A stretch of 64,000 bases of DNA. It comes from Flavobacterium crocinum. Its GTDB lineage: Bacteria; Bacteroidota; Bacteroidia; Flavobacteriales; Flavobacteriaceae. The notes below the pieces were generated by a model that saw nothing but the letters and a program-made list of their open reading frames with translations, was not told the origin of the DNA and did not search any database. This document shows, in pieces, positions 1-64,000 of the stretch; within the stretch, counting starts at the first letter, position 1, and every line of letters starts with the position of its first letter. A program made the position numbers and the translations under genes. The stretch lies in the NCBI RefSeq assembly GCF_003122385.1, contig NZ_CP029255.1, forward strand, positions 4,836,001 to 4,900,000, written 5' to 3'.

Positions 1-2
1 AG

Positions 3-1283
3 GTTTGGAAAACCAATACCAAAAACATGCTGGAAGAAATCATCAATCAGAATTACAATCATCCGAGTATTGTTATCTGGTCTTTAGGAAACGAAATCAA
101 CTGGCTTCCTGATTTTCCTGATGGAGATAATGATAAAAGAACCAATGCTTTCTTAACCGAATTAAATGATTTGGCGCATAAATTGGATCCAACCCGAAAA
201 ACGGCTATCAGAAAATATTATGAAGGTTCTCATATTGTAGATGTATTCTCTCCTTCTATCTGGTCTGGATGGTATTCCGGAAGTTATAAAAGCTATCAAA
301 AAGCAATTAACACTTATAAAAAAGAATACAAACATTTTATTCATGCTGAATATGGCGGTGACAGTCACGTAGGTCGTCACAGCGAAAACCCTGTTACAGG
401 GGAAAATGTGATAAAAGCAGAAGGCTGGGAAGAAGCTATTGTTCAGACTAAAGTGGCTAATATTGCCCAAATTGGAGACTGGAGTGAGAATTACATCGTG
501 GATTTATTTGACTGGCATTTGCATGTATCTGAAAATGATCCAGAGTTTGTGGGTAATATACAATGGGCATTCAAGGATTTTGCAACGCCTTTACGTCCGG
601 AAGATGATATTCCGTACATGAATCAAAAAGGACTTACAGATCGAAATGGAATTCCGAAAGATGCGTATTATGTATTTAAAAGTTATTGGGCAAAAGAACC
701 TTTCACTTACATAGAATCACATACCTGGACAGAACGTCAGGGTCCTGAAAATATCCCAAGAACTATCAGCGTTTTCAGTAACTGCGAGAAAGTAACTTTA
801 TTTCATGACGGAAAATCATTGGGCGAAAAACAACGCAATCTTTCTCTATATCCAGCCAATGGCTTAACCTGGGATGTTACCTTCAAAAAAGGAGAAAATA
901 TTCTTCTTGCGATTGGCAAAAATAAAGATGGAAAAACCGTTTCAGATACTTTAAAAGTGAATTATCGTTTTAATAAAAATGATACCGCTTCTTCCCTGCA
1001 ATTATCTGCAGAGAAACTGAAAAATGGAAATTTTTTAGTAACAGCTATTGCGATTGACAATAACAATTTACGTTGTCTGGATTACGAAGAAAGTGTCTAT
1101 TTTCAATGTTTAAAAGGTGGAAAAACATTAAAAAATCAAGGAACGCCAACTGGAAGCGAATCCATCAGAATGGCAAATGGAAAAGCATCTATAGAAGTGA
1201 TTCCTGATGGCTCAGGAAAGCCAATTGAAATGACAGCACTCAATCAAAGTTTCAAAGGGGAATATTTGAAGGTTGAACCTTGA
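3..1283 (+). CDS. GH2 family glycoside hydrolase, 5' end cut by window
   Basis: The reading frame is already open at base 3, so the gene starts before the window and only its C-terminal part is seen. The fragment begins inside the GH2 TIM barrel. It shows the acid/base motif IVIWSLGNE (Glu codon at 93-95) and a likely nucleophile in HAEYGGD (Glu codon at 348-350). After the barrel come about 190 residues of beta-rich, Ig-like C-terminal domains, as in long beta-galactosidase or beta-glucuronidase relatives. The family removes terminal beta-linked sugars, usually in the periplasm or at the surface. A long inverted repeat and then a second GH2 gene follow on the same strand, so the two probably belong to one glycan locus extending to the left. 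The substrate cannot be fixed from this fragment. Confidence 0.85.
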   Translation, partial: VWKTNTKNMLEEIINQNYNHPSIVIWSLGNEINWLPDFPDGDNDKRTNAFLTELNDLAHKLDPTRKTAIRKYYEGSHIVDVFSPSIWSGWYSGSYKSYQKAINTYKKEYKHFIHAEYGGDSHVGRHSENPVTGENVIKAEGWEEAIVQTKVANIAQIGDWSENYIVDLFDWHLHVSENDPEFVGNIQWAFKDFATPLRPEDDIPYMNQKGLTDRNGIPKDAYYVFKSYWAKEPFTYIESHTWTERQGPENIPRTISVFSNCEKVTLFHDGKSLGEKQRNLSLYPANGLTWDVTFKKGENILLAIGKNKDGKTVSDTLKVNYRFNKNDTASSLQLSAEKLKNGNFLVTAIAIDNNNLRCLDYEESVYFQCLKGGKTLKNQGTPTGSESIRMANGKASIEVIPDGSGKPIEMTALNQSFKGEYLKVEP

Positions 1284-1288
1284 TAAAT

Positions 1289-1421
1289 TTAACCGCAAGG
1301 TTCGCAAAAGTTTACGCAAAGTTCGCAAATTATTCATGCTTTGCATTTTAGCAGTTTTGCGAGAATAAAAATAGAAAGTCTTAGCGAACCTTGCGTAAAA
1401 CCTTGCGCCCTTTGCGGTTAA
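1289..1421. repeat. Intergenic inverted repeat, TTAACCGCAA family
   Basis: Arms of about 40 bases face each other: the left starts TTAACCGCAAGGTTCGC and the right ends CTTTGCGGTTAA. Shorter GTTCGCAAA units lie inside. It fills the gap between two co-directional GH2 genes. Related elements lie at 7949-8085, 38191-38284 and 52911-53007, and a shorter cousin at 3945-3979. Confidence 0.8.
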
Positions 1422-1458
1422 GCCTCATGCACAATTACAAAAACAAATTAATACAAAA

Positions 1459-3255
1459 ATGAAAAAACTATTAACCGCGTTACTCCTAACCTCATCCGTT
1501 TTGGCGTCTGCACAAAATCTAATATCAAACGTTCCAAACCGAAATACCACTTCGTTAAACGGTGTATGGAATTATATTGTCGATCCTTATCAAACCGGCT
1601 TTTACAGCTTTCACCTTGATCAATACGACAAAAGTGAAAAACCGGCAAAAGGAGCTTTTTTTACGAATTATCATGCTCAAAACAAGCAGGAATTAGTAGA
1701 ATATGATTTTGATAAATCGCCAACAATCAATATTCCGGGTGACTGGAACTCGCAGGTTACAGAATTAAAATACTACGAAGGAAATGTCTGGTTCAAAAAG
1801 TCTTTTGATTATAATTTAGATTCCAACAAACGCCTTTTTGTTTATTTGGGAGCCATTAACTACAAAGCCGATGTTTATTTAAACGGAAAAAAACTAGGAA
1901 CACATGAAGGTGGTTTTACTCCGTTTAACTACGAAGTGACTTCAATTGTAAAACCTGTCGGAAATTATCTCGTTATTAAAGTAGATAATACACGTCATAA
2001 AGAAGATGTTCCGACAGTAAATACCGATTGGTGGAATTACGGTGGAATTACGCGTGATGTAACTTTAATTGAAGAAGAAAATTCTTTTGTGGAAGATTAT
2101 AATATTCAGTTGAAGAAAGGGGATGCAAATGTTATTTCCGGTTTTATTAAAATCAATAATTTCAATCCGGCACAAAATCAGGTTTCTATTTCTATTCCGG
2201 AATTAAAAATCAATTACAAAGGAAAAATTGGTGCTGATGGAATTTTAAATTTTGAAATTCCTGCGAAAAAAATCTCTTACTGGTCACCGGAAAATCCAAA
2301 GTTATATGACGTGACTGTTGACTTTAACGGAAAAAAATTAAATGACAAAATTGGTTTCAGAACGATTGAAACAAAGGAAGATAAAATTCTTTTAAACGGA
2401 AAACCTGTCTTTTTGCGCGGCATTTCGATTCACGAAGAAAATGCCAAAGGCGGACGCGCCAATTCTCAGGAAGATGCTTTACGTTTATTGAACTGGGCAA
2501 AAGAATTAGGTTGTAATTATGTTCGTCTGGCACATTATCCGCATAACGAAAACATGGTTAGAGAAGCAGATAAAATGGGATTAATGGTTTGGGAAGAAAT
2601 TCCGGTTTACTGGACAGTGGAGTTCAAAAATGAAAACACCTATAAAAATGCCCAGGATCAGTTAACCGCAGCGATTACAAGAGATAAAAACAGAGCCAGT
2701 ATTGTTATTTGGTCTATGGCTAATGAAACTCCGGTTTCTGACGCTCGAAATACTTTTATCACAAATTTGGTAACTCATACAAGATCATTAGATAAAACAA
2801 GATTAATCAGCGCAGCCTTATTATCACATAATGGAAAAATTGATGATGAAATTGGTAAATCGCTTGATATTATTGCTTTCAACCAATATTTGGGATGGTA
2901 TGGCGGTAACTTAGAAAATGCTGAAAAGACATTCTGGACTACGCCATACAACAAACCTGTTTTTGTTTCTGAATTTGGAGGTGATGCCAAAGCTGGTTTC
3001 CATGGAGAGAAAAACGAACGCTGGACAGAGGAATATCAGGAATATCTGTACATTCAGAATCTAAAAATGATTGAAAAAATTCCTCATTTAAGTGGAACAA
3101 GTCCGTGGATTCTGGTTGATTTCAGATCTCCAAAAAGATTACTTCCGGGTATTCAGGATGGTTACAATCGTAAAGGCTTAATCTCAAATGATGGCGAGAA
3201 GAAAAAAGCATTTTACATCATGCAGAACTGGTACGCAAAAAAGAGTAAGGAATAA
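1459..3255 (+). CDS. GH2 family beta-glycosidase (beta-galactosidase/glucuronidase type)
   Basis: This is a 598-residue secreted glycosidase. Residues 1-18 form a Sec signal peptide (MKKLLTALLLTSSVLASAQ). A sugar-binding jelly-roll domain (about 25-215), an Ig-like sandwich (about 215-305) and a TIM barrel (about 305-595) follow, the usual GH2 order. The acid/base is Glu423 in VIWSMANE and the nucleophile is Glu505 in VFVSEFGG; RLAHYPHNE is also typical of GH2. The short length, without C-terminal extras, is closer to beta-glucuronidases than to long beta-galactosidases, but specificity is not decided by what can be seen. It follows the partial GH2 gene after a long inverted repeat. It likely acts in the periplasm on oligosaccharides. 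Confidence 0.88.
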   Translation: MKKLLTALLLTSSVLASAQNLISNVPNRNTTSLNGVWNYIVDPYQTGFYSFHLDQYDKSEKPAKGAFFTNYHAQNKQELVEYDFDKSPTINIPGDWNSQVTELKYYEGNVWFKKSFDYNLDSNKRLFVYLGAINYKADVYLNGKKLGTHEGGFTPFNYEVTSIVKPVGNYLVIKVDNTRHKEDVPTVNTDWWNYGGITRDVTLIEEENSFVEDYNIQLKKGDANVISGFIKINNFNPAQNQVSISIPELKINYKGKIGADGILNFEIPAKKISYWSPENPKLYDVTVDFNGKKLNDKIGFRTIETKEDKILLNGKPVFLRGISIHEENAKGGRANSQEDALRLLNWAKELGCNYVRLAHYPHNENMVREADKMGLMVWEEIPVYWTVEFKNENTYKNAQDQLTAAITRDKNRASIVIWSMANETPVSDARNTFITNLVTHTRSLDKTRLISAALLSHNGKIDDEIGKSLDIIAFNQYLGWYGGNLENAEKTFWTTPYNKPVFVSEFGGDAKAGFHGEKNERWTEEYQEYLYIQNLKMIEKIPHLSGTSPWILVDFRSPKRLLPGIQDGYNRKGLISNDGEKKKAFYIMQNWYAKKSKE

Positions 3256-3352
3256 CGAGTATTACCAATTCATTAACAAAAAACAAACTGGAATTATATG
3301 ATTTTTCTTCATTATTAATTTACTTTGTAATAATTCTAAAAATTGTAATCCT

Positions 3353-3916
3353 ATGAAAAAATTATGTTTATTGGCAGTTACATTGTTTGCTGCTTTTACA
3401 GCTCAGGCACAAGATGTGGTAAAATTTGCTCCGCTTGATGCCAGTCCGGTTGATATCTCTTATTTTCCAAACAAAGCAGTTAAATTCAAAAAAACAGACA
3501 ATCCAAATCCGGTTGTAAAAGTTACTTACGCAAGACCTTCTGCAAAAGGAAGAACTATCTTTGGTGACGTTGTAAAATTTGGTGAAGTTTGGAGAGTTGG
3601 TGCTAATGAAAATACCGAAATTAAATTTTACAAAGATGTAACTATCGGCGGTAAAAAAGTTCCTGCGGGATACTACAGTTTATTTGTAATACCTGAAAAA
3701 GATAAATGGACAGTAATCATCAACAAAGAATTAGATTTATGGGGTGGTTATGCTTATGACGAAAGCAAAGATGTGGTTAGAGTTTCTGTTCCTGTAAAAC
3801 CAGTTTCTACTCCAATCGAGGCTTTATCAATTGCTTTTACAACTCAGGGCAACGTTGCAAATCTTGTTATTGGCTGGGATAAAACAACCGCTGAATTGCC
3901 AATTACGGTTAAATAA
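3353..3916 (+). CDS. DUF2911 domain periplasmic protein
   Basis: This 187-residue protein has a clear Sec signal (residues 1-19, ending TAQAQ). The rest is one DUF2911 domain, recognisable from VTYARPSAKGRTIFG, the GEVWRVGANE motif and the KVPAGYYSLFVIP strand pair. The domain is common in Bacteroidota and has no established biochemical role. It stands alone: GH2 genes precede it on the same strand, and a convergent oxidoreductase gene faces it across a strong hairpin. No partner is suggested by context. The start was chosen because the signal peptide begins exactly there. Confidence 0.85.
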   Translation: MKKLCLLAVTLFAAFTAQAQDVVKFAPLDASPVDISYFPNKAVKFKKTDNPNPVVKVTYARPSAKGRTIFGDVVKFGEVWRVGANENTEIKFYKDVTIGGKKVPAGYYSLFVIPEKDKWTVIINKELDLWGGYAYDESKDVVRVSVPVKPVSTPIEALSIAFTTQGNVANLVIGWDKTTAELPITVK

Positions 3917-3944
3917 GTTTTAATGATATATGCCGCGAAGGCAT

Positions 3945-3980
3945 AAAGTCGCAAAGTTTTTTTTAAGCTTTGCGACTTTT
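3945..3980. terminator. Bidirectional terminator between convergent genes
   Basis: A perfect 12-bp stem, AAAGTCGCAAAG (3945-3956) and CTTTGCGACTTT (3968-3979), with an 11-base loop. Short T or A runs flank it. It separates the DUF2911 gene from the oppositely oriented molybdenum subunit gene. The stem carries the same CGCAAAG core as the intergenic repeat family, so the repeat may have been recruited as a terminator. Confidence 0.75.
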
Positions 3981-4005
3981 TAACCCTCTTTAATCTGCTA
4001 AAAAT

Positions 4006-6207
4006 TTAAGCAACAGTTTCTATAATTTTATCCAACGTAATTGGTAAATCTCTAACACGTTTTCCGGTTGCGTTAAAAACGGCATTTGCAATTGCGGGTG
4101 CCATTCCAACCAAAGCAGTTTCACCCAAGCCTTTTGTTCCCATCGGATTACTGATTGGGTCTTTTTTGTTTACAAAGAAAACTTCCTGTTTCTCAATATC
4201 AGCATGAACCGGCACATGATAATCAGCAAAATTATTATTGATTGGACGTCCAAAACGATGATCGATTTCCAGCGCTTCCATCAATCCCATTCCGATTCCT
4301 CCTACTGCACCGCCAAACATTTGTCCGGCAGATGTTTTTTGATTGATTACCGTTCCAATATCGGCACAGGAAACCACATGTGCCAATCGTATTTTACCCA
4401 GATTCGGATTCACTAAAACTTTTACAAAGTGCACTGAAAAAGAATAAATGGAATATTTCTTCGCTTCTTCGGCCGCTTTAGACAGATTTTCAACTTCCAA
4501 TCCTTCTAATTTGTTTGCAGTAAGTAAAGAGGTTAAAGCAATAGACTTAGAACTATTATTCTTAGCAGCAATCAAACCATTTGCAAAAGTTAAATCTGTT
4601 ATAGCGATTCCTTTAAAAACCGGATTTTGAGCTGCCAATTCCAAGGCTTTACTAACCAATAAATTACAAGAATCATGAACTGCAGAACCAACCGATGAAG
4701 TTGTAGCCGATCCTCCTTGAGTTGGGCCTTTTGGCAATCCGCTTTTTCCCATTTCCACAATGACATTTTCAGCAGGAAGTCCTGTTATTTCTGCACCAAT
4801 TGCAGTCATCATTGTTGCTGTTCCTGGTCCCATGTCATTGACACTACATTGCAGCACTAAATTACCATCTGGTAAAAATTTTGCTTTTACCGAAGTTGGA
4901 CTTCTGTAACAGCCAAAAGTCCCCGTTCCCATTCCGTAACCAACAAGCCAGTTCCCTTCTTTAACAGAACCAGGTTCATTTTTACGGTTTTTCCAGCCAA
5001 TACGTTCCATTCCGCCTTCATAACATTCCAGAAGATATTTACTGCTCCACGGTTTATTTTGTTCCAAATCTTTTTCAGCATAATTCAGTTTACGGAATTC
5101 GATTGGATCTAAGTTTAATTTATAGGCCATTTCATCCATCGCACATTCTAAAGCAAACGAACCCGTTGCTTCTCCCGGGCCACGCATCCAGATTGGTGTA
5201 CAGGTATCCAAAGGGACAATTCTATAACGTGTAGAAACATTGGCACAATCATAAATAAAACGGGACATGTTTACCGTTCCTTCCATAAAATCCTCATAAC
5301 TGGAAGTCATTGCTACAGCTTCATGAGTCAAGCCTGTCAGTTTACCTGCTTTTGTAGCTCCAAGACCCATTTTCTGAATCGTAAAAGGTCTGAAACCTAC
5401 ATTGGTAAACATCTGTTCGCGATGTAAAACTAATTTCACCGGACGATTTAATTTTTTTGCGCCCATCAAAGCAGCGATTTCATAAGGCCAGGTATGTAAT
5501 CCCATTCCAAATGCACCTCCTAAATATTCAGAAAACACCGAAACATCATCAACTGGAACATCAAAAACTCCGGCAACACTTCTTCGTGTCCCTTCCACTC
5601 CTTGACTTTTAGTGTATAAAGTCGGTTTATTTCCATCCCATTTAGCAATGATATTCGCTAATTCCATAGGGTTATGAACCTCAGTTGGAATCGTATATTC
5701 GGCTTCTAAAACAACTTCTGCATTTTTGTAGCCGTCATGTTCTCCACGATGGTAATCGTTTCCTTTTTCGGTATCTATTTTTTTCTCTTTATCAGCCGCT
5801 TTTTGAAGATCTGTCGAATGTTCTTCTTTAAAATAATCTGCTTTAATCAGACTCGCTGCATATTGCATACGTTCAAAAGTATCTGCAATAACCAAAGCGA
5901 TTGGCTGATCGTAATATAATACCGAATCGTCTTTAAAAATTTGCAGCGGCTGCCCAAAGTTACGTTTGTCTTTTGCTTTTTGATATCCTGAAGGTTTATC
6001 GACATTTAAATGTGTAATGACGGCCAGAACTCCCGGTGCCCATTCTGCTTTTTTAGTATCAATACTTTTGATTCTTCCTTTTGCAATGGTACTTCCCACC
6101 AAACAACCATATACCACACCTGCTGTTTTATATTCAGCAGAATACGTTGCAGCACCCGTGACTTTAGCAAATCCGTCAACTCTATTAATATTACTTGTCT
6201 TGCTCAT
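4006..6207 (-). CDS. paoC: Molybdenum-binding subunit of PaoABC-like aldehyde oxidoreductase
   Basis: This 733-residue protein is the large subunit of a xanthine oxidase family molybdoenzyme, about the length of E. coli PaoC. It begins with the aldehyde oxidase/xanthine dehydrogenase a/b hammerhead domain (about 10-125). The molybdopterin-binding domains follow (about 130-715), with glycine-rich loops such as YLGGAFGMG and GGSATTSS. The catalytic base is expected to be Glu696 in KGLGETALVG, matching the active-site Glu near the C-terminus of PaoC. It has no signal peptide of its own, so co-export with the Tat-bearing iron-sulfur subunit is expected. It lies 8 bases downstream of the FAD subunit gene. 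The family oxidises aldehydes; the substrate here is unknown. Confidence 0.9.
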   Translation of the reverse strand: MSKTSNINRVDGFAKVTGAATYSAEYKTAGVVYGCLVGSTIAKGRIKSIDTKKAEWAPGVLAVITHLNVDKPSGYQKAKDKRNFGQPLQIFKDDSVLYYDQPIALVIADTFERMQYAASLIKADYFKEEHSTDLQKAADKEKKIDTEKGNDYHRGEHDGYKNAEVVLEAEYTIPTEVHNPMELANIIAKWDGNKPTLYTKSQGVEGTRRSVAGVFDVPVDDVSVFSEYLGGAFGMGLHTWPYEIAALMGAKKLNRPVKLVLHREQMFTNVGFRPFTIQKMGLGATKAGKLTGLTHEAVAMTSSYEDFMEGTVNMSRFIYDCANVSTRYRIVPLDTCTPIWMRGPGEATGSFALECAMDEMAYKLNLDPIEFRKLNYAEKDLEQNKPWSSKYLLECYEGGMERIGWKNRKNEPGSVKEGNWLVGYGMGTGTFGCYRSPTSVKAKFLPDGNLVLQCSVNDMGPGTATMMTAIGAEITGLPAENVIVEMGKSGLPKGPTQGGSATTSSVGSAVHDSCNLLVSKALELAAQNPVFKGIAITDLTFANGLIAAKNNSSKSIALTSLLTANKLEGLEVENLSKAAEEAKKYSIYSFSVHFVKVLVNPNLGKIRLAHVVSCADIGTVINQKTSAGQMFGGAVGGIGMGLMEALEIDHRFGRPINNNFADYHVPVHADIEKQEVFFVNKKDPISNPMGTKGLGETALVGMAPAIANAVFNATGKRVRDLPITLDKIIETVA

Positions 6208-6215
6208 AATTCTAA

Positions 6216-7196
6216 TTATTTTGATGCTGCTATAGTAAGTGCTTCTGTTATCGTATTGGCTCCAAGCGTAATTTTAAAATCATTTCCGCCGTAAGTTCTG
6301 GCCCCTTTCATTGCTAAATCACCCGCTTGTCTAAAAACTTCTTCTGAAACTGTTTTTCCTTTTAGAAATTCCTCTGCTTCAGTCAATCTCCAGGGTTTAT
6401 GCGCCACACCACCCATGGCAAGTCTGACATCATTTATCACATTATTTTTTAAATCCAATGCCGCAGCAACAGAAACCAATGCAAAAGCATAACTCGTTCT
6501 GTCACGAACTTTCAGATAATAAACATTTTTAGTAAAATTATGATCCGGAATTTCAATAGAAGTAATCAGTTCTTTTGCTTCCAGAGTATTGTCTTTTTCA
6601 GGTGTATTTCCTGGCAGACGATGGAAATCTGTAAATTTAATTTGTCGTTTTCCTTTTGGTCCTTCAACTAAAACTTGCGCATCTAAAGCCGCCAAAGCAA
6701 TACACATATCACTTGGATGAACGGCAATACAACTATCTGAAGCTCCAAAAACAGCATGCATTCTGTTGGAACCGCCAATCGCACCACAACCGCTTTTAGG
6801 AGTTCTTTTATTACACGGCATATCGGTATTATAATAATACGAACATCTTGTTTTCTGCAGCATATTACCGCCAACTGTTGCCATGTGTCTGATTTGTTGA
6901 GAAGCTCCCGCTGCTAAAGCCAAAGACAATAACGGATGTTTTTCTTTTATTGCACCATCTTCGGCAACCTGACTGTTTTTGGCCAAAGCACCTATGGAAA
7001 CTTTACCTTTTAAAAACTCAATTTTCTTTAAATCCAGACCGTTAATATCAATTAGTTTGTCTGGCGCAACAACATTCTTTTTCATCAAATCCACCAGATT
7101 TGTTCCGCCTGCAATAAACATCGCTTCTTTCTCTTTGCTGATATTCGTTACGGCCGAAGCTGATGATAAAGCTCTAATTATTTGGAAATTTTTCAT
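6216..7196 (-). CDS. paoB: FAD-binding subunit with 4Fe-4S insertion, PaoB-like
   Basis: This 326-residue subunit passes electrons between the iron-sulfur and flavin centres of the aldehyde oxidoreductase. FAD-binding motifs are visible at about 27-40 (FIAGGTNLVDLMK) and 105-117 (MATVGGNMLQ). A cysteine-rich insertion follows, with Cys118, Cys128, Cys137 and Cys156. This is the pattern of the extra 4Fe-4S cluster known in PaoB and absent from ordinary xanthine dehydrogenase flavin subunits. The C-terminal CO dehydrogenase flavoprotein domain completes it. The gene overlaps the upstream paoA-like gene by 23 bases and precedes the molybdenum subunit by 8, so the three are translated from one message. 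Confidence 0.9.
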   Translation of the reverse strand: MKNFQIIRALSSASAVTNISKEKEAMFIAGGTNLVDLMKKNVVAPDKLIDINGLDLKKIEFLKGKVSIGALAKNSQVAEDGAIKEKHPLLSLALAAGASQQIRHMATVGGNMLQKTRCSYYYNTDMPCNKRTPKSGCGAIGGSNRMHAVFGASDSCIAVHPSDMCIALAALDAQVLVEGPKGKRQIKFTDFHRLPGNTPEKDNTLEAKELITSIEIPDHNFTKNVYYLKVRDRTSYAFALVSVAAALDLKNNVINDVRLAMGGVAHKPWRLTEAEEFLKGKTVSEEVFRQAGDLAMKGARTYGGNDFKITLGANTITEALTIAASK

Positions 7197-7830
7197 AACT
7201 CTTCCCTCCTTCCTTCACTTCCGTTATAGCATCTACAATATTATGGTAAGCACCACATCTGCAGATATTACCACTCATATATTCTCTGATTTCTTCTCTG
7301 CTGTTAGCATGTCCTTCCTTTATACAGGCAATTCCCGACATGATTTGTCCAGGCGTACAATAACCGCACTGAAAACCATCATGTTTGATAAAAGCTTCCT
7401 GCATTGGGTGTAGTTTCTTTCCTTTCGAAAGACCTTCAATAGTGGTAACTTCTGCATTTTGCTGCATGGAAGCTAAAGTTAGACAAGATAAAATTCTTGT
7501 TCCGTTGACATGAACTGTACAGGCACCACATTGACCGTGATCGCAACCTTTTTTGGTTCCGGTAAGCTGTAATTGCTCTCTTAGTAAATCGAGCAAGGTA
7601 GTTCTTGGCTCAATATTAAGATTGTGCTTTTTGCCGTTTACTTCAATAGATAGCGGTACTGTCTCTAAATACTCCGCTATTTTTTCATCCCATTTATTCT
7701 CTGAAGCCATTACCAACGAAGGTGGTGTAAAGGCAAGCGCAGTAAAAAGCCCCGATTTCTTTATAAAGTCGCGGCGGGAATTGGAGTCATTCTCCGTTAC
7801 TTCTTTCGGATTGTTTTTTTTAGAAGCCAT
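7174..7830 (-). CDS. paoA: 2Fe-2S subunit with Tat signal, PaoA-like
   Basis: The small subunit carries two 2Fe-2S clusters. A plant-type ferredoxin domain holds CDHGQCGACTVHVNG, and an all-alpha domain holds CGYCTPGQIMSG and NICRCGAYHN. A twin-arginine motif RRDFIK (residues 19-24), followed by a hydrophobic stretch, marks Tat export of the folded complex to the periplasm. An open frame continues upstream to 7914, but I place the start at 7830 (218 residues, MASKKNN). The extra 28 residues look non-coding, the Tat motif then lies at the usual distance from the N-terminus, and a TAAATTTG promoter-like box at 7873-7880 would put the transcript start inside the extension. It is the first gene of paoABC. 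Confidence 0.88.
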   Translation of the reverse strand: MASKKNNPKEVTENDSNSRRDFIKKSGLFTALAFTPPSLVMASENKWDEKIAEYLETVPLSIEVNGKKHNLNIEPRTTLLDLLREQLQLTGTKKGCDHGQCGACTVHVNGTRILSCLTLASMQQNAEVTTIEGLSKGKKLHPMQEAFIKHDGFQCGYCTPGQIMSGIACIKEGHANSREEIREYMSGNICRCGAYHNIVDAITEVKEGGKSYEKFPNN

Positions 7831-7872
7831 TCTATCTATCTTTAAATTAGCAAAATCACTTTGGTATTCTAA

Positions 7873-7880
7873 CAAATTTA
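7873..7880 (-). promoter_or_regulatory. Candidate -7 box for paoABC-like operon
   Basis: On the minus strand the bases read TAAATTTG, an exact match to the flavobacterial TAnnTTTG -7 element, about 43 bases before the chosen paoA start. The nearest upstream TTG is only about 14 bases away, shorter than the usual 17-23, so the assignment is tentative. Confidence 0.4.
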
Positions 7881-7948
7881 ACAATCTTAAATCACAAAAA
7901 GTTATGAAATTCAAACATTAGGCTTATTTAGAATAATTACAATTTTTA

Positions 7949-8085
7949 TTTAACCGCAAAGAACGCAAGCTTTTTTACTATTTACACCTTAATAAAAACG
8001 CAAAGTTCGCAAAGCTTTATCGATTCCAGATTTGCGAACTTTGCGGTTAATTATGATAAAAAACTTTGCGTGCTTTGCGGTTAAA
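7949..8085. repeat. Nested intergenic inverted repeat, TTAACCGCAAAG family
   Basis: The outer arms (left TTTAACCGCAAAGAACGCAA, right ending TTTGCGGTTAAA) are about 29 bases with few mismatches. A second inverted pair is nested inside, with AACGCAAAGTTCGCAAA facing TTTGCGAACTTTGCGGTT. It occupies most of the space between the divergent paoA-like and cysteine desulfurase genes. Confidence 0.8.
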
Positions 8086-8129
8086 AAACGTCTTAAAATT
8101 GTACTTTTACAAGACCAAGCTTTTATTTA

Positions 8130-9278
8130 ATGTCACATCAACAAAATATTTATCTGGATAATAATGCCACGACTCGTGTTGATGAACGCGTTTTGAATGC
8201 AATAATTCCTTATTTCACAGATTTGTATGCCAATTCTACAAGCAGTCATATTGCTGGATTAACAATAAACGAAGCTGTAGAAAATGCTGCCTGGCAGGTT
8301 GCTGATTTAATTAATGCCAATGCTGAAGAAATTATTTTTACTTCCGGCGCTACAGAAGCTATCAATTTAGCCATTAAAGGTCTCGCAAACCAAGACAAAA
8401 AACATATTATTACAATTCAAACAGAACACAAAGCAGTTCTTGAAACTTGCCTTTTTATGGAAAATATTGGTTTTGATGTCAGTTATTTACCTGTTGATAG
8501 AAATGGTATTTTAGACTTTCATTTTCTAAATCAAACTATTACAGATAAAACACTGATTTTCATTGGAATGTTTTCGAATAATGAAACGGGTGTTATTCAA
8601 AATATGCTTGAAATTTCTAAACTGTTGAAAAGTAAAAATGTACTTTTTATGTGTGATGCGACACAAGCAGTTGGCAAAATTCCAATTGATGTCAAAACTT
8701 TAGGAATTGATCTTTTAACTTTATCTGCGCATAAATTTTATGGCCCAAAAGGAATTGGTGCCTTGTATGTTTCGGCGAAAGCCAAAATCAAACTGATTCC
8801 TCAAATTCTAGGCGGAGGACAACAGCGAAAACTACGCAGCGGCACGCTCAATGTGCCTGGAATTATAGGTTTAGGTAAAGCATCTGAAATAGCTGTAAAT
8901 GAATTAGAAAAAGATTTAGATAGAATTTTTCTATTGCGAAATAAACTCGAATCTGGCTTATTGCAATTTAAAGGTTCTTTTGTCAACGGAAGCATTCCAA
9001 ACAGAATTTATAATACTACCAATATTTGCTTTCCGGGTGTGAATTCAGAACAGCTTATTATGGCATTGGGAAATATTTCGGTTTCTAATGGTTCGTCTTG
9101 TTCTTCGGTTACTTCTGAGCCTTCACATGTTCTGAAAGCGATGGAGCTATCTGATGAAGAAGCTTTGAGTTCCATTCGTTTTAGTTTGGGACGATTTACT
9201 ACTGATGAAGAAATTGATATTACTGTTGAGCGGGTTTTATCTTTGGCTCAGCAATTGGTTTTGCCACGAAGGCACTAA
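8130..9278 (+). CDS. Cysteine desulfurase, NifS/IscS class, probably for Mo cofactor sulfuration
   Basis: This 382-residue PLP enzyme removes sulfur from cysteine as an enzyme-bound persulfide. It has the class V aminotransferase fold, with NNATTRVDE near the N-terminus, the ATEAINLAIKG cofactor loop, the PLP lysine Lys202 after His201 in SAHKFYGPKG, and catalytic Cys324 in SNGSSCSS. It is transcribed divergently from paoABC and faces the mocA-like and xdhC-like genes. Xanthine oxidase family enzymes need a terminal sulfur on molybdenum, and in known systems a NifS-type enzyme hands it to an XdhC protein. I infer a dedicated maturation role here. A general iron-sulfur role is less likely, because no IscU or Suf genes adjoin. 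Confidence 0.88.
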   Translation: MSHQQNIYLDNNATTRVDERVLNAIIPYFTDLYANSTSSHIAGLTINEAVENAAWQVADLINANAEEIIFTSGATEAINLAIKGLANQDKKHIITIQTEHKAVLETCLFMENIGFDVSYLPVDRNGILDFHFLNQTITDKTLIFIGMFSNNETGVIQNMLEISKLLKSKNVLFMCDATQAVGKIPIDVKTLGIDLLTLSAHKFYGPKGIGALYVSAKAKIKLIPQILGGGQQRKLRSGTLNVPGIIGLGKASEIAVNELEKDLDRIFLLRNKLESGLLQFKGSFVNGSIPNRIYNTTNICFPGVNSEQLIMALGNISVSNGSSCSSVTSEPSHVLKAMELSDEEALSSIRFSLGRFTTDEEIDITVERVLSLAQQLVLPRRH

Positions 9279-9358
9279 GGCGCTAAGTTTTTTAATCTTG
9301 CAAAGTCACCAAGTTTTTTTTTGCCACAGATTTCACAGATTAAAAGGATTAAAAAAAA
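9258..9358. repeat. Low-complexity repeat segment after desulfurase gene
   Basis: Contains TTGCCACGAAGGCACTAAGG and TTGCCACAGATTTCACAG followed by a purine-rich run, which look like unpaired halves of intergenic repeats. No good hairpin is formed here. It overlaps the last codons of the desulfurase gene, so that gene's C-terminal residues appear repeat-derived. Confidence 0.4.
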
Positions 9359-9392
9359 TGTTGCTTTGTCAATTTGCTACTTTTTCTCTCTC

Positions 9393-9995
9393 TTACGAAA
9401 TCAGTTTACTATAATCATCCTCTGTATCGATATCTACATTTCCTTTTTCAAATGAAATCGAGGCAGTGTCTTCTGAATGTTTTTTAATGAGTTTTTTTGC
9501 TCCTTCCTGTCCTGTTAAGTTCAATAATTCTTTAAAATATTTTTTATCGAATAAAACCGGAGTTCCCAAAGTTTCGGAATATGCTGAAGCGATAATTCCT
9601 TTTTTGGTTTTATCCTGTTCGATTATAAGATTTTCAAATATTAAATTCGTCACAAAAGGCTGATCGCAAACCGCAAAAATACATTGCTCACAATCGGGAT
9701 TTATGTTCAATAAATCACTTAATCCTTTGACAATTGAAGATGACATTCCGTTTTGCCAATCTGCATTTAAACAAATTTTTATTTCAGGAAAATTAAACTC
9801 TTTTTGGATCGTATCGTGGTTTGCACCTGTTACAACTAATATTAAAGCATTTTTGATCTTTAAAGCTTCGGAAATCGTGTTTTTTAAAAGTGTCGATTCT
9901 TTGTATTCCAGCAATTGTTTGGGACGGCCTAGTCTGGAAGAATTTCCAGCGGCCAAAATGATGATTCCTGTTTTATTTTGAAATTTATCTTTCAT
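9393..9995 (-). CDS. mocA: MocA-like molybdenum cofactor cytidylyltransferase
   Basis: This enzyme joins CMP from CTP to molybdopterin, giving the cytosine dinucleotide cofactor used by PaoABC-type enzymes. It is a single-domain nucleotidyltransferase of 200 residues. The nucleotide-binding motif IIILAAGNSSRLGRPKQ lies near the N-terminus, and the metal-binding CDQPFVT at about 115-121. I place the start at the ATG at 9995, which overlaps the end of the upstream xdhC-like gene by 11 bases. A frame five codons longer exists, but this start puts the catalytic motif at its normal distance. Translational coupling with the xdhC-like gene is likely. A GTP-using MobA is less likely given the PaoABC context. 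Confidence 0.82.
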   Translation of the reverse strand: MKDKFQNKTGIIILAAGNSSRLGRPKQLLEYKESTLLKNTISEALKIKNALILVVTGANHDTIQKEFNFPEIKICLNADWQNGMSSSIVKGLSDLLNINPDCEQCIFAVCDQPFVTNLIFENLIIEQDKTKKGIIASAYSETLGTPVLFDKKYFKELLNLTGQEGAKKLIKKHSEDTASISFEKGNVDIDTEDDYSKLIS

Positions 9996-11103
9996 ACGGC
10001 ACCTCATCATGAATTTTTCCTAATTTGTATTTTAAAGAAGTTCCAGTCTTTCCTGCTGAAAAAGCTTTAATTTCTGCTACAACAGATAAAGCAATTTCTT
10101 CTGAAGTTTCTGCTCCAATATCTAAACCAATCGGACTGTAGATGCGTTCCAATTGTTCGCCGTTAAGCTTTATTCCTTCATTTTCAAGATCATCCAACAT
10201 TCGGTTTAACTTGGTTTTAGGACCAAGAATTCCGATGTATTTACAATTGGTTTCCAAAAGCTGTTTTAGAACCGCTAAATCATATTTATAATTGTGGGTC
10301 ATTAAAACAAAATAAGTCTGCTCGTCAATTATAATATTTTCCAGAAATTGTTCGGACTTAGCAATCTGAACTGTATCTGCCTTTGGAAAACGCTTTTCTG
10401 TAGTATGTGTGGCACGTCCATCGCCAATAGTAATTTTCCAGCCCAATATAGAAGCCATTTTTACTAAAGGCTGTACATCATTTCCAGCTCCGGCAATTAC
10501 AAGAGAAATTGGCGGATTGATATATTCAATTAAAGCTTCGTTTTCAGTTTGAAGTTTTCTTACTATTGATATTTTGGTTTGCAACACTTCTTTCGCGTAA
10601 GCAATCAAATTTAAAACTTCGTCATTGTGATTTAAGACTGGACTGTCTTTTCTAAAAAATAGGGTCGTTCCTATTTGAAAAGCGTTTCTTTTGAGTGAAA
10701 AAACAGTAACAATTACGGCTTCTTTTCTTTCTAATTCTAATTGTTTTAAAAGCTTGATCGGATTATTCGATTCTTCATCATCAATATATTCAAAAAGGAT
10801 ATGAACAATTCCGTTACACCCCAACTGTAAACCTAGTTCAGCATCATCTTCATTACTGGTATTATAAGTTATAAGCTTGTTTTGTTTTTGATGAATGGCA
10901 AGCAATGCTTTTCGAAGAGCATCTCCTTCCAGACATCCGCCGCTTATTGCACCAGTTAGCTGGCCATCTTCTGTAACAAGCATACGAGCTCCAGGCTGAC
11001 GGTAAGAGGATCCTTCAACTTTAACCACTGTGGCCAGAGCTGTTTTCTTATCTTCCGATTTTGCTTTTGAATAGGCTTTAAGAATTTCGCTAATTTCTTT
11101 CAT
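9985..11103 (-). CDS. XdhC/CoxI family molybdenum cofactor maturation protein
   Basis: This 372-residue protein binds the molybdenum cofactor, protects its sulfurated form and inserts it into the large subunit; E. coli PaoD is the counterpart. The N-terminal XdhC_CoxI domain (about 10-90) has the motifs GSSYRQPGARMLV and GAISGGCLEGDA. The C-terminal XdhC Rossmann domain (about 200-345) shows VIAGAGNDVQPLVKMA and the MTHNYKYDLAVLKQLL helix. Full two-domain length suggests a complete protein. It is first in a two-gene unit with the mocA-like gene and has its own promoter (TTG-N20-TAATTTTG) just upstream, so it is separate from the regulator gene before it. Confidence 0.88.
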   Translation of the reverse strand: MKEISEILKAYSKAKSEDKKTALATVVKVEGSSYRQPGARMLVTEDGQLTGAISGGCLEGDALRKALLAIHQKQNKLITYNTSNEDDAELGLQLGCNGIVHILFEYIDDEESNNPIKLLKQLELERKEAVIVTVFSLKRNAFQIGTTLFFRKDSPVLNHNDEVLNLIAYAKEVLQTKISIVRKLQTENEALIEYINPPISLVIAGAGNDVQPLVKMASILGWKITIGDGRATHTTEKRFPKADTVQIAKSEQFLENIIIDEQTYFVLMTHNYKYDLAVLKQLLETNCKYIGILGPKTKLNRMLDDLENEGIKLNGEQLERIYSPIGLDIGAETSEEIALSVVAEIKAFSAGKTGTSLKYKLGKIHDEVPYER

Positions 11104-11122
11104 AAAAAATACTATTACCTAC

Positions 11123-11153
11123 CAAAATTAATATTGAAACCCTTAGCAGGCAA
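11123..11153 (-). promoter_or_regulatory. Promoter of the xdhC-mocA unit
   Basis: Read on the minus strand: TTG (11153-11151), a 20-base spacer, and TAATTTTG (11130-11123). This is a full match to the Bacteroidota sigma pattern TTG-N19/20-TAnnTTTG. It would give a leader of roughly 15 bases before the ATG at 11103. Confidence 0.65.
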
Positions 11154-11181
11154 TTATAAAAATACAAAAAAGCTTTAGAAG

Positions 11182-11952
11182 TTAAATAATTCCCATTGCA
11201 AAAGCGGTCTGCACTGCCTCTGCTGTATTGGTCACCTTTAATTTTTCAATAATATTTTGTCTGTGTCGACGAACAGTGTAGACTGAAATATGCATTTCGG
11301 AGGCAATTTGCTCACTTTTATTTCCTTTTGCTACACTGCTTAAAACTTCTATTTCTCTTTTGGACAGTATGGTTTCTGAATTGTTTTTATACTTTTCAGA
11401 TTCAATAACTTCTCCTGTCTGAATATTGATGATTTTTCCATCAATTCCGGTTCTGGATTGTAAATCTGTTGACGGAAGATACAAACACAAGGCAAGTGAA
11501 ATACTTCCGTTGCTGAATGTTTTAAGGTAAATCGTTCGATGATTAATATAAATATTTTTTTCTGCAGTACTTTTCATTCGAAGACGGCTGAAAGTACTGT
11601 AATTACTATATTCTTCTTTCGGAATACCTTTTAAAAACTGATAAAAATTGAGTTCTAAAACATGACGTTCTAATAAATCATCTGCAATTATTTTTGTAAA
11701 AATACATTCTTCAAAAGCCGAATCAATTACAGATTTTTCATCCGGAAGTCCGAAAACGGCACCAAAACTTCCTGCATATATATAACTGCAGTCGGCCTGA
11801 TAATCGGACAGAACAGCTACACATTGTTCAATCTTTACATAATTGGCCACAAACTGTTTGTACATTTCGATATCATTAGATTCTTCAACCTCAAATTTTT
11901 GTTCTAAAAATGTGGTCATTAATTGATTTTCGATTGAAGGATTTTGTGACAT
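11182..11952 (-). CDS. LuxR-type transcriptional regulator with PAS-like sensor region
   Basis: This 256-residue DNA-binding regulator has a LuxR helix-turn-helix at its C-terminus (about 193-256), with the signature LSKREIEVLSSVAKGNKSEQ and a recognition helix around VYTVRRHRQNIIEKL. The N-terminal 150 residues form an alpha/beta region like the PAS-type domains common in Bacteroidota LuxR proteins. There is no phosphoacceptor receiver domain, so it probably senses a small molecule or redox state. It sits between the molybdenum maturation genes and a divergent DUF1349 lipoprotein gene, and either could be its target. The xdhC-like gene downstream has its own promoter, so cotranscription is not required. 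Confidence 0.8.
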   Translation of the reverse strand: MSQNPSIENQLMTTFLEQKFEVEESNDIEMYKQFVANYVKIEQCVAVLSDYQADCSYIYAGSFGAVFGLPDEKSVIDSAFEECIFTKIIADDLLERHVLELNFYQFLKGIPKEEYSNYSTFSRLRMKSTAEKNIYINHRTIYLKTFSNGSISLALCLYLPSTDLQSRTGIDGKIINIQTGEVIESEKYKNNSETILSKREIEVLSSVAKGNKSEQIASEMHISVYTVRRHRQNIIEKLKVTNTAEAVQTAFAMGII

Positions 11953-11981
11953 TGAGAATTGTAATTGGTTAATTTTACGTA

Positions 11982-12012
11982 TTGCCTTTCTTTGGAAGCA
12001 ACACTATTTTTG
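11982..12012 (+). promoter_or_regulatory. Promoter of the DUF1349 lipoprotein gene
   Basis: TTG at 11982-11984, a 20-base spacer, and TATTTTTG at 12005-12012, a full match to the flavobacterial consensus. The predicted leader before the ATG at 12054 is about 35 bases. Confidence 0.65.
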
Positions 12013-12053
12013 GAAAACTAAAAATATCACATTCTATCCCAAAAAAATAATTT

Positions 12054-12803
12054 ATGAAAACAATTTTTTATAGCGCTATTACTATTTTGAGTCTTTCTGT
12101 ATTATCAGGCTGTAATAACAAAAATGAAACTGCAAAAACAACAATGAAAGAAGAAACAAAATTAGATTCTGCAATTGTTAATGGTTTACCATGTGATATT
12201 AAGTTATCAAACATACATTTTACTAAAGCAATAAATGGCGCTGATACCTTAATTAAAAAAGAAGCAAAAGAGAAAATCATCTTTAAAGCCGGAGAAAAAT
12301 CAGATTATTTCTCTGATCCTGACGGAAAATTATCCAATACCACCGCTCCAATGCTTTTATCAAAAGTAGACAATACCAAACCTTTTACGCTTACCGCTAA
12401 AGTTACTCCTGAATTTACTGAAAAGGGACTTTATAATGCCGGAGTTCTATACATTTATGCAAATGACAGCTTTTATCAGAAATTCTGTTTTGAACAGGAC
12501 GAAAGAGGCAATCACAGAATTGTAACGGTACGTACCATAGAAACTTCTGATGACAATAATCATGATGTTGTAAAAGAACCTTCAGTCTACATGAAAATCT
12601 CTTCTGATACCAAAACGGTTGCGAGTTATTATTCATTAGATAAAAAGAACTGGCAAATGGTGCGTTTATATAAAAACAATTATCCAAAAGAAATTTGGGT
12701 TGGAATTAGCACACAATGTCCTGTAGATAAAGGAACTCAAAGTATTTTTGAAGAAATTAATCTGGAAGAAAAAAGTGTTTCTGATTTTCGTTTAGGAATA
12801 TAA
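12054..12803 (+). CDS. DUF1349 domain lipoprotein
   Basis: This 249-residue protein has a lipoprotein signal: a hydrophobic helix ending in the lipobox LSGC, with the lipidated cysteine at residue 20. The mature part (about 45-245) matches DUF1349, a concanavalin-like beta-sandwich. Typical segments are FTLTAKVTPEFTEKGLYNAGVL and SYYSLDKKNWQMVRLY. The family is often attached to carbohydrate-active enzymes but has no settled function; it may bind a sugar or a surface ligand. The gene has its own promoter and is divergent from the LuxR regulator. It is not linked by spacing to the next gene. Confidence 0.8.
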   Translation: MKTIFYSAITILSLSVLSGCNNKNETAKTTMKEETKLDSAIVNGLPCDIKLSNIHFTKAINGADTLIKKEAKEKIIFKAGEKSDYFSDPDGKLSNTTAPMLLSKVDNTKPFTLTAKVTPEFTEKGLYNAGVLYIYANDSFYQKFCFEQDERGNHRIVTVRTIETSDDNNHDVVKEPSVYMKISSDTKTVASYYSLDKKNWQMVRLYKNNYPKEIWVGISTQCPVDKGTQSIFEEINLEEKSVSDFRLGI

Positions 12804-12962
12804 CTTTTATTTAATAGAGCAGTTTTTATAAGTCTGTTTCTGTACTCTTTATTATTATTAAGATAATCATTTTTTCAAACTGATGTATGATTTATATGAC
12901 TAAGTTTTGTATTTTTATCTTTAGCAAAATGAATATATTACCTAACTTTAATAACAAACTAC

Positions 12963-13295
12963 ATGGGAAAATTTGTAATTACGACCAGAGCCAACGGAGA
13001 GTTTCAATTTAATTTAAAAGCTGGTAATGGCCAGACTATTTTAACAAGCGAAGGTTATACCACAAAAGCAGCTTGTAATAATGGTATTGAATCTGTAAAA
13101 AACAATGCAGCTGATGACAATCGTTATGATAGAAAAGAAGCTAAAAACGGAAAACCGTATTTTAATCTAAAAGCTGGAAATGGACAAATTATTGGTTCAA
13201 GCGAAATGTACGAAAGTGTTGCCGCTAGAGAAAACGGAATCGAATCTGTAAAGAAAAATGCTCCTGATGCGACTATAGATGATCAAACATCATAA
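12963..13295 (+). CDS. YegP-like protein with two DUF1508 repeats
   Basis: This small protein of 110 residues consists almost entirely of two tandem DUF1508 units (about 1-50 and 51-105). Each contains a FNLKAGNGQ strand, a SE-x-Y turn and the helix ending NGIESVKKNA. E. coli YegP has the same two-repeat design, and its function is unknown. There is no signal peptide, so it is cytoplasmic. It stands alone between the lipoprotein gene and a bidirectional terminator. Confidence 0.88.
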   Translation: MGKFVITTRANGEFQFNLKAGNGQTILTSEGYTTKAACNNGIESVKNNAADDNRYDRKEAKNGKPYFNLKAGNGQIIGSSEMYESVAARENGIESVKKNAPDATIDDQTS

Positions 13296-13312
13296 ATCGA
13301 AGTTTAAAATAT

Positions 13313-13347
13313 AAAAACGAAGCGAGGTTTTGAGCCTCGCTTTTTTT
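13313..13347. terminator. Bidirectional intrinsic terminator
   Basis: Stem AGCGAGG (13321-13327) and CCTCGCT (13335-13341) with a seven-base loop, an A-rich run before it and seven T after it. It lies between the convergent YegP-like gene and the type IX cargo gene and can serve both. Confidence 0.88.
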
Positions 13348-14599
13348 ATTTGTTCTCCTTGCTGATATAGAGATATCCTGTTCTTCGCTTTGTTTTGCCT
13401 GCACTTTCATATTCTAAAATATAAAAATAAGTTCCATCCGGCAAACCTTCATTTTTCTTAACAGTATCACGACCTTCCGAATAACCTCTAAACATATTAT
13501 CACTCTCATTATACGATTTGGCATCGTATACTTTTACACCCCAGCGGTTATAAATTTCGACTTTATTATTTGGAAAATTATCAATTCCTTTAATGTGAAA
13601 AGTATCATTTATTCCATCTCCATTGGGAGAAACAGCATTATAAATTACAATTTCATTAGATGGAGGTTCTGGATTTGCCTTTTTTACTAGTGCTATTGTA
13701 AAAATACTATAACCGCTGACCTGAGTAGTCACTAATTTCGTATACTCAGCTCCTGTAAGAAGATCTGTGGTTACTCCTTTTTCGTTAATCCACTTAGATG
13801 TTGGAGCATCCCATCTTACTATTGCCAATTCTGTATCATTACTTTCCTGAAAAAAAATGGCAGGCGTTGTATTTTTGTCCAAAGTAAGACTCAAAACTGC
13901 TTTATCTGTTCCTTGTTCTTGTGTCAAATTCCAATATTCAGCTTCATCTATTGTGACGATACTTTCTTCTTTACTGGTATAAGGATGAATATTACCAATA
14001 GTTTCAAAGAAATACTCGGTTGTATAAGTATTATCAGGATTGCTGTTTGCATCATTGAGAGAGGGTCTGTAATACACATCATCTCCAATAGGAAATTCAA
14101 ATTTTTCAGCGCCTATTTTTTCTACCCTACCATCAACAAAACTTAAATTACTGGTATCTGAATGGGAGGTATTTGCATTAAAAATCATTTTTCCTGCATC
14201 ATTAGAGCCATCTACAATTCCGTTCTTAAATGAAGCAAGTTTATTAATAACAACAGTAGTTTTTAAGGAAAAAGGAAACTTACTGGAAATGTTATTGAAT
14301 TCTACATTCTGAAATTCTGAAATGGATCCCCCTTCTATTATTTGATTGGAATTACCAATAAAAAAAGTTTTTCCATTCGATAAATCACTATAAGTAAACA
14401 GGCCGTCATTTTTAAAATCTGAATAGGCATAAAAATTTCCATTGTGCAAAATATCCCCACTAGCTTTATTATCAAAAGCAAAAAAGGTCGAAAAATCAGT
14501 ATTGGGTTCAATTGTTAACACGCCTGTATTGACAGTTTGTGAAAAAACTTTCCCAAAACAAAAAATTAAAATTATACCAAATTTTATCTGCATCTTCAT
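13346..14599 (-). CDS. Type IX secretion cargo with gliding-motility type B C-terminal domain
   Basis: This 417-residue exported protein has a Sec signal at 1-20 (ending GKVFSQ). A beta-rich middle region with no recognised enzyme motif follows. A roughly 90-residue gliding motility-associated C-terminal domain closes it, with NAVSPNGDGINDTFHIKGI, EIYNRWGVKVYD and GTYFYILEY. This domain is the type B signal that directs proteins through the type IX secretion system and onto the cell surface. The passenger may be an adhesin, which is inference. It is the only gene in the 13-28 kb surface cluster that shows this signal. Confidence 0.85.
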   Translation of the reverse strand: MKMQIKFGIILIFCFGKVFSQTVNTGVLTIEPNTDFSTFFAFDNKASGDILHNGNFYAYSDFKNDGLFTYSDLSNGKTFFIGNSNQIIEGGSISEFQNVEFNNISSKFPFSLKTTVVINKLASFKNGIVDGSNDAGKMIFNANTSHSDTSNLSFVDGRVEKIGAEKFEFPIGDDVYYRPSLNDANSNPDNTYTTEYFFETIGNIHPYTSKEESIVTIDEAEYWNLTQEQGTDKAVLSLTLDKNTTPAIFFQESNDTELAIVRWDAPTSKWINEKGVTTDLLTGAEYTKLVTTQVSGYSIFTIALVKKANPEPPSNEIVIYNAVSPNGDGINDTFHIKGIDNFPNNKVEIYNRWGVKVYDAKSYNESDNMFRGYSEGRDTVKKNEGLPDGTYFYILEYESAGKTKRRTGYLYISKENK

Positions 14600-14757
14600 A
14601 GAATCAATTTTTAAAATGATAATTCAAATTATTTTTTACTAAACATTTTCTCCACTAATTTTTCTAAACCGGTAGAGTCTAAGATCCATTTCAAAAGCTA
14701 CTTGACTAAGTTTTTTAAATTTGTTGTGTTTGTACTCAGCTTTTAATTTCCCATTTT

Positions 14758-17700
14758 TTAGTTACTCACATACCAGGAAGTTCCATCAGAAATCACAGTT
14801 ATATGATCATTAATTCCCGTTGAATCAAGAAGAATGCTTGTGCTTCCTGCGATAGGTCCTCCAGAAATAGCAGAGGCAGGCCAGCTTCCGTCAAATTTTT
14901 CAGAGGCGGAAGATGTTTTAACTGTAACTGAACTAGTATTAATGATGCTTGTTTTAATCATCAGTACCCGGCCTGTATTTGCAGCCGCAGACGGCAATGT
15001 AATGGTATTTGCAGGACTGCTGCCAGAAGGAACAACTAACATGTAGTCGTTCGTTTTTACTGCATAACTGCCAGTAGCAATAGCAACTTTCACTACTTGT
15101 GACCCCTGTACATCCAAATCTGCGTTAGGAGTGGGGTTATTGATACCTACTTTGGCTCTGCCTGTGCCTGTGTTGTCATCATTAATAAACAATCCTCTGT
15201 TTGTTTGGTTATTGCGATTGGTAAAGAAGCGATACCCACCATTGAACATACCTGTAAATTGGTTTGCTGCTGTAGATGAAATAATTGTGCTACCACCAGA
15301 AGCATCAGCCAAAATTGTTGCACCATTATATCCTGTTGGTATAGTAGCATATATCCCCATTACCAGTGCATTATTAGCACTAGTAATTGAGTTATTTTGG
15401 CCTATTATTGTTGAAGCAGTAGAACCGGTAATAGTATTAGTTTGACCTAGTGCATTTGAAAAACTACTACTGTTAATATGGTTTGCTCCCCCGGCTGTAA
15501 AAGATGAAACAGCAGCGGCGACATCACCTATATAATTACCATTGCCCGCTGCAATACTATAGGTACTGCCATTCGTAATTATATTGCCACCACCCATGGC
15601 TACATTACCAGTACCAGAACTAGTGTTTCCAGTTCCCATAGCTATAGTTGAATTACCATCAGTAGTGTTTCCAGATCCCAAAGCTACAGATCCCTGTGGA
15701 GTAGCAGCTGTACCAGCTGTAGTATAATTCATAATATTTTGTGACCCTAACGCAACTGAATTTTGAGAGTAGATCTTATTAGCATTTCCTGCCGCAAAAG
15801 AACCAACGCCAGGGGTTCCTCCTCCAATTGGAGTCGCAGTTGAATAGATATTATTGTTTACTCCAAATAACGCCGAATTACCAGATCCCGCATCAATTAT
15901 ATTTTTATTACCTGCGGCAAAAGAACTATTTCCACCTGCAGTAGTACTGTTACTTCCAAATGCAGCACTATAACTTCCACTGGCTATTGCAACGCCTGCG
16001 GCAAATGCATAACCACCATTGGCACTAGCAGTAGCACCGCCAAATGCAGTATTGTAACCAACAGGAGTTGCTCCGCCTGAACTTGCCGTTGCTCCATTAC
16101 CATAAGCAAACGAACCAGTTGCTGAAGCAACGCTATTAGTACCTCCCGCAAAAGAGTATTGACCAATCGTTCCTGTTGTACTTGTACCGGTTCTTACCGA
16201 ACCCAATACTTGTAGTTCGGCTACAAGAGGGCTTTGTATATTAATACCTATTTTACCTATACCGATTGTACCATTTATACCTGTGCCAAATAAGGTATTA
16301 CCAATATTTAATTCGTTGCTGACAGCAGCGCTGGAAGGGTTTATATTATTGCTACTCGAGCCACCAATCATAATATTGTTGTTGCCATTAATTGTTTTAC
16401 CTGCGTTAGGACCAAGTGCGGTGTTATAACTACCCCCAGCACTAGCGGTAAGCGCATTAGCGCCAATTGCCACATTATAGACCCCAGTAAGAGCTGTGCT
16501 AGCATTATTCATTGCACTTATCCCTATTGCTGTATTGTTGCTGCCGGTATTGACAGTTACCGCAGTAGTATTACTGCCAGCCATTGCCAAATAGCCTACT
16601 GCTGTATTTCTGCCATCAGTAGAGTTACCGATTTTTGCCAATGCATAAGAGCCTACAGCTGTATTAGCAACACTGTTTGTCGATATATTAATAGTATTAA
16701 AGCCAACAGCAGTGTTCTCTCCTGTACCACTATTAAGTGCTGTGAGTGCATTGGTACCCATAGCTGTATTGTTGTTAATAGTAGTTGCAATTGGTACGCT
16801 TAGAAGTGCCTGATAACCAAAAGAGGTATTATTTGTAGTAAGCAAGCCAGATTGGACTTTGTTGACCTTGAACATTAAAGGCTGGGCATCGTTAGTACCC
16901 AGATAATTAGTACCCACAGTTGTACCTAAGTTACCTACCAACGTCCATACGGGTAAATTAGGAAAGGTAATTGTTCGTAAAAGACCCGTTGAAGGGTTAG
17001 CTAATACTAAATTATCTGTAACATCAGTAGTTGCTTGCAAGCCCGCAATTGCTAATGTATTAGTAGCACCATTGGTAGTAATAGTTGTGGTTGGGTTAAC
17101 TAATGTGCCACCTAATTGCACATTGCCATTAGTCGCTGTTAAGCCATTGTTTGCAGAAGTTAGTACAGGAACTGCAGGTATTGTTGCTATGCCGTTTACA
17201 GTTGATATTAAACTTCCGTTTGTGGCTGTTAAGGTATTGGTTGTAGTAGCCGGAGCACTATTTACAACAACAACATCGCCGGTAGCATTTATACCTAGCG
17301 TTGCAACACTTGTCGCTGTTGCTGGGCTTGTTGATGTTAAATTGCTTAGCCTAAGTCCCGATGTATTTGCTGCAGCAGATTTAACTTCAAATGTGTTGCC
17401 CGGATTGTTGGTATTGATACCGATACTGGCTGTACCAATGGCACTATTTATCGCTTTACCAAATAAGGCGTTACCTATGTTCATCTCATTACTTTTATTT
17501 GGGCCAGAAGCATCTATCCTATAGCTGGTACTTCCACCTATCAAGATATTACTGGAACCATTTAACAATCCCTGGCCTACACCTGCACCTATAGCTATAT
17601 TTTGATTGCCAGTCTCAATTGAAAGATTACCGGCACCTATGGCTATGTTATTCCAACCACTAGTAAGGGCTCCAATATTCTCAACACCCATAGCTACATT

Positions 17701-19026
17701 ATAACTACCAGAAGTAAGACCCTGAAAATTTTGAAAACCTGTAGCCGTATTGTAAGTGCCATCACTAAGAGCAGAGAGGCTATTGCTGCCCATAGCTGTA
17801 TTAAATTGACCCGTAGCAGAAGGATTTAATGAACTGTTACCCAATGAGGTATTATTTTGCGCTATGTGACCTGCATAATTATCATTTATGCGGAAAAATA
17901 ATGGTTGATCATCGGTGGTTCCTAAAAAGTTATTAGCCGGGTTTGTACCTGCATTTCCTTTTAACAGCCAGCCGTTGTTTAAAATTGAGCGGTCAATTGT
18001 TGATAAAACACCAGATGAATTCACAACTACTATATTATCAGTACCAGTAGGGCTTGCCGATTGTAAGCCTGCAACTGCCAATGTATTGGTAGCATCAGTA
18101 GTTATTGTTGTTGGTTTTATTAATGCACCGTCTAATTGCACATTTCCACTAGTTGCTGTCAAGCCATTGTTTGCTGAAATGAGTATAGGAACTTCAGGTG
18201 TTGTTTCTACGCCATTTACAGTTGATACTAGCTTGCCATCTGTAGCTGTTAAGGTGTTGCTATTGATGATATTGACAGCAGTTCCAGTCACGTCGTTTAC
18301 TGTTGTAGTCAAAGTATTTCCAGTTGAAGTGTTGGATACAGTTGTTGCCGTAACAGAACTATTAACAACAACTACATCACCAGCAGCATTTACTCCAATT
18401 GTTGCTCCAGTTGAGGCTGGGCTAGCAGATGTTAAATTAGTCAGTCTAAGTCCAGAAGTATTAGCCGCTGTTGAATTAATTTCTAATGTGCTTGCCGGTG
18501 CAACTGTACCTATACCGATATTGCCAGATGACGCAATACGCATTCTTTCGGTGTTGTAAGTTCTAAATGATAAATCCTGATTATCTGTAGTCCCCAAGAA
18601 GTTCGTTGCAGGATCAGTTCCAGCATTCCCCAATATATGCCAGTCGTTTGGCGATAATGTACTAATGGCTATTTTTTTAACTGAAAAGTCACTTGGATCC
18701 CATGTAAGCACATCGTCAGTCAATTCTCCGTCAAAAGGTGTATCCAATTTTAATACAGGTAATGTGGTGCTGCCCCCGTTGCTAATATACAAGCGAGAAT
18801 AATCAACCGGCTTAAAACTTGACGTATCTATTACCCCTATGGCTACATTTCCGTTGGTGTTTTTATTAAATAGATTAGATCCAACCTGAAACCATTTGCT
18901 TGGATCTACATAAATAATTGTACCCTTATTATCAACCACTCTTATGCCCTTGTTCTGAGCCAAAAGCACACAAGGGAATAAAAGAGACAACAATATTACT
19001 AAATACTTATTCATTTTTTTAATCAT
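14758..19026 (-). CDS. Giant modular tail-fibre/adhesin-like surface protein
   Basis: A 1422-residue protein with a Sec signal (cleavage near LLAQ). Its low-complexity body is rich in Thr, Asn, Ser, Gly and Ala. Three tracts of short YadA-head-like repeats (forms of NTAIGxNAL, SVALGSGN) lie at about 390-480, 770-860 and 990-1260. Between them are modules of the type LVSTVNGV...NGLTA...NVQLGG...TTITTDATNTL. The last 105 residues form a beta-rich cap ending SDGTSWYVSN, like caps on phage tail-fibre proteins. I see no type IX C-terminal domain and no autotransporter barrel, so surface attachment is unexplained. Near the N-terminus VVDNKGTI also occurs in the 246-residue neighbour. Probable adhesion or surface-coat role; no enzyme motif. 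Confidence 0.75.
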   Translation of the reverse strand: MIKKMNKYLVILLSLLFPCVLLAQNKGIRVVDNKGTIIYVDPSKWFQVGSNLFNKNTNGNVAIGVIDTSSFKPVDYSRLYISNGGSTTLPVLKLDTPFDGELTDDVLTWDPSDFSVKKIAISTLSPNDWHILGNAGTDPATNFLGTTDNQDLSFRTYNTERMRIASSGNIGIGTVAPASTLEINSTAANTSGLRLTNLTSASPASTGATIGVNAAGDVVVVNSSVTATTVSNTSTGNTLTTTVNDVTGTAVNIINSNTLTATDGKLVSTVNGVETTPEVPILISANNGLTATSGNVQLDGALIKPTTITTDATNTLAVAGLQSASPTGTDNIVVVNSSGVLSTIDRSILNNGWLLKGNAGTNPANNFLGTTDDQPLFFRINDNYAGHIAQNNTSLGNSSLNPSATGQFNTAMGSNSLSALSDGTYNTATGFQNFQGLTSGSYNVAMGVENIGALTSGWNNIAIGAGNLSIETGNQNIAIGAGVGQGLLNGSSNILIGGSTSYRIDASGPNKSNEMNIGNALFGKAINSAIGTASIGINTNNPGNTFEVKSAAANTSGLRLSNLTSTSPATATSVATLGINATGDVVVVNSAPATTTNTLTATNGSLISTVNGIATIPAVPVLTSANNGLTATNGNVQLGGTLVNPTTTITTNGATNTLAIAGLQATTDVTDNLVLANPSTGLLRTITFPNLPVWTLVGNLGTTVGTNYLGTNDAQPLMFKVNKVQSGLLTTNNTSFGYQALLSVPIATTINNNTAMGTNALTALNSGTGENTAVGFNTINISTNSVANTAVGSYALAKIGNSTDGRNTAVGYLAMAGSNTTAVTVNTGSNNTAIGISAMNNASTALTGVYNVAIGANALTASAGGSYNTALGPNAGKTINGNNNIMIGGSSSNNINPSSAAVSNELNIGNTLFGTGINGTIGIGKIGINIQSPLVAELQVLGSVRTGTSTTGTIGQYSFAGGTNSVASATGSFAYGNGATASSGGATPVGYNTAFGGATASANGGYAFAAGVAIASGSYSAAFGSNSTTAGGNSSFAAGNKNIIDAGSGNSALFGVNNNIYSTATPIGGGTPGVGSFAAGNANKIYSQNSVALGSQNIMNYTTAGTAATPQGSVALGSGNTTDGNSTIAMGTGNTSSGTGNVAMGGGNIITNGSTYSIAAGNGNYIGDVAAAVSSFTAGGANHINSSSFSNALGQTNTITGSTASTIIGQNNSITSANNALVMGIYATIPTGYNGATILADASGGSTIISSTAANQFTGMFNGGYRFFTNRNNQTNRGLFINDDNTGTGRAKVGINNPTPNADLDVQGSQVVKVAIATGSYAVKTNDYMLVVPSGSSPANTITLPSAAANTGRVLMIKTSIINTSSVTVKTSSASEKFDGSWPASAISGGPIAGSTSILLDSTGINDHITVISDGTSWYVSN

Positions 19027-19188
19027 TTAATTGGAGTACTATTTTTTGGGTACCCCTAGTTCTATATTACACTAAAAACCTCGAAAACATTCTGCGGAAA
19101 AAACGCCAGACGCATTGAAAAAATCCTTTATAAAACAAACTGCACAATTAAAGTTATAATTGGATATCAATTTATTATTACTTTTTAT

Positions 19189-19240
19189 AATCACTTTTAC
19201 CTCTCTTGCCTTACAATATGCAGAGAGATAAAAGTGATTT
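19189..19240 (-). terminator. Hairpin after the 246-residue surface protein gene
   Basis: Long stem AATCACTTTTA-CTCTC facing GAGAG-TAAAAGTGATT (about 16 pairs with one bulge) around a 16-base loop. It lies downstream of the minus-strand gene ending at 19276. There is no strong T run, so it may stabilise the RNA end rather than terminate. The rest of 19027-19275 shows nothing else. Confidence 0.55.
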
Positions 19241-19275
19241 CATACTACTCTAATTATTGCTTTTTGAGCATTTAA

Positions 19276-20016
19276 TTAGTTAACCCACTGAACTTCAATC
19301 TTGTCATTTGGAAGAAGTGTATAATCATTTGGTTCATTAAGATTTGAACCGTTAATTGTCAAGGTTCCGGCTGCTAATGTATAGTCTACGTCACCCAATA
19401 ATTTAGCGCCATTACGATACACCCATACTTTGGTAATTTTAGTTGGTAAGGTAGGATCAGTGATAGTGATAGGATCACCAGGGTTGTTAACAGGAGGCGT
19501 ATCTCCACCACTTATCACCAATTGAGATGGTGCCATCTTCAAGGTTTCGCCAGTAGCTTCATCACGTACCAAAAAAGTATAACCTGATGTGGTTGCTGGT
19601 ACTGCTGCTGTTCCATGCTTAGATCCATCCGCGGCATTAGTAGAAGGAAGCAATGTGTTAGGTACTAATTTAATTCCATCAAGTGCAAATACCTTGTTTG
19701 TTGCGTCGATATAGGTATCATCAGTTAATGTACCTCCCAATTGCCATGTAGTAGTAATACCTCCATCAGGAGCAGAATTTGTAATTTGGGTAATACCATT
19801 TTTTACCTGTAGGAACTTTATTGTTCCTTTATTGTCAATTACTCTTACTGATCCTTGTGAACCAGCAGTACCGTTGCCCACTTGACCTAATTGAGTACTT
19901 CCTTGTTTAGTTATGTCAGCCGTTTGGCTTTGTGCCTGAGCGTTAAAGCCTGCTAAAGCCAATGATAGTGCAAAAATTGTTTTTAAACCTGTTTTTTTAA
20001 TTGTATTATTTTTCAT
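19276..20016 (-). CDS. Small secreted protein related to the tail-fibre-like cluster
   Basis: This 246-residue protein has a Sec signal (1-29, ending NAQAQ). The N-terminal part contains VRVIDNKGTIKFLQV, close to the start of the 1422-residue protein. The C-terminal 55 residues (KVWVYRNGAKL ... LLPNDKIEVQW) match the end of the 416-residue neighbour (KIQVFRNGTEI ... EGDEIKIYQW), so the two share a terminal module. No enzyme motif, type IX domain or barrel is visible. It probably works with its larger neighbours as a surface or fibre component; this rests on module sharing only. Confidence 0.7.
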   Translation of the reverse strand: MKNNTIKKTGLKTIFALSLALAGFNAQAQSQTADITKQGSTQLGQVGNGTAGSQGSVRVIDNKGTIKFLQVKNGITQITNSAPDGGITTTWQLGGTLTDDTYIDATNKVFALDGIKLVPNTLLPSTNAADGSKHGTAAVPATTSGYTFLVRDEATGETLKMAPSQLVISGGDTPPVNNPGDPITITDPTLPTKITKVWVYRNGAKLLGDVDYTLAAGTLTINGSNLNEPNDYTLLPNDKIEVQWVN

Positions 20017-20162
20017 GATTGAATTTTGTTAATATTTATGGTTACTGTTGTTTATTTTGAATATTTTAAAAAAAATATCCTGCCTGTTTTTTTCTTTTTT
20101 TTCTTTTTACATATTTCTATATTGGTTTAAGAATTGTTTTTTATTTTAATGTCAGTCTATTT

Positions 20163-21413
20163 TTATTTCCATTGGTAAATTTTTATTTCATCTCCTTCCA
20201 AGCATCCTCCATTAGTATCAGCATACAGTTGCAGTGTTAATTGGGAAGTTCCTGGGGTTGCGGTAAAATTTATTTCGGTACCATTTCTAAAAACCTGTAT
20301 TTTGTCTAAAGAAGTAATGGGCTGTGGAGTAGAAAAATCCTTTTGTCCATTAACAGCAATCAATTCCTCTTTTATAACCCCTGTCAACTCGTTGATACTT
20401 ATTTTTTTAATAACGCCCGTAGTAGGCTCTACCATAAGTAATTCACCTGCTGCATTTCCTTGCTGCAAGCCTTTAAGAGCCAAAGTATTAGTATTATCGG
20501 TAATTATGGTAGTCGGTTGGGTTAAACTTCCCCCTAATTGCACATTGCCGTTTGCTGCTGTTAATCCGTTGTTCGCTGTCATTAATATAGGAACTGTTGC
20601 TGTTGTGGCTACGCCGTTTACAGTGGATACTAAATTCCCATCTACAGCTGTTAAAGTGTTGCTGTTGATTATAGTTACATTTGGTCCGGTAACACCATTT
20701 ACAGTAGTGTTTAAAAGGTTATCAGCAGAAGTGTTAGACACCGTTGCAGCAGGTATAGAAGGTGTGTTGATTTTATAAGGATCTGCCGTTGTTCCGGAAC
20801 CGGTTACTGTTGTATTAGTTCCATCAACAATTAAACCGATACCCCCTTGTGCTCCAGCTGCTCCGTCGTTTCCTGGAATCCCTTGTGCTCCAGTATCGCC
20901 TTTATCTCCTTTGTCACCTTTATCTCCTTTTGCACCATTAGTTCCAGCTATTCCCGGAGGTCCCTGCGGTCCGGCTGGCCCTACGGGTCCTGCTTGTCCA
21001 ACCAATTGCAAAACATTAGAAACGCCGTTTTCATCTTTGTATGTTAATCTATTGGTATTGGCATCATAAGTCAGGGTAGTCAAAGTTTCATTAAATATAA
21101 CAGGATCGCTTTTTCCTATTAATCTAATCCACTTATCAGTCTGCCAATAATAGAAACCCGGAGTGACATCATTTGCTGTAGTTGTATTATAAACCAGCAA
21201 ACTATTTGCAATAACACCTGTAACCGGACTTTGATTTGTGGTTTGTATTAAAGAGAGTCTTGGAATAAGCAAACCTTTATTTGTAGCAGTTACATCCAAT
21301 TGTGCTGAATTTGCAGGAGCCAGTGTTCCAACTCCTACTTGCGCATGGCCTAAAAAACTTATAATAAAAATTATAAGAATAAATAATAACCTCTTAGGTA
21401 GTTTTAAGTTCAT
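20163..21413 (-). CDS. Collagen-like tail-fibre-type surface protein
   Basis: This 416-residue secreted protein has a Sec signal (ending LGHAQ). A head segment, VGVGTLAPANSAQLDVTATN followed by a PGFYYWQTDKW motif, is shared with the 1940- and 223-residue proteins. A collagen-like run of Gly-X-Y triplets lies at about 138-190 (GPVGPAGPQGPPG, repeated GDKGDKG) and implies a trimeric rod. One copy of the LVSTVNGV...TTIITDNTNTL module lies at about 250-315. The C-terminal IxVFRNG module is shared with the 246-residue protein. The architecture resembles phage tail fibres and bacterial collagen-like adhesins. Anchoring is not evident. Confidence 0.75.
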   Translation of the reverse strand: MNLKLPKRLLFILIIFIISFLGHAQVGVGTLAPANSAQLDVTATNKGLLIPRLSLIQTTNQSPVTGVIANSLLVYNTTTANDVTPGFYYWQTDKWIRLIGKSDPVIFNETLTTLTYDANTNRLTYKDENGVSNVLQLVGQAGPVGPAGPQGPPGIAGTNGAKGDKGDKGDKGDTGAQGIPGNDGAAGAQGGIGLIVDGTNTTVTGSGTTADPYKINTPSIPAATVSNTSADNLLNTTVNGVTGPNVTIINSNTLTAVDGNLVSTVNGVATTATVPILMTANNGLTAANGNVQLGGSLTQPTTIITDNTNTLALKGLQQGNAAGELLMVEPTTGVIKKISINELTGVIKEELIAVNGQKDFSTPQPITSLDKIQVFRNGTEINFTATPGTSQLTLQLYADTNGGCLEGDEIKIYQWK

Positions 21414-21759
21414 TTTGATTAAATTTATTTCTTAAAATTTAATGTTTAGTTGTTTTTGTCAGTAGGGTTTTAGAAAATGCAAATTTCCGTTTAGATCACG
21501 ATATTTTTCTACCACCAAACGTTTTTAAAGTATCATATTAAGACATTGTTTCTTACGTGTTAAATCTCTTTAAGGTAAATAAGCATTATATTTTTGATGT
21601 TTTTTTCTTATAATTACAGACAAATAATATTTTAAAGATGTATTTTAAAGGAGGGAATGTATTTTCTGCTATCAGAATATGCAAAACCATTTAGAGGCGT
21701 TAGATGCTTAAAATTTATAAATCAGCAGATTACCAACCTTACGGGACACTAATCCCTTA
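21414..21759. other. Intergenic gap between two surface protein genes
   Basis: 346 bases of AT-rich sequence between the 1940-residue gene (upstream on the minus strand) and the 416-residue gene. I found no full promoter match, no strong hairpin and no credible small gene. Confidence 0.5.
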
Positions 21760-24700
21760 TTAGAACTTTGAAATAGTTTGCCATTTATCGCTTCCATCAG
21801 TAATAATCTGGTAAGCTGTTCTGATATCAACTGAAATGGAAGTATCTGTTTCATTAACCGCAGCACTTGCACCTGCAAATGTGATAGTAACCGCGTTTGC
21901 TGAAAAACTGTCAACACGCTTAATAGTAAATACTCTTCCCACAGCTACACCAGAAGGAACTGTCAAGACAACATTATTCGAAGCTGCATCTATTAATATC
22001 ACATTATCTGTTGCAGGATCTACAGTATAATCAGCCGTTTTTCTCACAATATTCATCGTGACTGCAATACTACTTACTGAAGAAATGGTTCTTAAATTAC
22101 CACTTGCATCAGCGGTAACGATATTGTCTGTTGGTAAACCTGCTGGCAAAGTACGTACACGGGCAGCTCCATTAATATCCAAAGTGGCTGTTGGCGCATT
22201 CGTGTTAACACCTATTCTGCCTGCAGTTCCTCCTGCTACACCATTTACGCCTGTTCCAAACAAAGTGTTGCCAATGTTCATTTCATTGCTGATTGCCGCT
22301 GCAGATGTATTTATATTAATGGATGAAGCTCCTCCGCCAATTAGTATGTTGCTGCTGCCTGTAGTAGTAATAATACCTGCACTATCCCCAATCGCCACAT
22401 TATAATTTCCTGTAGAATTATTTTGAAGTGTAAGATTGCCTAATGCCGTATTGTATCCTCCTGTTAAATTATGATTCAGCGAACTTGCACCCAAACCTGT
22501 ATTATAGGACCCTGAGGTGTTATCTCCGAGAGATAGGTAACCTACAGCTGTATTTCGTCCTAAAAGAGTGGTACTATTAGCATTTCCGAGCGCCAGAGCA
22601 CCAACCGCTGTATTGCCAGCAAAAGAACTTCCCGCTACTTTACTTAGTGCTGCATAGCCTATAGCTGTATTATCGCTGACAGTACCGCCTACAGCTAATG
22701 CATTGTATCCGAAAGCTGTATTTTCAGAGCCTTGCTGCACAACCGCAGTAGTTAGCCAATTGGAAAGGGTTCTATATCCTAAAGAAGTATTGGTCTTGCC
22801 TTTGGTATCTGTGCTAATCATACCAGAGTTTGTACCTTTAACTTTGAAAATTAAAAGCTGATCATCTGTAGTACCTAAAAAATTAGCTGCTGAATCTGTA
22901 CCTGTATTTCCTGATATTAACCAACCAATAGTACCAACAGCATCCGCTACTGTTCTTTGATGTAAATTTCCATTGCTGTCTGTTGTTACCAGATTATCTG
23001 TTGTGGGTGCAACAACTGTAGGCAGTGTGCGAACTCTAGCTTCCCCATTTATATCCAAAGTGGCTGTTGGTGCATTTGTATTAACACCAATTCTTCCTGC
23101 TGTTCCTCCAGTTACGCCGTTTACTCCAGTTCCAAACAAGGTATTCCCTATATTTAGTTCGTTGTTTGCGACTGGGGTTGAAACATTTAGATCTTCTGTT
23201 GATCTCGCTCCAATAACAATATTACTATTTCCTACAGCAATTTTATGACCAGCATTTAACCCCAATAGTGTATTATAATTTCCGACAATATCAAATCCGC
23301 TTAATACACCAACGGCAGTATTGCCATTGCCTGCCGCTACGCTATATAAAGCATTTACTCCTAATGCAGTATTATCAATTCCTGTTAAATTATTGGATAT
23401 TGAATTCGCCCCTACAGCAGTATTTGTTACTCCCGTAGTATTGCTTTGAAGCGCAGCCTTTCCTACAGCAGTATTTACCTGTCCTGTTGTATTAGCCTGT
23501 AAAGCAAAAGTACCAAATGCCGAATTAGACTGGCCTCCTCCCGCTATATCGGGGTTTGCAAATGAATAGTATCCAAATGAAGTGTTAGAACCATCAGTAA
23601 CGGTGGTCAGCATCCCAGATACCTCATTGTTTAACTTAAACATTAGAGACTTATCATCGGTTGTTCCAATGAAATTAGTACCAGAATCAGTTCCAGCATT
23701 ACCTTTCACGCTCCAGTTATTTGTTAATAAATTTGAAGAAACTTTTTTTAATACACCATCAGTATCAGCAACTAATATATCGTCTGTTATACCACCTGTT
23801 TGAAGATTTGAAATTGTCAAAGTGTTGGTGGCATCAGTGGTAATTGTAGTGGGTTTTATTAAACTTCCTCCTAATTGTACATTACCATTGGTCACTGTCA
23901 AACCATTATCTGCTGTAATTAATACTGGAACCACAGGTGTTGTTGCTACGCCATTTACTGTTGATACTAAATTTCCGTTTGTGGCTGTTAAAGTATTGCT
24001 GTTGATAATCGTTGCGCCTGTGCTTGTTTTTCCGTTCACAGTCACAGTTGTTGTATTTCCCGTTGAAGCATTTGAAACAGAAGTTGCGTCTGCAAGTGAT
24101 GTTGGTGTCAATAAAGAACCTCCGTCAGTTCCAACAGTCAGAATATTTCCTGTATTGACGCTTGTCACATTTGCAGTCTGGGCAGTTCCTCCTTCATTCG
24201 TATAAGTAATCACTCCGGTAGAGGTTGCCTGTTCCAGATTAGTAACAGTCTGTGATACCGTAATTGCCGGAGCCAGATCCAAAGCTGTACTGGCAACTCC
24301 GTTTACGGTTGTAATCAGACTTGTTCCCGATAATGAAGTTTCATTTAAATTGATGATATTGACATTGTTTCCAGTCACATTATTTACTTTTGTATTCAGG
24401 ATATTTCCGGTTGATGTATTTGAAACACTACTGACAGTAACTAAGTCGCTTGGAGCTATTATTTTTAAAACTCCATTGGCATCAGCAACAACTAAATTAT
24501 TTGTTGCTATTCCTGCCCTAAGTCCATCAATTCGAACCGGGTCATCGGTTCCAATAGTTTGAGGTGAAACATGAAGCGTATTGGTTGGCGTATCTATATT
24601 AATACCAATTTTTGAAGCTTTAGCAGAGGTGGAAAGATTATTAACTCCTGTGCCGAAAATAGCATTTCCAATATTTAATCGGTTATTTCCAACTGTTGAA

Positions 24701-27582
24701 GGAGTAAGTGGAAAAAGATCTACAGTATTTCCTATAATAATATTTTGATTTCCTGATGTCACGTTCATCCCGGCTTGATAACCTAAAACTGTATTACCTG
24801 TTCCTGAAGTTAAAACACCAAGAGCAGAATTACCTATTGCAATATTTTGATTACCTGTAGTTTTAACTAGTAGTGCTCCTACTCCAATTGCAGTATTAAA
24901 ATTCCCTGTATTAACTTCTAAGGCTCTATAGCCCATAGCAACATTACCAGTTCCGCTTGCTGTACTCGTTAAAGTATTATGCCCAAAAGCTGTATTATTA
25001 GTGCCTACCGAATTTGACAATGCTCTAAGTCCAAAAGCTGTGGTACCACTTTGAGACAACATTCCAGCTTTTACATTGTTAATTTTAAACATTAAAGGTT
25101 GTCCATCCGTAGTTCCTAAAAAATTCACTGCAGAATCTGTTCCTCCGTTTCCTGTCGTTCTCCAAAAATTTGCTGTGGCAGGAGTTACAGTACGCAATAC
25201 ACCTGTTGAAGTGGCTACTACAAAATTATCAGTTGTTGAATTTCCTGTTTGTAAACCTGCAAATGCAAATGTATTGGTAACATCTGTAGTTATTATAGTT
25301 GGCTTTATTAAACTTCCTGTTAATTGAACATTGCCATTAGTAACTGTTAATCCATTATCCGCTGTAATTAATACAGGAACTGCTGGTGTTGTTGCTACAC
25401 CATTTACTGTTGATACTAAATTGCCGTTTGTAGCTGTTAAGGTATTGCTGTTGATTATATCTACACCAGTTCCTGCAATTCCGTTAACAGAGGTGGTCAA
25501 AGTATTAACAGCGCTTGTATTTGCAACAGCGCTAACAGCATCAGAAGTTGAAGAAACACCGTTTACATTTGATGTCAAAGTATTTCCGGACAGGCTTAAA
25601 TTATTTGTAGTTCCTGCTGTAATTGCGGGAGCCAAATCCAAAGCTGTACTTGCAACTCCGTTTACGGTTGTAGTCAGACTTGTTCCTGATAATGAAGTTT
25701 CATTTAAATTGACAATCGGTGCACCTGTGCTTGTTTTTCCGTTGACGGTAATAGTTGCCGTATTTCCTGTTGACGCATTTGAAACAGAAGTTGCATCTGC
25801 AAGTGATGTTGGCGTAAATAAAGAACCTCCGTCAGTTCCAACTGTCAGAATATTTCCTGTATTGGCGCTTGTTACATTTGCGGTCTGAACAATTCCTCCT
25901 TCATTTGTATAAGTAATCACGCCGGTAGTTGTGGCTTGTTCAAGATTGGTAACAATCTGTGATGCTGTAATTGCCGGAGACAGATCCAAAGCTGTACTCG
26001 CAACTCCGTTTACGGTTGTAGTCAGACTTGTTCCTGATAATGACGTTTCGTTTAAACTGACAATCGGTGCACCTGAACTTGTGATTCCGTTTACTGTAAT
26101 TGTTGCCATATTTCCTGTTGATGCATTAGAAACGCCACTTACTGCATCTGATGTTGCAGTCTTGCCGTTTACATTTGATGTCAAAGTGTTTCCGGACAGG
26201 CTTAAATTATTTGTAGTTCCTGCTGTAATTGCCGGAGACAAATCCAAAGCTGTACTTGCAACTCCGTTTACAGTTGTAGTCAGACTTGTTCCTGATAATG
26301 ATGTTTCATTTAAATTGACAATCGGTGCGCCTGTGCTTGTTTTTCCGTTCACAGTCACAGTTGTTGTATTTCCTGTTGAAGCATTTGAAACAGAAGTTGC
26401 GTCTGCAAGTGATGTTGGCGTAAATAAAGAACCTCCGTCAGTTCCAACTGTCAGAATATTTCCTGTATTGGCGCTTGTTACATTTGCGGTCTGAACAATT
26501 CCTCCTTCATTTGTATAAGTAATCACGCCGGTAGTTGTGGCTTGTTCAAGATTGGTAACAATCTGTGATGCTGTAATTGCCGGAGACAGATCCAAAGCTG
26601 CACTCGCAACTCCGTTTACGGTTGTAGTCAGACTTGTTCCCGATAATGAAGTTTCATTTAAATTAACAATCGGTGCACCTGTGCTTGTGATTCCGTTTAC
26701 TGTAATTGTTGCCGTATTTCCTGTTGATGCATTAGAAACTCCACTTACTGCATCTGATGTTGCAGTCTTGCCGTTTACATTTGATGTCAAAGTGTTTCCG
26801 GACAGGCTTAAATTATTTGTAGTTCCTGCTGAAACTGCAGGTGTCAAATCCAAAGCTGTACTTGAAACTCCGTTTACAGCTGTAGTCAGGCTTGATCCAG
26901 TTAAAGAAATTTCATTACTATTGATAATCGGTGCACCCGAACTAGTTACTCCATTGACCGTAATTGTGGAAGTATTGGTAGTTGAAGCATTAGAAACAGT
27001 CGTAGATCCAACTGGAATCGCAGAAGCATCTAACATCGCTCCTCCATCACTTCCCACCTTAAGCAAATTCCCAGTATTAGCACTTACCACTTGAGATATA
27101 GTTGAATTTCCTGCTTCATTTGTATAGGTTATTGCTCCTGTACTGGTATTTTGAATCTGGGTGGTTATCGTTTCATTAGCTTTTACAATTGTACTAAACT
27201 CAATTATTTGAGAATTTCCCGAATTATCGATATATGAAAAAGTCTGATTAACAGAATTGTAAATAACAGATCCAGCTGGCACAGTTGTTTCTCCTGACAC
27301 TACAATTCGATTCCATTTATTATCAAACCAATAGTAATACCCTGGCTTTATATCTGAAACTGTTGCAGTATTAAATACTAGTAAACTATTGACGTTTCCG
27401 CTAGTAATCGTTGATGTATCCGTTGAACTGTTTAAACTTATTCTTGGAATTAACACCCCCCGATTAGTTGCTGTAATTTCTAACTGTGAAGAAGCATTAG
27501 GTACTGGCGTACCTATTCCAACTTGAGAATAAATGGTAAAACTCCCTAAAAATATAAATATGCAAAGTAATTTATTCTTCAT
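21760..27582 (-). CDS. Giant modular repeat surface protein, tail-fibre-like
   Basis: The largest gene here, 1940 residues. It has a Sec signal (ending FTIYSQ), the shared head VGIGTPVPNASSQLEITATN and the PGYYYWFDNKW motif. Residues about 150-760 are built of repeated ATITVNGxTSxGAPIVN and SLTTTVNGVAS units, including a 202-residue block repeated almost exactly (606 bases of DNA). Two copies of the LVSTVNGV...PTTITTDATNTL module and three tracts of NTAVGYxAL head-like repeats follow. The last 95 residues form a beta-rich cap ending ITDGSDKWQTISKF, related to the cap of the 1422-residue protein. No enzyme motif, barrel or type IX signal is visible. Likely an elongated surface fibre or adhesin. 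The repeats make copy-number change likely. Confidence 0.75.
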   Translation of the reverse strand: MKNKLLCIFIFLGSFTIYSQVGIGTPVPNASSQLEITATNRGVLIPRISLNSSTDTSTITSGNVNSLLVFNTATVSDIKPGYYYWFDNKWNRIVVSGETTVPAGSVIYNSVNQTFSYIDNSGNSQIIEFSTIVKANETITTQIQNTSTGAITYTNEAGNSTISQVVSANTGNLLKVGSDGGAMLDASAIPVGSTTVSNASTTNTSTITVNGVTSSGAPIINSNEISLTGSSLTTAVNGVSSTALDLTPAVSAGTTNNLSLSGNTLTSNVNGKTATSDAVSGVSNASTGNTATITVNGITSTGAPIVNLNETSLSGTSLTTTVNGVASAALDLSPAITASQIVTNLEQATTTGVITYTNEGGIVQTANVTSANTGNILTVGTDGGSLFTPTSLADATSVSNASTGNTTTVTVNGKTSTGAPIVNLNETSLSGTSLTTTVNGVASTALDLSPAITAGTTNNLSLSGNTLTSNVNGKTATSDAVSGVSNASTGNMATITVNGITSSGAPIVSLNETSLSGTSLTTTVNGVASTALDLSPAITASQIVTNLEQATTTGVITYTNEGGIVQTANVTSANTGNILTVGTDGGSLFTPTSLADATSVSNASTGNTATITVNGKTSTGAPIVNLNETSLSGTSLTTTVNGVASTALDLAPAITAGTTNNLSLSGNTLTSNVNGVSSTSDAVSAVANTSAVNTLTTSVNGIAGTGVDIINSNTLTATNGNLVSTVNGVATTPAVPVLITADNGLTVTNGNVQLTGSLIKPTIITTDVTNTFAFAGLQTGNSTTDNFVVATSTGVLRTVTPATANFWRTTGNGGTDSAVNFLGTTDGQPLMFKINNVKAGMLSQSGTTAFGLRALSNSVGTNNTAFGHNTLTSTASGTGNVAMGYRALEVNTGNFNTAIGVGALLVKTTGNQNIAIGNSALGVLTSGTGNTVLGYQAGMNVTSGNQNIIIGNTVDLFPLTPSTVGNNRLNIGNAIFGTGVNNLSTSAKASKIGINIDTPTNTLHVSPQTIGTDDPVRIDGLRAGIATNNLVVADANGVLKIIAPSDLVTVSSVSNTSTGNILNTKVNNVTGNNVNIINLNETSLSGTSLITTVNGVASTALDLAPAITVSQTVTNLEQATSTGVITYTNEGGTAQTANVTSVNTGNILTVGTDGGSLLTPTSLADATSVSNASTGNTTTVTVNGKTSTGATIINSNTLTATNGNLVSTVNGVATTPVVPVLITADNGLTVTNGNVQLGGSLIKPTTITTDATNTLTISNLQTGGITDDILVADTDGVLKKVSSNLLTNNWSVKGNAGTDSGTNFIGTTDDKSLMFKLNNEVSGMLTTVTDGSNTSFGYYSFANPDIAGGGQSNSAFGTFALQANTTGQVNTAVGKAALQSNTTGVTNTAVGANSISNNLTGIDNTALGVNALYSVAAGNGNTAVGVLSGFDIVGNYNTLLGLNAGHKIAVGNSNIVIGARSTEDLNVSTPVANNELNIGNTLFGTGVNGVTGGTAGRIGVNTNAPTATLDINGEARVRTLPTVVAPTTDNLVTTDSNGNLHQRTVADAVGTIGWLISGNTGTDSAANFLGTTDDQLLIFKVKGTNSGMISTDTKGKTNTSLGYRTLSNWLTTAVVQQGSENTAFGYNALAVGGTVSDNTAIGYAALSKVAGSSFAGNTAVGALALGNANSTTLLGRNTAVGYLSLGDNTSGSYNTGLGASSLNHNLTGGYNTALGNLTLQNNSTGNYNVAIGDSAGIITTTGSSNILIGGGASSININTSAAAISNEMNIGNTLFGTGVNGVAGGTAGRIGVNTNAPTATLDINGAARVRTLPAGLPTDNIVTADASGNLRTISSVSSIAVTMNIVRKTADYTVDPATDNVILIDAASNNVVLTVPSGVAVGRVFTIKRVDSFSANAVTITFAGASAAVNETDTSISVDIRTAYQIITDGSDKWQTISKF
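25585..26830 (-). repeat. 606-bp coding tandem repeat
   Basis: The landmark TCCGGACAGGCTTAAATTAT occurs at 25585, 26191 and 26797, exactly 606 bases apart, with only scattered substitutions between copies. Two full units and the start of a third lie in frame (202 codons each) inside the 1940-residue gene. Confidence 0.9.
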
Positions 27583-27968
27583 AAGATTGAATTATTAGAA
27601 TTAACAATTTTAAATTATAACAGAAATAAAAAAACAGAGAAACAAATTCTTGACTCTTTTGACTGAGCAGAATTCTAAAAAAATTATTGCTTGAACGAAA
27701 AAAAACAATTGATAAGTGACAATTGTATTCCTAATACACTGATTTAAAAAGGCAGGTAATACTAAAAGGAAAATTGGTGCAGATATGTGATTTAACTAAA
27801 AAAAAATCCTTTTTATTTTTCGATTTGTAAATTTAAACAAAAATAAAGTACTAATAATCAAATATTTAAAACTTTATTATAGCTAATAAAATTATGCAAA
27901 AGCATTTAGATAAAAAAAAGCCAATTTCTATTAAGAAATTGGCTTTGAATTCTGAACTACTAAAAAAC
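27583..27968. other. Intergenic gap between GH43 gene and giant repeat gene
   Basis: 386 bases, very AT-rich. It holds the terminator of the glycan operon (27911-27946). A TATTTTTG box on the minus strand (27845-27838) could be a -7 element for the giant repeat gene, but its nearest TTG is only 13 bases upstream, so I do not call it a promoter. No small gene is apparent. Confidence 0.45.
27911..27946 (-). terminator. Terminator of the glycan utilization operon
   Basis: A perfect 12-bp stem, AAAGCCAATTTC (27917-27928) and GAAATTGGCTTT (27935-27946), with a six-base loop. On the minus strand it is followed by a run of T. It lies just after the GH43 gene, the last gene of the operon. Confidence 0.88.
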
Positions 27969-29903
27969 TTATTTTAAGCTTTCTATTCCTTTATGAGTTG
28001 GAACAACCTGCTTAATAGTTCCATCAGCATTAAATTCTAATTTATCGATGCATACTTCGCGGTGAAAACCTCCTGCATTACCCATTTTTATTCCGGTTGG
28101 ATAAGAGAATCTATGGTAAACAATATACCAATCCTCTTTGTTTGGAATTTGTAATACGGAATTGTGCCCTGTTGCATAAATCCCTTCTTCTGGTTTTCCT
28201 TGAATAACAATATTATTCTCTGGAATTTCTAACGGTCCAATCGGAGAATTTGAAATTCCGTATCTTACTTTGTATTTCGGACTTCTGGTATCGTCTTCAC
28301 TCCAAAAGAAATAATATTTTCCGTTTCTGTAAATCACATAAGTTCCTTCACGGAAAGAATTATTTACAGCTATTATTTTTTGAGTATTTGGTTTTAACGA
28401 AACCATATCCGGATTTAACTCGGCTACAGCCATATACATATTTCCCCAGTACAAATAACTTTTGCCTGTTTTAGGATCTGTAAAAACATCAGGATCAATT
28501 TCTTGTCCATCCTTTATTTCCTGAGGTCTTTCAGATATAAGTGCTTTTCCGCTGTCTTTAAAAGGTCCGGTTGGGTTATCTGAAACTGCTACACCTACTT
28601 TTTGTGCTGCTGTGAAATAGTAGAAATATTTATATTTTCCTTTTATCTTTTTCTCCACAATACAAGGTGCCCAGGCATTTCTATTTCCCCAAGAAACATC
28701 TTTTTTAAGATCAAGAATTACGCCTTCGTCTTTCCAGTCTGTTAAATTATCTGATGAAAACGTTTTAAAATAATAACCAGACCAACTGTCAAATCCATCG
28801 CTTGTCGGATAGATATAATATTTCTTTGTTTTATTTGAATACAAGATTTCAGGATCGGCATAATAACCTTCCAAAACCGGATTGTGATTTACTTTTGGAA
28901 ATTTTTCAGGTGTTCCCCATTTGTCTGTAATTCTTTTCAATTCAGAACGTGTTATGGGCAAAATAGTTCCGTGACGCGGATTAAAATCCATTGAAATATC
29001 GTTATCAATAACCGTAAAGTTTTCTAAATCTTTGGTTTTCGTAAACTGATATCTTCCTTTTGTGTAAACATCATACATCAAAATATATTCATCTGAATTG
29101 TTCAGTTTAAAAACACTTGATCCTTCTACTCCGTCTTTGGTCTGCTGCAGGTAATTATCATTTTCCGTCCATTTTCCTGAAGTTAGATCGGTTGTTGTTG
29201 CTACTTTAATTCCTGCTTTTTCTGTTTCGGTTTTATAGAATAGGTGATAAACACCATCTTTTTCGATAATATCGCCATCAATACAAGCTCTTCCAGATTT
29301 CGGAACAAACAATAATTTCGGCTCACTTTCTAAAGCTGTAAAATCTTTATTGGCGTAAGCATAATAAATCTTGTCAGGTCCTCCAGCATGCTGCATACTG
29401 AAATAAATCATATATTTTCCAGCTTTTGCATCATAAATAGTCTGAGGTGCCCAAACTCTTTTTAAGTTTTCGTTTCCTGGAAATGTAGTCTGGATATTCA
29501 CTATACTGCTTTTCCAATTTACTAAATCGGTACTTTTTAATAAAACCATTGCACGATTACTGTCCCAGCCTTTTGAAGAAGTCATGTCGGTCAAAACCAT
29601 ATAAAATGTTTTGCCATCTTCTCCACGTAATATATGCGGATCACGAACACCTCCTGTAGAACTTATTGCTTTACTGTCTATAACAGGTTTGTTGCCGTTA
29701 AGACTATAATAGTGATATCCATCTTGACTTACGGCATAATTAACCGCTTCTTCTTCGACTTTGTTTCCAATAAAATATACGAATAAATAAGCTGTTAAAT
29801 CTTTTTCTGCCACTGCAGGCGGAATTCCTTTTGCTTTATCCTGTGCTTGTAAAAAAGTTGAAGTCAATAACAAGACTACAAGACTAAATTTTAATTTTTT
29901 CAT
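27969..29903 (-). CDS. Tandem GH43-type glycosidase
   Basis: This 644-residue secreted protein has a Sec signal (ending STFLQAQ). Two five-bladed propeller domains of GH43 type follow, one at about 25-320 and one at about 335-640. The C-terminal domain shows the expected catalytic acids: base Asp in GYYADPEIL, pKa-modulating Asp in EIDPDVF and acid Glu in FREGTYVIY. The N-terminal domain has VRDPHILRG and VWAPQTIY but a less complete set, so it may be divergent or binding only. GH43 enzymes typically remove arabinofuranose, xylose or beta-1,3-galactose. It is the last gene of the operon, 48 bases after GH51, with a strong terminator behind it. Confidence 0.85.
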   Translation of the reverse strand: MKKLKFSLVVLLLTSTFLQAQDKAKGIPPAVAEKDLTAYLFVYFIGNKVEEEAVNYAVSQDGYHYYSLNGNKPVIDSKAISSTGGVRDPHILRGEDGKTFYMVLTDMTSSKGWDSNRAMVLLKSTDLVNWKSSIVNIQTTFPGNENLKRVWAPQTIYDAKAGKYMIYFSMQHAGGPDKIYYAYANKDFTALESEPKLLFVPKSGRACIDGDIIEKDGVYHLFYKTETEKAGIKVATTTDLTSGKWTENDNYLQQTKDGVEGSSVFKLNNSDEYILMYDVYTKGRYQFTKTKDLENFTVIDNDISMDFNPRHGTILPITRSELKRITDKWGTPEKFPKVNHNPVLEGYYADPEILYSNKTKKYYIYPTSDGFDSWSGYYFKTFSSDNLTDWKDEGVILDLKKDVSWGNRNAWAPCIVEKKIKGKYKYFYYFTAAQKVGVAVSDNPTGPFKDSGKALISERPQEIKDGQEIDPDVFTDPKTGKSYLYWGNMYMAVAELNPDMVSLKPNTQKIIAVNNSFREGTYVIYRNGKYYFFWSEDDTRSPKYKVRYGISNSPIGPLEIPENNIVIQGKPEEGIYATGHNSVLQIPNKEDWYIVYHRFSYPTGIKMGNAGGFHREVCIDKLEFNADGTIKQVVPTHKGIESLK

Positions 29904-29951
29904 TTTATAAAAAGTTTATTGCTGTTGTATTTTCGAAAATAATACAATAGT

Positions 29952-32510
29952 TTATTTTTTGGTTTTAATACGAATCACAGTAAAAGAATATGGCGGTAAT
30001 TCTTTTGAAAATGCTTCTTTAACAGTAACATTTTGAGTTATGGGTCTGGCATCTGTTTTTTCCGGATTTCCCGCTAATACCGTATAACTTGCATTTTCAG
30101 TTGTAGCCAAATTAGCGATTTCAATTGATGGCGTAACCGCAACTGGAAGTACATTAACCAATTTTATAATCAAATCTCCCGAACTACTTTCTTTAACAAC
30201 AGATACTCCAATGCGTTTATTAACCTCAGCATTATCCGAAGCTTTTATAGTTCTCTCCAAATAAATATCGCCCGGATTCTGACCGTAAAGTTTTTGAACG
30301 AAATAATTCACAGTCGGTTTTACTTCATTTCCATTGAAATAAATGAGATCCGGATTCCATTGTGTATGTTTTTCTCTTGCCAATAATGGCGCGTAAGAAG
30401 CCATTGAGACAACATCTCCATTACGTTCGATTCCCGTAAGATATAAAGCTTCTGCTAAAGCATTATAAAATTTATTTCCCCATGAAGCATATTCTCCCAG
30501 ATACACTTTAGATTTTGAACGATCATAACTGTCATAAAAATCCTGATTATTGATAAACCAGCCCGGCGATTGGTAATAATGTTCATCAACAAGTGGCAGT
30601 TTCAAATCATCAGCAATTCTCCATCCTTCTCTATAATCTGTTCCCTCAAAAAATGGCCCGACAGTACCGATAATCATAATCTCAGGATATTTTTGCTGTA
30701 CTGCTTTTACGATCATTCTATAACGTTCTTCAAAAACATCGCTGATTAAATCTTCATTTCCAATCCCGACATATTTTAGATTGAAAGGTTTTGGATGACC
30801 CGCTTCAGCACGTTTTTTACCCCAAACTGTATTCACACTTCCATTGGCATATTCAATTAAATCCAAAACATCCTGCACATATTCGTCCATGTCTTCCATC
30901 GGAATTCCAAATTGCTGTCCGGAACCTCCATCAGATGAATTTTGGCAAGGTACACCAGCAGCTAAAACCGGAACAGGCGCCGCACCTAAGTCTTCACAAA
31001 ACTGAAAATACTCAAAATACCCCAATCCCATTGATTGATGATATCCCCAAATATTTCGCATCCCAATTCGGCTTTCAAGCGGACCAATGGTGTTTTTCCA
31101 TTTATAAATATTATGCAATCCATCTCCATGTGCAACACAACCGCCTGGAAAACGTACAAATTTTGGATGCATGTCAGCAATTGTTTCTGCTAAATCTGCA
31201 CGAAGTCCGTTTTTACGGTTTTTAAATGTTTGCTGCGGAAAAAGCGAAACCATATCAACAGCAGTTTCTCCGTTGGTGCTAATTTCTAAATGAGCATCAT
31301 TTACTGTTTTTAAAGGTTTTAAAACCAGATTAAATTTCTTCCATGAATTTGACGGAGTAAATGCCGCTTCCGCTAAAATTTCTCCGTTTGCCGATTTTAG
31401 ACTTACAACTGCTTTTGTTCCTTTGGCAAAAACATTAAAATCATATTTTTCATTCGCTTTAAGTGCAATTCCGTCAAAACCAGAATTACTAATACTTCCT
31501 TTTGAAATTACAGCATAATTAGGATTATTAGCATGAATTGGATTCTCTTTTTCAATTTTAAAATTCCCGCTCCAAGCCATTGAAGCATTCCATTTTTCAT
31601 CTCTTCCTTTTTTATCATGGAGTGAATATTCGAAATCACGATTCTGAATCAATTCTCCATATAAACCGCCATCTGCTGCATAATTGATATCTTCAAAAAA
31701 AACACCCGTTAGCATATTACTGATTTTTTTGGATTCCTGACCGTTTATTTTAATTTCGGCTTTAACCGGTTTTAAACCCAAAAATAACAGACTATCACTT
31801 TTAGGAGAAGTATTGTTTTGTTTATCCCTAAACTTGACCGATTCCATGTTTTTAATCATGTTGTCAACCAAACTCCAGTTAACCTCATGTATCGTTCCTT
31901 GTAAAACTTCGCCTTGAATTTTAATTTCACTTCTTAATTTTAATGCAGAAGCACTAGCATCAATTACAGCAGGAGTATAATTTTGAAAGTCTTTTGTGGC
32001 AGTATAATAATTTTTTCCGCTTTCGCTAAAGTGAACCAGATACTGACCTTCTTTCTGACTTACCTGAACATTTAGAATTACCGATTTATCTTCGCTTTTT
32101 CCAACAAAATTTTTCATTCCCTGAATATAATTTTGTCTTCCCCAATTGATCAAATCCTTACTTTCTGAATGAGCAAAAACATTATCTCTAACACTCCAAA
32201 AACAATGAAAAATCCCAGTATTATCTTTAACTAAAAAAGCTTCTGACATGCTTTTTCCCGTTGGCCCCCAGCTTCCAAAGTCTGATTTTAGGAAACTGAA
32301 TTCAGGACCAATCGCAAACCAGTTTTTCTGATCTGTACTCCATGCAAAATGAAGTCCGTTTTTTCCATTATTTTTTACAGTAGAGTAAGCAAACAAATAC
32401 ACTTTATCTGGATTTTTATCATTTGTTTTGATATTAAATCCAGACATTCCAAAAATAATAAGGAAAGACAGAATCAGTTTTAAACCGTTATCAAGCAAAA
32501 ACCTTTTCAT
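29952..32510 (-). CDS. GH51-type alpha-L-arabinofuranosidase with N-terminal propeller-like segment
   Basis: This 852-residue protein is longer than usual GH51 enzymes. After an N-terminal hydrophobic export segment, residues about 35-200 resemble part of a GH43-like propeller (LHFAWSTDQKNWFAIGPEF, HSESKDLINWGRQ). From about 255 a GH51 enzyme follows, with a carbohydrate-binding-like insertion, the barrel, and a C-terminal beta domain. The acid/base is Glu586 in GIGNED and the nucleophile is Glu673 in YLGEYAS. GH51 enzymes cleave terminal alpha-L-arabinofuranose from arabinans, arabinoxylans and arabinogalactans. Its ATG overlaps the stop of the GH27 gene by one base (TAATG), implying coupled translation. 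Confidence 0.87.
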   Translation of the reverse strand: MKRFLLDNGLKLILSFLIIFGMSGFNIKTNDKNPDKVYLFAYSTVKNNGKNGLHFAWSTDQKNWFAIGPEFSFLKSDFGSWGPTGKSMSEAFLVKDNTGIFHCFWSVRDNVFAHSESKDLINWGRQNYIQGMKNFVGKSEDKSVILNVQVSQKEGQYLVHFSESGKNYYTATKDFQNYTPAVIDASASALKLRSEIKIQGEVLQGTIHEVNWSLVDNMIKNMESVKFRDKQNNTSPKSDSLLFLGLKPVKAEIKINGQESKKISNMLTGVFFEDINYAADGGLYGELIQNRDFEYSLHDKKGRDEKWNASMAWSGNFKIEKENPIHANNPNYAVISKGSISNSGFDGIALKANEKYDFNVFAKGTKAVVSLKSANGEILAEAAFTPSNSWKKFNLVLKPLKTVNDAHLEISTNGETAVDMVSLFPQQTFKNRKNGLRADLAETIADMHPKFVRFPGGCVAHGDGLHNIYKWKNTIGPLESRIGMRNIWGYHQSMGLGYFEYFQFCEDLGAAPVPVLAAGVPCQNSSDGGSGQQFGIPMEDMDEYVQDVLDLIEYANGSVNTVWGKKRAEAGHPKPFNLKYVGIGNEDLISDVFEERYRMIVKAVQQKYPEIMIIGTVGPFFEGTDYREGWRIADDLKLPLVDEHYYQSPGWFINNQDFYDSYDRSKSKVYLGEYASWGNKFYNALAEALYLTGIERNGDVVSMASYAPLLAREKHTQWNPDLIYFNGNEVKPTVNYFVQKLYGQNPGDIYLERTIKASDNAEVNKRIGVSVVKESSSGDLIIKLVNVLPVAVTPSIEIANLATTENASYTVLAGNPEKTDARPITQNVTVKEAFSKELPPYSFTVIRIKTKK

Positions 32511-33880
32511 TATTTTTTGCTTTTTAATTGATACAGAACTGAACTATGCGGTTTTAAATCGGCTCCAATTTCTTTTGAAGTTGTTTTAGATTTTTCGCCT
32601 GTCCACATATTTAAAACTTCAACTGCACCTGAAATTCCAAGCTCTGAAAGATTTACATATACTTTTTGTGAGTCTTTATCCGAAATATTGAATAGCGCCA
32701 AATAAACACTTCCGTCTTTTGCATTTTTTGAAGTCACTGCAATCTTTCCGTCTTTCTGGAAAAGTTGTTTTACAGCCGTGCTCTCGTTATGCATTTTTAC
32801 AACTTCTTTATTCGTCAATAATGATAAAGTGAAAGCATCATTGCTTGGTAAATCCCCACCAAAAAACAATGGCGATTTGAAGATATTAAAAAACGTAATT
32901 AAAGTATATTGTTCCTCTTTTGTTAAACGGGTCATTCTGTCGTTGCCGCGTTCTCCTCTAATCGAAATACGTCCTAACGGAATCATATCACAATCTGGCC
33001 ATGTTCCCGGTGCGATGTACGGATACCATTTTTGTGCTACATCCATTAAATGTGTGATATGTGGCCAAGTATCCCAAACATCATCAACCATACGCCACAT
33101 ATTAGCATTTGTACTTACGTGCTGTGCTGCAGAAATTGGTGTTTCTCCTGGCGAAGTACTCAATACAATTTTGCGTCCGCAATGGTCAATCGCATTTCTA
33201 ATTAAATTGATTTCGCCTTCATGATAAGGTCTCGATAAGTCATCAATTTTAATAAAATCTACTCCCCATTGTGCGTACAATTCGAAAATAGAATTATAAT
33301 ATTCCTGAGCTCCCGGTTTATCAGCTACAACTGTATAATTATCTCTCAACCATTCGCATTGCAATGCTGTTGAATAGATCTGATCTGCTGTAATTCCGTT
33401 TGTTCCTTTAATCGGCATTTTTTCTTCAACCGCTTTTTTCGGAATACCACGCATGATGTGAATTCCAAATTTCAATCCTTTTTTATGAATATAATCGGCT
33501 AACGGTTTAAAACCTTGCCCATCTTTTGCCGAAGGAAATCGGTTTACTGCCGGAAGATATCTCCCATACTGATCGATAACATAACGAGGGTCTGTTTGAT
33601 TGTATCCACCTGCTTTGTCATTTTCAACAAACCATCGGATATCCACTACGACATATTCCCAGCCAAATTTCTTTAGCTCTTTTGCCATATAATCTGCGTT
33701 GGCTTTTACTTCATGTTCTTCAACTGTTGGACCGTAGCAATCCCAGCTGTTCCAGCCCATTGGCGGCGTTTGCGCCCATTGTTTGAATTCTTCTTTTTGA
33801 AATGGTTTGGTTTGTGCGGTAGATACAACTGACAGGAAAAACGTTCCCATCATAATGGCTAGTAAGTTAGTTTTTTTCAT
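32510..33880 (-). CDS. GH27 family alpha-galactosidase or beta-L-arabinopyranosidase
   Basis: This 456-residue secreted enzyme has a Sec signal (ending VVSTAQ). A GH27 barrel covers about 36-375: TPPMGWNSWDCYG at the start, VVVDIRW, the nucleophile Asp213 in DFIKIDDLS, and the WRMVDDVWD region that normally holds the acid/base aspartate. A small beta domain ends the protein. GH27 includes alpha-galactosidases and beta-L-arabinopyranosidases, and both would suit a locus for arabinogalactan-type glycans. The two cannot be told apart here. It is coupled to GH51 by a one-base overlap and separated from GH2 by a gap with a hairpin. Confidence 0.87.
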   Translation of the reverse strand: MKKTNLLAIMMGTFFLSVVSTAQTKPFQKEEFKQWAQTPPMGWNSWDCYGPTVEEHEVKANADYMAKELKKFGWEYVVVDIRWFVENDKAGGYNQTDPRYVIDQYGRYLPAVNRFPSAKDGQGFKPLADYIHKKGLKFGIHIMRGIPKKAVEEKMPIKGTNGITADQIYSTALQCEWLRDNYTVVADKPGAQEYYNSIFELYAQWGVDFIKIDDLSRPYHEGEINLIRNAIDHCGRKIVLSTSPGETPISAAQHVSTNANMWRMVDDVWDTWPHITHLMDVAQKWYPYIAPGTWPDCDMIPLGRISIRGERGNDRMTRLTKEEQYTLITFFNIFKSPLFFGGDLPSNDAFTLSLLTNKEVVKMHNESTAVKQLFQKDGKIAVTSKNAKDGSVYLALFNISDKDSQKVYVNLSELGISGAVEVLNMWTGEKSKTTSKEIGADLKPHSSVLYQLKSKK

Positions 33881-33922
33881 TGTTTTGTGGTTTATGTGTA
33901 TATTTTACACTTTAAATATAAT

Positions 33923-33975
33923 GAAAAAAAATTATCCCATTGTTTTTTTATCAATTACTTGATACAATGGGATAA
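33923..33975 (-). terminator. Hairpin with T run inside the glycan operon (GH2-GH27 junction)
   Basis: Perfect 11-bp outer stem, TTATCCCATTG (33932-33942) and CAATGGGATAA (33965-33975), with an inner palindrome TATCAATTACTTGATA. On the minus strand a run of eight T follows. It looks like an intrinsic terminator placed between two operon genes and could lower expression of the distal GH27-GH51-GH43 genes. Confidence 0.7.
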
Positions 33976-34020
33976 ATTTCATTTTCATATCCTTAGAGAA
34001 GCACTCTTATGAGAAAATTA

Positions 34021-36444
34021 TTATTTCACATTAATTGTTACCTCAACCGGTTTTAACCATTGACTCGTGAATTTAACTTTGATAGGTTCTGTCGAATCTC
34101 CTTTTGCCTGAATATACGCTGCAATATGTCCGTGGAAAACTCTCTGCACATTATCAGTATAATCAGTCATATCACTGTTATTTCCAGCTTCCAATCCTAA
34201 TAATGTTCCTGGTCCACTGATTGTACAAGTAACTTCATTGTCTGAAAGCATTACCGGAAGTCCGTTTTGGTCTTTAACCTGAACCATGATTTTTGCTACA
34301 CCTTTCTCTTTGCTGATTGTGATGTTTTTCTCTGCAATTGTCAATTCAACTGGCTGTTGTGTTGAATTGATTGCATAACGGCTCACTTCTTTATCGGTTG
34401 CATCTAAACCAACTGCTTCCAATTTACCTGAAGCAAACGGAATATCCCAGTAAATGATTCCTGTTTTTTCATCATATAATTTAGTTTCTCCAACCACTTT
34501 TCCGTTCAGTTCTAAACGTGCTTTTGCTGCATTGGTATAACAAACCACACGGATTTTTTGTCCGTTTTCATAATTCCAGATTGCCCATGCATCTTTAGAA
34601 ATATCTTTCTCATTTACTAAAGGATATGTTCCTAAATACGCCATTGGTTTATCTGACCATAATGACTGACGGAAATATCCTCTTGGCTTAATTACGCCGG
34701 CAAAATCAACTAAACCGGAATAAAATCCTCTTGAAGGCCATCTTCCTGATTCTCCTAAATAATCGATACCTGTCCACAGGAATTGGCCGAAAATATGTTT
34801 GTTGTTTTTTACAGCTAACCAAGGTTCCATATCGTGAACATTTTCACTTCCGTAAATTACCCTTTTTGGGTATTTAGCGTGATCTGTCTGGTATTTACTT
34901 TCTGTATAGTTGTATCCTGTAATGTCTAAAGCGCCCGGATATTCTGTTTCATTAGACATCGCAACTCCAGCTAAACCTGCCGTTGTCGGGCGTGATTTAT
35001 CATATTTTTTAACTGCTGCCACCAATCGTTTTGCTATTGCCCCAAGTCGCATCGCATCTGGTGCATCTGGCTTATAACCTCCATAAGCTGCTTGTCCAAA
35101 ACCGTCTTTTCCTTTATCTAAAACAGGATGAGAATAAGGGTCGTTTGGATAATCTACTTCATTACCAATACTCCATCCAAATACAGAAAGGTGGTTTCTG
35201 TCACGACGAACAAAATCTTCCAAGTCTTTCTCTGCCCAGTCAGCAAAAATATCAAAAGAACCCTCAAATCCCGGAGTTCCGTAATTCCATCCTTCTAACC
35301 ATTTACGTTTTGGGAATTCCCATTCGTCATAAGCTTCGTTTAAAACTAATAATCCTAATTCATCGCAAAGTTCATAGAAATCCGGCGCCTGCGGATTATG
35401 ACTCGTACGGATTGCATTTACACCAATTTCCTTCAATGTCTGCAATCTTGTTTTCCAAACTTCTCTTGGAACTGCTGATCCTAATACTCCGGCATCATGA
35501 TGTAAACAAACTCCCTTCATTTTCATCCATTTTCCGTTAAGAGCAAAACCATTATTTGGATCGAATGTAAAGTTTCTAAAACCTGTTTGAGTTACTGTTT
35601 TATCGATTTCTTTTCCGTCTTGTAAAACGGTTGTTTTTAACTGATATAAATTCGGATTGTCTAAATCCCATAACTGTGGATTCTTAACATTGATTTTAGT
35701 CGAAATTTTTCCGTTTTGATTCCCTGCAACTTCAACCTTAGAAGAGGTCTTACCAACAGATTTTCCGTCTTTCGAAAACAATTCATTTACAACAGTCACA
35801 GATGATTTAGAAGAAGAACCATTTTCCACTTCAACTTCAACATTGAGAGTTCCTGCTCCTTTTTTTACTTCCGGATAAGCATAAACTCCCCATTGTGCAA
35901 TATGAACAGGATTGGCATAAACCAACCATACATTTCTATAAATTCCAGAACCAGTGTACCATCTTGAATCAGCACTTTGACTGTGATCTACACGAACGGA
36001 AATGGTGTTTTCTCCACCAAACTTTACGAAAGGTGTTGCATCATAAGCAAAAGAAATATAGCCATTTGGACGTTTTCCTAATGATTTTCCGTTGATAAAA
36101 ACTTCACTTCTATTGTAAACTCCTTCAAAATACAAATACACTTTTTCGCCCGATTTACTCTGAGGAATATTAATTGATTTTCTATACCAGGCAATTCCAC
36201 CCGGTAAATATCCCTGACAACTTGCGAGAGTTGGACTCAATTGTCCTTTCACACTCCAGTCGTGCGGCACATTTACATTCTGCCATTTAGTATCATCAAA
36301 AGAAGCATTTTTAGCCTCGGAAACATCCTGAAGATTAAATTTCCAATTGTCATTAATTTTCTTCGAATCTCCAAACGAAATCTGACTGCTCGCAGACAGA
36401 CACGAAAAGAGTAAAACAGGGATTAAAGTTTTCTTACTTAACAC
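34021..36444 (-). CDS. GH2 family beta-galactosidase
   Basis: This 807-residue secreted enzyme has a Sec signal (ending SASSQ). The jelly-roll sugar-binding domain (about 25-195), Ig-like domain, TIM barrel (about 300-600) and a C-terminal extension of beta domains give the long form typical of Bacteroidota beta-galactosidases. The acid/base is Glu429 in GWSIGNEVD and the nucleophile is Glu534 in VIYGSENVHD. It would remove terminal beta-galactose from glycan fragments in the periplasm. It lies between GH30 and GH27 genes, with hairpin-bearing gaps of 148 and 140 bases on either side. Confidence 0.9.
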   Translation of the reverse strand: MLSKKTLIPVLLFSCLSASSQISFGDSKKINDNWKFNLQDVSEAKNASFDDTKWQNVNVPHDWSVKGQLSPTLASCQGYLPGGIAWYRKSINIPQSKSGEKVYLYFEGVYNRSEVFINGKSLGKRPNGYISFAYDATPFVKFGGENTISVRVDHSQSADSRWYTGSGIYRNVWLVYANPVHIAQWGVYAYPEVKKGAGTLNVEVEVENGSSSKSSVTVVNELFSKDGKSVGKTSSKVEVAGNQNGKISTKINVKNPQLWDLDNPNLYQLKTTVLQDGKEIDKTVTQTGFRNFTFDPNNGFALNGKWMKMKGVCLHHDAGVLGSAVPREVWKTRLQTLKEIGVNAIRTSHNPQAPDFYELCDELGLLVLNEAYDEWEFPKRKWLEGWNYGTPGFEGSFDIFADWAEKDLEDFVRRDRNHLSVFGWSIGNEVDYPNDPYSHPVLDKGKDGFGQAAYGGYKPDAPDAMRLGAIAKRLVAAVKKYDKSRPTTAGLAGVAMSNETEYPGALDITGYNYTESKYQTDHAKYPKRVIYGSENVHDMEPWLAVKNNKHIFGQFLWTGIDYLGESGRWPSRGFYSGLVDFAGVIKPRGYFRQSLWSDKPMAYLGTYPLVNEKDISKDAWAIWNYENGQKIRVVCYTNAAKARLELNGKVVGETKLYDEKTGIIYWDIPFASGKLEAVGLDATDKEVSRYAINSTQQPVELTIAEKNITISKEKGVAKIMVQVKDQNGLPVMLSDNEVTCTISGPGTLLGLEAGNNSDMTDYTDNVQRVFHGHIAAYIQAKGDSTEPIKVKFTSQWLKPVEVTINVK

Positions 36445-36495
36445 TATATTTTTATTTTTTAGTTAATTTTTGGTTTCAAGATTTAGATTGGTATT

Positions 36496-36588
36496 CAGTG
36501 TTCAGATTTTTAGTATTCAGTTCTTGGATTAGTTTTTATTCTTAACAAATCTTCAACTTAAAACTGAATACTAAAAATCTTAACACTG
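36496..36588. repeat. Intergenic inverted repeat (GH30-GH2 junction)
   Basis: Arms of 27 bases (36496-36522 and 36562-36588) with about three mismatches, sharing the core GATTTTTAGTATTCAGTT. Its sequence is unrelated to the TTAACCGCAAAG family but its size and placement are similar. Confidence 0.8.
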
Positions 36589-36592
36589 CCCA

Positions 36593-38176
36593 CTACTCAA
36601 ATTCTCCCACAAACGTTACTACCGACTTTGCAGGAATCTCTAAGTTATTAATTTTCTGTGTATTGGTTCTTTTTAAATTTGAATTATCAGAAGTTACATA
36701 AGGAGTGAACTCGTTATTTTTTAGAGTTCCTTTTGATAAATCGAATTTGTATTTCTGAGCTTCTTTTCCGCAATTTACAGCCACTACAATCAGTTTTTTG
36801 TTTTGAATGTCTTTGTAAGCGGTTAGCATTACATCATTTGCCGAATCCAGTTCTTTTTGGTTTGGAATATCAATTCTCTGCATTCCCGGACGAACAAAAA
36901 GCGAATAATTTCCTAATGCCCAAAGCAGTTTTGAATCGTGAAATTCGCCATCATTTTTGACATAATTTGGCTCAGTTCCTCCATTGCTTTTTCCATCATC
37001 CAAATAGATCAAACCGTCTTTGTAATCTACTCTTGTGATTGAAGTCCACCACTGCCATGAAGCCGCATTGGCAACCGCAATATCATTATGAATTAATCGT
37101 GCTACAAATAAAGCAGTCTGCATGCCTAAATCTCTTCCTCCTCCAGAACCTCCCGGGATTTCATTTTCTCCCGGATTCTCTAAAATACAATATTCCGACT
37201 GCCAATATTTTAACCCTGGTTTTTGTTTTACTTCGGCAGCAATTAGTTTTCGGCTTAAAACTTGTCTTTCAATTGGCCAAGTTGTAAAATAACTGTGTCC
37301 AAGGATTACATTTTTAACATTTGGAAATTTAGTCACATTAGTTTTCGTTTTTCCAAAGAAAAAATCAATTTGATTGTCACGATTTTCTGCATTTACATTT
37401 TCATATAAATAATCAATTTGTGCTGCTTCTGCTATCACAATTTCAGTATTCATTTTTTTAGCTAACAGCTTTTCCGAAAGTGATTTGGTTAAATCATAAA
37501 TTTCCTGATTGGTTGCCGGAGTTCCTTCCTGACTGTTGGTATCGCCATGTTTTGGCATCCATTCCCACTGCGGTTCGTTTATTGGGCTCACATAATCAAA
37601 TTTGATTCCTTCTTTTTTCTCTAATCCCTGAATACTTTGAACTAAGAAATCGGCAAATTTTGGAATTGCACCATCTTTTAGATTCAGTTTATTCTTTTGA
37701 GAGGCAAAAGATAATCCGTTGTTTGTCATGTAAACCGGAGGGCTATTTGTAAAAATAAGAAATTTTTCTACTCCTCTTTTTTTAGCCGCCTGTAAAAACC
37801 ATCTCTGTCCTTCTTGTTTGGAAAAATCATAAGTTCCGTCAGCATTTAGAAAACATTCGCTTCTTCTCCATTCATCAGAAACTTTACTGTTTTCGCCTTG
37901 TTCTGTACTTCCGGCTCCCAAATTAAATCGCCAGATCGAAAGTCCGATTCCTTTTGGATTTCCATTTGCATCTATTTCTTTACTAAACAACAAATCTGCA
38001 ATAGCATTTTTTTTCTGCTCCGGCCAGTTTTTACCCACAAACTGAGTTCGCCAGGCATCAGAACCTCCAAAACCGTCCATGGTTTGTACTACCTTATCTG
38101 TGCTGATGGTAACGGTTCGCTGTGCAAATGACAGCGAACTAATTACCAATAAAAGCGAGAGATATATTTTTCTCAT
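36593..38176 (-). CDS. GH30 family glycoside hydrolase, secreted
   Basis: This 527-residue enzyme has a cleavable Sec signal (ending LSFAQ). The GH30 barrel plus side beta-domain are complete: MDGFGGSDAWR near the N-terminus, acid/base Glu201 in YVSPINEPQ, and nucleophile Glu328 in WQSEYC. The family includes endo-beta-1,6-galactanases, beta-1,6-glucanases, xylanases and glucosylceramidases. The surrounding galactose- and arabinose-acting genes favour a galactanase, which is inference. It is clearly paralogous to the next upstream gene along nearly its whole length. It lacks a lipobox, so it is probably periplasmic, while its paralogue is a lipoprotein. Confidence 0.87.
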   Translation of the reverse strand: MRKIYLSLLLVISSLSFAQRTVTISTDKVVQTMDGFGGSDAWRTQFVGKNWPEQKKNAIADLLFSKEIDANGNPKGIGLSIWRFNLGAGSTEQGENSKVSDEWRRSECFLNADGTYDFSKQEGQRWFLQAAKKRGVEKFLIFTNSPPVYMTNNGLSFASQKNKLNLKDGAIPKFADFLVQSIQGLEKKEGIKFDYVSPINEPQWEWMPKHGDTNSQEGTPATNQEIYDLTKSLSEKLLAKKMNTEIVIAEAAQIDYLYENVNAENRDNQIDFFFGKTKTNVTKFPNVKNVILGHSYFTTWPIERQVLSRKLIAAEVKQKPGLKYWQSEYCILENPGENEIPGGSGGGRDLGMQTALFVARLIHNDIAVANAASWQWWTSITRVDYKDGLIYLDDGKSNGGTEPNYVKNDGEFHDSKLLWALGNYSLFVRPGMQRIDIPNQKELDSANDVMLTAYKDIQNKKLIVVAVNCGKEAQKYKFDLSKGTLKNNEFTPYVTSDNSNLKRTNTQKINNLEIPAKSVVTFVGEFE

Positions 38177-38190
38177 TTATTTCTTGTTTT

Positions 38191-38284
38191 TTAACCGCAA
38201 AGGCGCTAAGTTTTTCGCAAGGTTCGCAAAGTTTAATTTAAGCTTTGCGAACTTTGCGGTTTGTCTTTGCGACTTTGCGGTTAA
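38191..38284. repeat. Intergenic inverted repeat, TTAACCGCAAAG family (between GH30 paralogues)
   Basis: Starts TTAACCGCAAAGGCGCTAAG and ends CTTTGCGGTTAA, with an inner pair TTCGCAAAG and CTTTGCGAA. It fills most of the 118-base gap between the two GH30 genes. Confidence 0.85.
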
Positions 38285-38294
38285 TTTTTTATTC

Positions 38295-39932
38295 TTATTT
38301 ATACGTTCCTACGTAGGTTACTACAGATCTGGCTGGAATTTCAAAACCAGAAATATCAACCGTTGTACCTTTTTTCAAACTCAATGTTTCAGAAGTGATA
38401 TATGGTGTCAATTTATTATCTGTTACTGTTCCTCCTGCAAGATTCAATTTATAGGCTTTCGCCGATTTACTGATATTAACCGCAACTACAACTAACTTTT
38501 TATTTGCTACATCTTTATAAGCCGTAACCATAACATTATTTAATTCCGCCGTATTATCAATACCTGGAATCATTACTCGAACCATTCCCGGTTTTACGAA
38601 GAATGAGAAATTCCCTAAAGCCCAAAGCGTTTTAGAATCTCTGATGTATCCGTCATTTTTACAATAATCTGCATTTCCGGCTCCATTGCTGGCGCCGTCA
38701 TCAACATGAATTAAACCGTCTTTGTAATCACCGCGGCTGATTGCAGTCCACCATTGCCAGGAAGTAACACCTCCAACAGCAATATCAGTACTGATAATAC
38801 GAGCTGTCCAAAGTGCCAGAGACATTCCTAAATCTCTCCCTGCTCCTGCTCCACCCGGAAGTTCAGCAGTTCCCGGACTTTCCAGTACACAATATTCTGA
38901 TGACCAAAGACTAACTCCTCCAACCGACTGGATTCTTGATGCAGCTTCCTGTCTTGACGAAATAAGAGTGCTTAATGGCCAAGCCTGCCAGTAACTGTGT
39001 CCCGAAATAGTTTTCTTTACATTGCTTAAACCTGTGATTTTTTTAGAAGAATTCGACGCAAAGAAATAATCAATCTGGTTTGATCTGCTTTCTTTTCCTG
39101 AAACAGTTTTGTACAAAGGCTCATAAGCTCCTGCTTCTCCAACCACAATTTTAGCTTCTAAATTTTTGGCCTGCAATTTTGGAGATAAGATGTTTACAAA
39201 ACTGTAAATGTTAGCATTAGTTGCAGGAGAACCTTCCTGTCCTGAACCGTCCCATTCGTATTGCGGTTCATTAAACGGGCTCACGTAATCAATTGTTAAA
39301 CCGTGTTCTGTCTTTAATTTATCTAAAGAGGTTACCCAGAAATCAGCTAAATCGGGCATTTTTCCATCTTTTAAATTATAAAATTCTTTAATAGAAGCAT
39401 GTGCTTTTCCGTTTTGAGTCAGATAAACCGGAGCACTGTTGGCGAAAGCTAATAATTTATCGACACCACGTTCTCTAGCAGCTTTCATAAACCAAACCTG
39501 ACCGGCTTGTTTTGTCATATCATATGTAACTCCGTTTGTGGTAAAACATTCCGATCTTCTCCATTCATCTGTAATGTCACTGGTTTCGCCTTGTTCTGCA
39601 CTTCCGGCTCCAAGATTAAAACGCCATAATGATAATCCAATCCCTTTTGGATTTCCGTCAGCATCTAAACCTTGGCTAAACAATAAATCAGCTATTTTAT
39701 TTCTTTTATCTGTCGGCCAGTTTTTTCCAATAAAATTACATTGCCACGCATCCGAAGCTCCAAAACTCTCCATTGTCTGAAGATTCATATCCAGGCTCAC
39801 ATTTAATTCTGTTACAGCATTTTCTGAACCTGAATTTTCAGATTTTTCAGAGTCACAGCCCACAAAAAAAGAGCTTGCGAAAAGTAAGCCTGCACACAGC
39901 AAGCCTACTTTATTTTGATTGTTCCATTTCAT
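38295..39932 (-). CDS. GH30 family glycoside hydrolase, lipoprotein
   Basis: This 545-residue paralogue of the downstream GH30 has a lipoprotein signal: a hydrophobic helix ending in the lipobox FVGC, then Asp and Ser at +2 and +3. It is therefore likely outer-membrane anchored and may face the surface. The acid/base is Glu222 in YVSPFNEPQ and the nucleophile is Glu346 in WSSEYC; MESFGASDAWQ opens the barrel. A surface endo-enzyme next to SusCD would make the first cuts in the polymer before import, the usual arrangement in such loci. Only one base separates its start from the SusD stop, so translation is coupled. The exact linkage cut is unproven. Confidence 0.88.
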   Translation of the reverse strand: MKWNNQNKVGLLCAGLLFASSFFVGCDSEKSENSGSENAVTELNVSLDMNLQTMESFGASDAWQCNFIGKNWPTDKRNKIADLLFSQGLDADGNPKGIGLSLWRFNLGAGSAEQGETSDITDEWRRSECFTTNGVTYDMTKQAGQVWFMKAARERGVDKLLAFANSAPVYLTQNGKAHASIKEFYNLKDGKMPDLADFWVTSLDKLKTEHGLTIDYVSPFNEPQYEWDGSGQEGSPATNANIYSFVNILSPKLQAKNLEAKIVVGEAGAYEPLYKTVSGKESRSNQIDYFFASNSSKKITGLSNVKKTISGHSYWQAWPLSTLISSRQEAASRIQSVGGVSLWSSEYCVLESPGTAELPGGAGAGRDLGMSLALWTARIISTDIAVGGVTSWQWWTAISRGDYKDGLIHVDDGASNGAGNADYCKNDGYIRDSKTLWALGNFSFFVKPGMVRVMIPGIDNTAELNNVMVTAYKDVANKKLVVVAVNISKSAKAYKLNLAGGTVTDNKLTPYITSETLSLKKGTTVDISGFEIPARSVVTYVGTYK

Positions 39933-39933
39933 C

Positions 39934-41535
39934 TTAGTATCCAGGATTTTGTTTAATTACATTTCCACTCAAATCGATTTCAACTTGAGGAATTGGCCAC
40001 AATAAGTTTTTCGCAGGGTTAAAATTGATTCCTTTATCCTGAGGTTCTCTTAAGTTTGTGGTTTCATATGGGTCAGTCGAATTCAAATTGTATTGTACAA
40101 AAGTTCCGTTTGGTCCCATTAATGATTCAATAACCGGTCTTCCTGTTGTTGGATCTTTCTCACGACGAATGTCAAATAAACGTAATCCCTCAAAAGCCAG
40201 TTCCAAACGACGTTCTTTATAGATTTGTCTTAAAAGTGTTGGACCTGAAATTCCTGTTTTTGGATCTAATTTTACACGTGCTCTAATTACATTAATATCT
40301 GCCAAAGCATCTCCTCCTGTATGATAATTCGCTTCTGCTCTTGTTAAATACATTTCAGCCAAACGAATCAACGGAATATTTAATGGCAGGTGTCCGTCTT
40401 TTTTATCTAAAGAGCGACGAGTAGCAATTGGAATATAATATTTACGGCAAATACGTCCGGATTTATTATCATTTAAACTGAATTTATGCGTTGGGTTCAA
40501 AACCTCATCTCCATAAGCTGCTTCACCCCATTTTGTAATGGTACTTCTACGACGGATTACATCATTTTCAGATAAATAAGCATTTTCTAAATCACTTGTT
40601 GGCATGCACCAACCCCAGCCGTCCAGAACGTCTGCTGCATCATTACTTGGAAAATTCTTTTTGTCTTCTCCTCTTGCTCCTGCCAAAGTTGGCAATGCGG
40701 CACCCAAATCCCTGTTTTGAACAGAAGATGACTGTGCTTCTAAAATAGATTCAACTCCGTTATGGTTGTTTACATTCCAGATATTTAAGAAATCAGCCTC
40801 TAACTGGAAAGGACCTTCCGTGATTACTTTATTAGAATAGGTTTTAGCTTCTGCCCATTTTTCCTGAAACAGAGATACACGAGCTAATAAAGCGTAAGCA
40901 GCCCATTTATTTATTCTTCCGTCTCTTGCAACCGGAGCACTTTCTAATTTTGCGGCAGCCTCTTTTAAGTCCGTTTCAATCTGCGCATAAACATCTGCTG
41001 CAGAACTTCTTGCTAAGGTTAAATCTCCCGTTCCTAAAGATTTTGTATATAAAGGAACTCCTCCAAAAAGATTTACTAATTCGTAGTAGCAATAAGCACG
41101 AACGAATAAAGATTCTCCCATATACTGGTTTTTCTGCGCTTCTGTAATTGGCGATCCTGCCATTCTTTCCAAACCAATATTAGCGGATTGAATGGTATAA
41201 AAATGCGCTGTATAAATACTGTTCATATCTCCCATATTGTCAGGAGTAATAATGTATTGAGAACATGGTCTGTGTGCACCGCTGTCCTGACCTGTATTTC
41301 CCATCCAGGCATCATCGGTTGACATTTCGTTGGTTACTCTTGGTGCTGTTAATGTCCACCAGTCTTTAGCCAGCAACAAACGCTGTGTTAATTCGTTGGT
41401 ATAATTTTCACACTCTTGTGCTGTTTGAAAATAGTTCTCTAAAGTCTGTGTTCCTCTTTGTTCTTTTTCAATAAAATCACTACAAGAAGTTGAGAATAGA
41501 GAAAAAGCTATTATTGATACTATTATTTTTTTCAT
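39934..41535 (-). CDS. susD: SusD/RagB family surface glycan-binding lipoprotein
   Basis: This 533-residue outer-membrane lipoprotein (lipobox FSTSC) forms the lid of the SusCD importer. The SusD fold is visible as TPR-like helices through the N-terminal two thirds (GESLFVRAYCYYELVNLFGG is a family hallmark). The C-terminal signature RRLELAFEGLRLFDIRR and the final WPIPQVEIDLSG segment complete it. The gene follows susC by 11 bases and precedes the lipoprotein GH30 by one. The ligand is presumably the glycan attacked by the linked enzymes. Confidence 0.93.
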   Translation of the reverse strand: MKKIIVSIIAFSLFSTSCSDFIEKEQRGTQTLENYFQTAQECENYTNELTQRLLLAKDWWTLTAPRVTNEMSTDDAWMGNTGQDSGAHRPCSQYIITPDNMGDMNSIYTAHFYTIQSANIGLERMAGSPITEAQKNQYMGESLFVRAYCYYELVNLFGGVPLYTKSLGTGDLTLARSSAADVYAQIETDLKEAAAKLESAPVARDGRINKWAAYALLARVSLFQEKWAEAKTYSNKVITEGPFQLEADFLNIWNVNNHNGVESILEAQSSSVQNRDLGAALPTLAGARGEDKKNFPSNDAADVLDGWGWCMPTSDLENAYLSENDVIRRRSTITKWGEAAYGDEVLNPTHKFSLNDNKSGRICRKYYIPIATRRSLDKKDGHLPLNIPLIRLAEMYLTRAEANYHTGGDALADINVIRARVKLDPKTGISGPTLLRQIYKERRLELAFEGLRLFDIRREKDPTTGRPVIESLMGPNGTFVQYNLNSTDPYETTNLREPQDKGINFNPAKNLLWPIPQVEIDLSGNVIKQNPGY

Positions 41536-41546
41536 GATCGTTTTGA

Positions 41547-44500
41547 TTAAAATGCAACATTAAGCCCCATCAGGATAGTTGGCTGTACCGGATAATTCCA
41601 TCCTCCAAAACCTGATCCTTTTACTCTGTCTCCTTTATCAGGATCTCCTCCTGCTACTTCTGGATCAACTCCTGTGTACTTTGTCCATGTCCATAAATTT
41701 TGTCCTGACAATGAAATTCTTAATTTATCCAATCCGAATTTGTTATTGAAAGTATATCCCAGCTGCAAGTTTTTCATGCGGACAAAAGAGCCATCCTCAA
41801 CATAAAGAGATGAGAATTTGGTAAAGTTCTCGTTATTGTCATCTTTTGATAATCTCGGAATGTAATTTGAAGTTCCTTCACCATGCCAGGCCATTTGTTC
41901 TAATCCACTTACCTTGTTCGTTAAACTCGCTCCATTATATAAATCTGAAATATTCTGATTTACGATATCATTTCCGATACTTGAATAAAAATTCGCCACT
42001 AAATCAAAATTTTTGTAAGCAAAATTCAAGTTTAAACCTATGTTGTAATCTGCCCATGGAGAACCAATTTTTGTTCTGTCTTTTTCATCAATTTTTCCAT
42101 CGCCATTAACATCTTTAAATCGAACATCTCCAACTTGTGCGTAAGGCTGTAATTTAGTTCCGTGTTCGTCAGTATGTGAATTTAATTCAGTTTGGTTTTG
42201 GAATAATCCATCTGCTACATATCCGTAGAAATAACCTGGTTCATCTCCTTTAACTGTTAATGTTCTGTTTCCGGATCCGTATAGTTTCTCACCATCAGCA
42301 GAAAGCGTCAGCATTTCAACATTTACAGTTGTAAAGGTTACATCTACTCCATAAGAGAAATCTCCTTTTTTATTTTTATAAGAAAGTAACAAATCGATAC
42401 CGCTTGACTGCATAGAACCAACATTTGTCCACATTCTTGAATAATCAGGGAATCCACTGTAAGTTGGAAACTGTTTCAGGAATAACATATCATGCGTTTG
42501 CTTTTTATAATATTCCAAAGAACCGGATATTTTGTTTTTAAAGAATCCGAAATCAAGACCAAAACTCATATCTTCAACAGTTTCCCATTTAATGTCTTTG
42601 TTTGCCATTGAAGAAGGATAAGAAGTATCTACAACTTCCCCGCCAATTACATAATAACCTTGTCCTATATTGGATTGATAAACTGCATCCGGCAAACCTT
42701 GATTTCCCACTTTACCCCATCCGGCTCTTAATCTCAAATCACTTACAACATCTTTCGCCGATTCCATAAAACCTTCGTTTAAAATTCTCCATGAAACCGA
42801 TGCAGAAGGGAAATTTGCCCATTTATTATTGGTCATAAATTTTGATGAACCGTCACGTCTGAAAGTTCCGGTGAAATAATATTTACCATCGTAGTTATAA
42901 GAAAAACGAGAAATATAAGACATCAATGAACTAGACCAGCTGTTTCCTTTACTGTCTTTGTTTTTAGTTGCAGCATTTAATTCTCTCATAGAATCAGAAT
43001 TATTTGGAACTCCTTCACCATAACCCCAAAGATTGTTTCCATTATATTCCTCCATTGTGTTACCAACCATTAAAGAAGCATTATGTTTCTCTGCAAATGT
43101 TTTAGAATAAGTAATCGTATTCTGCCAGGTCCAGTCTACGTTTGTAGTATTCCATTTCTGCACATTATTAATCTCTTGTTTTTCGTGCGCTGCATCGATT
43201 ACAAAATCAGGCGTAAATGAATTTCTAACTTCATCACCTACCTCAACAGATGCCTGTGTACGAATCACCAAGCCTTTAATTGGTTCGTATTGTAAATATC
43301 CATTTGTGTTTAAATTGTACTTATCGGTATAATCGTCATATCTATTTACTGCTGCAACCGGATTCCATACATACGAAGGAGATCTGGCATAAATGCTATA
43401 TTCGTTTTCTGTACCATTTAATTGATCCGCAGGTTTGTAAATTGGCGTAATTGGATCAATTTTATCAAAATCTGCCCAGTTACCTGGCGCTCCCCAGGTT
43501 TCATAGCGTGGGTTTAAAGTGATTCCGGCTGAGAATTTCTTAGAAAATTTAAAATCATTTGCAATTCTCATTGTTACTCTTTCCCATCCACCAATACCGT
43601 AAATAGATTCCGAATTATAATAATTCAGGCTTATTGCGTAAGTATGTTTATCTGAACCTCCAGAAATTCCAAGTGACGCGTTGGTAACTGGAGTTCCTTT
43701 TCTAATTCCTTCTTTCCACCAGTCTGTTGTTTTTCCGCGATACTGAGAAGGATTTGGAAGATAATCTGAATAACCTGAATTATTGTAAGCCTTATTCATA
43801 ATAGTCGCATAACCTTCGGCATCTGCCATATTGTATGGATTATTCATAATCTGCATACCAGAACTCAAATCAAAAGTAAATCTGGTTTTACCCTCTTTTC
43901 CTTTTTTAGTAGTAATTAAAATAACTCCGTTTGAAGCACGAGAACCATAAATGGCACTTGCAGAAGCGTCTTTTAAGACCTCCATAGATTCAATTTCATT
44001 ATTACTCAAGAAATTGATACTGGTTCCCATCGGGATTCCGTCCACTACATAAAGCGGGTCTGTATTTAAGTTTAAAGTCGAAATACCACGAATTAAAACT
44101 CTTGGCTGTGCACCCGGTCCGCCTTGTCCTGTAACCTGAACTCCGGCTACTTTTCCCTGAAGCGATTCGGTTACGTTACCTACAGTCATAGTCTGTAATT
44201 CTTTTCCTTTTACTGAAGAAATAGAACTCGTTACATCACTCTTTTTTACTGCAGCATAACCTACTACAACTATCTCATCTAATGCCTGACTTGATTCCTC
44301 GAGTGTTACATTGATTTCTGTTTTATCTCCAATCGACTCTACTTTGGTTGTAAAACCAACAAAAGTGAATTCAATTTGTGCATTTTTATTTGGAACATTG
44401 ATTACATAATTCCCGTCAAAATCAGTTGCCGCTGATGACGAAGTTCCTTTTACCATTACGTTCACTCCCGGAATTGGTACATTGGCTTTGTCCTTAACAG

Positions 44501-44579
44501 TACCTTTTACTTTTATTTGTCCAAAGGATACAGCAGTACACAAAAGGGCAATAAAAAATCCTATATATTTAAATTTCAT
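41547..44579 (-). CDS. susC: SusC/RagA family TonB-dependent glycan transporter
   Basis: This 1010-residue outer-membrane transporter has a Sec signal (ending VSFGQ), then a carboxypeptidase-D regulatory-like domain (about 23-105) common in SusC proteins. The plug domain (about 115-230) carries the hallmark LYVVDGIPM and SASAIYGSRASNGVILITT. A 22-strand barrel runs to the C-terminus, which ends in Phe. It imports oligosaccharides with energy from TonB. There is no N-terminal STN anti-sigma signalling domain, fitting control by the hybrid two-component regulator upstream. Unusually, a binding lipoprotein gene precedes it. Confidence 0.94.
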   Translation of the reverse strand: MKFKYIGFFIALLCTAVSFGQIKVKGTVKDKANVPIPGVNVMVKGTSSSAATDFDGNYVINVPNKNAQIEFTFVGFTTKVESIGDKTEINVTLEESSQALDEIVVVGYAAVKKSDVTSSISSVKGKELQTMTVGNVTESLQGKVAGVQVTGQGGPGAQPRVLIRGISTLNLNTDPLYVVDGIPMGTSINFLSNNEIESMEVLKDASASAIYGSRASNGVILITTKKGKEGKTRFTFDLSSGMQIMNNPYNMADAEGYATIMNKAYNNSGYSDYLPNPSQYRGKTTDWWKEGIRKGTPVTNASLGISGGSDKHTYAISLNYYNSESIYGIGGWERVTMRIANDFKFSKKFSAGITLNPRYETWGAPGNWADFDKIDPITPIYKPADQLNGTENEYSIYARSPSYVWNPVAAVNRYDDYTDKYNLNTNGYLQYEPIKGLVIRTQASVEVGDEVRNSFTPDFVIDAAHEKQEINNVQKWNTTNVDWTWQNTITYSKTFAEKHNASLMVGNTMEEYNGNNLWGYGEGVPNNSDSMRELNAATKNKDSKGNSWSSSLMSYISRFSYNYDGKYYFTGTFRRDGSSKFMTNNKWANFPSASVSWRILNEGFMESAKDVVSDLRLRAGWGKVGNQGLPDAVYQSNIGQGYYVIGGEVVDTSYPSSMANKDIKWETVEDMSFGLDFGFFKNKISGSLEYYKKQTHDMLFLKQFPTYSGFPDYSRMWTNVGSMQSSGIDLLLSYKNKKGDFSYGVDVTFTTVNVEMLTLSADGEKLYGSGNRTLTVKGDEPGYFYGYVADGLFQNQTELNSHTDEHGTKLQPYAQVGDVRFKDVNGDGKIDEKDRTKIGSPWADYNIGLNLNFAYKNFDLVANFYSSIGNDIVNQNISDLYNGASLTNKVSGLEQMAWHGEGTSNYIPRLSKDDNNENFTKFSSLYVEDGSFVRMKNLQLGYTFNNKFGLDKLRISLSGQNLWTWTKYTGVDPEVAGGDPDKGDRVKGSGFGGWNYPVQPTILMGLNVAF

Positions 44580-44603
44580 ATGAAGCTGTTTTATTTATTA
44601 AAT

Positions 44604-44623
44604 GTTACAACAAGGGTTGTAAC
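44604..44623. repeat. Short perfect hairpin at the SGBP-susC junction
   Basis: GTTACAAC (44604-44611) and GTTGTAAC (44616-44623) with a four-base loop, in the 47-base gap. It may tune the large expression difference usual between these genes. Confidence 0.6.
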
Positions 44624-44626
44624 CCA

Positions 44627-46024
44627 CTATTTTTTTGTGATAAATACTCTTTCTAATTCGGTATCTAAAACTACTTTATAAACACCTGCAGCAGCCGGGT
44701 ATTTAGCATTTCCATTTTCGCCAGGGGACATTGTTGCAATTCCGTTTTTAATCAATCTCCATGATGGATCCCACCATTGACCTGTGAAAGTAGCTTCCAT
44801 AGTTCCTGTCAAAGTATATTCTCCAACTAATTGATATGGATTTGAAGCATTATTAGTCAAATGCAGGCCTTTTTGTGTCCAGGCATCCCAGGTATCCCAG
44901 GTTGCACCCTGAATTCCGCCACCACAAACACTTACGAAAGGTTTTCTTTGTGCTGCATCATCATGCCATAAACCGTTTGCTACATCTGCCCAAACTTTAC
45001 TTGAAGGAGTGTATTTTTCTGCAGTATATTTTAAAGTATTCGGATTTACTTTAATTTTATAATACCCTTTTGTTGGTAAAACAATTGGTGTTGAAGCCAC
45101 ATCATCGACTAATTCATTTGAAGCATTTAAACCAAAACAATGTGGTGCAAAATCAGATTCCTGACCTAAGAAATAAACTTCTTTATTGTCTTTATCAGCA
45201 TAATATTTGAACTCGAAATCCTGTCCGCTTTTTTCATGGAAATACATAGGAACACCAACTGCATCTGTAGTAAGATTAGTTCCTTTTGGCTGATCGCATA
45301 AGTAAATTGCAGGATATTCATTAGTAGCTACAATATTTACATTTAATGATCCGGTATTCGGAATTGCAAATTTATCTTTAGCAGTAATCGTTAAAACATA
45401 ATTTGCCGCTGTAACTGGTAATGTATACGTTTTGTTGAAGGTATAAGATTGTGGAGAACCTTCTAATTTTATTGTTTCGTCGATTGCTAAATCTTCACAT
45501 TTAATCTGAATATAATCGATTCCTGAATCATCATTTACTACAAAGTTTACCGGCATTTTGTTGCTAGTTGATAATAAAATAACTGCTCCCTCTTTTGGAG
45601 TTATCATAGAAATACTTGGTGCAGCAAATTCTCCGTCAAGACGTAAATTGATTTCTTCGTTTACAACATTTCCCGAAACGTCTGTAACAATTAATTTTAT
45701 TTTGAAAGCTTCAGATGTTCCTCTATTAGCCGGTACTTCAAAAAAATAGCTAAGATCGTACGATTCTAAAAGTGGATCCGTCTTAAAACTGATTACTTTA
45801 TCTAATGATAATTCCGGAATTTGAATCTGTACGCTTTTTAATCCTAAATCATCTGCAAGAGTTGCTTTGATTTCAAATTTTCTACTCGGTGCTCCGTAAA
45901 TCTCTTTTGTAGAAACGACCACCGTAGGGTTATCAGAACTTGGAAATCCTGATTCATTATTTTGACATCCGGTCAATAGAACGCCAAAAAGAGCAAGAAA
46001 AAATAAAAATACTTTTTTTTTCAT
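44627..46024 (-). CDS. Surface glycan-binding lipoprotein (SusE/SGBP-like)
   Basis: This 465-residue lipoprotein (lipobox LLTGC) has several beta-sandwich domains in series. Two Ig-like repeats lie at about 30-130 and 135-235, each holding an ISMITPKEG or VVVSTKEIYG-type strand. A C-terminal region rich in Trp and Tyr (about 240-465) has WADVANGLWHDDA and FTGQWWDPSWRL, as expected for sugar binding. It resembles SusE/F-like surface binding proteins that hold the polymer at the cell surface. It is the first gene of the operon, ahead of susC, whereas SusE-like genes usually follow susD. The assignment is by architecture and context. Confidence 0.75.
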   Translation of the reverse strand: MKKKVFLFFLALFGVLLTGCQNNESGFPSSDNPTVVVSTKEIYGAPSRKFEIKATLADDLGLKSVQIQIPELSLDKVISFKTDPLLESYDLSYFFEVPANRGTSEAFKIKLIVTDVSGNVVNEEINLRLDGEFAAPSISMITPKEGAVILLSTSNKMPVNFVVNDDSGIDYIQIKCEDLAIDETIKLEGSPQSYTFNKTYTLPVTAANYVLTITAKDKFAIPNTGSLNVNIVATNEYPAIYLCDQPKGTNLTTDAVGVPMYFHEKSGQDFEFKYYADKDNKEVYFLGQESDFAPHCFGLNASNELVDDVASTPIVLPTKGYYKIKVNPNTLKYTAEKYTPSSKVWADVANGLWHDDAAQRKPFVSVCGGGIQGATWDTWDAWTQKGLHLTNNASNPYQLVGEYTLTGTMEATFTGQWWDPSWRLIKNGIATMSPGENGNAKYPAAAGVYKVVLDTELERVFITKK

Positions 46025-46652
46025 TTCTTTAATTTTAAGGTTTAGTTAGTTAGGTTTCTTTCGATAGCGAAAGTTTGTTTTAATCGTAGGTTATTCAAGT
46101 TTTCTCTTCCTCTCCTGAGGCAGAAAAGAAGTCGAAATAATTATGTGGTTACTTGCATATAGAATTGAGTTTAATTGATTATTTGCTATTTTTTTCTCTT
46201 TTTTACTTCTTAATTATGTTAGTTCTTTTTTTAAATTAACCCGCAGCTTATTTCTAAACTGCGGGTTCAAAAAGTAATGTAACCAATCATTACTTTTAGA
46301 AATTTAAAGAGTGCTCAGCTCTTTAAACAGATAAAAAATTTTATCTTGAAACTAACATTTATTACTAACAGCAATTACATACTAATGGATTGCTATAAGT
46401 GCAAAGAAATGTCTATTTTACACTTCCAATGAGGGGTAAATTCGAAAAAAAAGGAGGTCAAAATTGCAATTAACCATTATTTTGGATTATTTTTTACAGA
46501 GTATTAAAAAATAACACTCTATTTTTGAAGATTATACAATTATTGAAAAAATAGCAGTTTTTAAACTAAATCGTTTAAGTTGCTTACAGAATTTTAAGTC
46601 TTAAATCGAAAAACAAGAAAATTATTCAATATTAAGAATAGATGCGGCACGA
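46025..46652. other. Regulatory gap upstream of the glycan operon
   Basis: 628 bases between the regulator gene and the first operon gene. It contains a small hairpin, CTTTCG-atag-CGAAAG (46058-46073), in the presumed leader and the block of four hairpins at 46238-46346. A hybrid two-component regulator would bind here, but I could not single out an operator. No exact TTG-N-TAnnTTTG promoter and no credible small gene were found. Confidence 0.55.
46238..46346. repeat. Four back-to-back hairpins
   Basis: Four perfect inverted repeats in 109 bases: AACCCGCAG/CTGCGGGTT (46238-46267), AAAAGTAATG/CATTACTTTT (46270-46297), TTTAAAGAG/CTCTTTAAA (46303-46327) and AGATAAAA/TTTTATCT (46329-46346). Only 1-5 bases separate them, and all differ in sequence. 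Confidence 0.85.
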
Positions 46653-49600
46653 CTATTTGATGACATTTAAATCTGAATTGAAAGAATTTTTATATTTTTT
46701 AATATATTCTGAAGGAGTCATTCCAAAAAGTTTTACAAACTGCTGTCTGAAATATTTAGGATCTTCAAAACCAACTTCGGCACTTGCTTGTGCGATATTC
46801 ATTTCTTCAGTCAGCATCAACATTGCTGCTCTTCGAATTCTTAAGGAACGAATGAAAGCATTTAAAGTCTGTCCCGAAATAATTTTGATTTTGGTATAAA
46901 GCGTTCTGTGGCTCATTCCCATTTCAAGTGCAAAAGTTCTAATCGTAAAATCTTTTTTATGAATGTTTGCTTCTACAATATCAATACATTTTTTTAGCAT
47001 TTGCTGATATTCTACCGGAACTTTCTGAGTATTTTCTTTTAGCGTTATGTTGTCCAGAAAATAAGCTCGTAAATTATGTCGATTTCTAAGCAAAGATTCA
47101 ACACGGGCAGTGAGAATATCATCATCAAAAGGTTTGGTAATATAATCGTCTGCTCCTTCATTAATTCCCTGTAAATGGGTTTCAGGATTTTTGGATGCTG
47201 TCAATAAAATAACCGGAATATGGGATAAAGCATTATCTTCTTTAATTTTCCGGCATAATTCCAAACCATCCATTTCTTCCATTGTAATGTCGCTAATCAC
47301 AAGATCCGGCATGTGTTTTTTGGTCATTTTAAGTCCTTCTTCTCCATTTTCTGCACTATAAACAATGTAATTATCCGAAAATAATTTGACTAAATAGGCG
47401 CGAATTTCTGCATTATCATCAATAATTAAGACAGTACGTTTTTCTGTTAACATTGTCTTTTTAAAATCGCTTTCAGAAACCGAGTTTATTATTGCTGGCT
47501 CTTCAATTTCATCTGGAATCAATTCGTCAAATAACTGGCTTCTCTGTGGTTTTTCGTCTGTTATTTCAGCATTTTCAAAATGGCTGTTTCCTTTTAAAAA
47601 TGTTAATTTAAAAATACTTCCCTTTCCAGCTTCACTGCTACAGGTCACAGAACCTTTGTGTTTGTCCACAAAATATTTAACGATATAAAGTCCGATACCA
47701 AAACCAGTTCCTACGGAAACTTTAGAATTGATCTGCTTGAATTTTTCAAAAATAACGTCAATATCTTTTTTATCAATTCCGTCTCCGCTATCGCTTATTT
47801 CAAGAAAAACTTCATCATCATTTTCTGTTACTTTCAAATTGATTTCTCCTCCAACTGGCGTGTATTTAAAAGCATTTGACATTAAATTGAACAACGAAAT
47901 TTCTATCTTTTCATAATCGCCAATAATCGTAATTTCATGCTCAGGAATAATGAAATTATAACTAATCTGTTTTTCTTTTGCCTGATTGACGAAACACTGA
48001 TACACTTCATTAGAAAGAATATTTACGTTAATAGGAGACAAACGCAAGGAATCGGCATCGTTTTCAGCTTTTCTTAATAAAAGCAACTGATCAACCAAAC
48101 TTAAAAGTCTTCTCGCATTTCGGTGCGCAATAGCCAAATCACTTCCAGCAGAACCATTTTCAACATTTTCTTTCTGAACCGCTTTTTTCAACGGATTAAT
48201 AATCAGCGAAAGCGGCGTTCTAAATTCATGCGAAATATAAGTAAACATTGACGCCTGTTTTTCGGCTATCTCTTTTTCTTTTTTACTTTCGAGTTCGGCT
48301 ATTTTTACCTTATACTTTAGTTTTTCTTTATTCTTATTATAATCAAGATATAAAAATAACATACCTCCAATTGCAGCTAAATACAAGGTATAGGCCCACC
48401 AGGTTCTGTACCAAGGTGGTAAAACGGTTACAGAAACTAAACTGACTTCTTTATTCCATCCGCCCTGGAAATTGGTTGTTTTTACTTTAAAAGTATATTT
48501 CCCTTCCGGAAGTCTGGAATAATTTGCTTTTCGGGTTTGTCCAACATAATTCCATTGCTCGTCCCAGCCTTCCAGAAAATAGGCGTAGTTTATTTTGTCT
48601 GAGTTGTTATAATCCAAAGCAACAAATTCTAATGACAATGTCGTTTGATCGTATTCTAAACTAACATCTTTTATTTTATCTGAATCAGTATCAACTTCTG
48701 CTTTACTTTCTTCAATCAACTGATTATTCACATAAAAATCAGTCAGTAAAACATTGTTCTTTTGATTAAAACCTTTTATGGCTTCAGGATAAAAAATATT
48801 AAAACCATTAATTCCTCCAAAAAGAAACTCTCCGGAAGAAAGTTTTATACCGGCATTAAAACTAAACTGATTACTCTGAAGTCCATCGTTTACAGAAAAA
48901 TTACGGAATGTTTTACTTTTTTTATCATATCGGCAAATTCCGTTGTAAGTACTCATCCATAAGTTGCCGTATTTGTCTTCCAACAACCTTAAAACTGTAT
49001 TTGACGGCAAACCATCATCAATCGTTAATCTTTTAAAATTATTTGTTTTTCGATCGAATAATAGCAAACCTCCTTCTTGTGTTCCAATCCAGAGATTTTT
49101 GTCTTTATCTTCATAAATACATCTTATAGGATTTCCGATTGCTTTTTTAGTAACTTTTCGGGTTTCTTTTTCGATAGATAAAAGTGAAGTATAATTTCCT
49201 GCCCACAATTTTCCGTCTGAAGTCTCTGTCATGCATTGCAGATTGTCAATATTTTTATCAAAAAGAATAAAATTATCTGTCTTGCGATCCAGGAAATATA
49301 ATGAACCTTCATTTGTTGCACTTGCCCAAATATTGGCTTTTGAATCTTTAAATACAAACCAGATATTTTTTTCGGTTTGTTTGGTAAAAGTGTTATAACA
49401 CGAATAATGTTTTACAGTATTTGTTTTCTTATTAATAAGATTGATTCCTCCTGCCCAGGTAGAAATCCAGATATCATTATGATCATCACGAATTATTCCG
49501 GTTATAAAAGGACTTGAAAGTGAAGTTCCGTAATTGGAATAAGTATTATTTTTTCGATCCCAATATTTTAATCCTGCACCATCTGTTCCCACCAAAAGAT

Positions 49601-50675
49601 TCTTCTTTTCATCTTCGCAAAAAGATAAAATAAAGTTATCTGCAGGCTCTTTTGCATTGTATCGGATGCTTTTAAAATACCTAGGCGTATCACTCAGCAT
49701 ACTGATGCCACCACGAAGTGACCCAAACCATTTGTTACCCGATTTGTCTTCGTATAAACTCCAAACCGAATTACTCTTTGCTAATTGTTCATTATAAGAA
49801 ATAGGTTTATTATTTTGATTGATATAAAAAATACCGAATCCGTCTGTGGTCAACCAGGTTTTTCCTTTTTTATCAATTAAAATATCTGTAACACTGCATT
49901 TATTGGTAAAATAATTTTCTGAAACTAAACCTGTCTTAGTATTCAATAAAAACAATCCTTCATCAGTTCCTAATAAAAGATTTCCATCAGCAGACAATTT
50001 CATTGCTTTTACTCCAATAGAAAGCGGAAATATTATTTTTAAATCTTTTGCCTTATAATCATAATTACAGACTCCCATATTTCGAACATACACCCAGCAT
50101 CCTGATTTTTCTTTGTTTTCCTGAATAGCAATCGCGTCATAAGTATTAATGCTGATTCTGTTTCCTAAAGCATTTAACGAAATATGTTTTCCAATAAAAG
50201 AACCATTTTCAAAAGCCAATAATCCTAATTTTTGGGAAGCAACCAGTACCAATTGATCTGACACAGATCGCATCTGATGAATAATATCCTGTAAAACTTT
50301 TGTTTTTTTATCCTGACCTATATATCTAACGGTATGAAAGACGGCTTTCTTCTTGTCGTAAATACAAATTCCGCTGGTTCCTCCTATCCAAATATTGTTT
50401 TTAGAATCGCCTTCAATATTGTAGATTGTATTGAATAAAAGTGATTTTTTATCGTTGATTCTGTTTCTAAAAACTTTAAAATTATAGCCATCGTATCGGT
50501 TTAAACCATCATAGGTTCCAAACCACATAAATCCTTCATTATCCTGGTAAATAGAAATAATTGAATTGTTAGATAAGCCGTCAGATATATCAAGGAATTT
50601 GACTGGATAATCCTGTGAAAAAACCTCAGAAGAAAATCCTATAAGGAGTAGAAAATAGAGAACAAATGGTTTCAA
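46653..50675 (-). CDS. Hybrid two-component system regulator (HTCS)
   Basis: A single protein of about 1340 residues joins sensor, kinase and transcription factor, and it presumably controls the downstream glycan operon. The periplasmic part is two propellers of Reg_prop repeats (forms of IWIGTxxGLxxYD) and a Y_Y_Y domain (GKYTFKVKTTNFQGGW). A membrane helix follows near YTLYLAAIGGMLFLYL, then HisKA with His816 in YISHEFRTPLSL, HATPase, a receiver with Asp1129 in VISDITMEEMDG, and an AraC-type helix-turn-helix at the end. An open frame runs back to 50780, but that stretch passes through the terminator of the previous gene, so I choose the TTG at 50675. It starts a good signal peptide (KPFVLYFLLLIGFSSEVFSQ). 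Confidence 0.9.
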   Translation of the reverse strand: MKPFVLYFLLLIGFSSEVFSQDYPVKFLDISDGLSNNSIISIYQDNEGFMWFGTYDGLNRYDGYNFKVFRNRINDKKSLLFNTIYNIEGDSKNNIWIGGTSGICIYDKKKAVFHTVRYIGQDKKTKVLQDIIHQMRSVSDQLVLVASQKLGLLAFENGSFIGKHISLNALGNRISINTYDAIAIQENKEKSGCWVYVRNMGVCNYDYKAKDLKIIFPLSIGVKAMKLSADGNLLLGTDEGLFLLNTKTGLVSENYFTNKCSVTDILIDKKGKTWLTTDGFGIFYINQNNKPISYNEQLAKSNSVWSLYEDKSGNKWFGSLRGGISMLSDTPRYFKSIRYNAKEPADNFILSFCEDEKKNLLVGTDGAGLKYWDRKNNTYSNYGTSLSSPFITGIIRDDHNDIWISTWAGGINLINKKTNTVKHYSCYNTFTKQTEKNIWFVFKDSKANIWASATNEGSLYFLDRKTDNFILFDKNIDNLQCMTETSDGKLWAGNYTSLLSIEKETRKVTKKAIGNPIRCIYEDKDKNLWIGTQEGGLLLFDRKTNNFKRLTIDDGLPSNTVLRLLEDKYGNLWMSTYNGICRYDKKSKTFRNFSVNDGLQSNQFSFNAGIKLSSGEFLFGGINGFNIFYPEAIKGFNQKNNVLLTDFYVNNQLIEESKAEVDTDSDKIKDVSLEYDQTTLSLEFVALDYNNSDKINYAYFLEGWDEQWNYVGQTRKANYSRLPEGKYTFKVKTTNFQGGWNKEVSLVSVTVLPPWYRTWWAYTLYLAAIGGMLFLYLDYNKNKEKLKYKVKIAELESKKEKEIAEKQASMFTYISHEFRTPLSLIINPLKKAVQKENVENGSAGSDLAIAHRNARRLLSLVDQLLLLRKAENDADSLRLSPINVNILSNEVYQCFVNQAKEKQISYNFIIPEHEITIIGDYEKIEISLFNLMSNAFKYTPVGGEINLKVTENDDEVFLEISDSGDGIDKKDIDVIFEKFKQINSKVSVGTGFGIGLYIVKYFVDKHKGSVTCSSEAGKGSIFKLTFLKGNSHFENAEITDEKPQRSQLFDELIPDEIEEPAIINSVSESDFKKTMLTEKRTVLIIDDNAEIRAYLVKLFSDNYIVYSAENGEEGLKMTKKHMPDLVISDITMEEMDGLELCRKIKEDNALSHIPVILLTASKNPETHLQGINEGADDYITKPFDDDILTARVESLLRNRHNLRAYFLDNITLKENTQKVPVEYQQMLKKCIDIVEANIHKKDFTIRTFALEMGMSHRTLYTKIKIISGQTLNAFIRSLRIRRAAMLMLTEEMNIAQASAEVGFEDPKYFRQQFVKLFGMTPSEYIKKYKNSFNSDLNVIK

Positions 50676-50732
50676 AATGTACTTAGTTAGGGTCGGGTAA
50701 TAAGTACAATTATAAGGTAATTTTAGGGAAAA

Positions 50733-50774
50733 ATTAAAAAAAGAATGCAGAAATGACCAACATTCCTGCATTCT
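50733..50774 (-). terminator. Terminator after lutC
   Basis: Stem of nine pairs, AGAATGCAG (50742-50750) and CTGCATTCT (50766-50774), followed on the minus strand by a T-rich run. It ends the lut genes and also shows that in-frame ATG codons at 50780 and 50771 of the regulator frame cannot be its real start. Confidence 0.82.
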
Positions 50775-50877
50775 AATCAAGCTTTTATATTTAAGCTATT
50801 TTTTTTAATAAAACATTCCTTATAGAGTTTAAATTAAATGGGAATATTTTTATCAATAAAGAAGCTCAATCAACTTA

Positions 50878-51465
50878 TTATTCTAATAAAAAAACAATCA
50901 ATCCTCTTGCACCATGCGCGCCAAGAACTAGAGATTGTTCAATATCTGCTGTTTTTGATGGCCCTGCAATGAAAGTTCCAAAACCATATTCCATATTACC
51001 GATTCTGTCATAAGCTTGCTGCATCGTTGGCAGAATGTCTTTTTTATGAACTACAATAGCTAAATATTGTGCTATGAATGGCGCAACACGCTGACCTAAT
51101 ATATCATCTGTAACCCAAAGTCCACTGTTTTCTGCGACACCAAAATGCGCTTTGATAACCGTTAATTCAACATCCTGAAGCGAATGAGGATCAACTGTTT
51201 TCCAATCTAAAGACGCAATTTCAGAAAGTTCCGGAAGTGTTGTTATTAATCGTTTCTCCTGATTATAATTCAATTTGATGTAATTGATGATTTCATTATA
51301 ATCAGCAACTTCAACAGGATCTCCTCCGATCCCTTTCAAAACCGTTTTATACGTTTCTATTATATCAAATTGTTCAGAACCTAAAAGTTTTAAATCTGGC
51401 AATTCTGCAAGTTCATTAGGCTGATTCGCTTTTATTCTTTTTAAAATTTCGCCTTTACTACTCAT
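50878..51465 (-). CDS. lutC: LutC/LldG-type LUD domain protein, lactate utilization
   Basis: This 195-residue subunit of the LutABC (LldEFG) complex oxidises L-lactate to pyruvate. It consists of one LUD domain, with VELTVIKAHFGVAENSGLW and GFGTFIAGPSKTADIEQSLV, the usual C-terminal signature, and GAHGARGLIVFLL at the end. I take the ATG at 51465 (MSSKGEILKR) as start, overlapping the lutB stop by eight bases. A longer frame to 51552 lies inside lutB and is unlikely. A strong terminator follows. Confidence 0.9.
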   Translation of the reverse strand: MSSKGEILKRIKANQPNELAELPDLKLLGSEQFDIIETYKTVLKGIGGDPVEVADYNEIINYIKLNYNQEKRLITTLPELSEIASLDWKTVDPHSLQDVELTVIKAHFGVAENSGLWVTDDILGQRVAPFIAQYLAIVVHKKDILPTMQQAYDRIGNMEYGFGTFIAGPSKTADIEQSLVLGAHGARGLIVFLLE

Positions 51466-52858
51466 TTCCTTTTTCTTTAGATTCTCTCGAATTTTTCTTG
51501 TACCATTCTCTAAAAGATTCTTGTGGAACATCTGGCATTTCGCGCTGATCATACCATTTATTCATCTTATTGTTAACCATTCCGGGAATGTTCTTCATTA
51601 CAAATCGTCCTGATTTTCCAGCAATATTAAAAACCGTTGGATTTGCCAGCACTGTTGCCATCGTTTTCATCGCCACCGTTTTTACCTTTGGCGTATGGCC
51701 TTCTTTTACCAAAACCTGACGCCATTTGTACAATTGGTCGTGAATATCAATTTTTACAGGACAAACATTCGTACATGAACCGCAAAGCGTACTGGCAAAA
51801 GGCAGATCAGCATTTTTGCTCATATCCAAGTTTGGCGCTAAAATAGAACCAATTGGCCCCGCAACTGCATTATGATAACTGTGTCCACCGCTTCGTCTGT
51901 AAACTGGGCAGGTATTCATACAGGCACCGCAGCGAATGCATTTCAATGAATTCCTAAAATCTTCTCTTCCTAATTGCGTGCTTCTTCCGTTATCTACAAT
52001 TACGATATGCATTTCTTTTCCGTCTCTTGGCTTTTTGAAATGGCTTGAAAAAGTAGTAATAGGCTGTCCTGTTGCACTTCGCGCTAACAATCTAAGGAAA
52101 ACACCTAAATGTTCTCTTTTCGGAATCAATTTCTCGAATCCCATGCAGGCGATGTGAACGTCTGCTAAATGCGCACCCATATCAGCATTTCCTTCATTGG
52201 TGCAAACCACGAACTCTCCTGTTTCAGCAACAGCAAAATTGACTCCTGTTAAAGCTACTTTTCTAGTCAAAAAAGTATTTCTCAAACTATGACGAGCAGA
52301 TTCTGTTAAATACTGCGGATTAAAATTTCCTTTTTCTGTACCTAAATGTTCATGAAAAGTTTCACTTACATCTTCTTTCTTTAAGTGAATCGCTGGAAGC
52401 ACAATATGGCTTGGTGGTTCTTTACGAAGCTGTACAATATATTCTCCTAAATCTGAATCGATTACTTCAATTCCTTTTTCAGCTAAATAATCATTTAAAT
52501 GGCATTCTTCTGTAAGCATCGATTTGGATTTCACCATTTGCTTTACATCATGTTTTGCCAGAATAGAATGTACTATTTCATTGTGTTCTTTGGCATCAGC
52601 TGCCCAATGTACAATTATTCCGTTTCGTTGCGCATTTGCTTCAAATTCAACTAAATAATCGTGGATATTAGAAAGTACATTAAATTTTATTTGGGAAGCC
52701 GTTTCGCGAAGCAATTCCCAATCTGCTATTTGATGAGCTGATCTGTCTCTTTTCGCGCGAACAAACCAAAGTGTTTCATCATGCCAATTCACACGTTCTA
52801 CATCTTTATTGAACTTTGTTGCGGCTTCGCTATGCTGTATTATTTTTTCTGATGACAT
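51458..52858 (-). CDS. lutB: LutB/LldF-type iron-sulfur protein, lactate utilization
   Basis: The central subunit of the lactate oxidation complex, 466 residues. A LUD domain covers about 70-300. Two 4Fe-4S motifs follow: CIRCGACMNTCPVYR (about 310-325) and CGSCTNVCPVKIDIHDQLY (about 360-380). The C-terminal region is the DUF3390-like tail common in this family. It overlaps lutC by eight bases. Between it and lutA lies a 171-base gap with a large inverted repeat, unusual for genes whose products form one complex. Confidence 0.92.
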   Translation of the reverse strand: MSSEKIIQHSEAATKFNKDVERVNWHDETLWFVRAKRDRSAHQIADWELLRETASQIKFNVLSNIHDYLVEFEANAQRNGIIVHWAADAKEHNEIVHSILAKHDVKQMVKSKSMLTEECHLNDYLAEKGIEVIDSDLGEYIVQLRKEPPSHIVLPAIHLKKEDVSETFHEHLGTEKGNFNPQYLTESARHSLRNTFLTRKVALTGVNFAVAETGEFVVCTNEGNADMGAHLADVHIACMGFEKLIPKREHLGVFLRLLARSATGQPITTFSSHFKKPRDGKEMHIVIVDNGRSTQLGREDFRNSLKCIRCGACMNTCPVYRRSGGHSYHNAVAGPIGSILAPNLDMSKNADLPFASTLCGSCTNVCPVKIDIHDQLYKWRQVLVKEGHTPKVKTVAMKTMATVLANPTVFNIAGKSGRFVMKNIPGMVNNKMNKWYDQREMPDVPQESFREWYKKNSRESKEKGNE

Positions 52859-52910
52859 TTTCTACTATTTAAAAGTCAATTTTGAAATGTTTATCATTGG
52901 TATGCTTTAT

Positions 52911-53007
52911 TTAACCGCAAAGTTCGCAAAGGAAAAAGCGCAAAGTTCGCAAAGATTAAAATTAACTTTGTGAACCTTGCATAAAACTTTGCGAACTTTG
53001 CGGTTAA
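52911..53007. repeat. Intergenic inverted repeat, TTAACCGCAAAG family (lutA-lutB junction)
   Basis: Starts TTAACCGCAAAGTTCGCAAAG and ends CTTTGCGAACTTTGCGGTTAA. The outer 21 bases are exactly complementary, and inner AAAGTTCGCAAAG copies could pair in other ways. It splits the lut operon. Confidence 0.9.
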
Positions 53008-53029
53008 ACTTTATACTCAACATCCGTTC

Positions 53030-53770
53030 TTAGTTTTCGAGTGAATTTAATATTTCTGCAATGTGAATGGTTTTGATTCTGCTTTTCTGCCTTTTTAGAA
53101 TCCCATCCAAATGCATCAAGCAAGACATATCTCCACCTGTAATATAATCCACATCATGACTTTCATGATCTTTAATACGATCTTGTCCCATTTTTACAGA
53201 AACCGCTTCTTCAGTCACACAGAAAGTTCCTCCAAAACCACAGCATTCGTCTTTTCTGGTTAACGCAACTAAATCAAGATCTTTTATACTATGTAATAAT
53301 TGTTCTGGTTTAGAGAAAAAAGGCGCATTTAATTCAGACATCTGCGAAAGCTTTAATCCACGCTGACCATGACAACTTACGTGCATTCCTACTTTAAAAG
53401 GAAATCTTCCGTCTATATGGTCAATTTTTAAAACGTCTGTAATGAATTCTGTAAGTTCGTAAACCGTATTTCGTATTGCTGTTGCTTTCTCTTCTTGTTT
53501 TTCATCGTGTAAGTGATCTTTCACATGCAAAACACAGCTTCCGGAAGGACAGACGATATAATCAAATCCAGAAAAATTGGCAATAAAATTAGCGTCGCAT
53601 CCTTTTGTCAAATGTGCATAACCGCTATTTGCCATTGGCTGTCCGCAACAGGTTTGTCCCATTGGAAAATGTACGTCACAGCCTAATTTTTGAAGTAATT
53701 CGTAGGTTGCAATTCCTACTTTTGGGTAAAATTGGTCGACATAACAAGGTATAAAAAGTCCAATTTTCAT
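53030..53770 (-). CDS. lutA: LutA/LldE-type (Fe-S)-binding protein, lactate utilization
   Basis: This 246-residue protein is built from two cysteine-rich CCG domains: GQTCCGQPMANSGY at about 55-68 and DECCGFGGTFCV in the second half. Such proteins bind an iron-sulfur centre and pass electrons in the LutABC complex. The start is the ATG at 53770 (MKIGLFIPCYVDQF). The longer frame to 53839 runs through a promoter-like TAAATTTG box and back to the rhaB end. It is the first lut gene and lies directly after the rhamnulokinase gene, linking lactate oxidation to rhamnose breakdown. Confidence 0.9.
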   Translation of the reverse strand: MKIGLFIPCYVDQFYPKVGIATYELLQKLGCDVHFPMGQTCCGQPMANSGYAHLTKGCDANFIANFSGFDYIVCPSGSCVLHVKDHLHDEKQEEKATAIRNTVYELTEFITDVLKIDHIDGRFPFKVGMHVSCHGQRGLKLSQMSELNAPFFSKPEQLLHSIKDLDLVALTRKDECCGFGGTFCVTEEAVSVKMGQDRIKDHESHDVDYITGGDMSCLMHLDGILKRQKSRIKTIHIAEILNSLEN

Positions 53771-53836
53771 ATTGTAGTATTTAGTGTGTTGTTCATTAGG
53801 CGTATAAGGTAAAAATGTAAAAAATACGTTTTTCAG

Positions 53837-53844
53837 CAAATTTA
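53837..53844 (-). promoter_or_regulatory. Candidate -7 box for lutA
   Basis: Minus strand reads TAAATTTG, an exact TAnnTTTG match about 67 bases before the lutA start. No TTG lies at the right distance. A nine-base inverted pair AGGTAAAAA/TTTTTACCT (53807-53865) frames it and might be an operator or the rhaB 3' hairpin. Confidence 0.35.
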
Positions 53845-53865
53845 CAACATACAGACCGTTTTTAC

Positions 53866-55227
53866 CTAATGTTTATAGAATTTCAAGTCAATTAAATCGT
53901 TCTGAATTGGTTTTGGATTCCAGTTTTCATGAATTGCCAATGCCGCGCCCAAAGCACTCGCCTGCGCCATTGAAGCTGCATAAACTTCCACATCCGGAAA
54001 AGCCTCTGCCAATAAATTCATGTAAATTGAATTTTTGCTGAATCCGCCATCTACAAAAATCTTTTTTACCGGACTATTGTGAACGACCAAATTAGTAGAG
54101 AAAAACTGTTGTTCTACCAAATCCAACATCAATTGATGGTAGGCTGTTTCGTAATCTTTAAACTGAGATAAATCTCTTTTTTGAAACGGACATGCATTTA
54201 AAATATCAAAATCATATTTCTTTGGATAGAAAATCTGATAATTCAGCGAACGTAAATTGGCTGTAATTTTTTTATCAAAATAAACCTCTTTATAAGTATC
54301 CACAGGTACTTTAAAGTGTTCTGCCAATCTTTTGGTTTGCACTTCATGTTCGTTTCCTGCAAACAAACGTGCCGCTTTAACAGGTTTGTTTGTGTATTGC
54401 ATATAACACAGACAGTCGTGTTGTAACTCTTCAAAAGTCAACGGTTTATTATTAAAAGGATTCAGAGAAATGCTCCAGGTTCCAGTTGATAATAAAACGA
54501 ATGGCTCAGTAAAGTTTATCGTATACGGAATTATTGCTGAAGAACTATCGTGAAGTCCTGTACCAATAGACAATCCTTCCTTTGTTCTGATAACATCTTT
54601 ACCGTAATAAATTGGAGGTAATTTAGATGCAATTCCTTCATTTTTTAACCATTTATGATATTTCATTTTTTTGAAATTCCATAAGTTGGTATGACAGCCA
54701 ATACTGGTAATATCAGCATAAGCTTCATTGGTCAAAAGAAAACTTAAAAACTGTGGCAAATGCAGACAGTATTTTACTTTCTCAAATAATTCTGGCTTTT
54801 CTTCTTTTAACCTGTAAATCTGCATTCCGGAATTCAAACTGCCTAAAACCGGAGAAGCTGTTTTTACAGCAAACTTTTCTTCTCCTTTGTATTTTTTATA
54901 AAAATCAGATTTTAATTCCTCCGGATAATCTTTCAGATAATTATACAGAGGAGTTAAAACTTTTCCGTTTTCATCTATATAAACAAAACTGGCTCCGTAA
55001 GTGCTGAAATTGATGGCTTTTAAAACATAATCAGTCAATTCTTTTATTTCTTCTAATCGGTCCAAAACCCATTTTTGAAGTACCTCTATATCTTCGCAGG
55101 GAAAACCATCTTCGTCTTTTGTTTCCTCCAGATTAACTGATTTTTCCCAGACAATTTTATAATTTTCATTAAATAAAAAAACCTTTTTGTTTGTTTTACC
55201 AATATCAAAAATCGCAACTACATTCAT
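53866..55227 (-). CDS. rhaB: L-rhamnulokinase-type FGGY carbohydrate kinase
   Basis: This 453-residue cytoplasmic kinase phosphorylates L-rhamnulose to L-rhamnulose-1-phosphate. The FGGY family is shown by AIFDIGKTNKKVFLF at the N-terminus (ATP phosphate loop), STGTWSISLNP in the middle, and VDGGFSKNSIYMNLLAEAF plus ALGAALAIHE at the C-terminus. It sits between rhaI and lutA on the same strand, which supports the rhamnulose assignment over other sugars. A 130-base gap with an inverted repeat separates it from rhaI. Confidence 0.85.
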   Translation of the reverse strand: MNVVAIFDIGKTNKKVFLFNENYKIVWEKSVNLEETKDEDGFPCEDIEVLQKWVLDRLEEIKELTDYVLKAINFSTYGASFVYIDENGKVLTPLYNYLKDYPEELKSDFYKKYKGEEKFAVKTASPVLGSLNSGMQIYRLKEEKPELFEKVKYCLHLPQFLSFLLTNEAYADITSIGCHTNLWNFKKMKYHKWLKNEGIASKLPPIYYGKDVIRTKEGLSIGTGLHDSSSAIIPYTINFTEPFVLLSTGTWSISLNPFNNKPLTFEELQHDCLCYMQYTNKPVKAARLFAGNEHEVQTKRLAEHFKVPVDTYKEVYFDKKITANLRSLNYQIFYPKKYDFDILNACPFQKRDLSQFKDYETAYHQLMLDLVEQQFFSTNLVVHNSPVKKIFVDGGFSKNSIYMNLLAEAFPDVEVYAASMAQASALGAALAIHENWNPKPIQNDLIDLKFYKH

Positions 55228-55240
55228 TTTTTTAATTAGA

Positions 55241-55346
55241 AGTTAGGAGTTATGGGTTATTCGTTAAGAGTTATTCGTTAGGTATGCTAAAAAGTTCAAT
55301 ATTCTGTACTTAAAACTCCTAACGAATAACCCCTAACTAATAACTT
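55241..55346. repeat. Intergenic inverted repeat (rhaI-rhaB junction)
   Basis: Imperfect arms: left AGTTAGGAGTTATGGGTTAT with TTCGTTAAGAGTT, right AACTCCTAACGAATAACCCC with TAACTAATAAC. A TTATTCGTTA unit is repeated directly in the left arm. It occupies nearly the whole gap. Confidence 0.75.
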
Positions 55347-55357
55347 AATATCTCAAA

Positions 55358-56632
55358 TTATAGGCCAGTAGCCATTGTTTTTAAACCTCTTTCTTCGATA
55401 AGATTTTGTCTTACCTGAAGTGAACGATATAATGCTACCGGATTTAAAGCTGCTCCCGAACGAAGACGAGCTTCTGCCACTAATGCACGAACATCTGTAC
55501 GGAAAGCATTTTGAAGGATTTCCTGTGCTTTTACTACGTCATTTTCTTCCTGTGCTTTTTCTAATGCTTTTCTGTCAACAGAAAGTGCTTGTGCATAAGC
55601 AATCATAATCGCTTCAACAGATTGTAATAAATCTTCTAACGGATCTTTGATGTTGTGAGAAGCATCGATCATCCAGCCTAAATCTTTGGCGTGATTCATT
55701 CCTCTTGCATCCATTCCTTCTACCAATTCATTAAAAATCAAGAATAATTGGTATGGTTTTAATGCACCTGCAGTTAAATCATCGTCTCCATATTTTGAAT
55801 CGTTAAAGTGGAAACCTCCTAATTTGTTTTCCATTAACAATAAAGAAACGATCTGCTCGATATTAGCATTTGGTAAGTGGTGACCTAAATCAACCAAAGT
55901 CTGTGCTTTGTCACCTAACTTTTTAACATACGAATAAGACTGCCCCCAATCTGCTACAGTCGTAGAATAAAAGTTAGGCTCAGCACATTTGTATTCTAAA
56001 AATAATTTCCAGTTAGAAGGCAATGCATCGTAGATTTCTTCTAAACTTTCTAATGTATTTTGGTATGCTTTTCTAAAGTTTAATTGTCCCGGAAAATTAG
56101 ATCCGTCTGCCAGCCAAACTGTTAAAGACTCAGAACCTAATTCGATTCCGTGTTTAATTACTTCAATATTGTGAGCAATTGCCTGTTTACGAACTGCTTT
56201 GTTTACGTTTTGTAAAGAACCGTATTTGTAAGTATGTTCAGAACTAGCCTGATCTTGAAATGTATTTGAATTCATTGCATCAAACTTCAAACCATGCTGA
56301 CCTGCTAATGTTTTAATTGCACCATAATTCGTTGGAATATCCCAAGGAATGTGAAGTGAAATCGCTCCAGAAGCATTGTTCAGTTTATGAAGCAATCCTA
56401 CATCTTCAATTTTTTCTTCTAAAGAACGAGGCTCTCCTCCTCCTGCAAAACGTCCAAATCTTGTCCCTCCAGTTCCTAACGCCCAAGATGGAATTGCAAT
56501 TTGGAAATCGATTAATTTTTGAATAATAGCTTCTGTTTCATTTATTTCTGAAGCTGTAAAAACTAATTTATTTTGATGTTTTTTTAATAAATCCTCATTA
56601 TGAGAATCAATATGGTTTGATGAGATTAACAT
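55358..56632 (-). CDS. rhaI: L-rhamnose isomerase, RhaI type
   Basis: This 424-residue metal-dependent isomerase converts L-rhamnose to L-rhamnulose. It is the RhaI form related to the Pseudomonas stutzeri enzyme, not the E. coli RhaA form. It has a TIM barrel with conserved acidic and His metal ligands in LEYKCAEPNFYSTTV, VDLGHHLPNANIEQ and GFHFNDSKYGDDDLTAG. It is cytoplasmic, with no signal. It precedes rhaB, and a 401-base gap with a terminator and a palindrome separates it from the rhaT-rhaEW pair, so it probably has its own promoter. Confidence 0.9.
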   Translation of the reverse strand: MLISSNHIDSHNEDLLKKHQNKLVFTASEINETEAIIQKLIDFQIAIPSWALGTGGTRFGRFAGGGEPRSLEEKIEDVGLLHKLNNASGAISLHIPWDIPTNYGAIKTLAGQHGLKFDAMNSNTFQDQASSEHTYKYGSLQNVNKAVRKQAIAHNIEVIKHGIELGSESLTVWLADGSNFPGQLNFRKAYQNTLESLEEIYDALPSNWKLFLEYKCAEPNFYSTTVADWGQSYSYVKKLGDKAQTLVDLGHHLPNANIEQIVSLLLMENKLGGFHFNDSKYGDDDLTAGALKPYQLFLIFNELVEGMDARGMNHAKDLGWMIDASHNIKDPLEDLLQSVEAIMIAYAQALSVDRKALEKAQEENDVVKAQEILQNAFRTDVRALVAEARLRSGAALNPVALYRSLQVRQNLIEERGLKTMATGL

Positions 56633-56722
56633 AGTTATTTATCTTTTTTATAGAGTTTACAATATATAAATTTTATACGTTTAGTATATTTTTTTAACAC
56701 CTAGATTTTAGACGCTGATGAC

Positions 56723-56826
56723 ACGGATTCGCTATCGCGAAGACGCGGAAAAAAACGGATTTTTTTCATTGTAATGGATTTTTTGAAAATCTGCGCAAAT
56801 CAGCGTTTTCGCGATAGCGAATCCGT
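56723..56826. repeat. Intergenic inverted repeat with ATTCGCTATCGCGAA core
   Basis: 24-base arms (56723-56746 and 56803-56826), with one mismatch, start ACGGATTCGCTATCGCGAA; that core contains its own TTCGCNATCGCGAA-like symmetry. Flanking GACGCTGAT and ATCAGCG pieces add to the pairing. It is unrelated to the TTAACCGCAAAG family. Confidence 0.85.
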
Positions 56827-56943
56827 TTAATCTGCGTTCTACGTGTTTACTATTTTAAACTTATAGATTTTATATAAGCCAAACTCTGGTTTTACTTCAC
56901 TTTTTTGTTAAGTTTTTATTATTAAAGCCAATTGTTATAAGCT

Positions 56944-56979
56944 AAAAAAATCTAACGTCCGAAAGATTCGAACGTTAGA
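56944..56979 (-). terminator. Terminator of the rhaT-rhaEW unit
   Basis: Stem TCTAACGT-CGAA (56951-56963) and TTCG-ACGTTAGA (56967-56979). The single mismatch becomes a G-U pair on the minus-strand RNA, and a run of seven T follows on that strand, so it is oriented to stop rhaEW transcription. Confidence 0.85.
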
Positions 56980-57033
56980 CCACAAAAAACCACTTTTGCT
57001 TAAACAAACTTATATAAAAAACCTAAACAATCT

Positions 57034-59175
57034 TTATCTATAAAAGCCCATTGCAACGCCACCGTCTACGTTTAAGGCGTTTCCTGTAGATTTACCCAGT
57101 AAACCTCCAACAAAAGCATAACAAGCGTTAGCAATATCATCTGGCAATATGATTTCATTTAATAACGTACGTTTTGCATAGTAAGCCGGAAGTTCTTCCA
57201 CTGTAATTCCGTATGCTTTTGCACGACCTTCTGCCCATCCTCCAGACCAAATATTGGAGTCTGAAATTACAGCATCAGGATTTACTGTGTTTACACGAAT
57301 TTTATCTGCTCCAAGTTCTGCAGCCATTAAACGTGTTAAGTGCGCCTGTGCAGCTTTAGCCGAACCATAACCAGGGTTATTTGGACCAGCCACAACGGCG
57401 TTTTTAGAAACGATATTTACGATATCTCCTCCAAAACCTTGTTTGCGCATCACTTCGATTCCAGCTTTAGAAACAATAAATTGTCCTTTCACCAAGATAT
57501 CGTACAATCTATCCCACTCTTCTAAAGTGTGTTCTGCAATAGATTTTGAAATACTGATTCCTGCATTATTTACCACAATGTCAACACCTCCAAAAGCCAA
57601 ACAAGCTTCATCTAATGCTTTTTCTGTACTTACTTCGTCAGTCACATTTAATAAAGTGCTTGAAACTGCATCTTTTCCAAATGTTTTTGTAAACTCAGAT
57701 GTAGCTCCTTGTAAACGTTCTTCGTTGATATCGTTGATTACAACACAAGCACCTTCCTGAGCGAATTTTTTAGCAATAGCTTTACCAATTCCGCCCGCAG
57801 AACCAGTGATCAAAGCCACTCTTCCTGATAATGCTTTTGGTTTTGGCATACGCTGTAATTTAGCTTCTTCTAATAACCAATATTCAATATCAAAAGCTTC
57901 TTGGTGTGGCAATGAAGTATATTCTGAAACTGCTTCAGCACCTTTCATTACGTTTACCGCATTGATATAATATTCAGATGCTAAACGAGCCATTGTTTTA
58001 TCTTTAGCAAAAGTGAACATACCAACTCCCGGATATAAAATTACCACTGGGTTTGGATCACGCATTGCCGGTGAATTTGATTTTTTACATGCATTGTAAT
58101 AGTCTTTATACATTGCACGGTATGCTTCGAATGCAGGAGTTAATTTTGCTTTAACTGCGGCAACATCTGACAAATCTTCGTTTGGATCTAATTCTAAAAC
58201 CAATGGACTGATTTTAGTTCTCAAGAAGTGATCCGGACAAGAAGTCCCTAATGGAGCTAATTTCGCTAAATCATTAGAATTAATAAATTCTAAAACTCTA
58301 GTATCATCTGTATAATGACCAATCATTTGACGCTCTGATGAACAGAAGCCTCTTAAAATTGGAGCTACTTTTGCTGCTTTCAATTTGCGGTCTGCTTCTG
58401 GAAGGCTGTCAATTTTCTTTCCTCCAAAAACCGGACGTTTTTTACCGTAGTTATTTTCTAAATATTCAGCACATTTCTCGATTACTTCCAGCGTATTGAT
58501 ATAACTTTCGTATGCAGTATCTCCCCAAGTAAATAAACCGTGAGAACCTAACATAATACCACGTAATTGTTTACCGTTCTTAGCTGCTTCTTCTAAACAA
58601 GCTCTTAACTGAAGACCAAGATCGAAGCCTGGACGTTGCCAGCCTACCCAACCGATTTCTCCGTTGAATAATTCTTCTGTAATCTTCTTTCCATCTTTAG
58701 CAGCCGCAATTGCAATTGCTGCATCCGGATGTAAGTGATCAATATGTTTGAATGGAAGAAAACCATGTAAAGGTGTATCGATAGAAGGCGCTTTTGACGC
58801 TAAATCGAAAATACAGTGGTTGAATAATTCTACCATTTCATCTTCAAACTCAATTCCTCTGTAAACATTTTCAAGATTACGAAGTCTATCCAAATACAAA
58901 GCTGCACAACCCGATTTTGTTAAAGTTCCAATATCACCTCCAGAACCTTTAATCCACATTACTTCAGAAGATTCACCTGTTAAAGGATCTTTGTCTGTAA
59001 TCTTTACAGAAGTATTTCCTCCTCCGTAATTCGTCAGTCTTAAATCAGCTCCTAATAAATTAGAACGATAAATAAAAAGCGCCACTTCATCACCCGCTAG
59101 TGCTGCAGCTTTTGCATCATCCCAAAGGTAGCTTACATGCTTAAAATTTGTATTAATTGTTTTTGTATTCGACAT
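57034..59175 (-). CDS. rhaEW: Bifunctional L-rhamnulose-1-phosphate aldolase / L-lactaldehyde dehydrogenase
   Basis: This 713-residue fusion enzyme corresponds to RhaEW of Bacillus subtilis (YuxG). The N-terminal part (about 20-400) is a class II aldolase of the AraD/FucA fold, with metal-ligand histidines in HGFLPFKHIDHLHPDA and GSHGLFTWG. It splits L-rhamnulose-1-phosphate to dihydroxyacetone phosphate and L-lactaldehyde. The C-terminal part (about 430-713) is a short-chain dehydrogenase, with VALITGSAGGIGKAIA for NAD binding and YGSAK as the catalytic Tyr-Lys pair. It oxidises lactaldehyde to lactate. The gene follows rhaT after 26 bases and ends at a clear terminator. Confidence 0.9.
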   Translation of the reverse strand: MSNTKTINTNFKHVSYLWDDAKAAALAGDEVALFIYRSNLLGADLRLTNYGGGNTSVKITDKDPLTGESSEVMWIKGSGGDIGTLTKSGCAALYLDRLRNLENVYRGIEFEDEMVELFNHCIFDLASKAPSIDTPLHGFLPFKHIDHLHPDAAIAIAAAKDGKKITEELFNGEIGWVGWQRPGFDLGLQLRACLEEAAKNGKQLRGIMLGSHGLFTWGDTAYESYINTLEVIEKCAEYLENNYGKKRPVFGGKKIDSLPEADRKLKAAKVAPILRGFCSSERQMIGHYTDDTRVLEFINSNDLAKLAPLGTSCPDHFLRTKISPLVLELDPNEDLSDVAAVKAKLTPAFEAYRAMYKDYYNACKKSNSPAMRDPNPVVILYPGVGMFTFAKDKTMARLASEYYINAVNVMKGAEAVSEYTSLPHQEAFDIEYWLLEEAKLQRMPKPKALSGRVALITGSAGGIGKAIAKKFAQEGACVVINDINEERLQGATSEFTKTFGKDAVSSTLLNVTDEVSTEKALDEACLAFGGVDIVVNNAGISISKSIAEHTLEEWDRLYDILVKGQFIVSKAGIEVMRKQGFGGDIVNIVSKNAVVAGPNNPGYGSAKAAQAHLTRLMAAELGADKIRVNTVNPDAVISDSNIWSGGWAEGRAKAYGITVEELPAYYAKRTLLNEIILPDDIANACYAFVGGLLGKSTGNALNVDGGVAMGFYR

Positions 59176-59201
59176 ATACTTATATTATTTTCTTGTATTA
59201 T

Positions 59202-60251
59202 TTATAATGAGTTACCAATTCCTACCAAAACGATCGCCAGCATAATAAGCCCGATCCCCCAGAAAAAAGTTCTTATTGTTTTTTTAGAAACTCCTTTCCA
59301 TTCTTTCAAATAAAAACCCCAAAAGTTTGCTGTTAAAATGATGGTTGCCATGTGCAGAATCCACGAACTGGCACCATTTCCAAGTTTGCTCTCTCCCATT
59401 CCGTAAAAGAAAAACTGTAAAAACCACATTGTTCCGGCAAGAGCAGAATACATAACGTTTTTAGTTATTGGAGTAGATTTGTCTGTATAATTTTTAATTG
59501 TTTTATTTTTAAAATTCAAATAAAGACACCAAATAAAGTTAGTAGTTAAACCTCCCCATAACAAAACAACATAAGTCACATTGTTTTGAAATAACGGATT
59601 AGAACCTGTTATTACAGCTTGCTCTGCCATTGATTTTCCAGCTTCGATTCCGTAATTAAAGAATGAACTCAAAATTCCTGAAATCACAGCTACAATCAAA
59701 CCTTTTACTAAGTTGAAATCTTTATCCTTATCCTCATGACCTGTTGCAAAATCCTTTTCTTTCAACATTCCTGCTTTTCCGGAAATAGCAATACCTATAA
59801 GATATACCACAACTCCCAACAAAACCAGCTGACCTCCAGAATTGGAAAGCATATGTGTAAATGAAATTTTACCTTCTGTTGGAACGATATCGTAATAAAT
59901 TGAAGGAACTAAAGCTCCGAATGCAGAACAGAACCCTAATGTAATTGAGTTTCCTAAAGACATTCCTAAATAGCGAACGCCTAAACCATAAGTTAAACCA
60001 CCTATTCCCCAGATTAATCCCATTAAAAAAGTAAAGTATTTTATTGATGGAGAAGCAGCTGCGATAATGTCGATAAAATTTGGAATTGTCAAGTAGGCTG
60101 CAAGCGGTGGAACAATCAGCCAGGAGAAAAATCCTCCTACCAGCCAATAGCTTTCCCAAGCCCAGTCTTTTACTTTCTTAAAAGGCATATAAAAACTACC
60201 TGAAGAAAATCCTCCGATAGAATGAAAAATGATTCCTAATAATGATTCCAT
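59202..60251 (-). CDS. rhaT: L-rhamnose/proton symporter RhaT
   Basis: This 349-residue inner-membrane transporter of the RhaT family has about ten hydrophobic helices. Typical segments are the N-terminal GIIFHSIGGFSSGSFYMPFK and WGIGGLTYGLGVRYLGMSLG, and it lacks a cleaved signal. It would import L-rhamnose with protons. It is the first gene of the minus-strand rhamnose genes and is divergent from the GntR regulator, which probably controls the shared intergenic region. Confidence 0.92.
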   Translation of the reverse strand: MESLLGIIFHSIGGFSSGSFYMPFKKVKDWAWESYWLVGGFFSWLIVPPLAAYLTIPNFIDIIAAASPSIKYFTFLMGLIWGIGGLTYGLGVRYLGMSLGNSITLGFCSAFGALVPSIYYDIVPTEGKISFTHMLSNSGGQLVLLGVVVYLIGIAISGKAGMLKEKDFATGHEDKDKDFNLVKGLIVAVISGILSSFFNYGIEAGKSMAEQAVITGSNPLFQNNVTYVVLLWGGLTTNFIWCLYLNFKNKTIKNYTDKSTPITKNVMYSALAGTMWFLQFFFYGMGESKLGNGASSWILHMATIILTANFWGFYLKEWKGVSKKTIRTFFWGIGLIMLAIVLVGIGNSL

Positions 60252-60620
60252 ATAATGTTTTTGGTTTAAGGTTCGGTTTGTTAGTAATTTGGTTTTGTAA
60301 AATAATAGAATGTAAAAAACAAAACTGTCCTGTACTATCCTTTATGTTTTCTGGATTTTTTGTTAAAAAGCGAGGATTATTAGAAATAACAGCCTGTAAT
60401 TATTGGAGAAATAAATTTAAAATGGCTACTTTAGCAATCGATTTCGTAATTGTTGAATCCGCATTTTGAGGAAATTTCAATAAATATAAAAAAAGTATTA
60501 CAAGCCAAATTGAAAATCTCTTTTTTTTATGAAAAAACATTTACCTTAAAGAGTTTTTCTTATAAAAGTTATAATTAAAAAATCGTTTCGTTGAAATACG
60601 AGACAAGTTTCCCAGACACC
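60252..60620. promoter_or_regulatory. Divergent rhaT/GntR control region
   Basis: 369 bases between rhaT and the regulator gene. Likely to hold both promoters and the operator. A phased element TGTCC-TGTAC-TATCC (60326-60340), about 75 bases before rhaT, is a candidate operator half-site cluster. No exact TTG-N-TAnnTTTG match was found on either strand. No small gene is apparent. Confidence 0.5.
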
Positions 60621-61661
60621 ATGATTAAACTTATTAAAATAGACGAAGATTCACGAGTTCCGAAATACAAACAGATTGTTGACTCGATTCTTCAGAACAT
60701 CGCCAACGGAAATTTAAAAATCAATCAAAAAATTCCTTCTATCAACAGTTTTAGTGAAGAATTTTATATGTCTCGTGATACTGTGGAGAAAGCATATAAT
60801 ATATTAAAGGAAAGAAAAATTATTTCTTCCATTAGAGGAAAAGGCTACTATATCACAAGAACCAAACTGGAGTCTAAAGTAAATATTTTGTTTTTGACCA
60901 ATAAGCTGAGTTCTTATAAAATGAAAACCTACAGCTCTTTTATTGATACTTTGGGAGCAAATGCACATGTGGATCTTCAGATTTATCATTGCGATGAAAC
61001 CTTGTTTCTAAACATTCTGGATAAATTTGATGGTGCATACGATTATTATGTAATTACTACACACTTTAAAACAGACGAATTAAAACACTTAAGTTTTACA
61101 GATGAAGTTGTAAATGCCATAAAAAAAATTCCGCAAGAAAAACTAGTTGTTTTAGACAATATTAAGTTAGGTACCGGAGATGATGTTATCAAAATTTATC
61201 AGGATTTTGAAAACGATATTTATAACGCCTTAAAAGAAGGTCTTCCTAAAATTACAAAATACAAGCGATTAATTTTGGTTTATCCGGACAAAGCAGTTTA
61301 TCCTTATCCGAGACGAATCTTGCATGGATTTAGAAAATTCTGTGTCGAACACGAAATCAATTTTGAGATTTTAAGTGAGGTTTATGACGATATGATTCTT
61401 AAAAAAGGTGATTTGTTTATTACAATCGAAGAATCTGATTTGGTAAATTTAATGAAACAGATTCGTGATGAAGAATTTATTCTGGGGAAAGAAATTGGCG
61501 TGATCTCTTATAACGATACTCCCCTAAAAGAATTATTAGGTATTACTGTAATGTCAACCGATTTTAATATTATGGGAGAAACCGCAGCCCGAATGATTTT
61601 AAACAAAGAAAAAGGACAAGTAAAGGTACCGTTTAATTTTATTGATAGAAATTCTATTTAA
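60621..61661 (+). CDS. GntR family transcriptional regulator, probably of rhamnose genes
   Basis: This 346-residue regulator has an N-terminal winged helix of the GntR type (about 8-78: KYKQIVDSILQNIANG, MSRDTVEKAYNILKERKIIS, RGKGYYI). A C-terminal domain like periplasmic sugar-binding proteins (about 85-340) should bind a sugar or sugar phosphate. I start at the ATG at 60621 (MIKLIKIDED). The frame also has a TTG ten codons earlier, but the wing domain fits this start. It is divergent from rhaT, so rhamnose or a pathway intermediate is the likely effector. This is inferred from position. Confidence 0.85.
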   Translation: MIKLIKIDEDSRVPKYKQIVDSILQNIANGNLKINQKIPSINSFSEEFYMSRDTVEKAYNILKERKIISSIRGKGYYITRTKLESKVNILFLTNKLSSYKMKTYSSFIDTLGANAHVDLQIYHCDETLFLNILDKFDGAYDYYVITTHFKTDELKHLSFTDEVVNAIKKIPQEKLVVLDNIKLGTGDDVIKIYQDFENDIYNALKEGLPKITKYKRLILVYPDKAVYPYPRRILHGFRKFCVEHEINFEILSEVYDDMILKKGDLFITIEESDLVNLMKQIRDEEFILGKEIGVISYNDTPLKELLGITVMSTDFNIMGETAARMILNKEKGQVKVPFNFIDRNSI

Positions 61662-61734
61662 AGATACAAAGTTGCAGAGAAGCAAAGTAACATAGGTTTC
61701 TTCTCTTTTCTTAAACTTTACGTATTTTAAAGTA

Positions 61735-61769
61735 TAAAAAAACCTCGTCAATTGACGAGGTTTTTAGTT
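61735..61769. terminator. Bidirectional terminator
   Basis: Perfect palindrome AACCTCGTCAATTGACGAGGTT (61741-61762) with A and T runs on either side, between the convergent GntR and histone H1-like genes. Confidence 0.92.
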
Positions 61770-61772
61770 GTA

Positions 61773-61949
61773 TTATTTTTTTGATTCTTCGATAGAAACT
61801 TTTCTGAACTCTTTTAAAAGTTTTTCGATTTCTAAAGTAGCTTTACGTGCTCTTGGACCTGCAGCTTTAATACCTTTTTCAGTTAAAGATTCAGCTTCTG
61901 CTTTAAATGTGTCAATTTCGGCGTTGATTTTTACTAATAAATCTTTCAT
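61773..61949 (-). CDS. Histone H1-like (Hc1 family) small DNA-associated protein
   Basis: A 58-residue gene on the minus strand, starting MKDLLVKINAEIDTF and ending EFRKVSIEESKK. It is rich in Lys, Glu and Ala, with AAGPRARKATLEIEKLL in the middle. This matches the short histone H1-like proteins found across Bacteroidota (Hc1 family), thought to bind or compact DNA. It should form one long helical hairpin and has no signal. A near-perfect promoter lies upstream and a strong terminator downstream, so it is an independent, probably well expressed gene. Confidence 0.85.
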   Translation of the reverse strand: MKDLLVKINAEIDTFKAEAESLTEKGIKAAGPRARKATLEIEKLLKEFRKVSIEESKK

Positions 61950-62257
61950 GCTTATATATTGTTAAATTAAGCCACAAAAATAAAAGTTTGTGTGATAGTT
62001 ACAACAAAATTGCTGTTAAATTTAATGCAGTTTTTCACTCATTTTCTTTACAATAAATTGACCCTTTATTTTTTGCAATCTTTAGCAAACACAAATATTT
62101 ATAAATCAAACACTTATTCAAAGAACTCCTTTTAACAATTCGTTTTCAGGCTTTATACAAAGTATCTTAAACCCTAAGAATAATAATAAAACATTGCACC
62201 TAAACACTCCCTTTTCTTACAATTTTATTAAGAAAAAAAGCCTTAGACAGTACAAAA
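61950..62257. other. Gap between histone-like gene and GH28 relic
   Basis: 308 bases. The first part holds the histone-like gene promoter; the remainder is AT-rich with no recognisable gene, repeat or strong hairpin. Confidence 0.5.
61975..62004 (-). promoter_or_regulatory. Promoter of the histone H1-like gene
   Basis: Minus strand: TTG (62004-62002), a 19-base spacer, and TATTTTTG (61982-61975), an exact match to the flavobacterial sigma pattern with ideal spacing. The expected leader is about 20 bases. Confidence 0.75.
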
Positions 62258-62726
62258 TTACTCCACTAACACCTTATTGATATAGACATTTTCAAAAGTA
62301 ATGTCCTTAATAAGACCTTTATCAATCTTCATTTTTAAAGATTCTATGTTTAAATTTTCAAATTTAAAATTACTCAAACCCGCATTGGAATCTTTCTTAA
62401 CTCCAAAAAAAGGAGTGCATTTTAAACTTATATTTTTGGAAATAAAGTACCAGTTAAAAAAGCACCTTTCGGAATTATTATCACACCTCCTCCGTTTGCT
62501 GCTGCCCGGTCATTACACCTTGTATCATTTTTGGTTTGAAATAATGTACTATCATTTACAACTCCAAAATCAGTTATAATGTATTTTTTTCAGATCATTT
62601 AGCTATAACTTTCGGTGATTTCTAAAATTAGTGACAATAGTTTCATCGGGAAAGACATTTTTTTTCCTGAGAGTAAGAGAAATTCAAAGTACCAATAATA
62701 ACTAAAATTATAAGAGTCTTTTTCAT
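62258..62726 (-). pseudogene. Decayed GH28 polygalacturonase-like gene
   Basis: Reading the minus strand from 62726 gives a good signal peptide (MKKTLIILVIIGTLNFSYSQ), then a frame break after a run of A and an early stop. Further on, another frame gives KYIITDFGVVNDSTLFQT and AAANGGGVIIIPKGAFLTGT, the N-terminal signature of GH28 pectinases. After one more shift, the rest reads NFKFENLNIESLKMKIDKG and IKDITFENVYINKVLVE to a stop at 62258, like the GH28 C-terminus. Only about 150 codons remain of an enzyme usually over 400 residues, so the catalytic middle is deleted. It lies near rhamnose genes, where a pectin-active enzyme would once have made sense. Confidence 0.8.
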
Positions 62727-62782
62727 TATTTCTAATTATTTTTCAGAACAATTTAAGGTAATTAATTGTTCCGAAACAACTT

Positions 62783-62820
62783 AAAAAAAATGCAGGATAA
62801 GGAATAATCCTTACCCTGCA
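62783..62820 (-). terminator. Terminator after the 129-residue unknown gene
   Basis: 13-bp stem TGCAGGATAAGGA (62791-62803) and TCCTTACCCTGCA (62808-62820). The one mismatch is a G-U pair on the minus-strand RNA, and eight T follow on that strand. Confidence 0.88.
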
Positions 62821-62875
62821 ATTCATGTACATTATCAATCAAAATAGATGTACAGAAAATATAAAGAATAAATTA

Positions 62876-63265
62876 TTACATTAAATAGTACATAGCTTTG
62901 TAATACTCAGGAAATTTTGTTTCCATAAAATTTAACTGCTGTAAAGACATACTGTCATTTCTAAAATCTAATTTCTTTTTAAAGAATGTTTTTATTTCTT
63001 TAAAAATTTCTTGTCTTGTTTTACACTCATCAAACAAGATCAGATTATTCATTATATCTAAAAAGGATAAGCTGGTATAAAACTGTTTATCAAATAAACA
63101 AACCAAAACATTTGAACTTCTATTTTCCTGTAGAAATCCCAGTAATTCCTGTTTATCATAAACTACATACACTATGCGGTCGTATTCTTTTGTTTTATCT
63201 TCACTATGATCAAAAAAAGATTTTTCAAAAAAATCAAAATCTGCTTTTAACCTCCTTTTAAACAT
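62876..63265 (-). CDS. Hypothetical 129-residue cytoplasmic protein
   Basis: Not recognised. I start it at the ATG at 63265 (MFKRRLKADFDFFEK), preceded by AAAGGA twelve bases upstream. An open frame extends to 63352, but that part overlaps the collagen-like gene and reads like its repeats in another frame. The protein is rich in Phe, Lys, Asp and Glu, with alternating strands and helices: YDRIVYVVYD, SNVLVCLFDK, NNLILFDECK. This recalls the core of receiver-like alpha/beta folds, but no phosphoacceptor pattern is clear. There is no signal peptide. It has a strong terminator of its own and begins 19 bases after the collagen-like stop, so the two are probably cotranscribed. Confidence 0.65.
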   Translation of the reverse strand: MFKRRLKADFDFFEKSFFDHSEDKTKEYDRIVYVVYDKQELLGFLQENRSSNVLVCLFDKQFYTSLSFLDIMNNLILFDECKTRQEIFKEIKTFFKKKLDFRNDSMSLQQLNFMETKFPEYYKAMYYLM

Positions 63266-63284
63266 TTTTAAAAAGATTCCTTTA

Positions 63285-63956
63285 TTATCTTGCTCCTGGA
63301 ACTCCGTTACCTCCGTTAATACCGTCTTTTCCATTGTTACCATCTTTTCCATTTACCGGAATCCAGTTTTCTGGTTTTGAAGGATCTGATCCAGGTGTTA
63401 AAACATACACTATGCTTGTTGTTTTATCCACATAAATAGTAGAACCGAAAGGAATTGATACTCCAGGTGTACCTGGTGCACCATTGCCTCCATTTACACC
63501 ATCTTTTCCATTAATTCTAGTCCAGGTTCCATCAGGATTTTGAACATAAACATCTCCATTTGTGGTGTTAGTGTAAATAAGTACATTTTCTCCTGGATAA
63601 TCAGTCTTTCCTCTGTCAGCCGGAGGGACGGTTCCTGTACCTGTCTCAGTTTTTCCTCCACCTTCACCAGAAATAGCAATTCTGTTCCATCTTCCTTTAT
63701 ACCAATAGTAATAACCTGGAGTGATATCTGCTATTGTAGAAGTATTAAAAACTAATAAACTTTCAACATTGCCAGTTTTAATTGTTTGAATATCTGTGCT
63801 GCTTTTCAATGCAATTTGAGGAATCAAAAGCCCCTTGCTATCAGAAGTTATATCCAACTGAGCAGAAGCGTTGGGCGTTAATGTCCCCACACCTACTTGC
63901 GAATAAGCAGAATAAGATCCCAAAGCAACAAATAAAGGGAGTAATTTATTTTTCAT
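63285..63956 (-). CDS. Short collagen-like surface protein, lacks C-terminal module
   Basis: This 223-residue secreted protein has a Sec signal (ending YSAYSQ). The head segment VGVGTLTPNASAQLDITSDS and the PGYYYWYKGRW motif are close to the 416- and 1940-residue proteins 36-42 kb away. Two short collagen-like Gly-X-Y tracts (around 150-170 and 200-223) flank a segment with GSTIYVDKTTSIVYVL. The frame stops inside the second collagen tract (ending GVPGAR), so the globular C-terminal module seen in relatives is missing. It may be truncated or a naturally short fibre. The next gene in the operon is unrelated. Confidence 0.75.
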   Translation of the reverse strand: MKNKLLPLFVALGSYSAYSQVGVGTLTPNASAQLDITSDSKGLLIPQIALKSSTDIQTIKTGNVESLLVFNTSTIADITPGYYYWYKGRWNRIAISGEGGGKTETGTGTVPPADRGKTDYPGENVLIYTNTTNGDVYVQNPDGTWTRINGKDGVNGGNGAPGTPGVSIPFGSTIYVDKTTSIVYVLTPGSDPSKPENWIPVNGKDGNNGKDGINGGNGVPGAR

Positions 63957-64000
63957 GACATTTAATTGTTTAGATGTTTTAATAATTTTACAACCATAAG

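Follow-up and report, generated by a model that had tools for sequence, protein, structure and literature searches.

F1, a family of gene-junction palindromes in Flavobacterium crocinum that resembles REPINs and MITEs and lies apart from RAYT genes

Introduction

Bacterial genomes carry interspersed intergenic palindromes, BIMEs, ERIC, NEMIS and similar sequences among them, that end up in mRNAs. The family described here, F1, resembles them in this respect; its members are palindromes built from GCAAAG-type words and closed by TTAACC ends. To our knowledge, neither these words nor these ends belong to BIMEs, ERIC or NEMIS.

The REP unit is described as a palindrome only 20-40 bp long, tagged with GTAG or CGTC at one of its ends (PMC3733652). 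F1 shares with REPs and REPINs (PMC3116915, PMC3733652) inverted and conserved outer parts, a variable middle, an intergenic position, high copy number, a hairpin in the single strand and arms that agree with one another. It departs from them in length (mostly 75-170 bp), in TTAACC ends that lack a GTAG or CGTC tag, and in its tandem words, and it differs from REPIN/RAYT systems in that no link to a RAYT gene was found and in that viral contigs and distant taxa match its word pattern as well. Bacterial MITEs such as that of Cardinium (PMC9769881) are likewise short and non-coding, with inverted ends, a mostly intergenic location and lineage-specific amplification; F1 stands out for its palindromic word repeats, its nesting, and a search of its own genome that found no parental insertion sequence (IS) with the same ends. 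The intergenic 'multicopy nucleotide sequences' of Geobacter comprise several families per genome, some palindromic and others direct repeats of 6-42 nt (PMC2700814, PMC2996986), and are like F1, by description, in forming families that occupy many intergenic regions. An exact-string search for F1, for the words of other families and for an 18-mer discussed below, covering open-licence texts without figures or supplements, returned no relevant paper; the hits were one paper in which one string occurred once and two papers on other subjects.

In this study, we examine F1 from four copies in one 64,000-nucleotide stretch of the F. crocinum chromosome (the window), through its distribution in the genome and genus, to its occurrence in other taxa and in viral DNA.

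Results and Discussion

The four large palindromes that a first-pass annotation had placed in the window were recovered to within a base of the reported positions, and all four lie between genes. The first (1289-1421, TTAACCGCAAGG...CTTTGCGGTTAA) occupies the junction of two co-directional GH2-type genes, and the second (7950-8084), which contains an inner F1 hairpin, that of the divergent genes for a Fer2 subunit and a class-V aminotransferase. The third (38191-38284) divides a co-directional pair of GH30 genes and lies about 15 bp ahead of the downstream start codon at 38176, and the fourth (52911-53007) fills the gap between lutA (53030-53839) and lutB (51458-52858). The last two separate co-directional, functionally linked genes; the first-pass annotation had put two of the four inside operons. 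Relative to dinucleotide shuffles, the RNA folds of the four range from z -7.2 to -12.4; elements 1 and 2 were folded on both strands (-7.2 and -9.0 for element 1) and elements 3 (-9.9) and 4 (-12.4) on the minus strand only. If up to two mismatches are allowed, the window contains 20 occurrences of the end motif, where 8.0 would be expected and no shuffle gave more than 19. The window showed no Rfam match at gathering thresholds.

A shorter hairpin at 3945-3979, between convergent genes, had been taken for a terminator related to the four. The hairpin is real (z -5.8), but it carries no F1 end and was not flagged in a T-run terminator scan of positions 1200-8300; its words (GCCGCGAAGGCATAAAG...CTTTGCGAC) look like those of a neighboring palindrome family. 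Another non-F1 family is represented by a tandem-word palindrome (GTTAGGAGTTATGGGTTATTCGTTA...) in the intergenic gap at 55228-55357 (z -6.4). The same scan found elements 1 and 2 not terminator-like, and the 8 nt that follow GGTTAA in 43 elements showed no excess of T runs (A at 156 of 344 bases, T at 117). Intrinsic termination by a GC hairpin and T run is therefore unsupported for elements 1 and 2, in keeping with the earlier view that these sequences are unlike ordinary terminators.

The shared ends extend well beyond the window. Exact copies of TTAACCGCAAAG number 46 + 57 on the two strands of the 5.88 Mb genome, compared with 2 + 4 for the reversed control, and the TTAACC end is kept while inner words differ, so that conserved ends around variable interiors, first noted for four copies, hold for the family. 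Some half elements of about 36 bp were read from the sequences alongside those of full length. F1 is thus an intergenic palindrome in high copy, as REP/REPIN definitions specify, and also a non-coding sequence under about 300 bp with inverted ends, as MITE definitions do. When words were clustered (three words no more than 60 nt apart, which leaves positions such as 1242697, 2082201 and 5144405 outside), 61 merged sites resulted, 47 between co-directional, 11 between convergent and 2 between divergent genes, with 1 unclassified; only 3 of the 61 overlap a predicted ORF. Of 150 genomes of the genus, 122 contain a match, and copy number ranges from 0 to 135. In the 32 genomes of at least 4.5 Mb, own genome included, the F1 count rises weakly with genome size (Spearman 0.39, p 0.03) and shows no clear correlation with the 18-mer count (Spearman 0.24, p 0.18).

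The fate of individual sites was followed between the own genome, G000, and that of a relative, G322. Of 56 flanks prepared, 48 were queried; 8 could not be placed in G322, 4 were window sites, and 36 were fetched, 2 of which could not be paired. The resulting 38 sites, which had been picked for an F1 copy in G000 and alignable flanks, retain F1 in G322 at 31, which implies that most copies are old, and 5 of the remaining 7 hold a different palindrome. No transposition or insertion event was seen among the 38. Since none of them gave a clean empty site, and TTAA is its own inverse complement so that a TTAA duplication looks the same as an element end, target duplications could not be shown.

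What these junctions do display is replacement and nesting. The element-1 junction bears F1 also in G345 and G322, and other repeats in G209, G365 and G056; at the element-2 junction, the F1 sequence of G365 and G322 encloses a nested CGCAGATTT-type palindrome. Element 3 of G322 has an 18-bp palindrome in place of 5 nt of one arm; of 13 places that could be aligned, 11 show this palindrome standing in for exactly 5 nt. One site has six tandem copies in G000 and one in G322. Several unrelated word families share both the layout of F1 and its junctions.

Turnover is most evident between lutA and lutB, where, among 30 genomes, 10 carry F1 in the forward and 6 in the inverted orientation and 14 carry another word family. 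These states are interspersed on the gene tree and require at least 13 changes: in 7 of them F1 and the other family trade places, and in 6 the orientation switches. The tree is weak, with 9 of 27 inner branches starred; if only the starred branches are relied on, fewer changes are needed (3 for the inverted state), and recombination across species lines could account for some of the pattern. At other sites compared between G000 and G322, none clearly scored higher when inverted, several of them having been scored over very short stretches or left out because of their length. Inversion is thus evident at lutA-lutB only, and a general tendency to invert was rejected.

The reading that we prefer, with as much reserve as conviction, is that F1 elements are non-autonomous mobile palindromes of a REPIN- or MITE-like kind, whose mobilizer is something other than a RAYT encoded in these genomes. 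They would have spread by copying into gene junctions, the conserved TTAACCGC ends forming the recognized part while words, loop and nested inserts were free to vary. Settled copies would persist for long periods, invert probably by recombination between their own arms, have their arms homogenized to each other, and serve as targets for further palindromes through nesting and 18-mer swaps. Selection may act mainly by purging copies from promoters and genes, so that survivors would lie inside or after transcription units, and strong hairpins in mRNA would be a by-product of that position.

Palindromes of this sort might instead be made and reshaped in place, with no transposase, by template switching between hairpin arms and slippage of the 8-10 nt words, and families be shared through ordinary recombination. 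Template switching between hairpin arms is the basis of quasi-palindrome correction. The arms of F1 agree, as both this process and the homogenization proposed above would have them: the outer variable dinucleotides of the two arms match in 32 of 67 elements, where 10.5 were expected and the permutation maximum was 23. The tandem arrays and the lack of clean insertion boundaries fit as well, and a sequence-independent origin would also explain why several unrelated families share one layout and the same junctions. Folding is, moreover, a common property of the non-coding DNA, in that 70 of the 159 gaps between genes that measure 60-400 nt in six large genomes of the genus fold at z <= -4, as opposed to 0 of 60 coding controls. 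Independent origin does not, however, predict that one string, ACCGCAAAGNNCGCWAAG, should occur 45 + 39 times in a single genome and patchily outside the genus, with a control count of 0, and we hold generation in place to be improbable, if worth serious attention.

It is less probable still, and in our judgment unlikely, that the elements are mRNA hairpins selected to separate, stabilize or process the messages of co-transcribed genes, through RNase III or as a barrier to exonucleases. The strong folds of the window elements would suit such a role, as would the tandem or convergent setting of 58 of 60 classified sites, the 10 of 60 sites whose words come within 30 nt of the predicted gene on each side, the occupation of the same junctions by palindromes from other families, and the distribution of strong folds among gap types (17 of 23 convergent, 48 of 109 tandem, 5 of 27 divergent). 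Bystander insertions purged from promoters would, however, yield the same positions, and pairing itself appears little protected. In 21 aligned elements, 96 pair changes broke a pair and 13 were compensated; 11 of these 13 fall at three sites that carry different sequence in the two genomes, and with those sites excluded the counts are 49 and 2. Paired columns changed only slightly less often than unpaired ones (8.4% against 117 of 1129), and among 30 consensus pairs at lutA-lutB, most of which hardly vary, 1 showed a kept double change. Neither data set supports compensatory change as proof of RNA function.

The earlier suggestion that the elements are REP-like holds for their conserved ends, variable middle, genome-wide distribution and turnover among relatives; its corollary, an association with a RAYT-type transposase, fails. 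Movement of F1 REPINs by a RAYT (a Y1 HUH transposase) would be the default for palindromic, intergenic, high-copy sequences with agreeing arms, the more so as Y1_Tnp is matched 7 times in the own genome and is present in 108 of the 150 genomes examined in the genus. Yet F1 lies within 1.5 kb of none of 37 Y1_Tnp loci (the 7 of the own genome and 30 of 55 matches elsewhere), and the palindromes beside the own loci are, by eye, of other kinds. A PF01797 match is absent from G004, G052 and G053 despite their 93, 61 and 43 F1 ends, and F1 and Y1_Tnp counts are uncorrelated (Spearman -0.003 across the 32 genomes of 4.5 Mb or more that the sample of 150 contains, the own one among them). By locus, presence and count, RAYT mobilization was therefore ruled out as the default, and we rate it very unlikely. 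The parental IS was sought in the own genome by exact ends at 100 of the 103 positions and was not found: 34 adjacent pairs of opposite ends were present among the 100, only 3 of them spaced 300-4000 bp apart, and one of the three is apparently an IS inside an element.

The poorest account, and one we scarcely credit, is that a nucleoid-associated or partition protein may bind the words, as their conservation with the ends and a regular spacing of 9 bp (116 of the 198 spacings tallied) and 12 bp (33), summing to 21 bp, could suggest, since the ATTAAG family, which shares a junction with F1, repeats at 8, 9 and 17 in ten related sequences (which also removes helical phasing as a common rule), elements are exchanged for other words at the same junction, and copy number varies so widely within one genus.

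Judged by its words, the F1 pattern apparently extends to distant microbes and viral DNA. Samples taken outside the genus gave matches in 7 of 247 genomes for the family and in 28 of 278 for the phylum Bacteroidota, with none for the reversed control, and some other phyla had matches as well. The genome scan returned at least 117 stretches, of which 80 loci were analyzed, some of them metagenome bins with doubtful names (two, for example, are labeled Bifidobacterium breve). By our own arithmetic, about 240 chance matches to the 18-letter pattern are expected in 257 Gb, so that single matches in distant organisms prove nothing, and weight was put on matches with an inverted partner or third word relative to reversed controls. 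By this measure the other Bacteroidota loci are hardly above control (an inverted partner in 9 of 22, against 5). Viral contigs yielded 85 stretches with a three-word arm, and 39 of 118 such arms have an inverted partner, against 1 in the control; T is found at -4 in 77 and at -3 in 83 of 107 arms, the A at -1 being fixed by the pattern. One phage contig, with head and tail genes, bears the palindromes at three gene junctions, and F1 words are absent from a related phage locus; phages may have acted as carriers. Isolate phages and plasmids were rejected in that role: element 4 as a query matched nothing in plasmid or isolate-phage collections, and the element of the phage contig matched no isolate phage and one Calothrix plasmid in part (27% coverage).

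A wider interpretation, which we put forward tentatively and think somewhat likelier to be wrong than right, is that F1 is one family among pan-prokaryotic gene-junction 'word palindromes' of bacteria, archaeal Methanoperedens assemblies and tailed phages. Such palindromes would have ends of the [A/G]CC type and, in each arm, tandem words of 8-10 nt; at shared junctions they would nest and take one another's place, and they would propagate by a route unrelated to RAYTs. The exact exchange in which an 18-bp perfect palindrome supplants 5 nt between words may be the footprint of that route.

The lutA-lutB junction, with its four states in 30 genomes, and the 5-for-18 nt exchange are concrete footprints on which these ideas can be tested. 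With a strongly folding palindrome in 70 of 159 gaps from six large genomes of the genus, the process that generates or spreads such sequences has a large part in shaping the non-coding DNA. If it is true that the same elements cross phyla and phages without a RAYT, they would point to a widespread mobilizing or palindrome-generating activity of some other kind.

Copies and structure of the F1 palindromes

The four large palindromes that the first-pass annotation had picked out were confirmed at 1289-1421, 7950-8084, 38191-38284 and 52911-53007, and the genome-wide collection of copies that it had called for shows that they belong to a large family, here F1. Across the single 5.88-Mb chromosome that contains the window at positions 4836001-4900000, the F1 end TTAACCGCAAAG has 46+57 occurrences, as compared to 2+4 for the reversed string. 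Word clusters taken from 100 listed end positions (77 among the matches listed, some of them not F1) were merged into 61 F1 sites, and 43 elements of this genome have two recognisable ends. By our reading of the extracted sequences, the typical arm is TTAACCGCAAAGnnCGCwAAGATTTACGCAAAGnnCGCAAAG, with words spaced by 9 bp in 116 and by 12 bp in 33 of 198 tallied spacings. In 32 of 67 two-ended elements, a set drawn from several genomes with orthologues counted too, both arms have the same outer variable dinucleotide, versus 10.5 expected by permutation; for this genome alone the figure is 19/43.

Whole elements also occur in tandem arrays with short spacers (chromosome positions 1506479-1507507, 1480497-1481230 and 5437092-5437676), the first with a period of ~177 bp and a single copy at that site in the relative G322. 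Terminator-like hairpins lie at the centre of F1 shells at L073 (946492-946646) and L028 (1527346); at both junctions G322 has such a hairpin inside a different shell.

With neighbouring genes called by ORF length alone, 47 of the 61 sites lie between co-directional genes, 11 between convergent and 2 between divergent ones; the remaining site is at a locus edge. Three sites overlap a predicted ORF, and in 10/60 at most 30 nt separate the words from the predicted gene on each side. Strong folds (z of -4 or lower) were found in 70 of 159 intergenic gaps of 60-400 nt from six genomes, distributed as 17/23 convergent, 48/109 tandem and 5/27 divergent gaps, and in 0/60 coding controls.

Turnover at orthologous junctions

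Forty-eight flanks were queried, 40 were placed in G322, and 36 sites were fetched, of which 34 could be paired; with the four window sites, 38 were compared. F1 is kept in G322 at 27/34 paired sites and at all four window sites, one of them only in part (31/38). The seven junctions lacking F1 hold other palindromes (five, by eye), 886 nt of other sequence (one), or almost nothing (one, complex in the window's genome). One site has six tandem F1 copies versus one in G322, and other palindromes are nested in F1 at several sites. Further word-palindrome families with an F1-like layout, CCATTAAG, GCCACGAATT, CGCAGATTT, GCCACAGATT, GCCACAAAGGCAC and GGTGCTAAG, occur at the compared junctions, where they replace F1, adjoin it or nest in it. 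At L038 (1572800-1576200), an F1 arm appears to be interrupted by an inserted IS-like segment that has two ORFs; CCTTTGGC flanks this segment on both sides, which suggests an 8-bp duplication.

At the lutA-lutB junction, home of the fourth window element, 30 genomes carry F1 forward (10), F1 inverted (6) or an ATTAAG-word family (14: 10 long palindromes, 4 short forms). By eye, the inverted copies share the right flank with forward carriers in 6/6 cases and the left flank in 4/6, and once turned round they align nearly gap-free, in an alignment of 15 rows that includes five of the six and omits G076, which has an 18-mer. On the gene tree the element states require no fewer than 13 changes, of which 6 or more are between orientations; stars mark only 9/27 inner branches, and these branches by themselves enforce only 2 to 4 changes per state. 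Interspecies recombination could lie behind part of these changes.

The 18-mer TCCCGATAGCTATCGGGA, a perfect 18-bp palindrome, was not found in the window and is present in 57 of 150 genus genomes, at up to 66 sites each (reversed control 0). G322 has 15 occurrences at the compared junctions (L126-L161), allowing up to three mismatches. Thirteen could be aligned to the window's genome: the 18-mer takes the place of exactly 5 nt in 11 and of 4 nt in two, and all 13 exchanges fall inside word repeats.

Occurrence beyond the genus and in viral contigs

The motif ACCGCAAAGNNCGCWAAG was found in 9/249 genomes of a family sample and 42/296 of a phylum sample, and, leaving aside the window's genus, in 7/247 and 28/278 (reversed control 0). 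A scan of named contigs gave 80 loci for analysis among the matches listed, 21 of them from Flavobacterium. Among the same matches, 37 loci were assigned to taxa outside Bacteroidota, one of them lacking a phylum name; 11 of the 37 have an inverted partner (control 1 for two strings) and 12 a third word (control 0). The corresponding numbers for 22 other Bacteroidota loci are 9 (control 5) and 14 (control 0). The loci outside Bacteroidota come from, among others, assemblies of Methanoperedens, Verrucomicrobiota, Methylomirabilota and Gammaproteobacteria; binning errors are a possible source of some of these assignments.

Viral contigs contain 115 stretches that match the 18-letter pattern; an inverted partner accompanies 24 of these (control 8), and a third word 21 (control 1). 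A longer pattern of 27 letters, a three-word arm, matches 85 stretches, and 39/118 such arms have an inverted partner versus 1 in the control. Single arms without a partner are common (79/118), as at L431 and several viral loci, and some are closely followed by an ATG. Five contigs hold 13 two-ended copies, 4 inside a longer predicted ORF and 9 outside. Contig 3300020005_000015 carries palindromes at three junctions within a run of structural genes, the ORF predicted after the third overlapping its palindrome; when 10 of its proteins were tested, 4 matched head or tail families. A related phage locus, one of whose tail proteins is 84% identical, has other word repeats at the corresponding junctions (by eye); the F1 word pair was not found in it.

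Discussion

Our preferred reading, at even odds, is that F1 elements are non-autonomous mobile palindromes; no candidate mobiliser was found, and across the 38 compared sites neither an insertion event nor a target duplication was seen. An unlikely but leading alternative is that the palindromes are generated in place and homogenised through template switching. Selected mRNA hairpins are more doubtful still: in 21 elements (20 compared with G322, element 1 with G345) 13 pairs are compensated versus 96 broken, or 2 versus 49 minus three sites whose sequences differ in kind, and at lutA-lutB a double change is kept in 1/30 consensus pairs, most of which scarcely vary. On this evidence from base pairs, strong selection on the F1 hairpin is not favoured.

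The RAYT-associated spread raised in the first-pass annotation is very unlikely, as no F1 piece lies within 1.5 kb of a Y1_Tnp gene at any of 37 loci (7 own, plus 30 of 55 matches from 11 other genomes), G004, G052 and G053 gave no PF01797 match despite 93, 61 and 43 exact F1 ends, and F1 and Y1_Tnp numbers show no correlation (Spearman -0.003) across the 32 genomes in a 150-genome sample that reach 4.5 Mb. Chance at the F1 site density would give only 1-2 of the 37 loci, so that 0/37 shows lack of association, not avoidance. Several of the seven Y1_Tnp loci of the window's genome (L031-L037) adjoin palindromes of their own type (CCCGTGGTTTCAACCACGGG, GTTCCTAGCGGAAC, GGCTTTAGCC, AAGGTTTCCAAAACCTT), which by eye differ in kind from F1.

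For comparison, we drew on work on REPIN and REP sequences (PMC3116915, PMC3733652), Geobacter multicopy sequences (PMC2700814, PMC2996986) and a bacterial MITE (PMC9769881); for two species of Flavobacterium the RepRanger table (PMC12306157) gives 4,118 and 2,411, numbers that we take as putative REP counts. Exact strings of F1, the other words and the 18-mer returned no relevant paper in the text of open-licence papers. Palindromes at large are common in these genomes. Of all the observations, the replacement of 5 nt (4 nt in two cases) by the 18-mer bears the clearest mark of a specific process.
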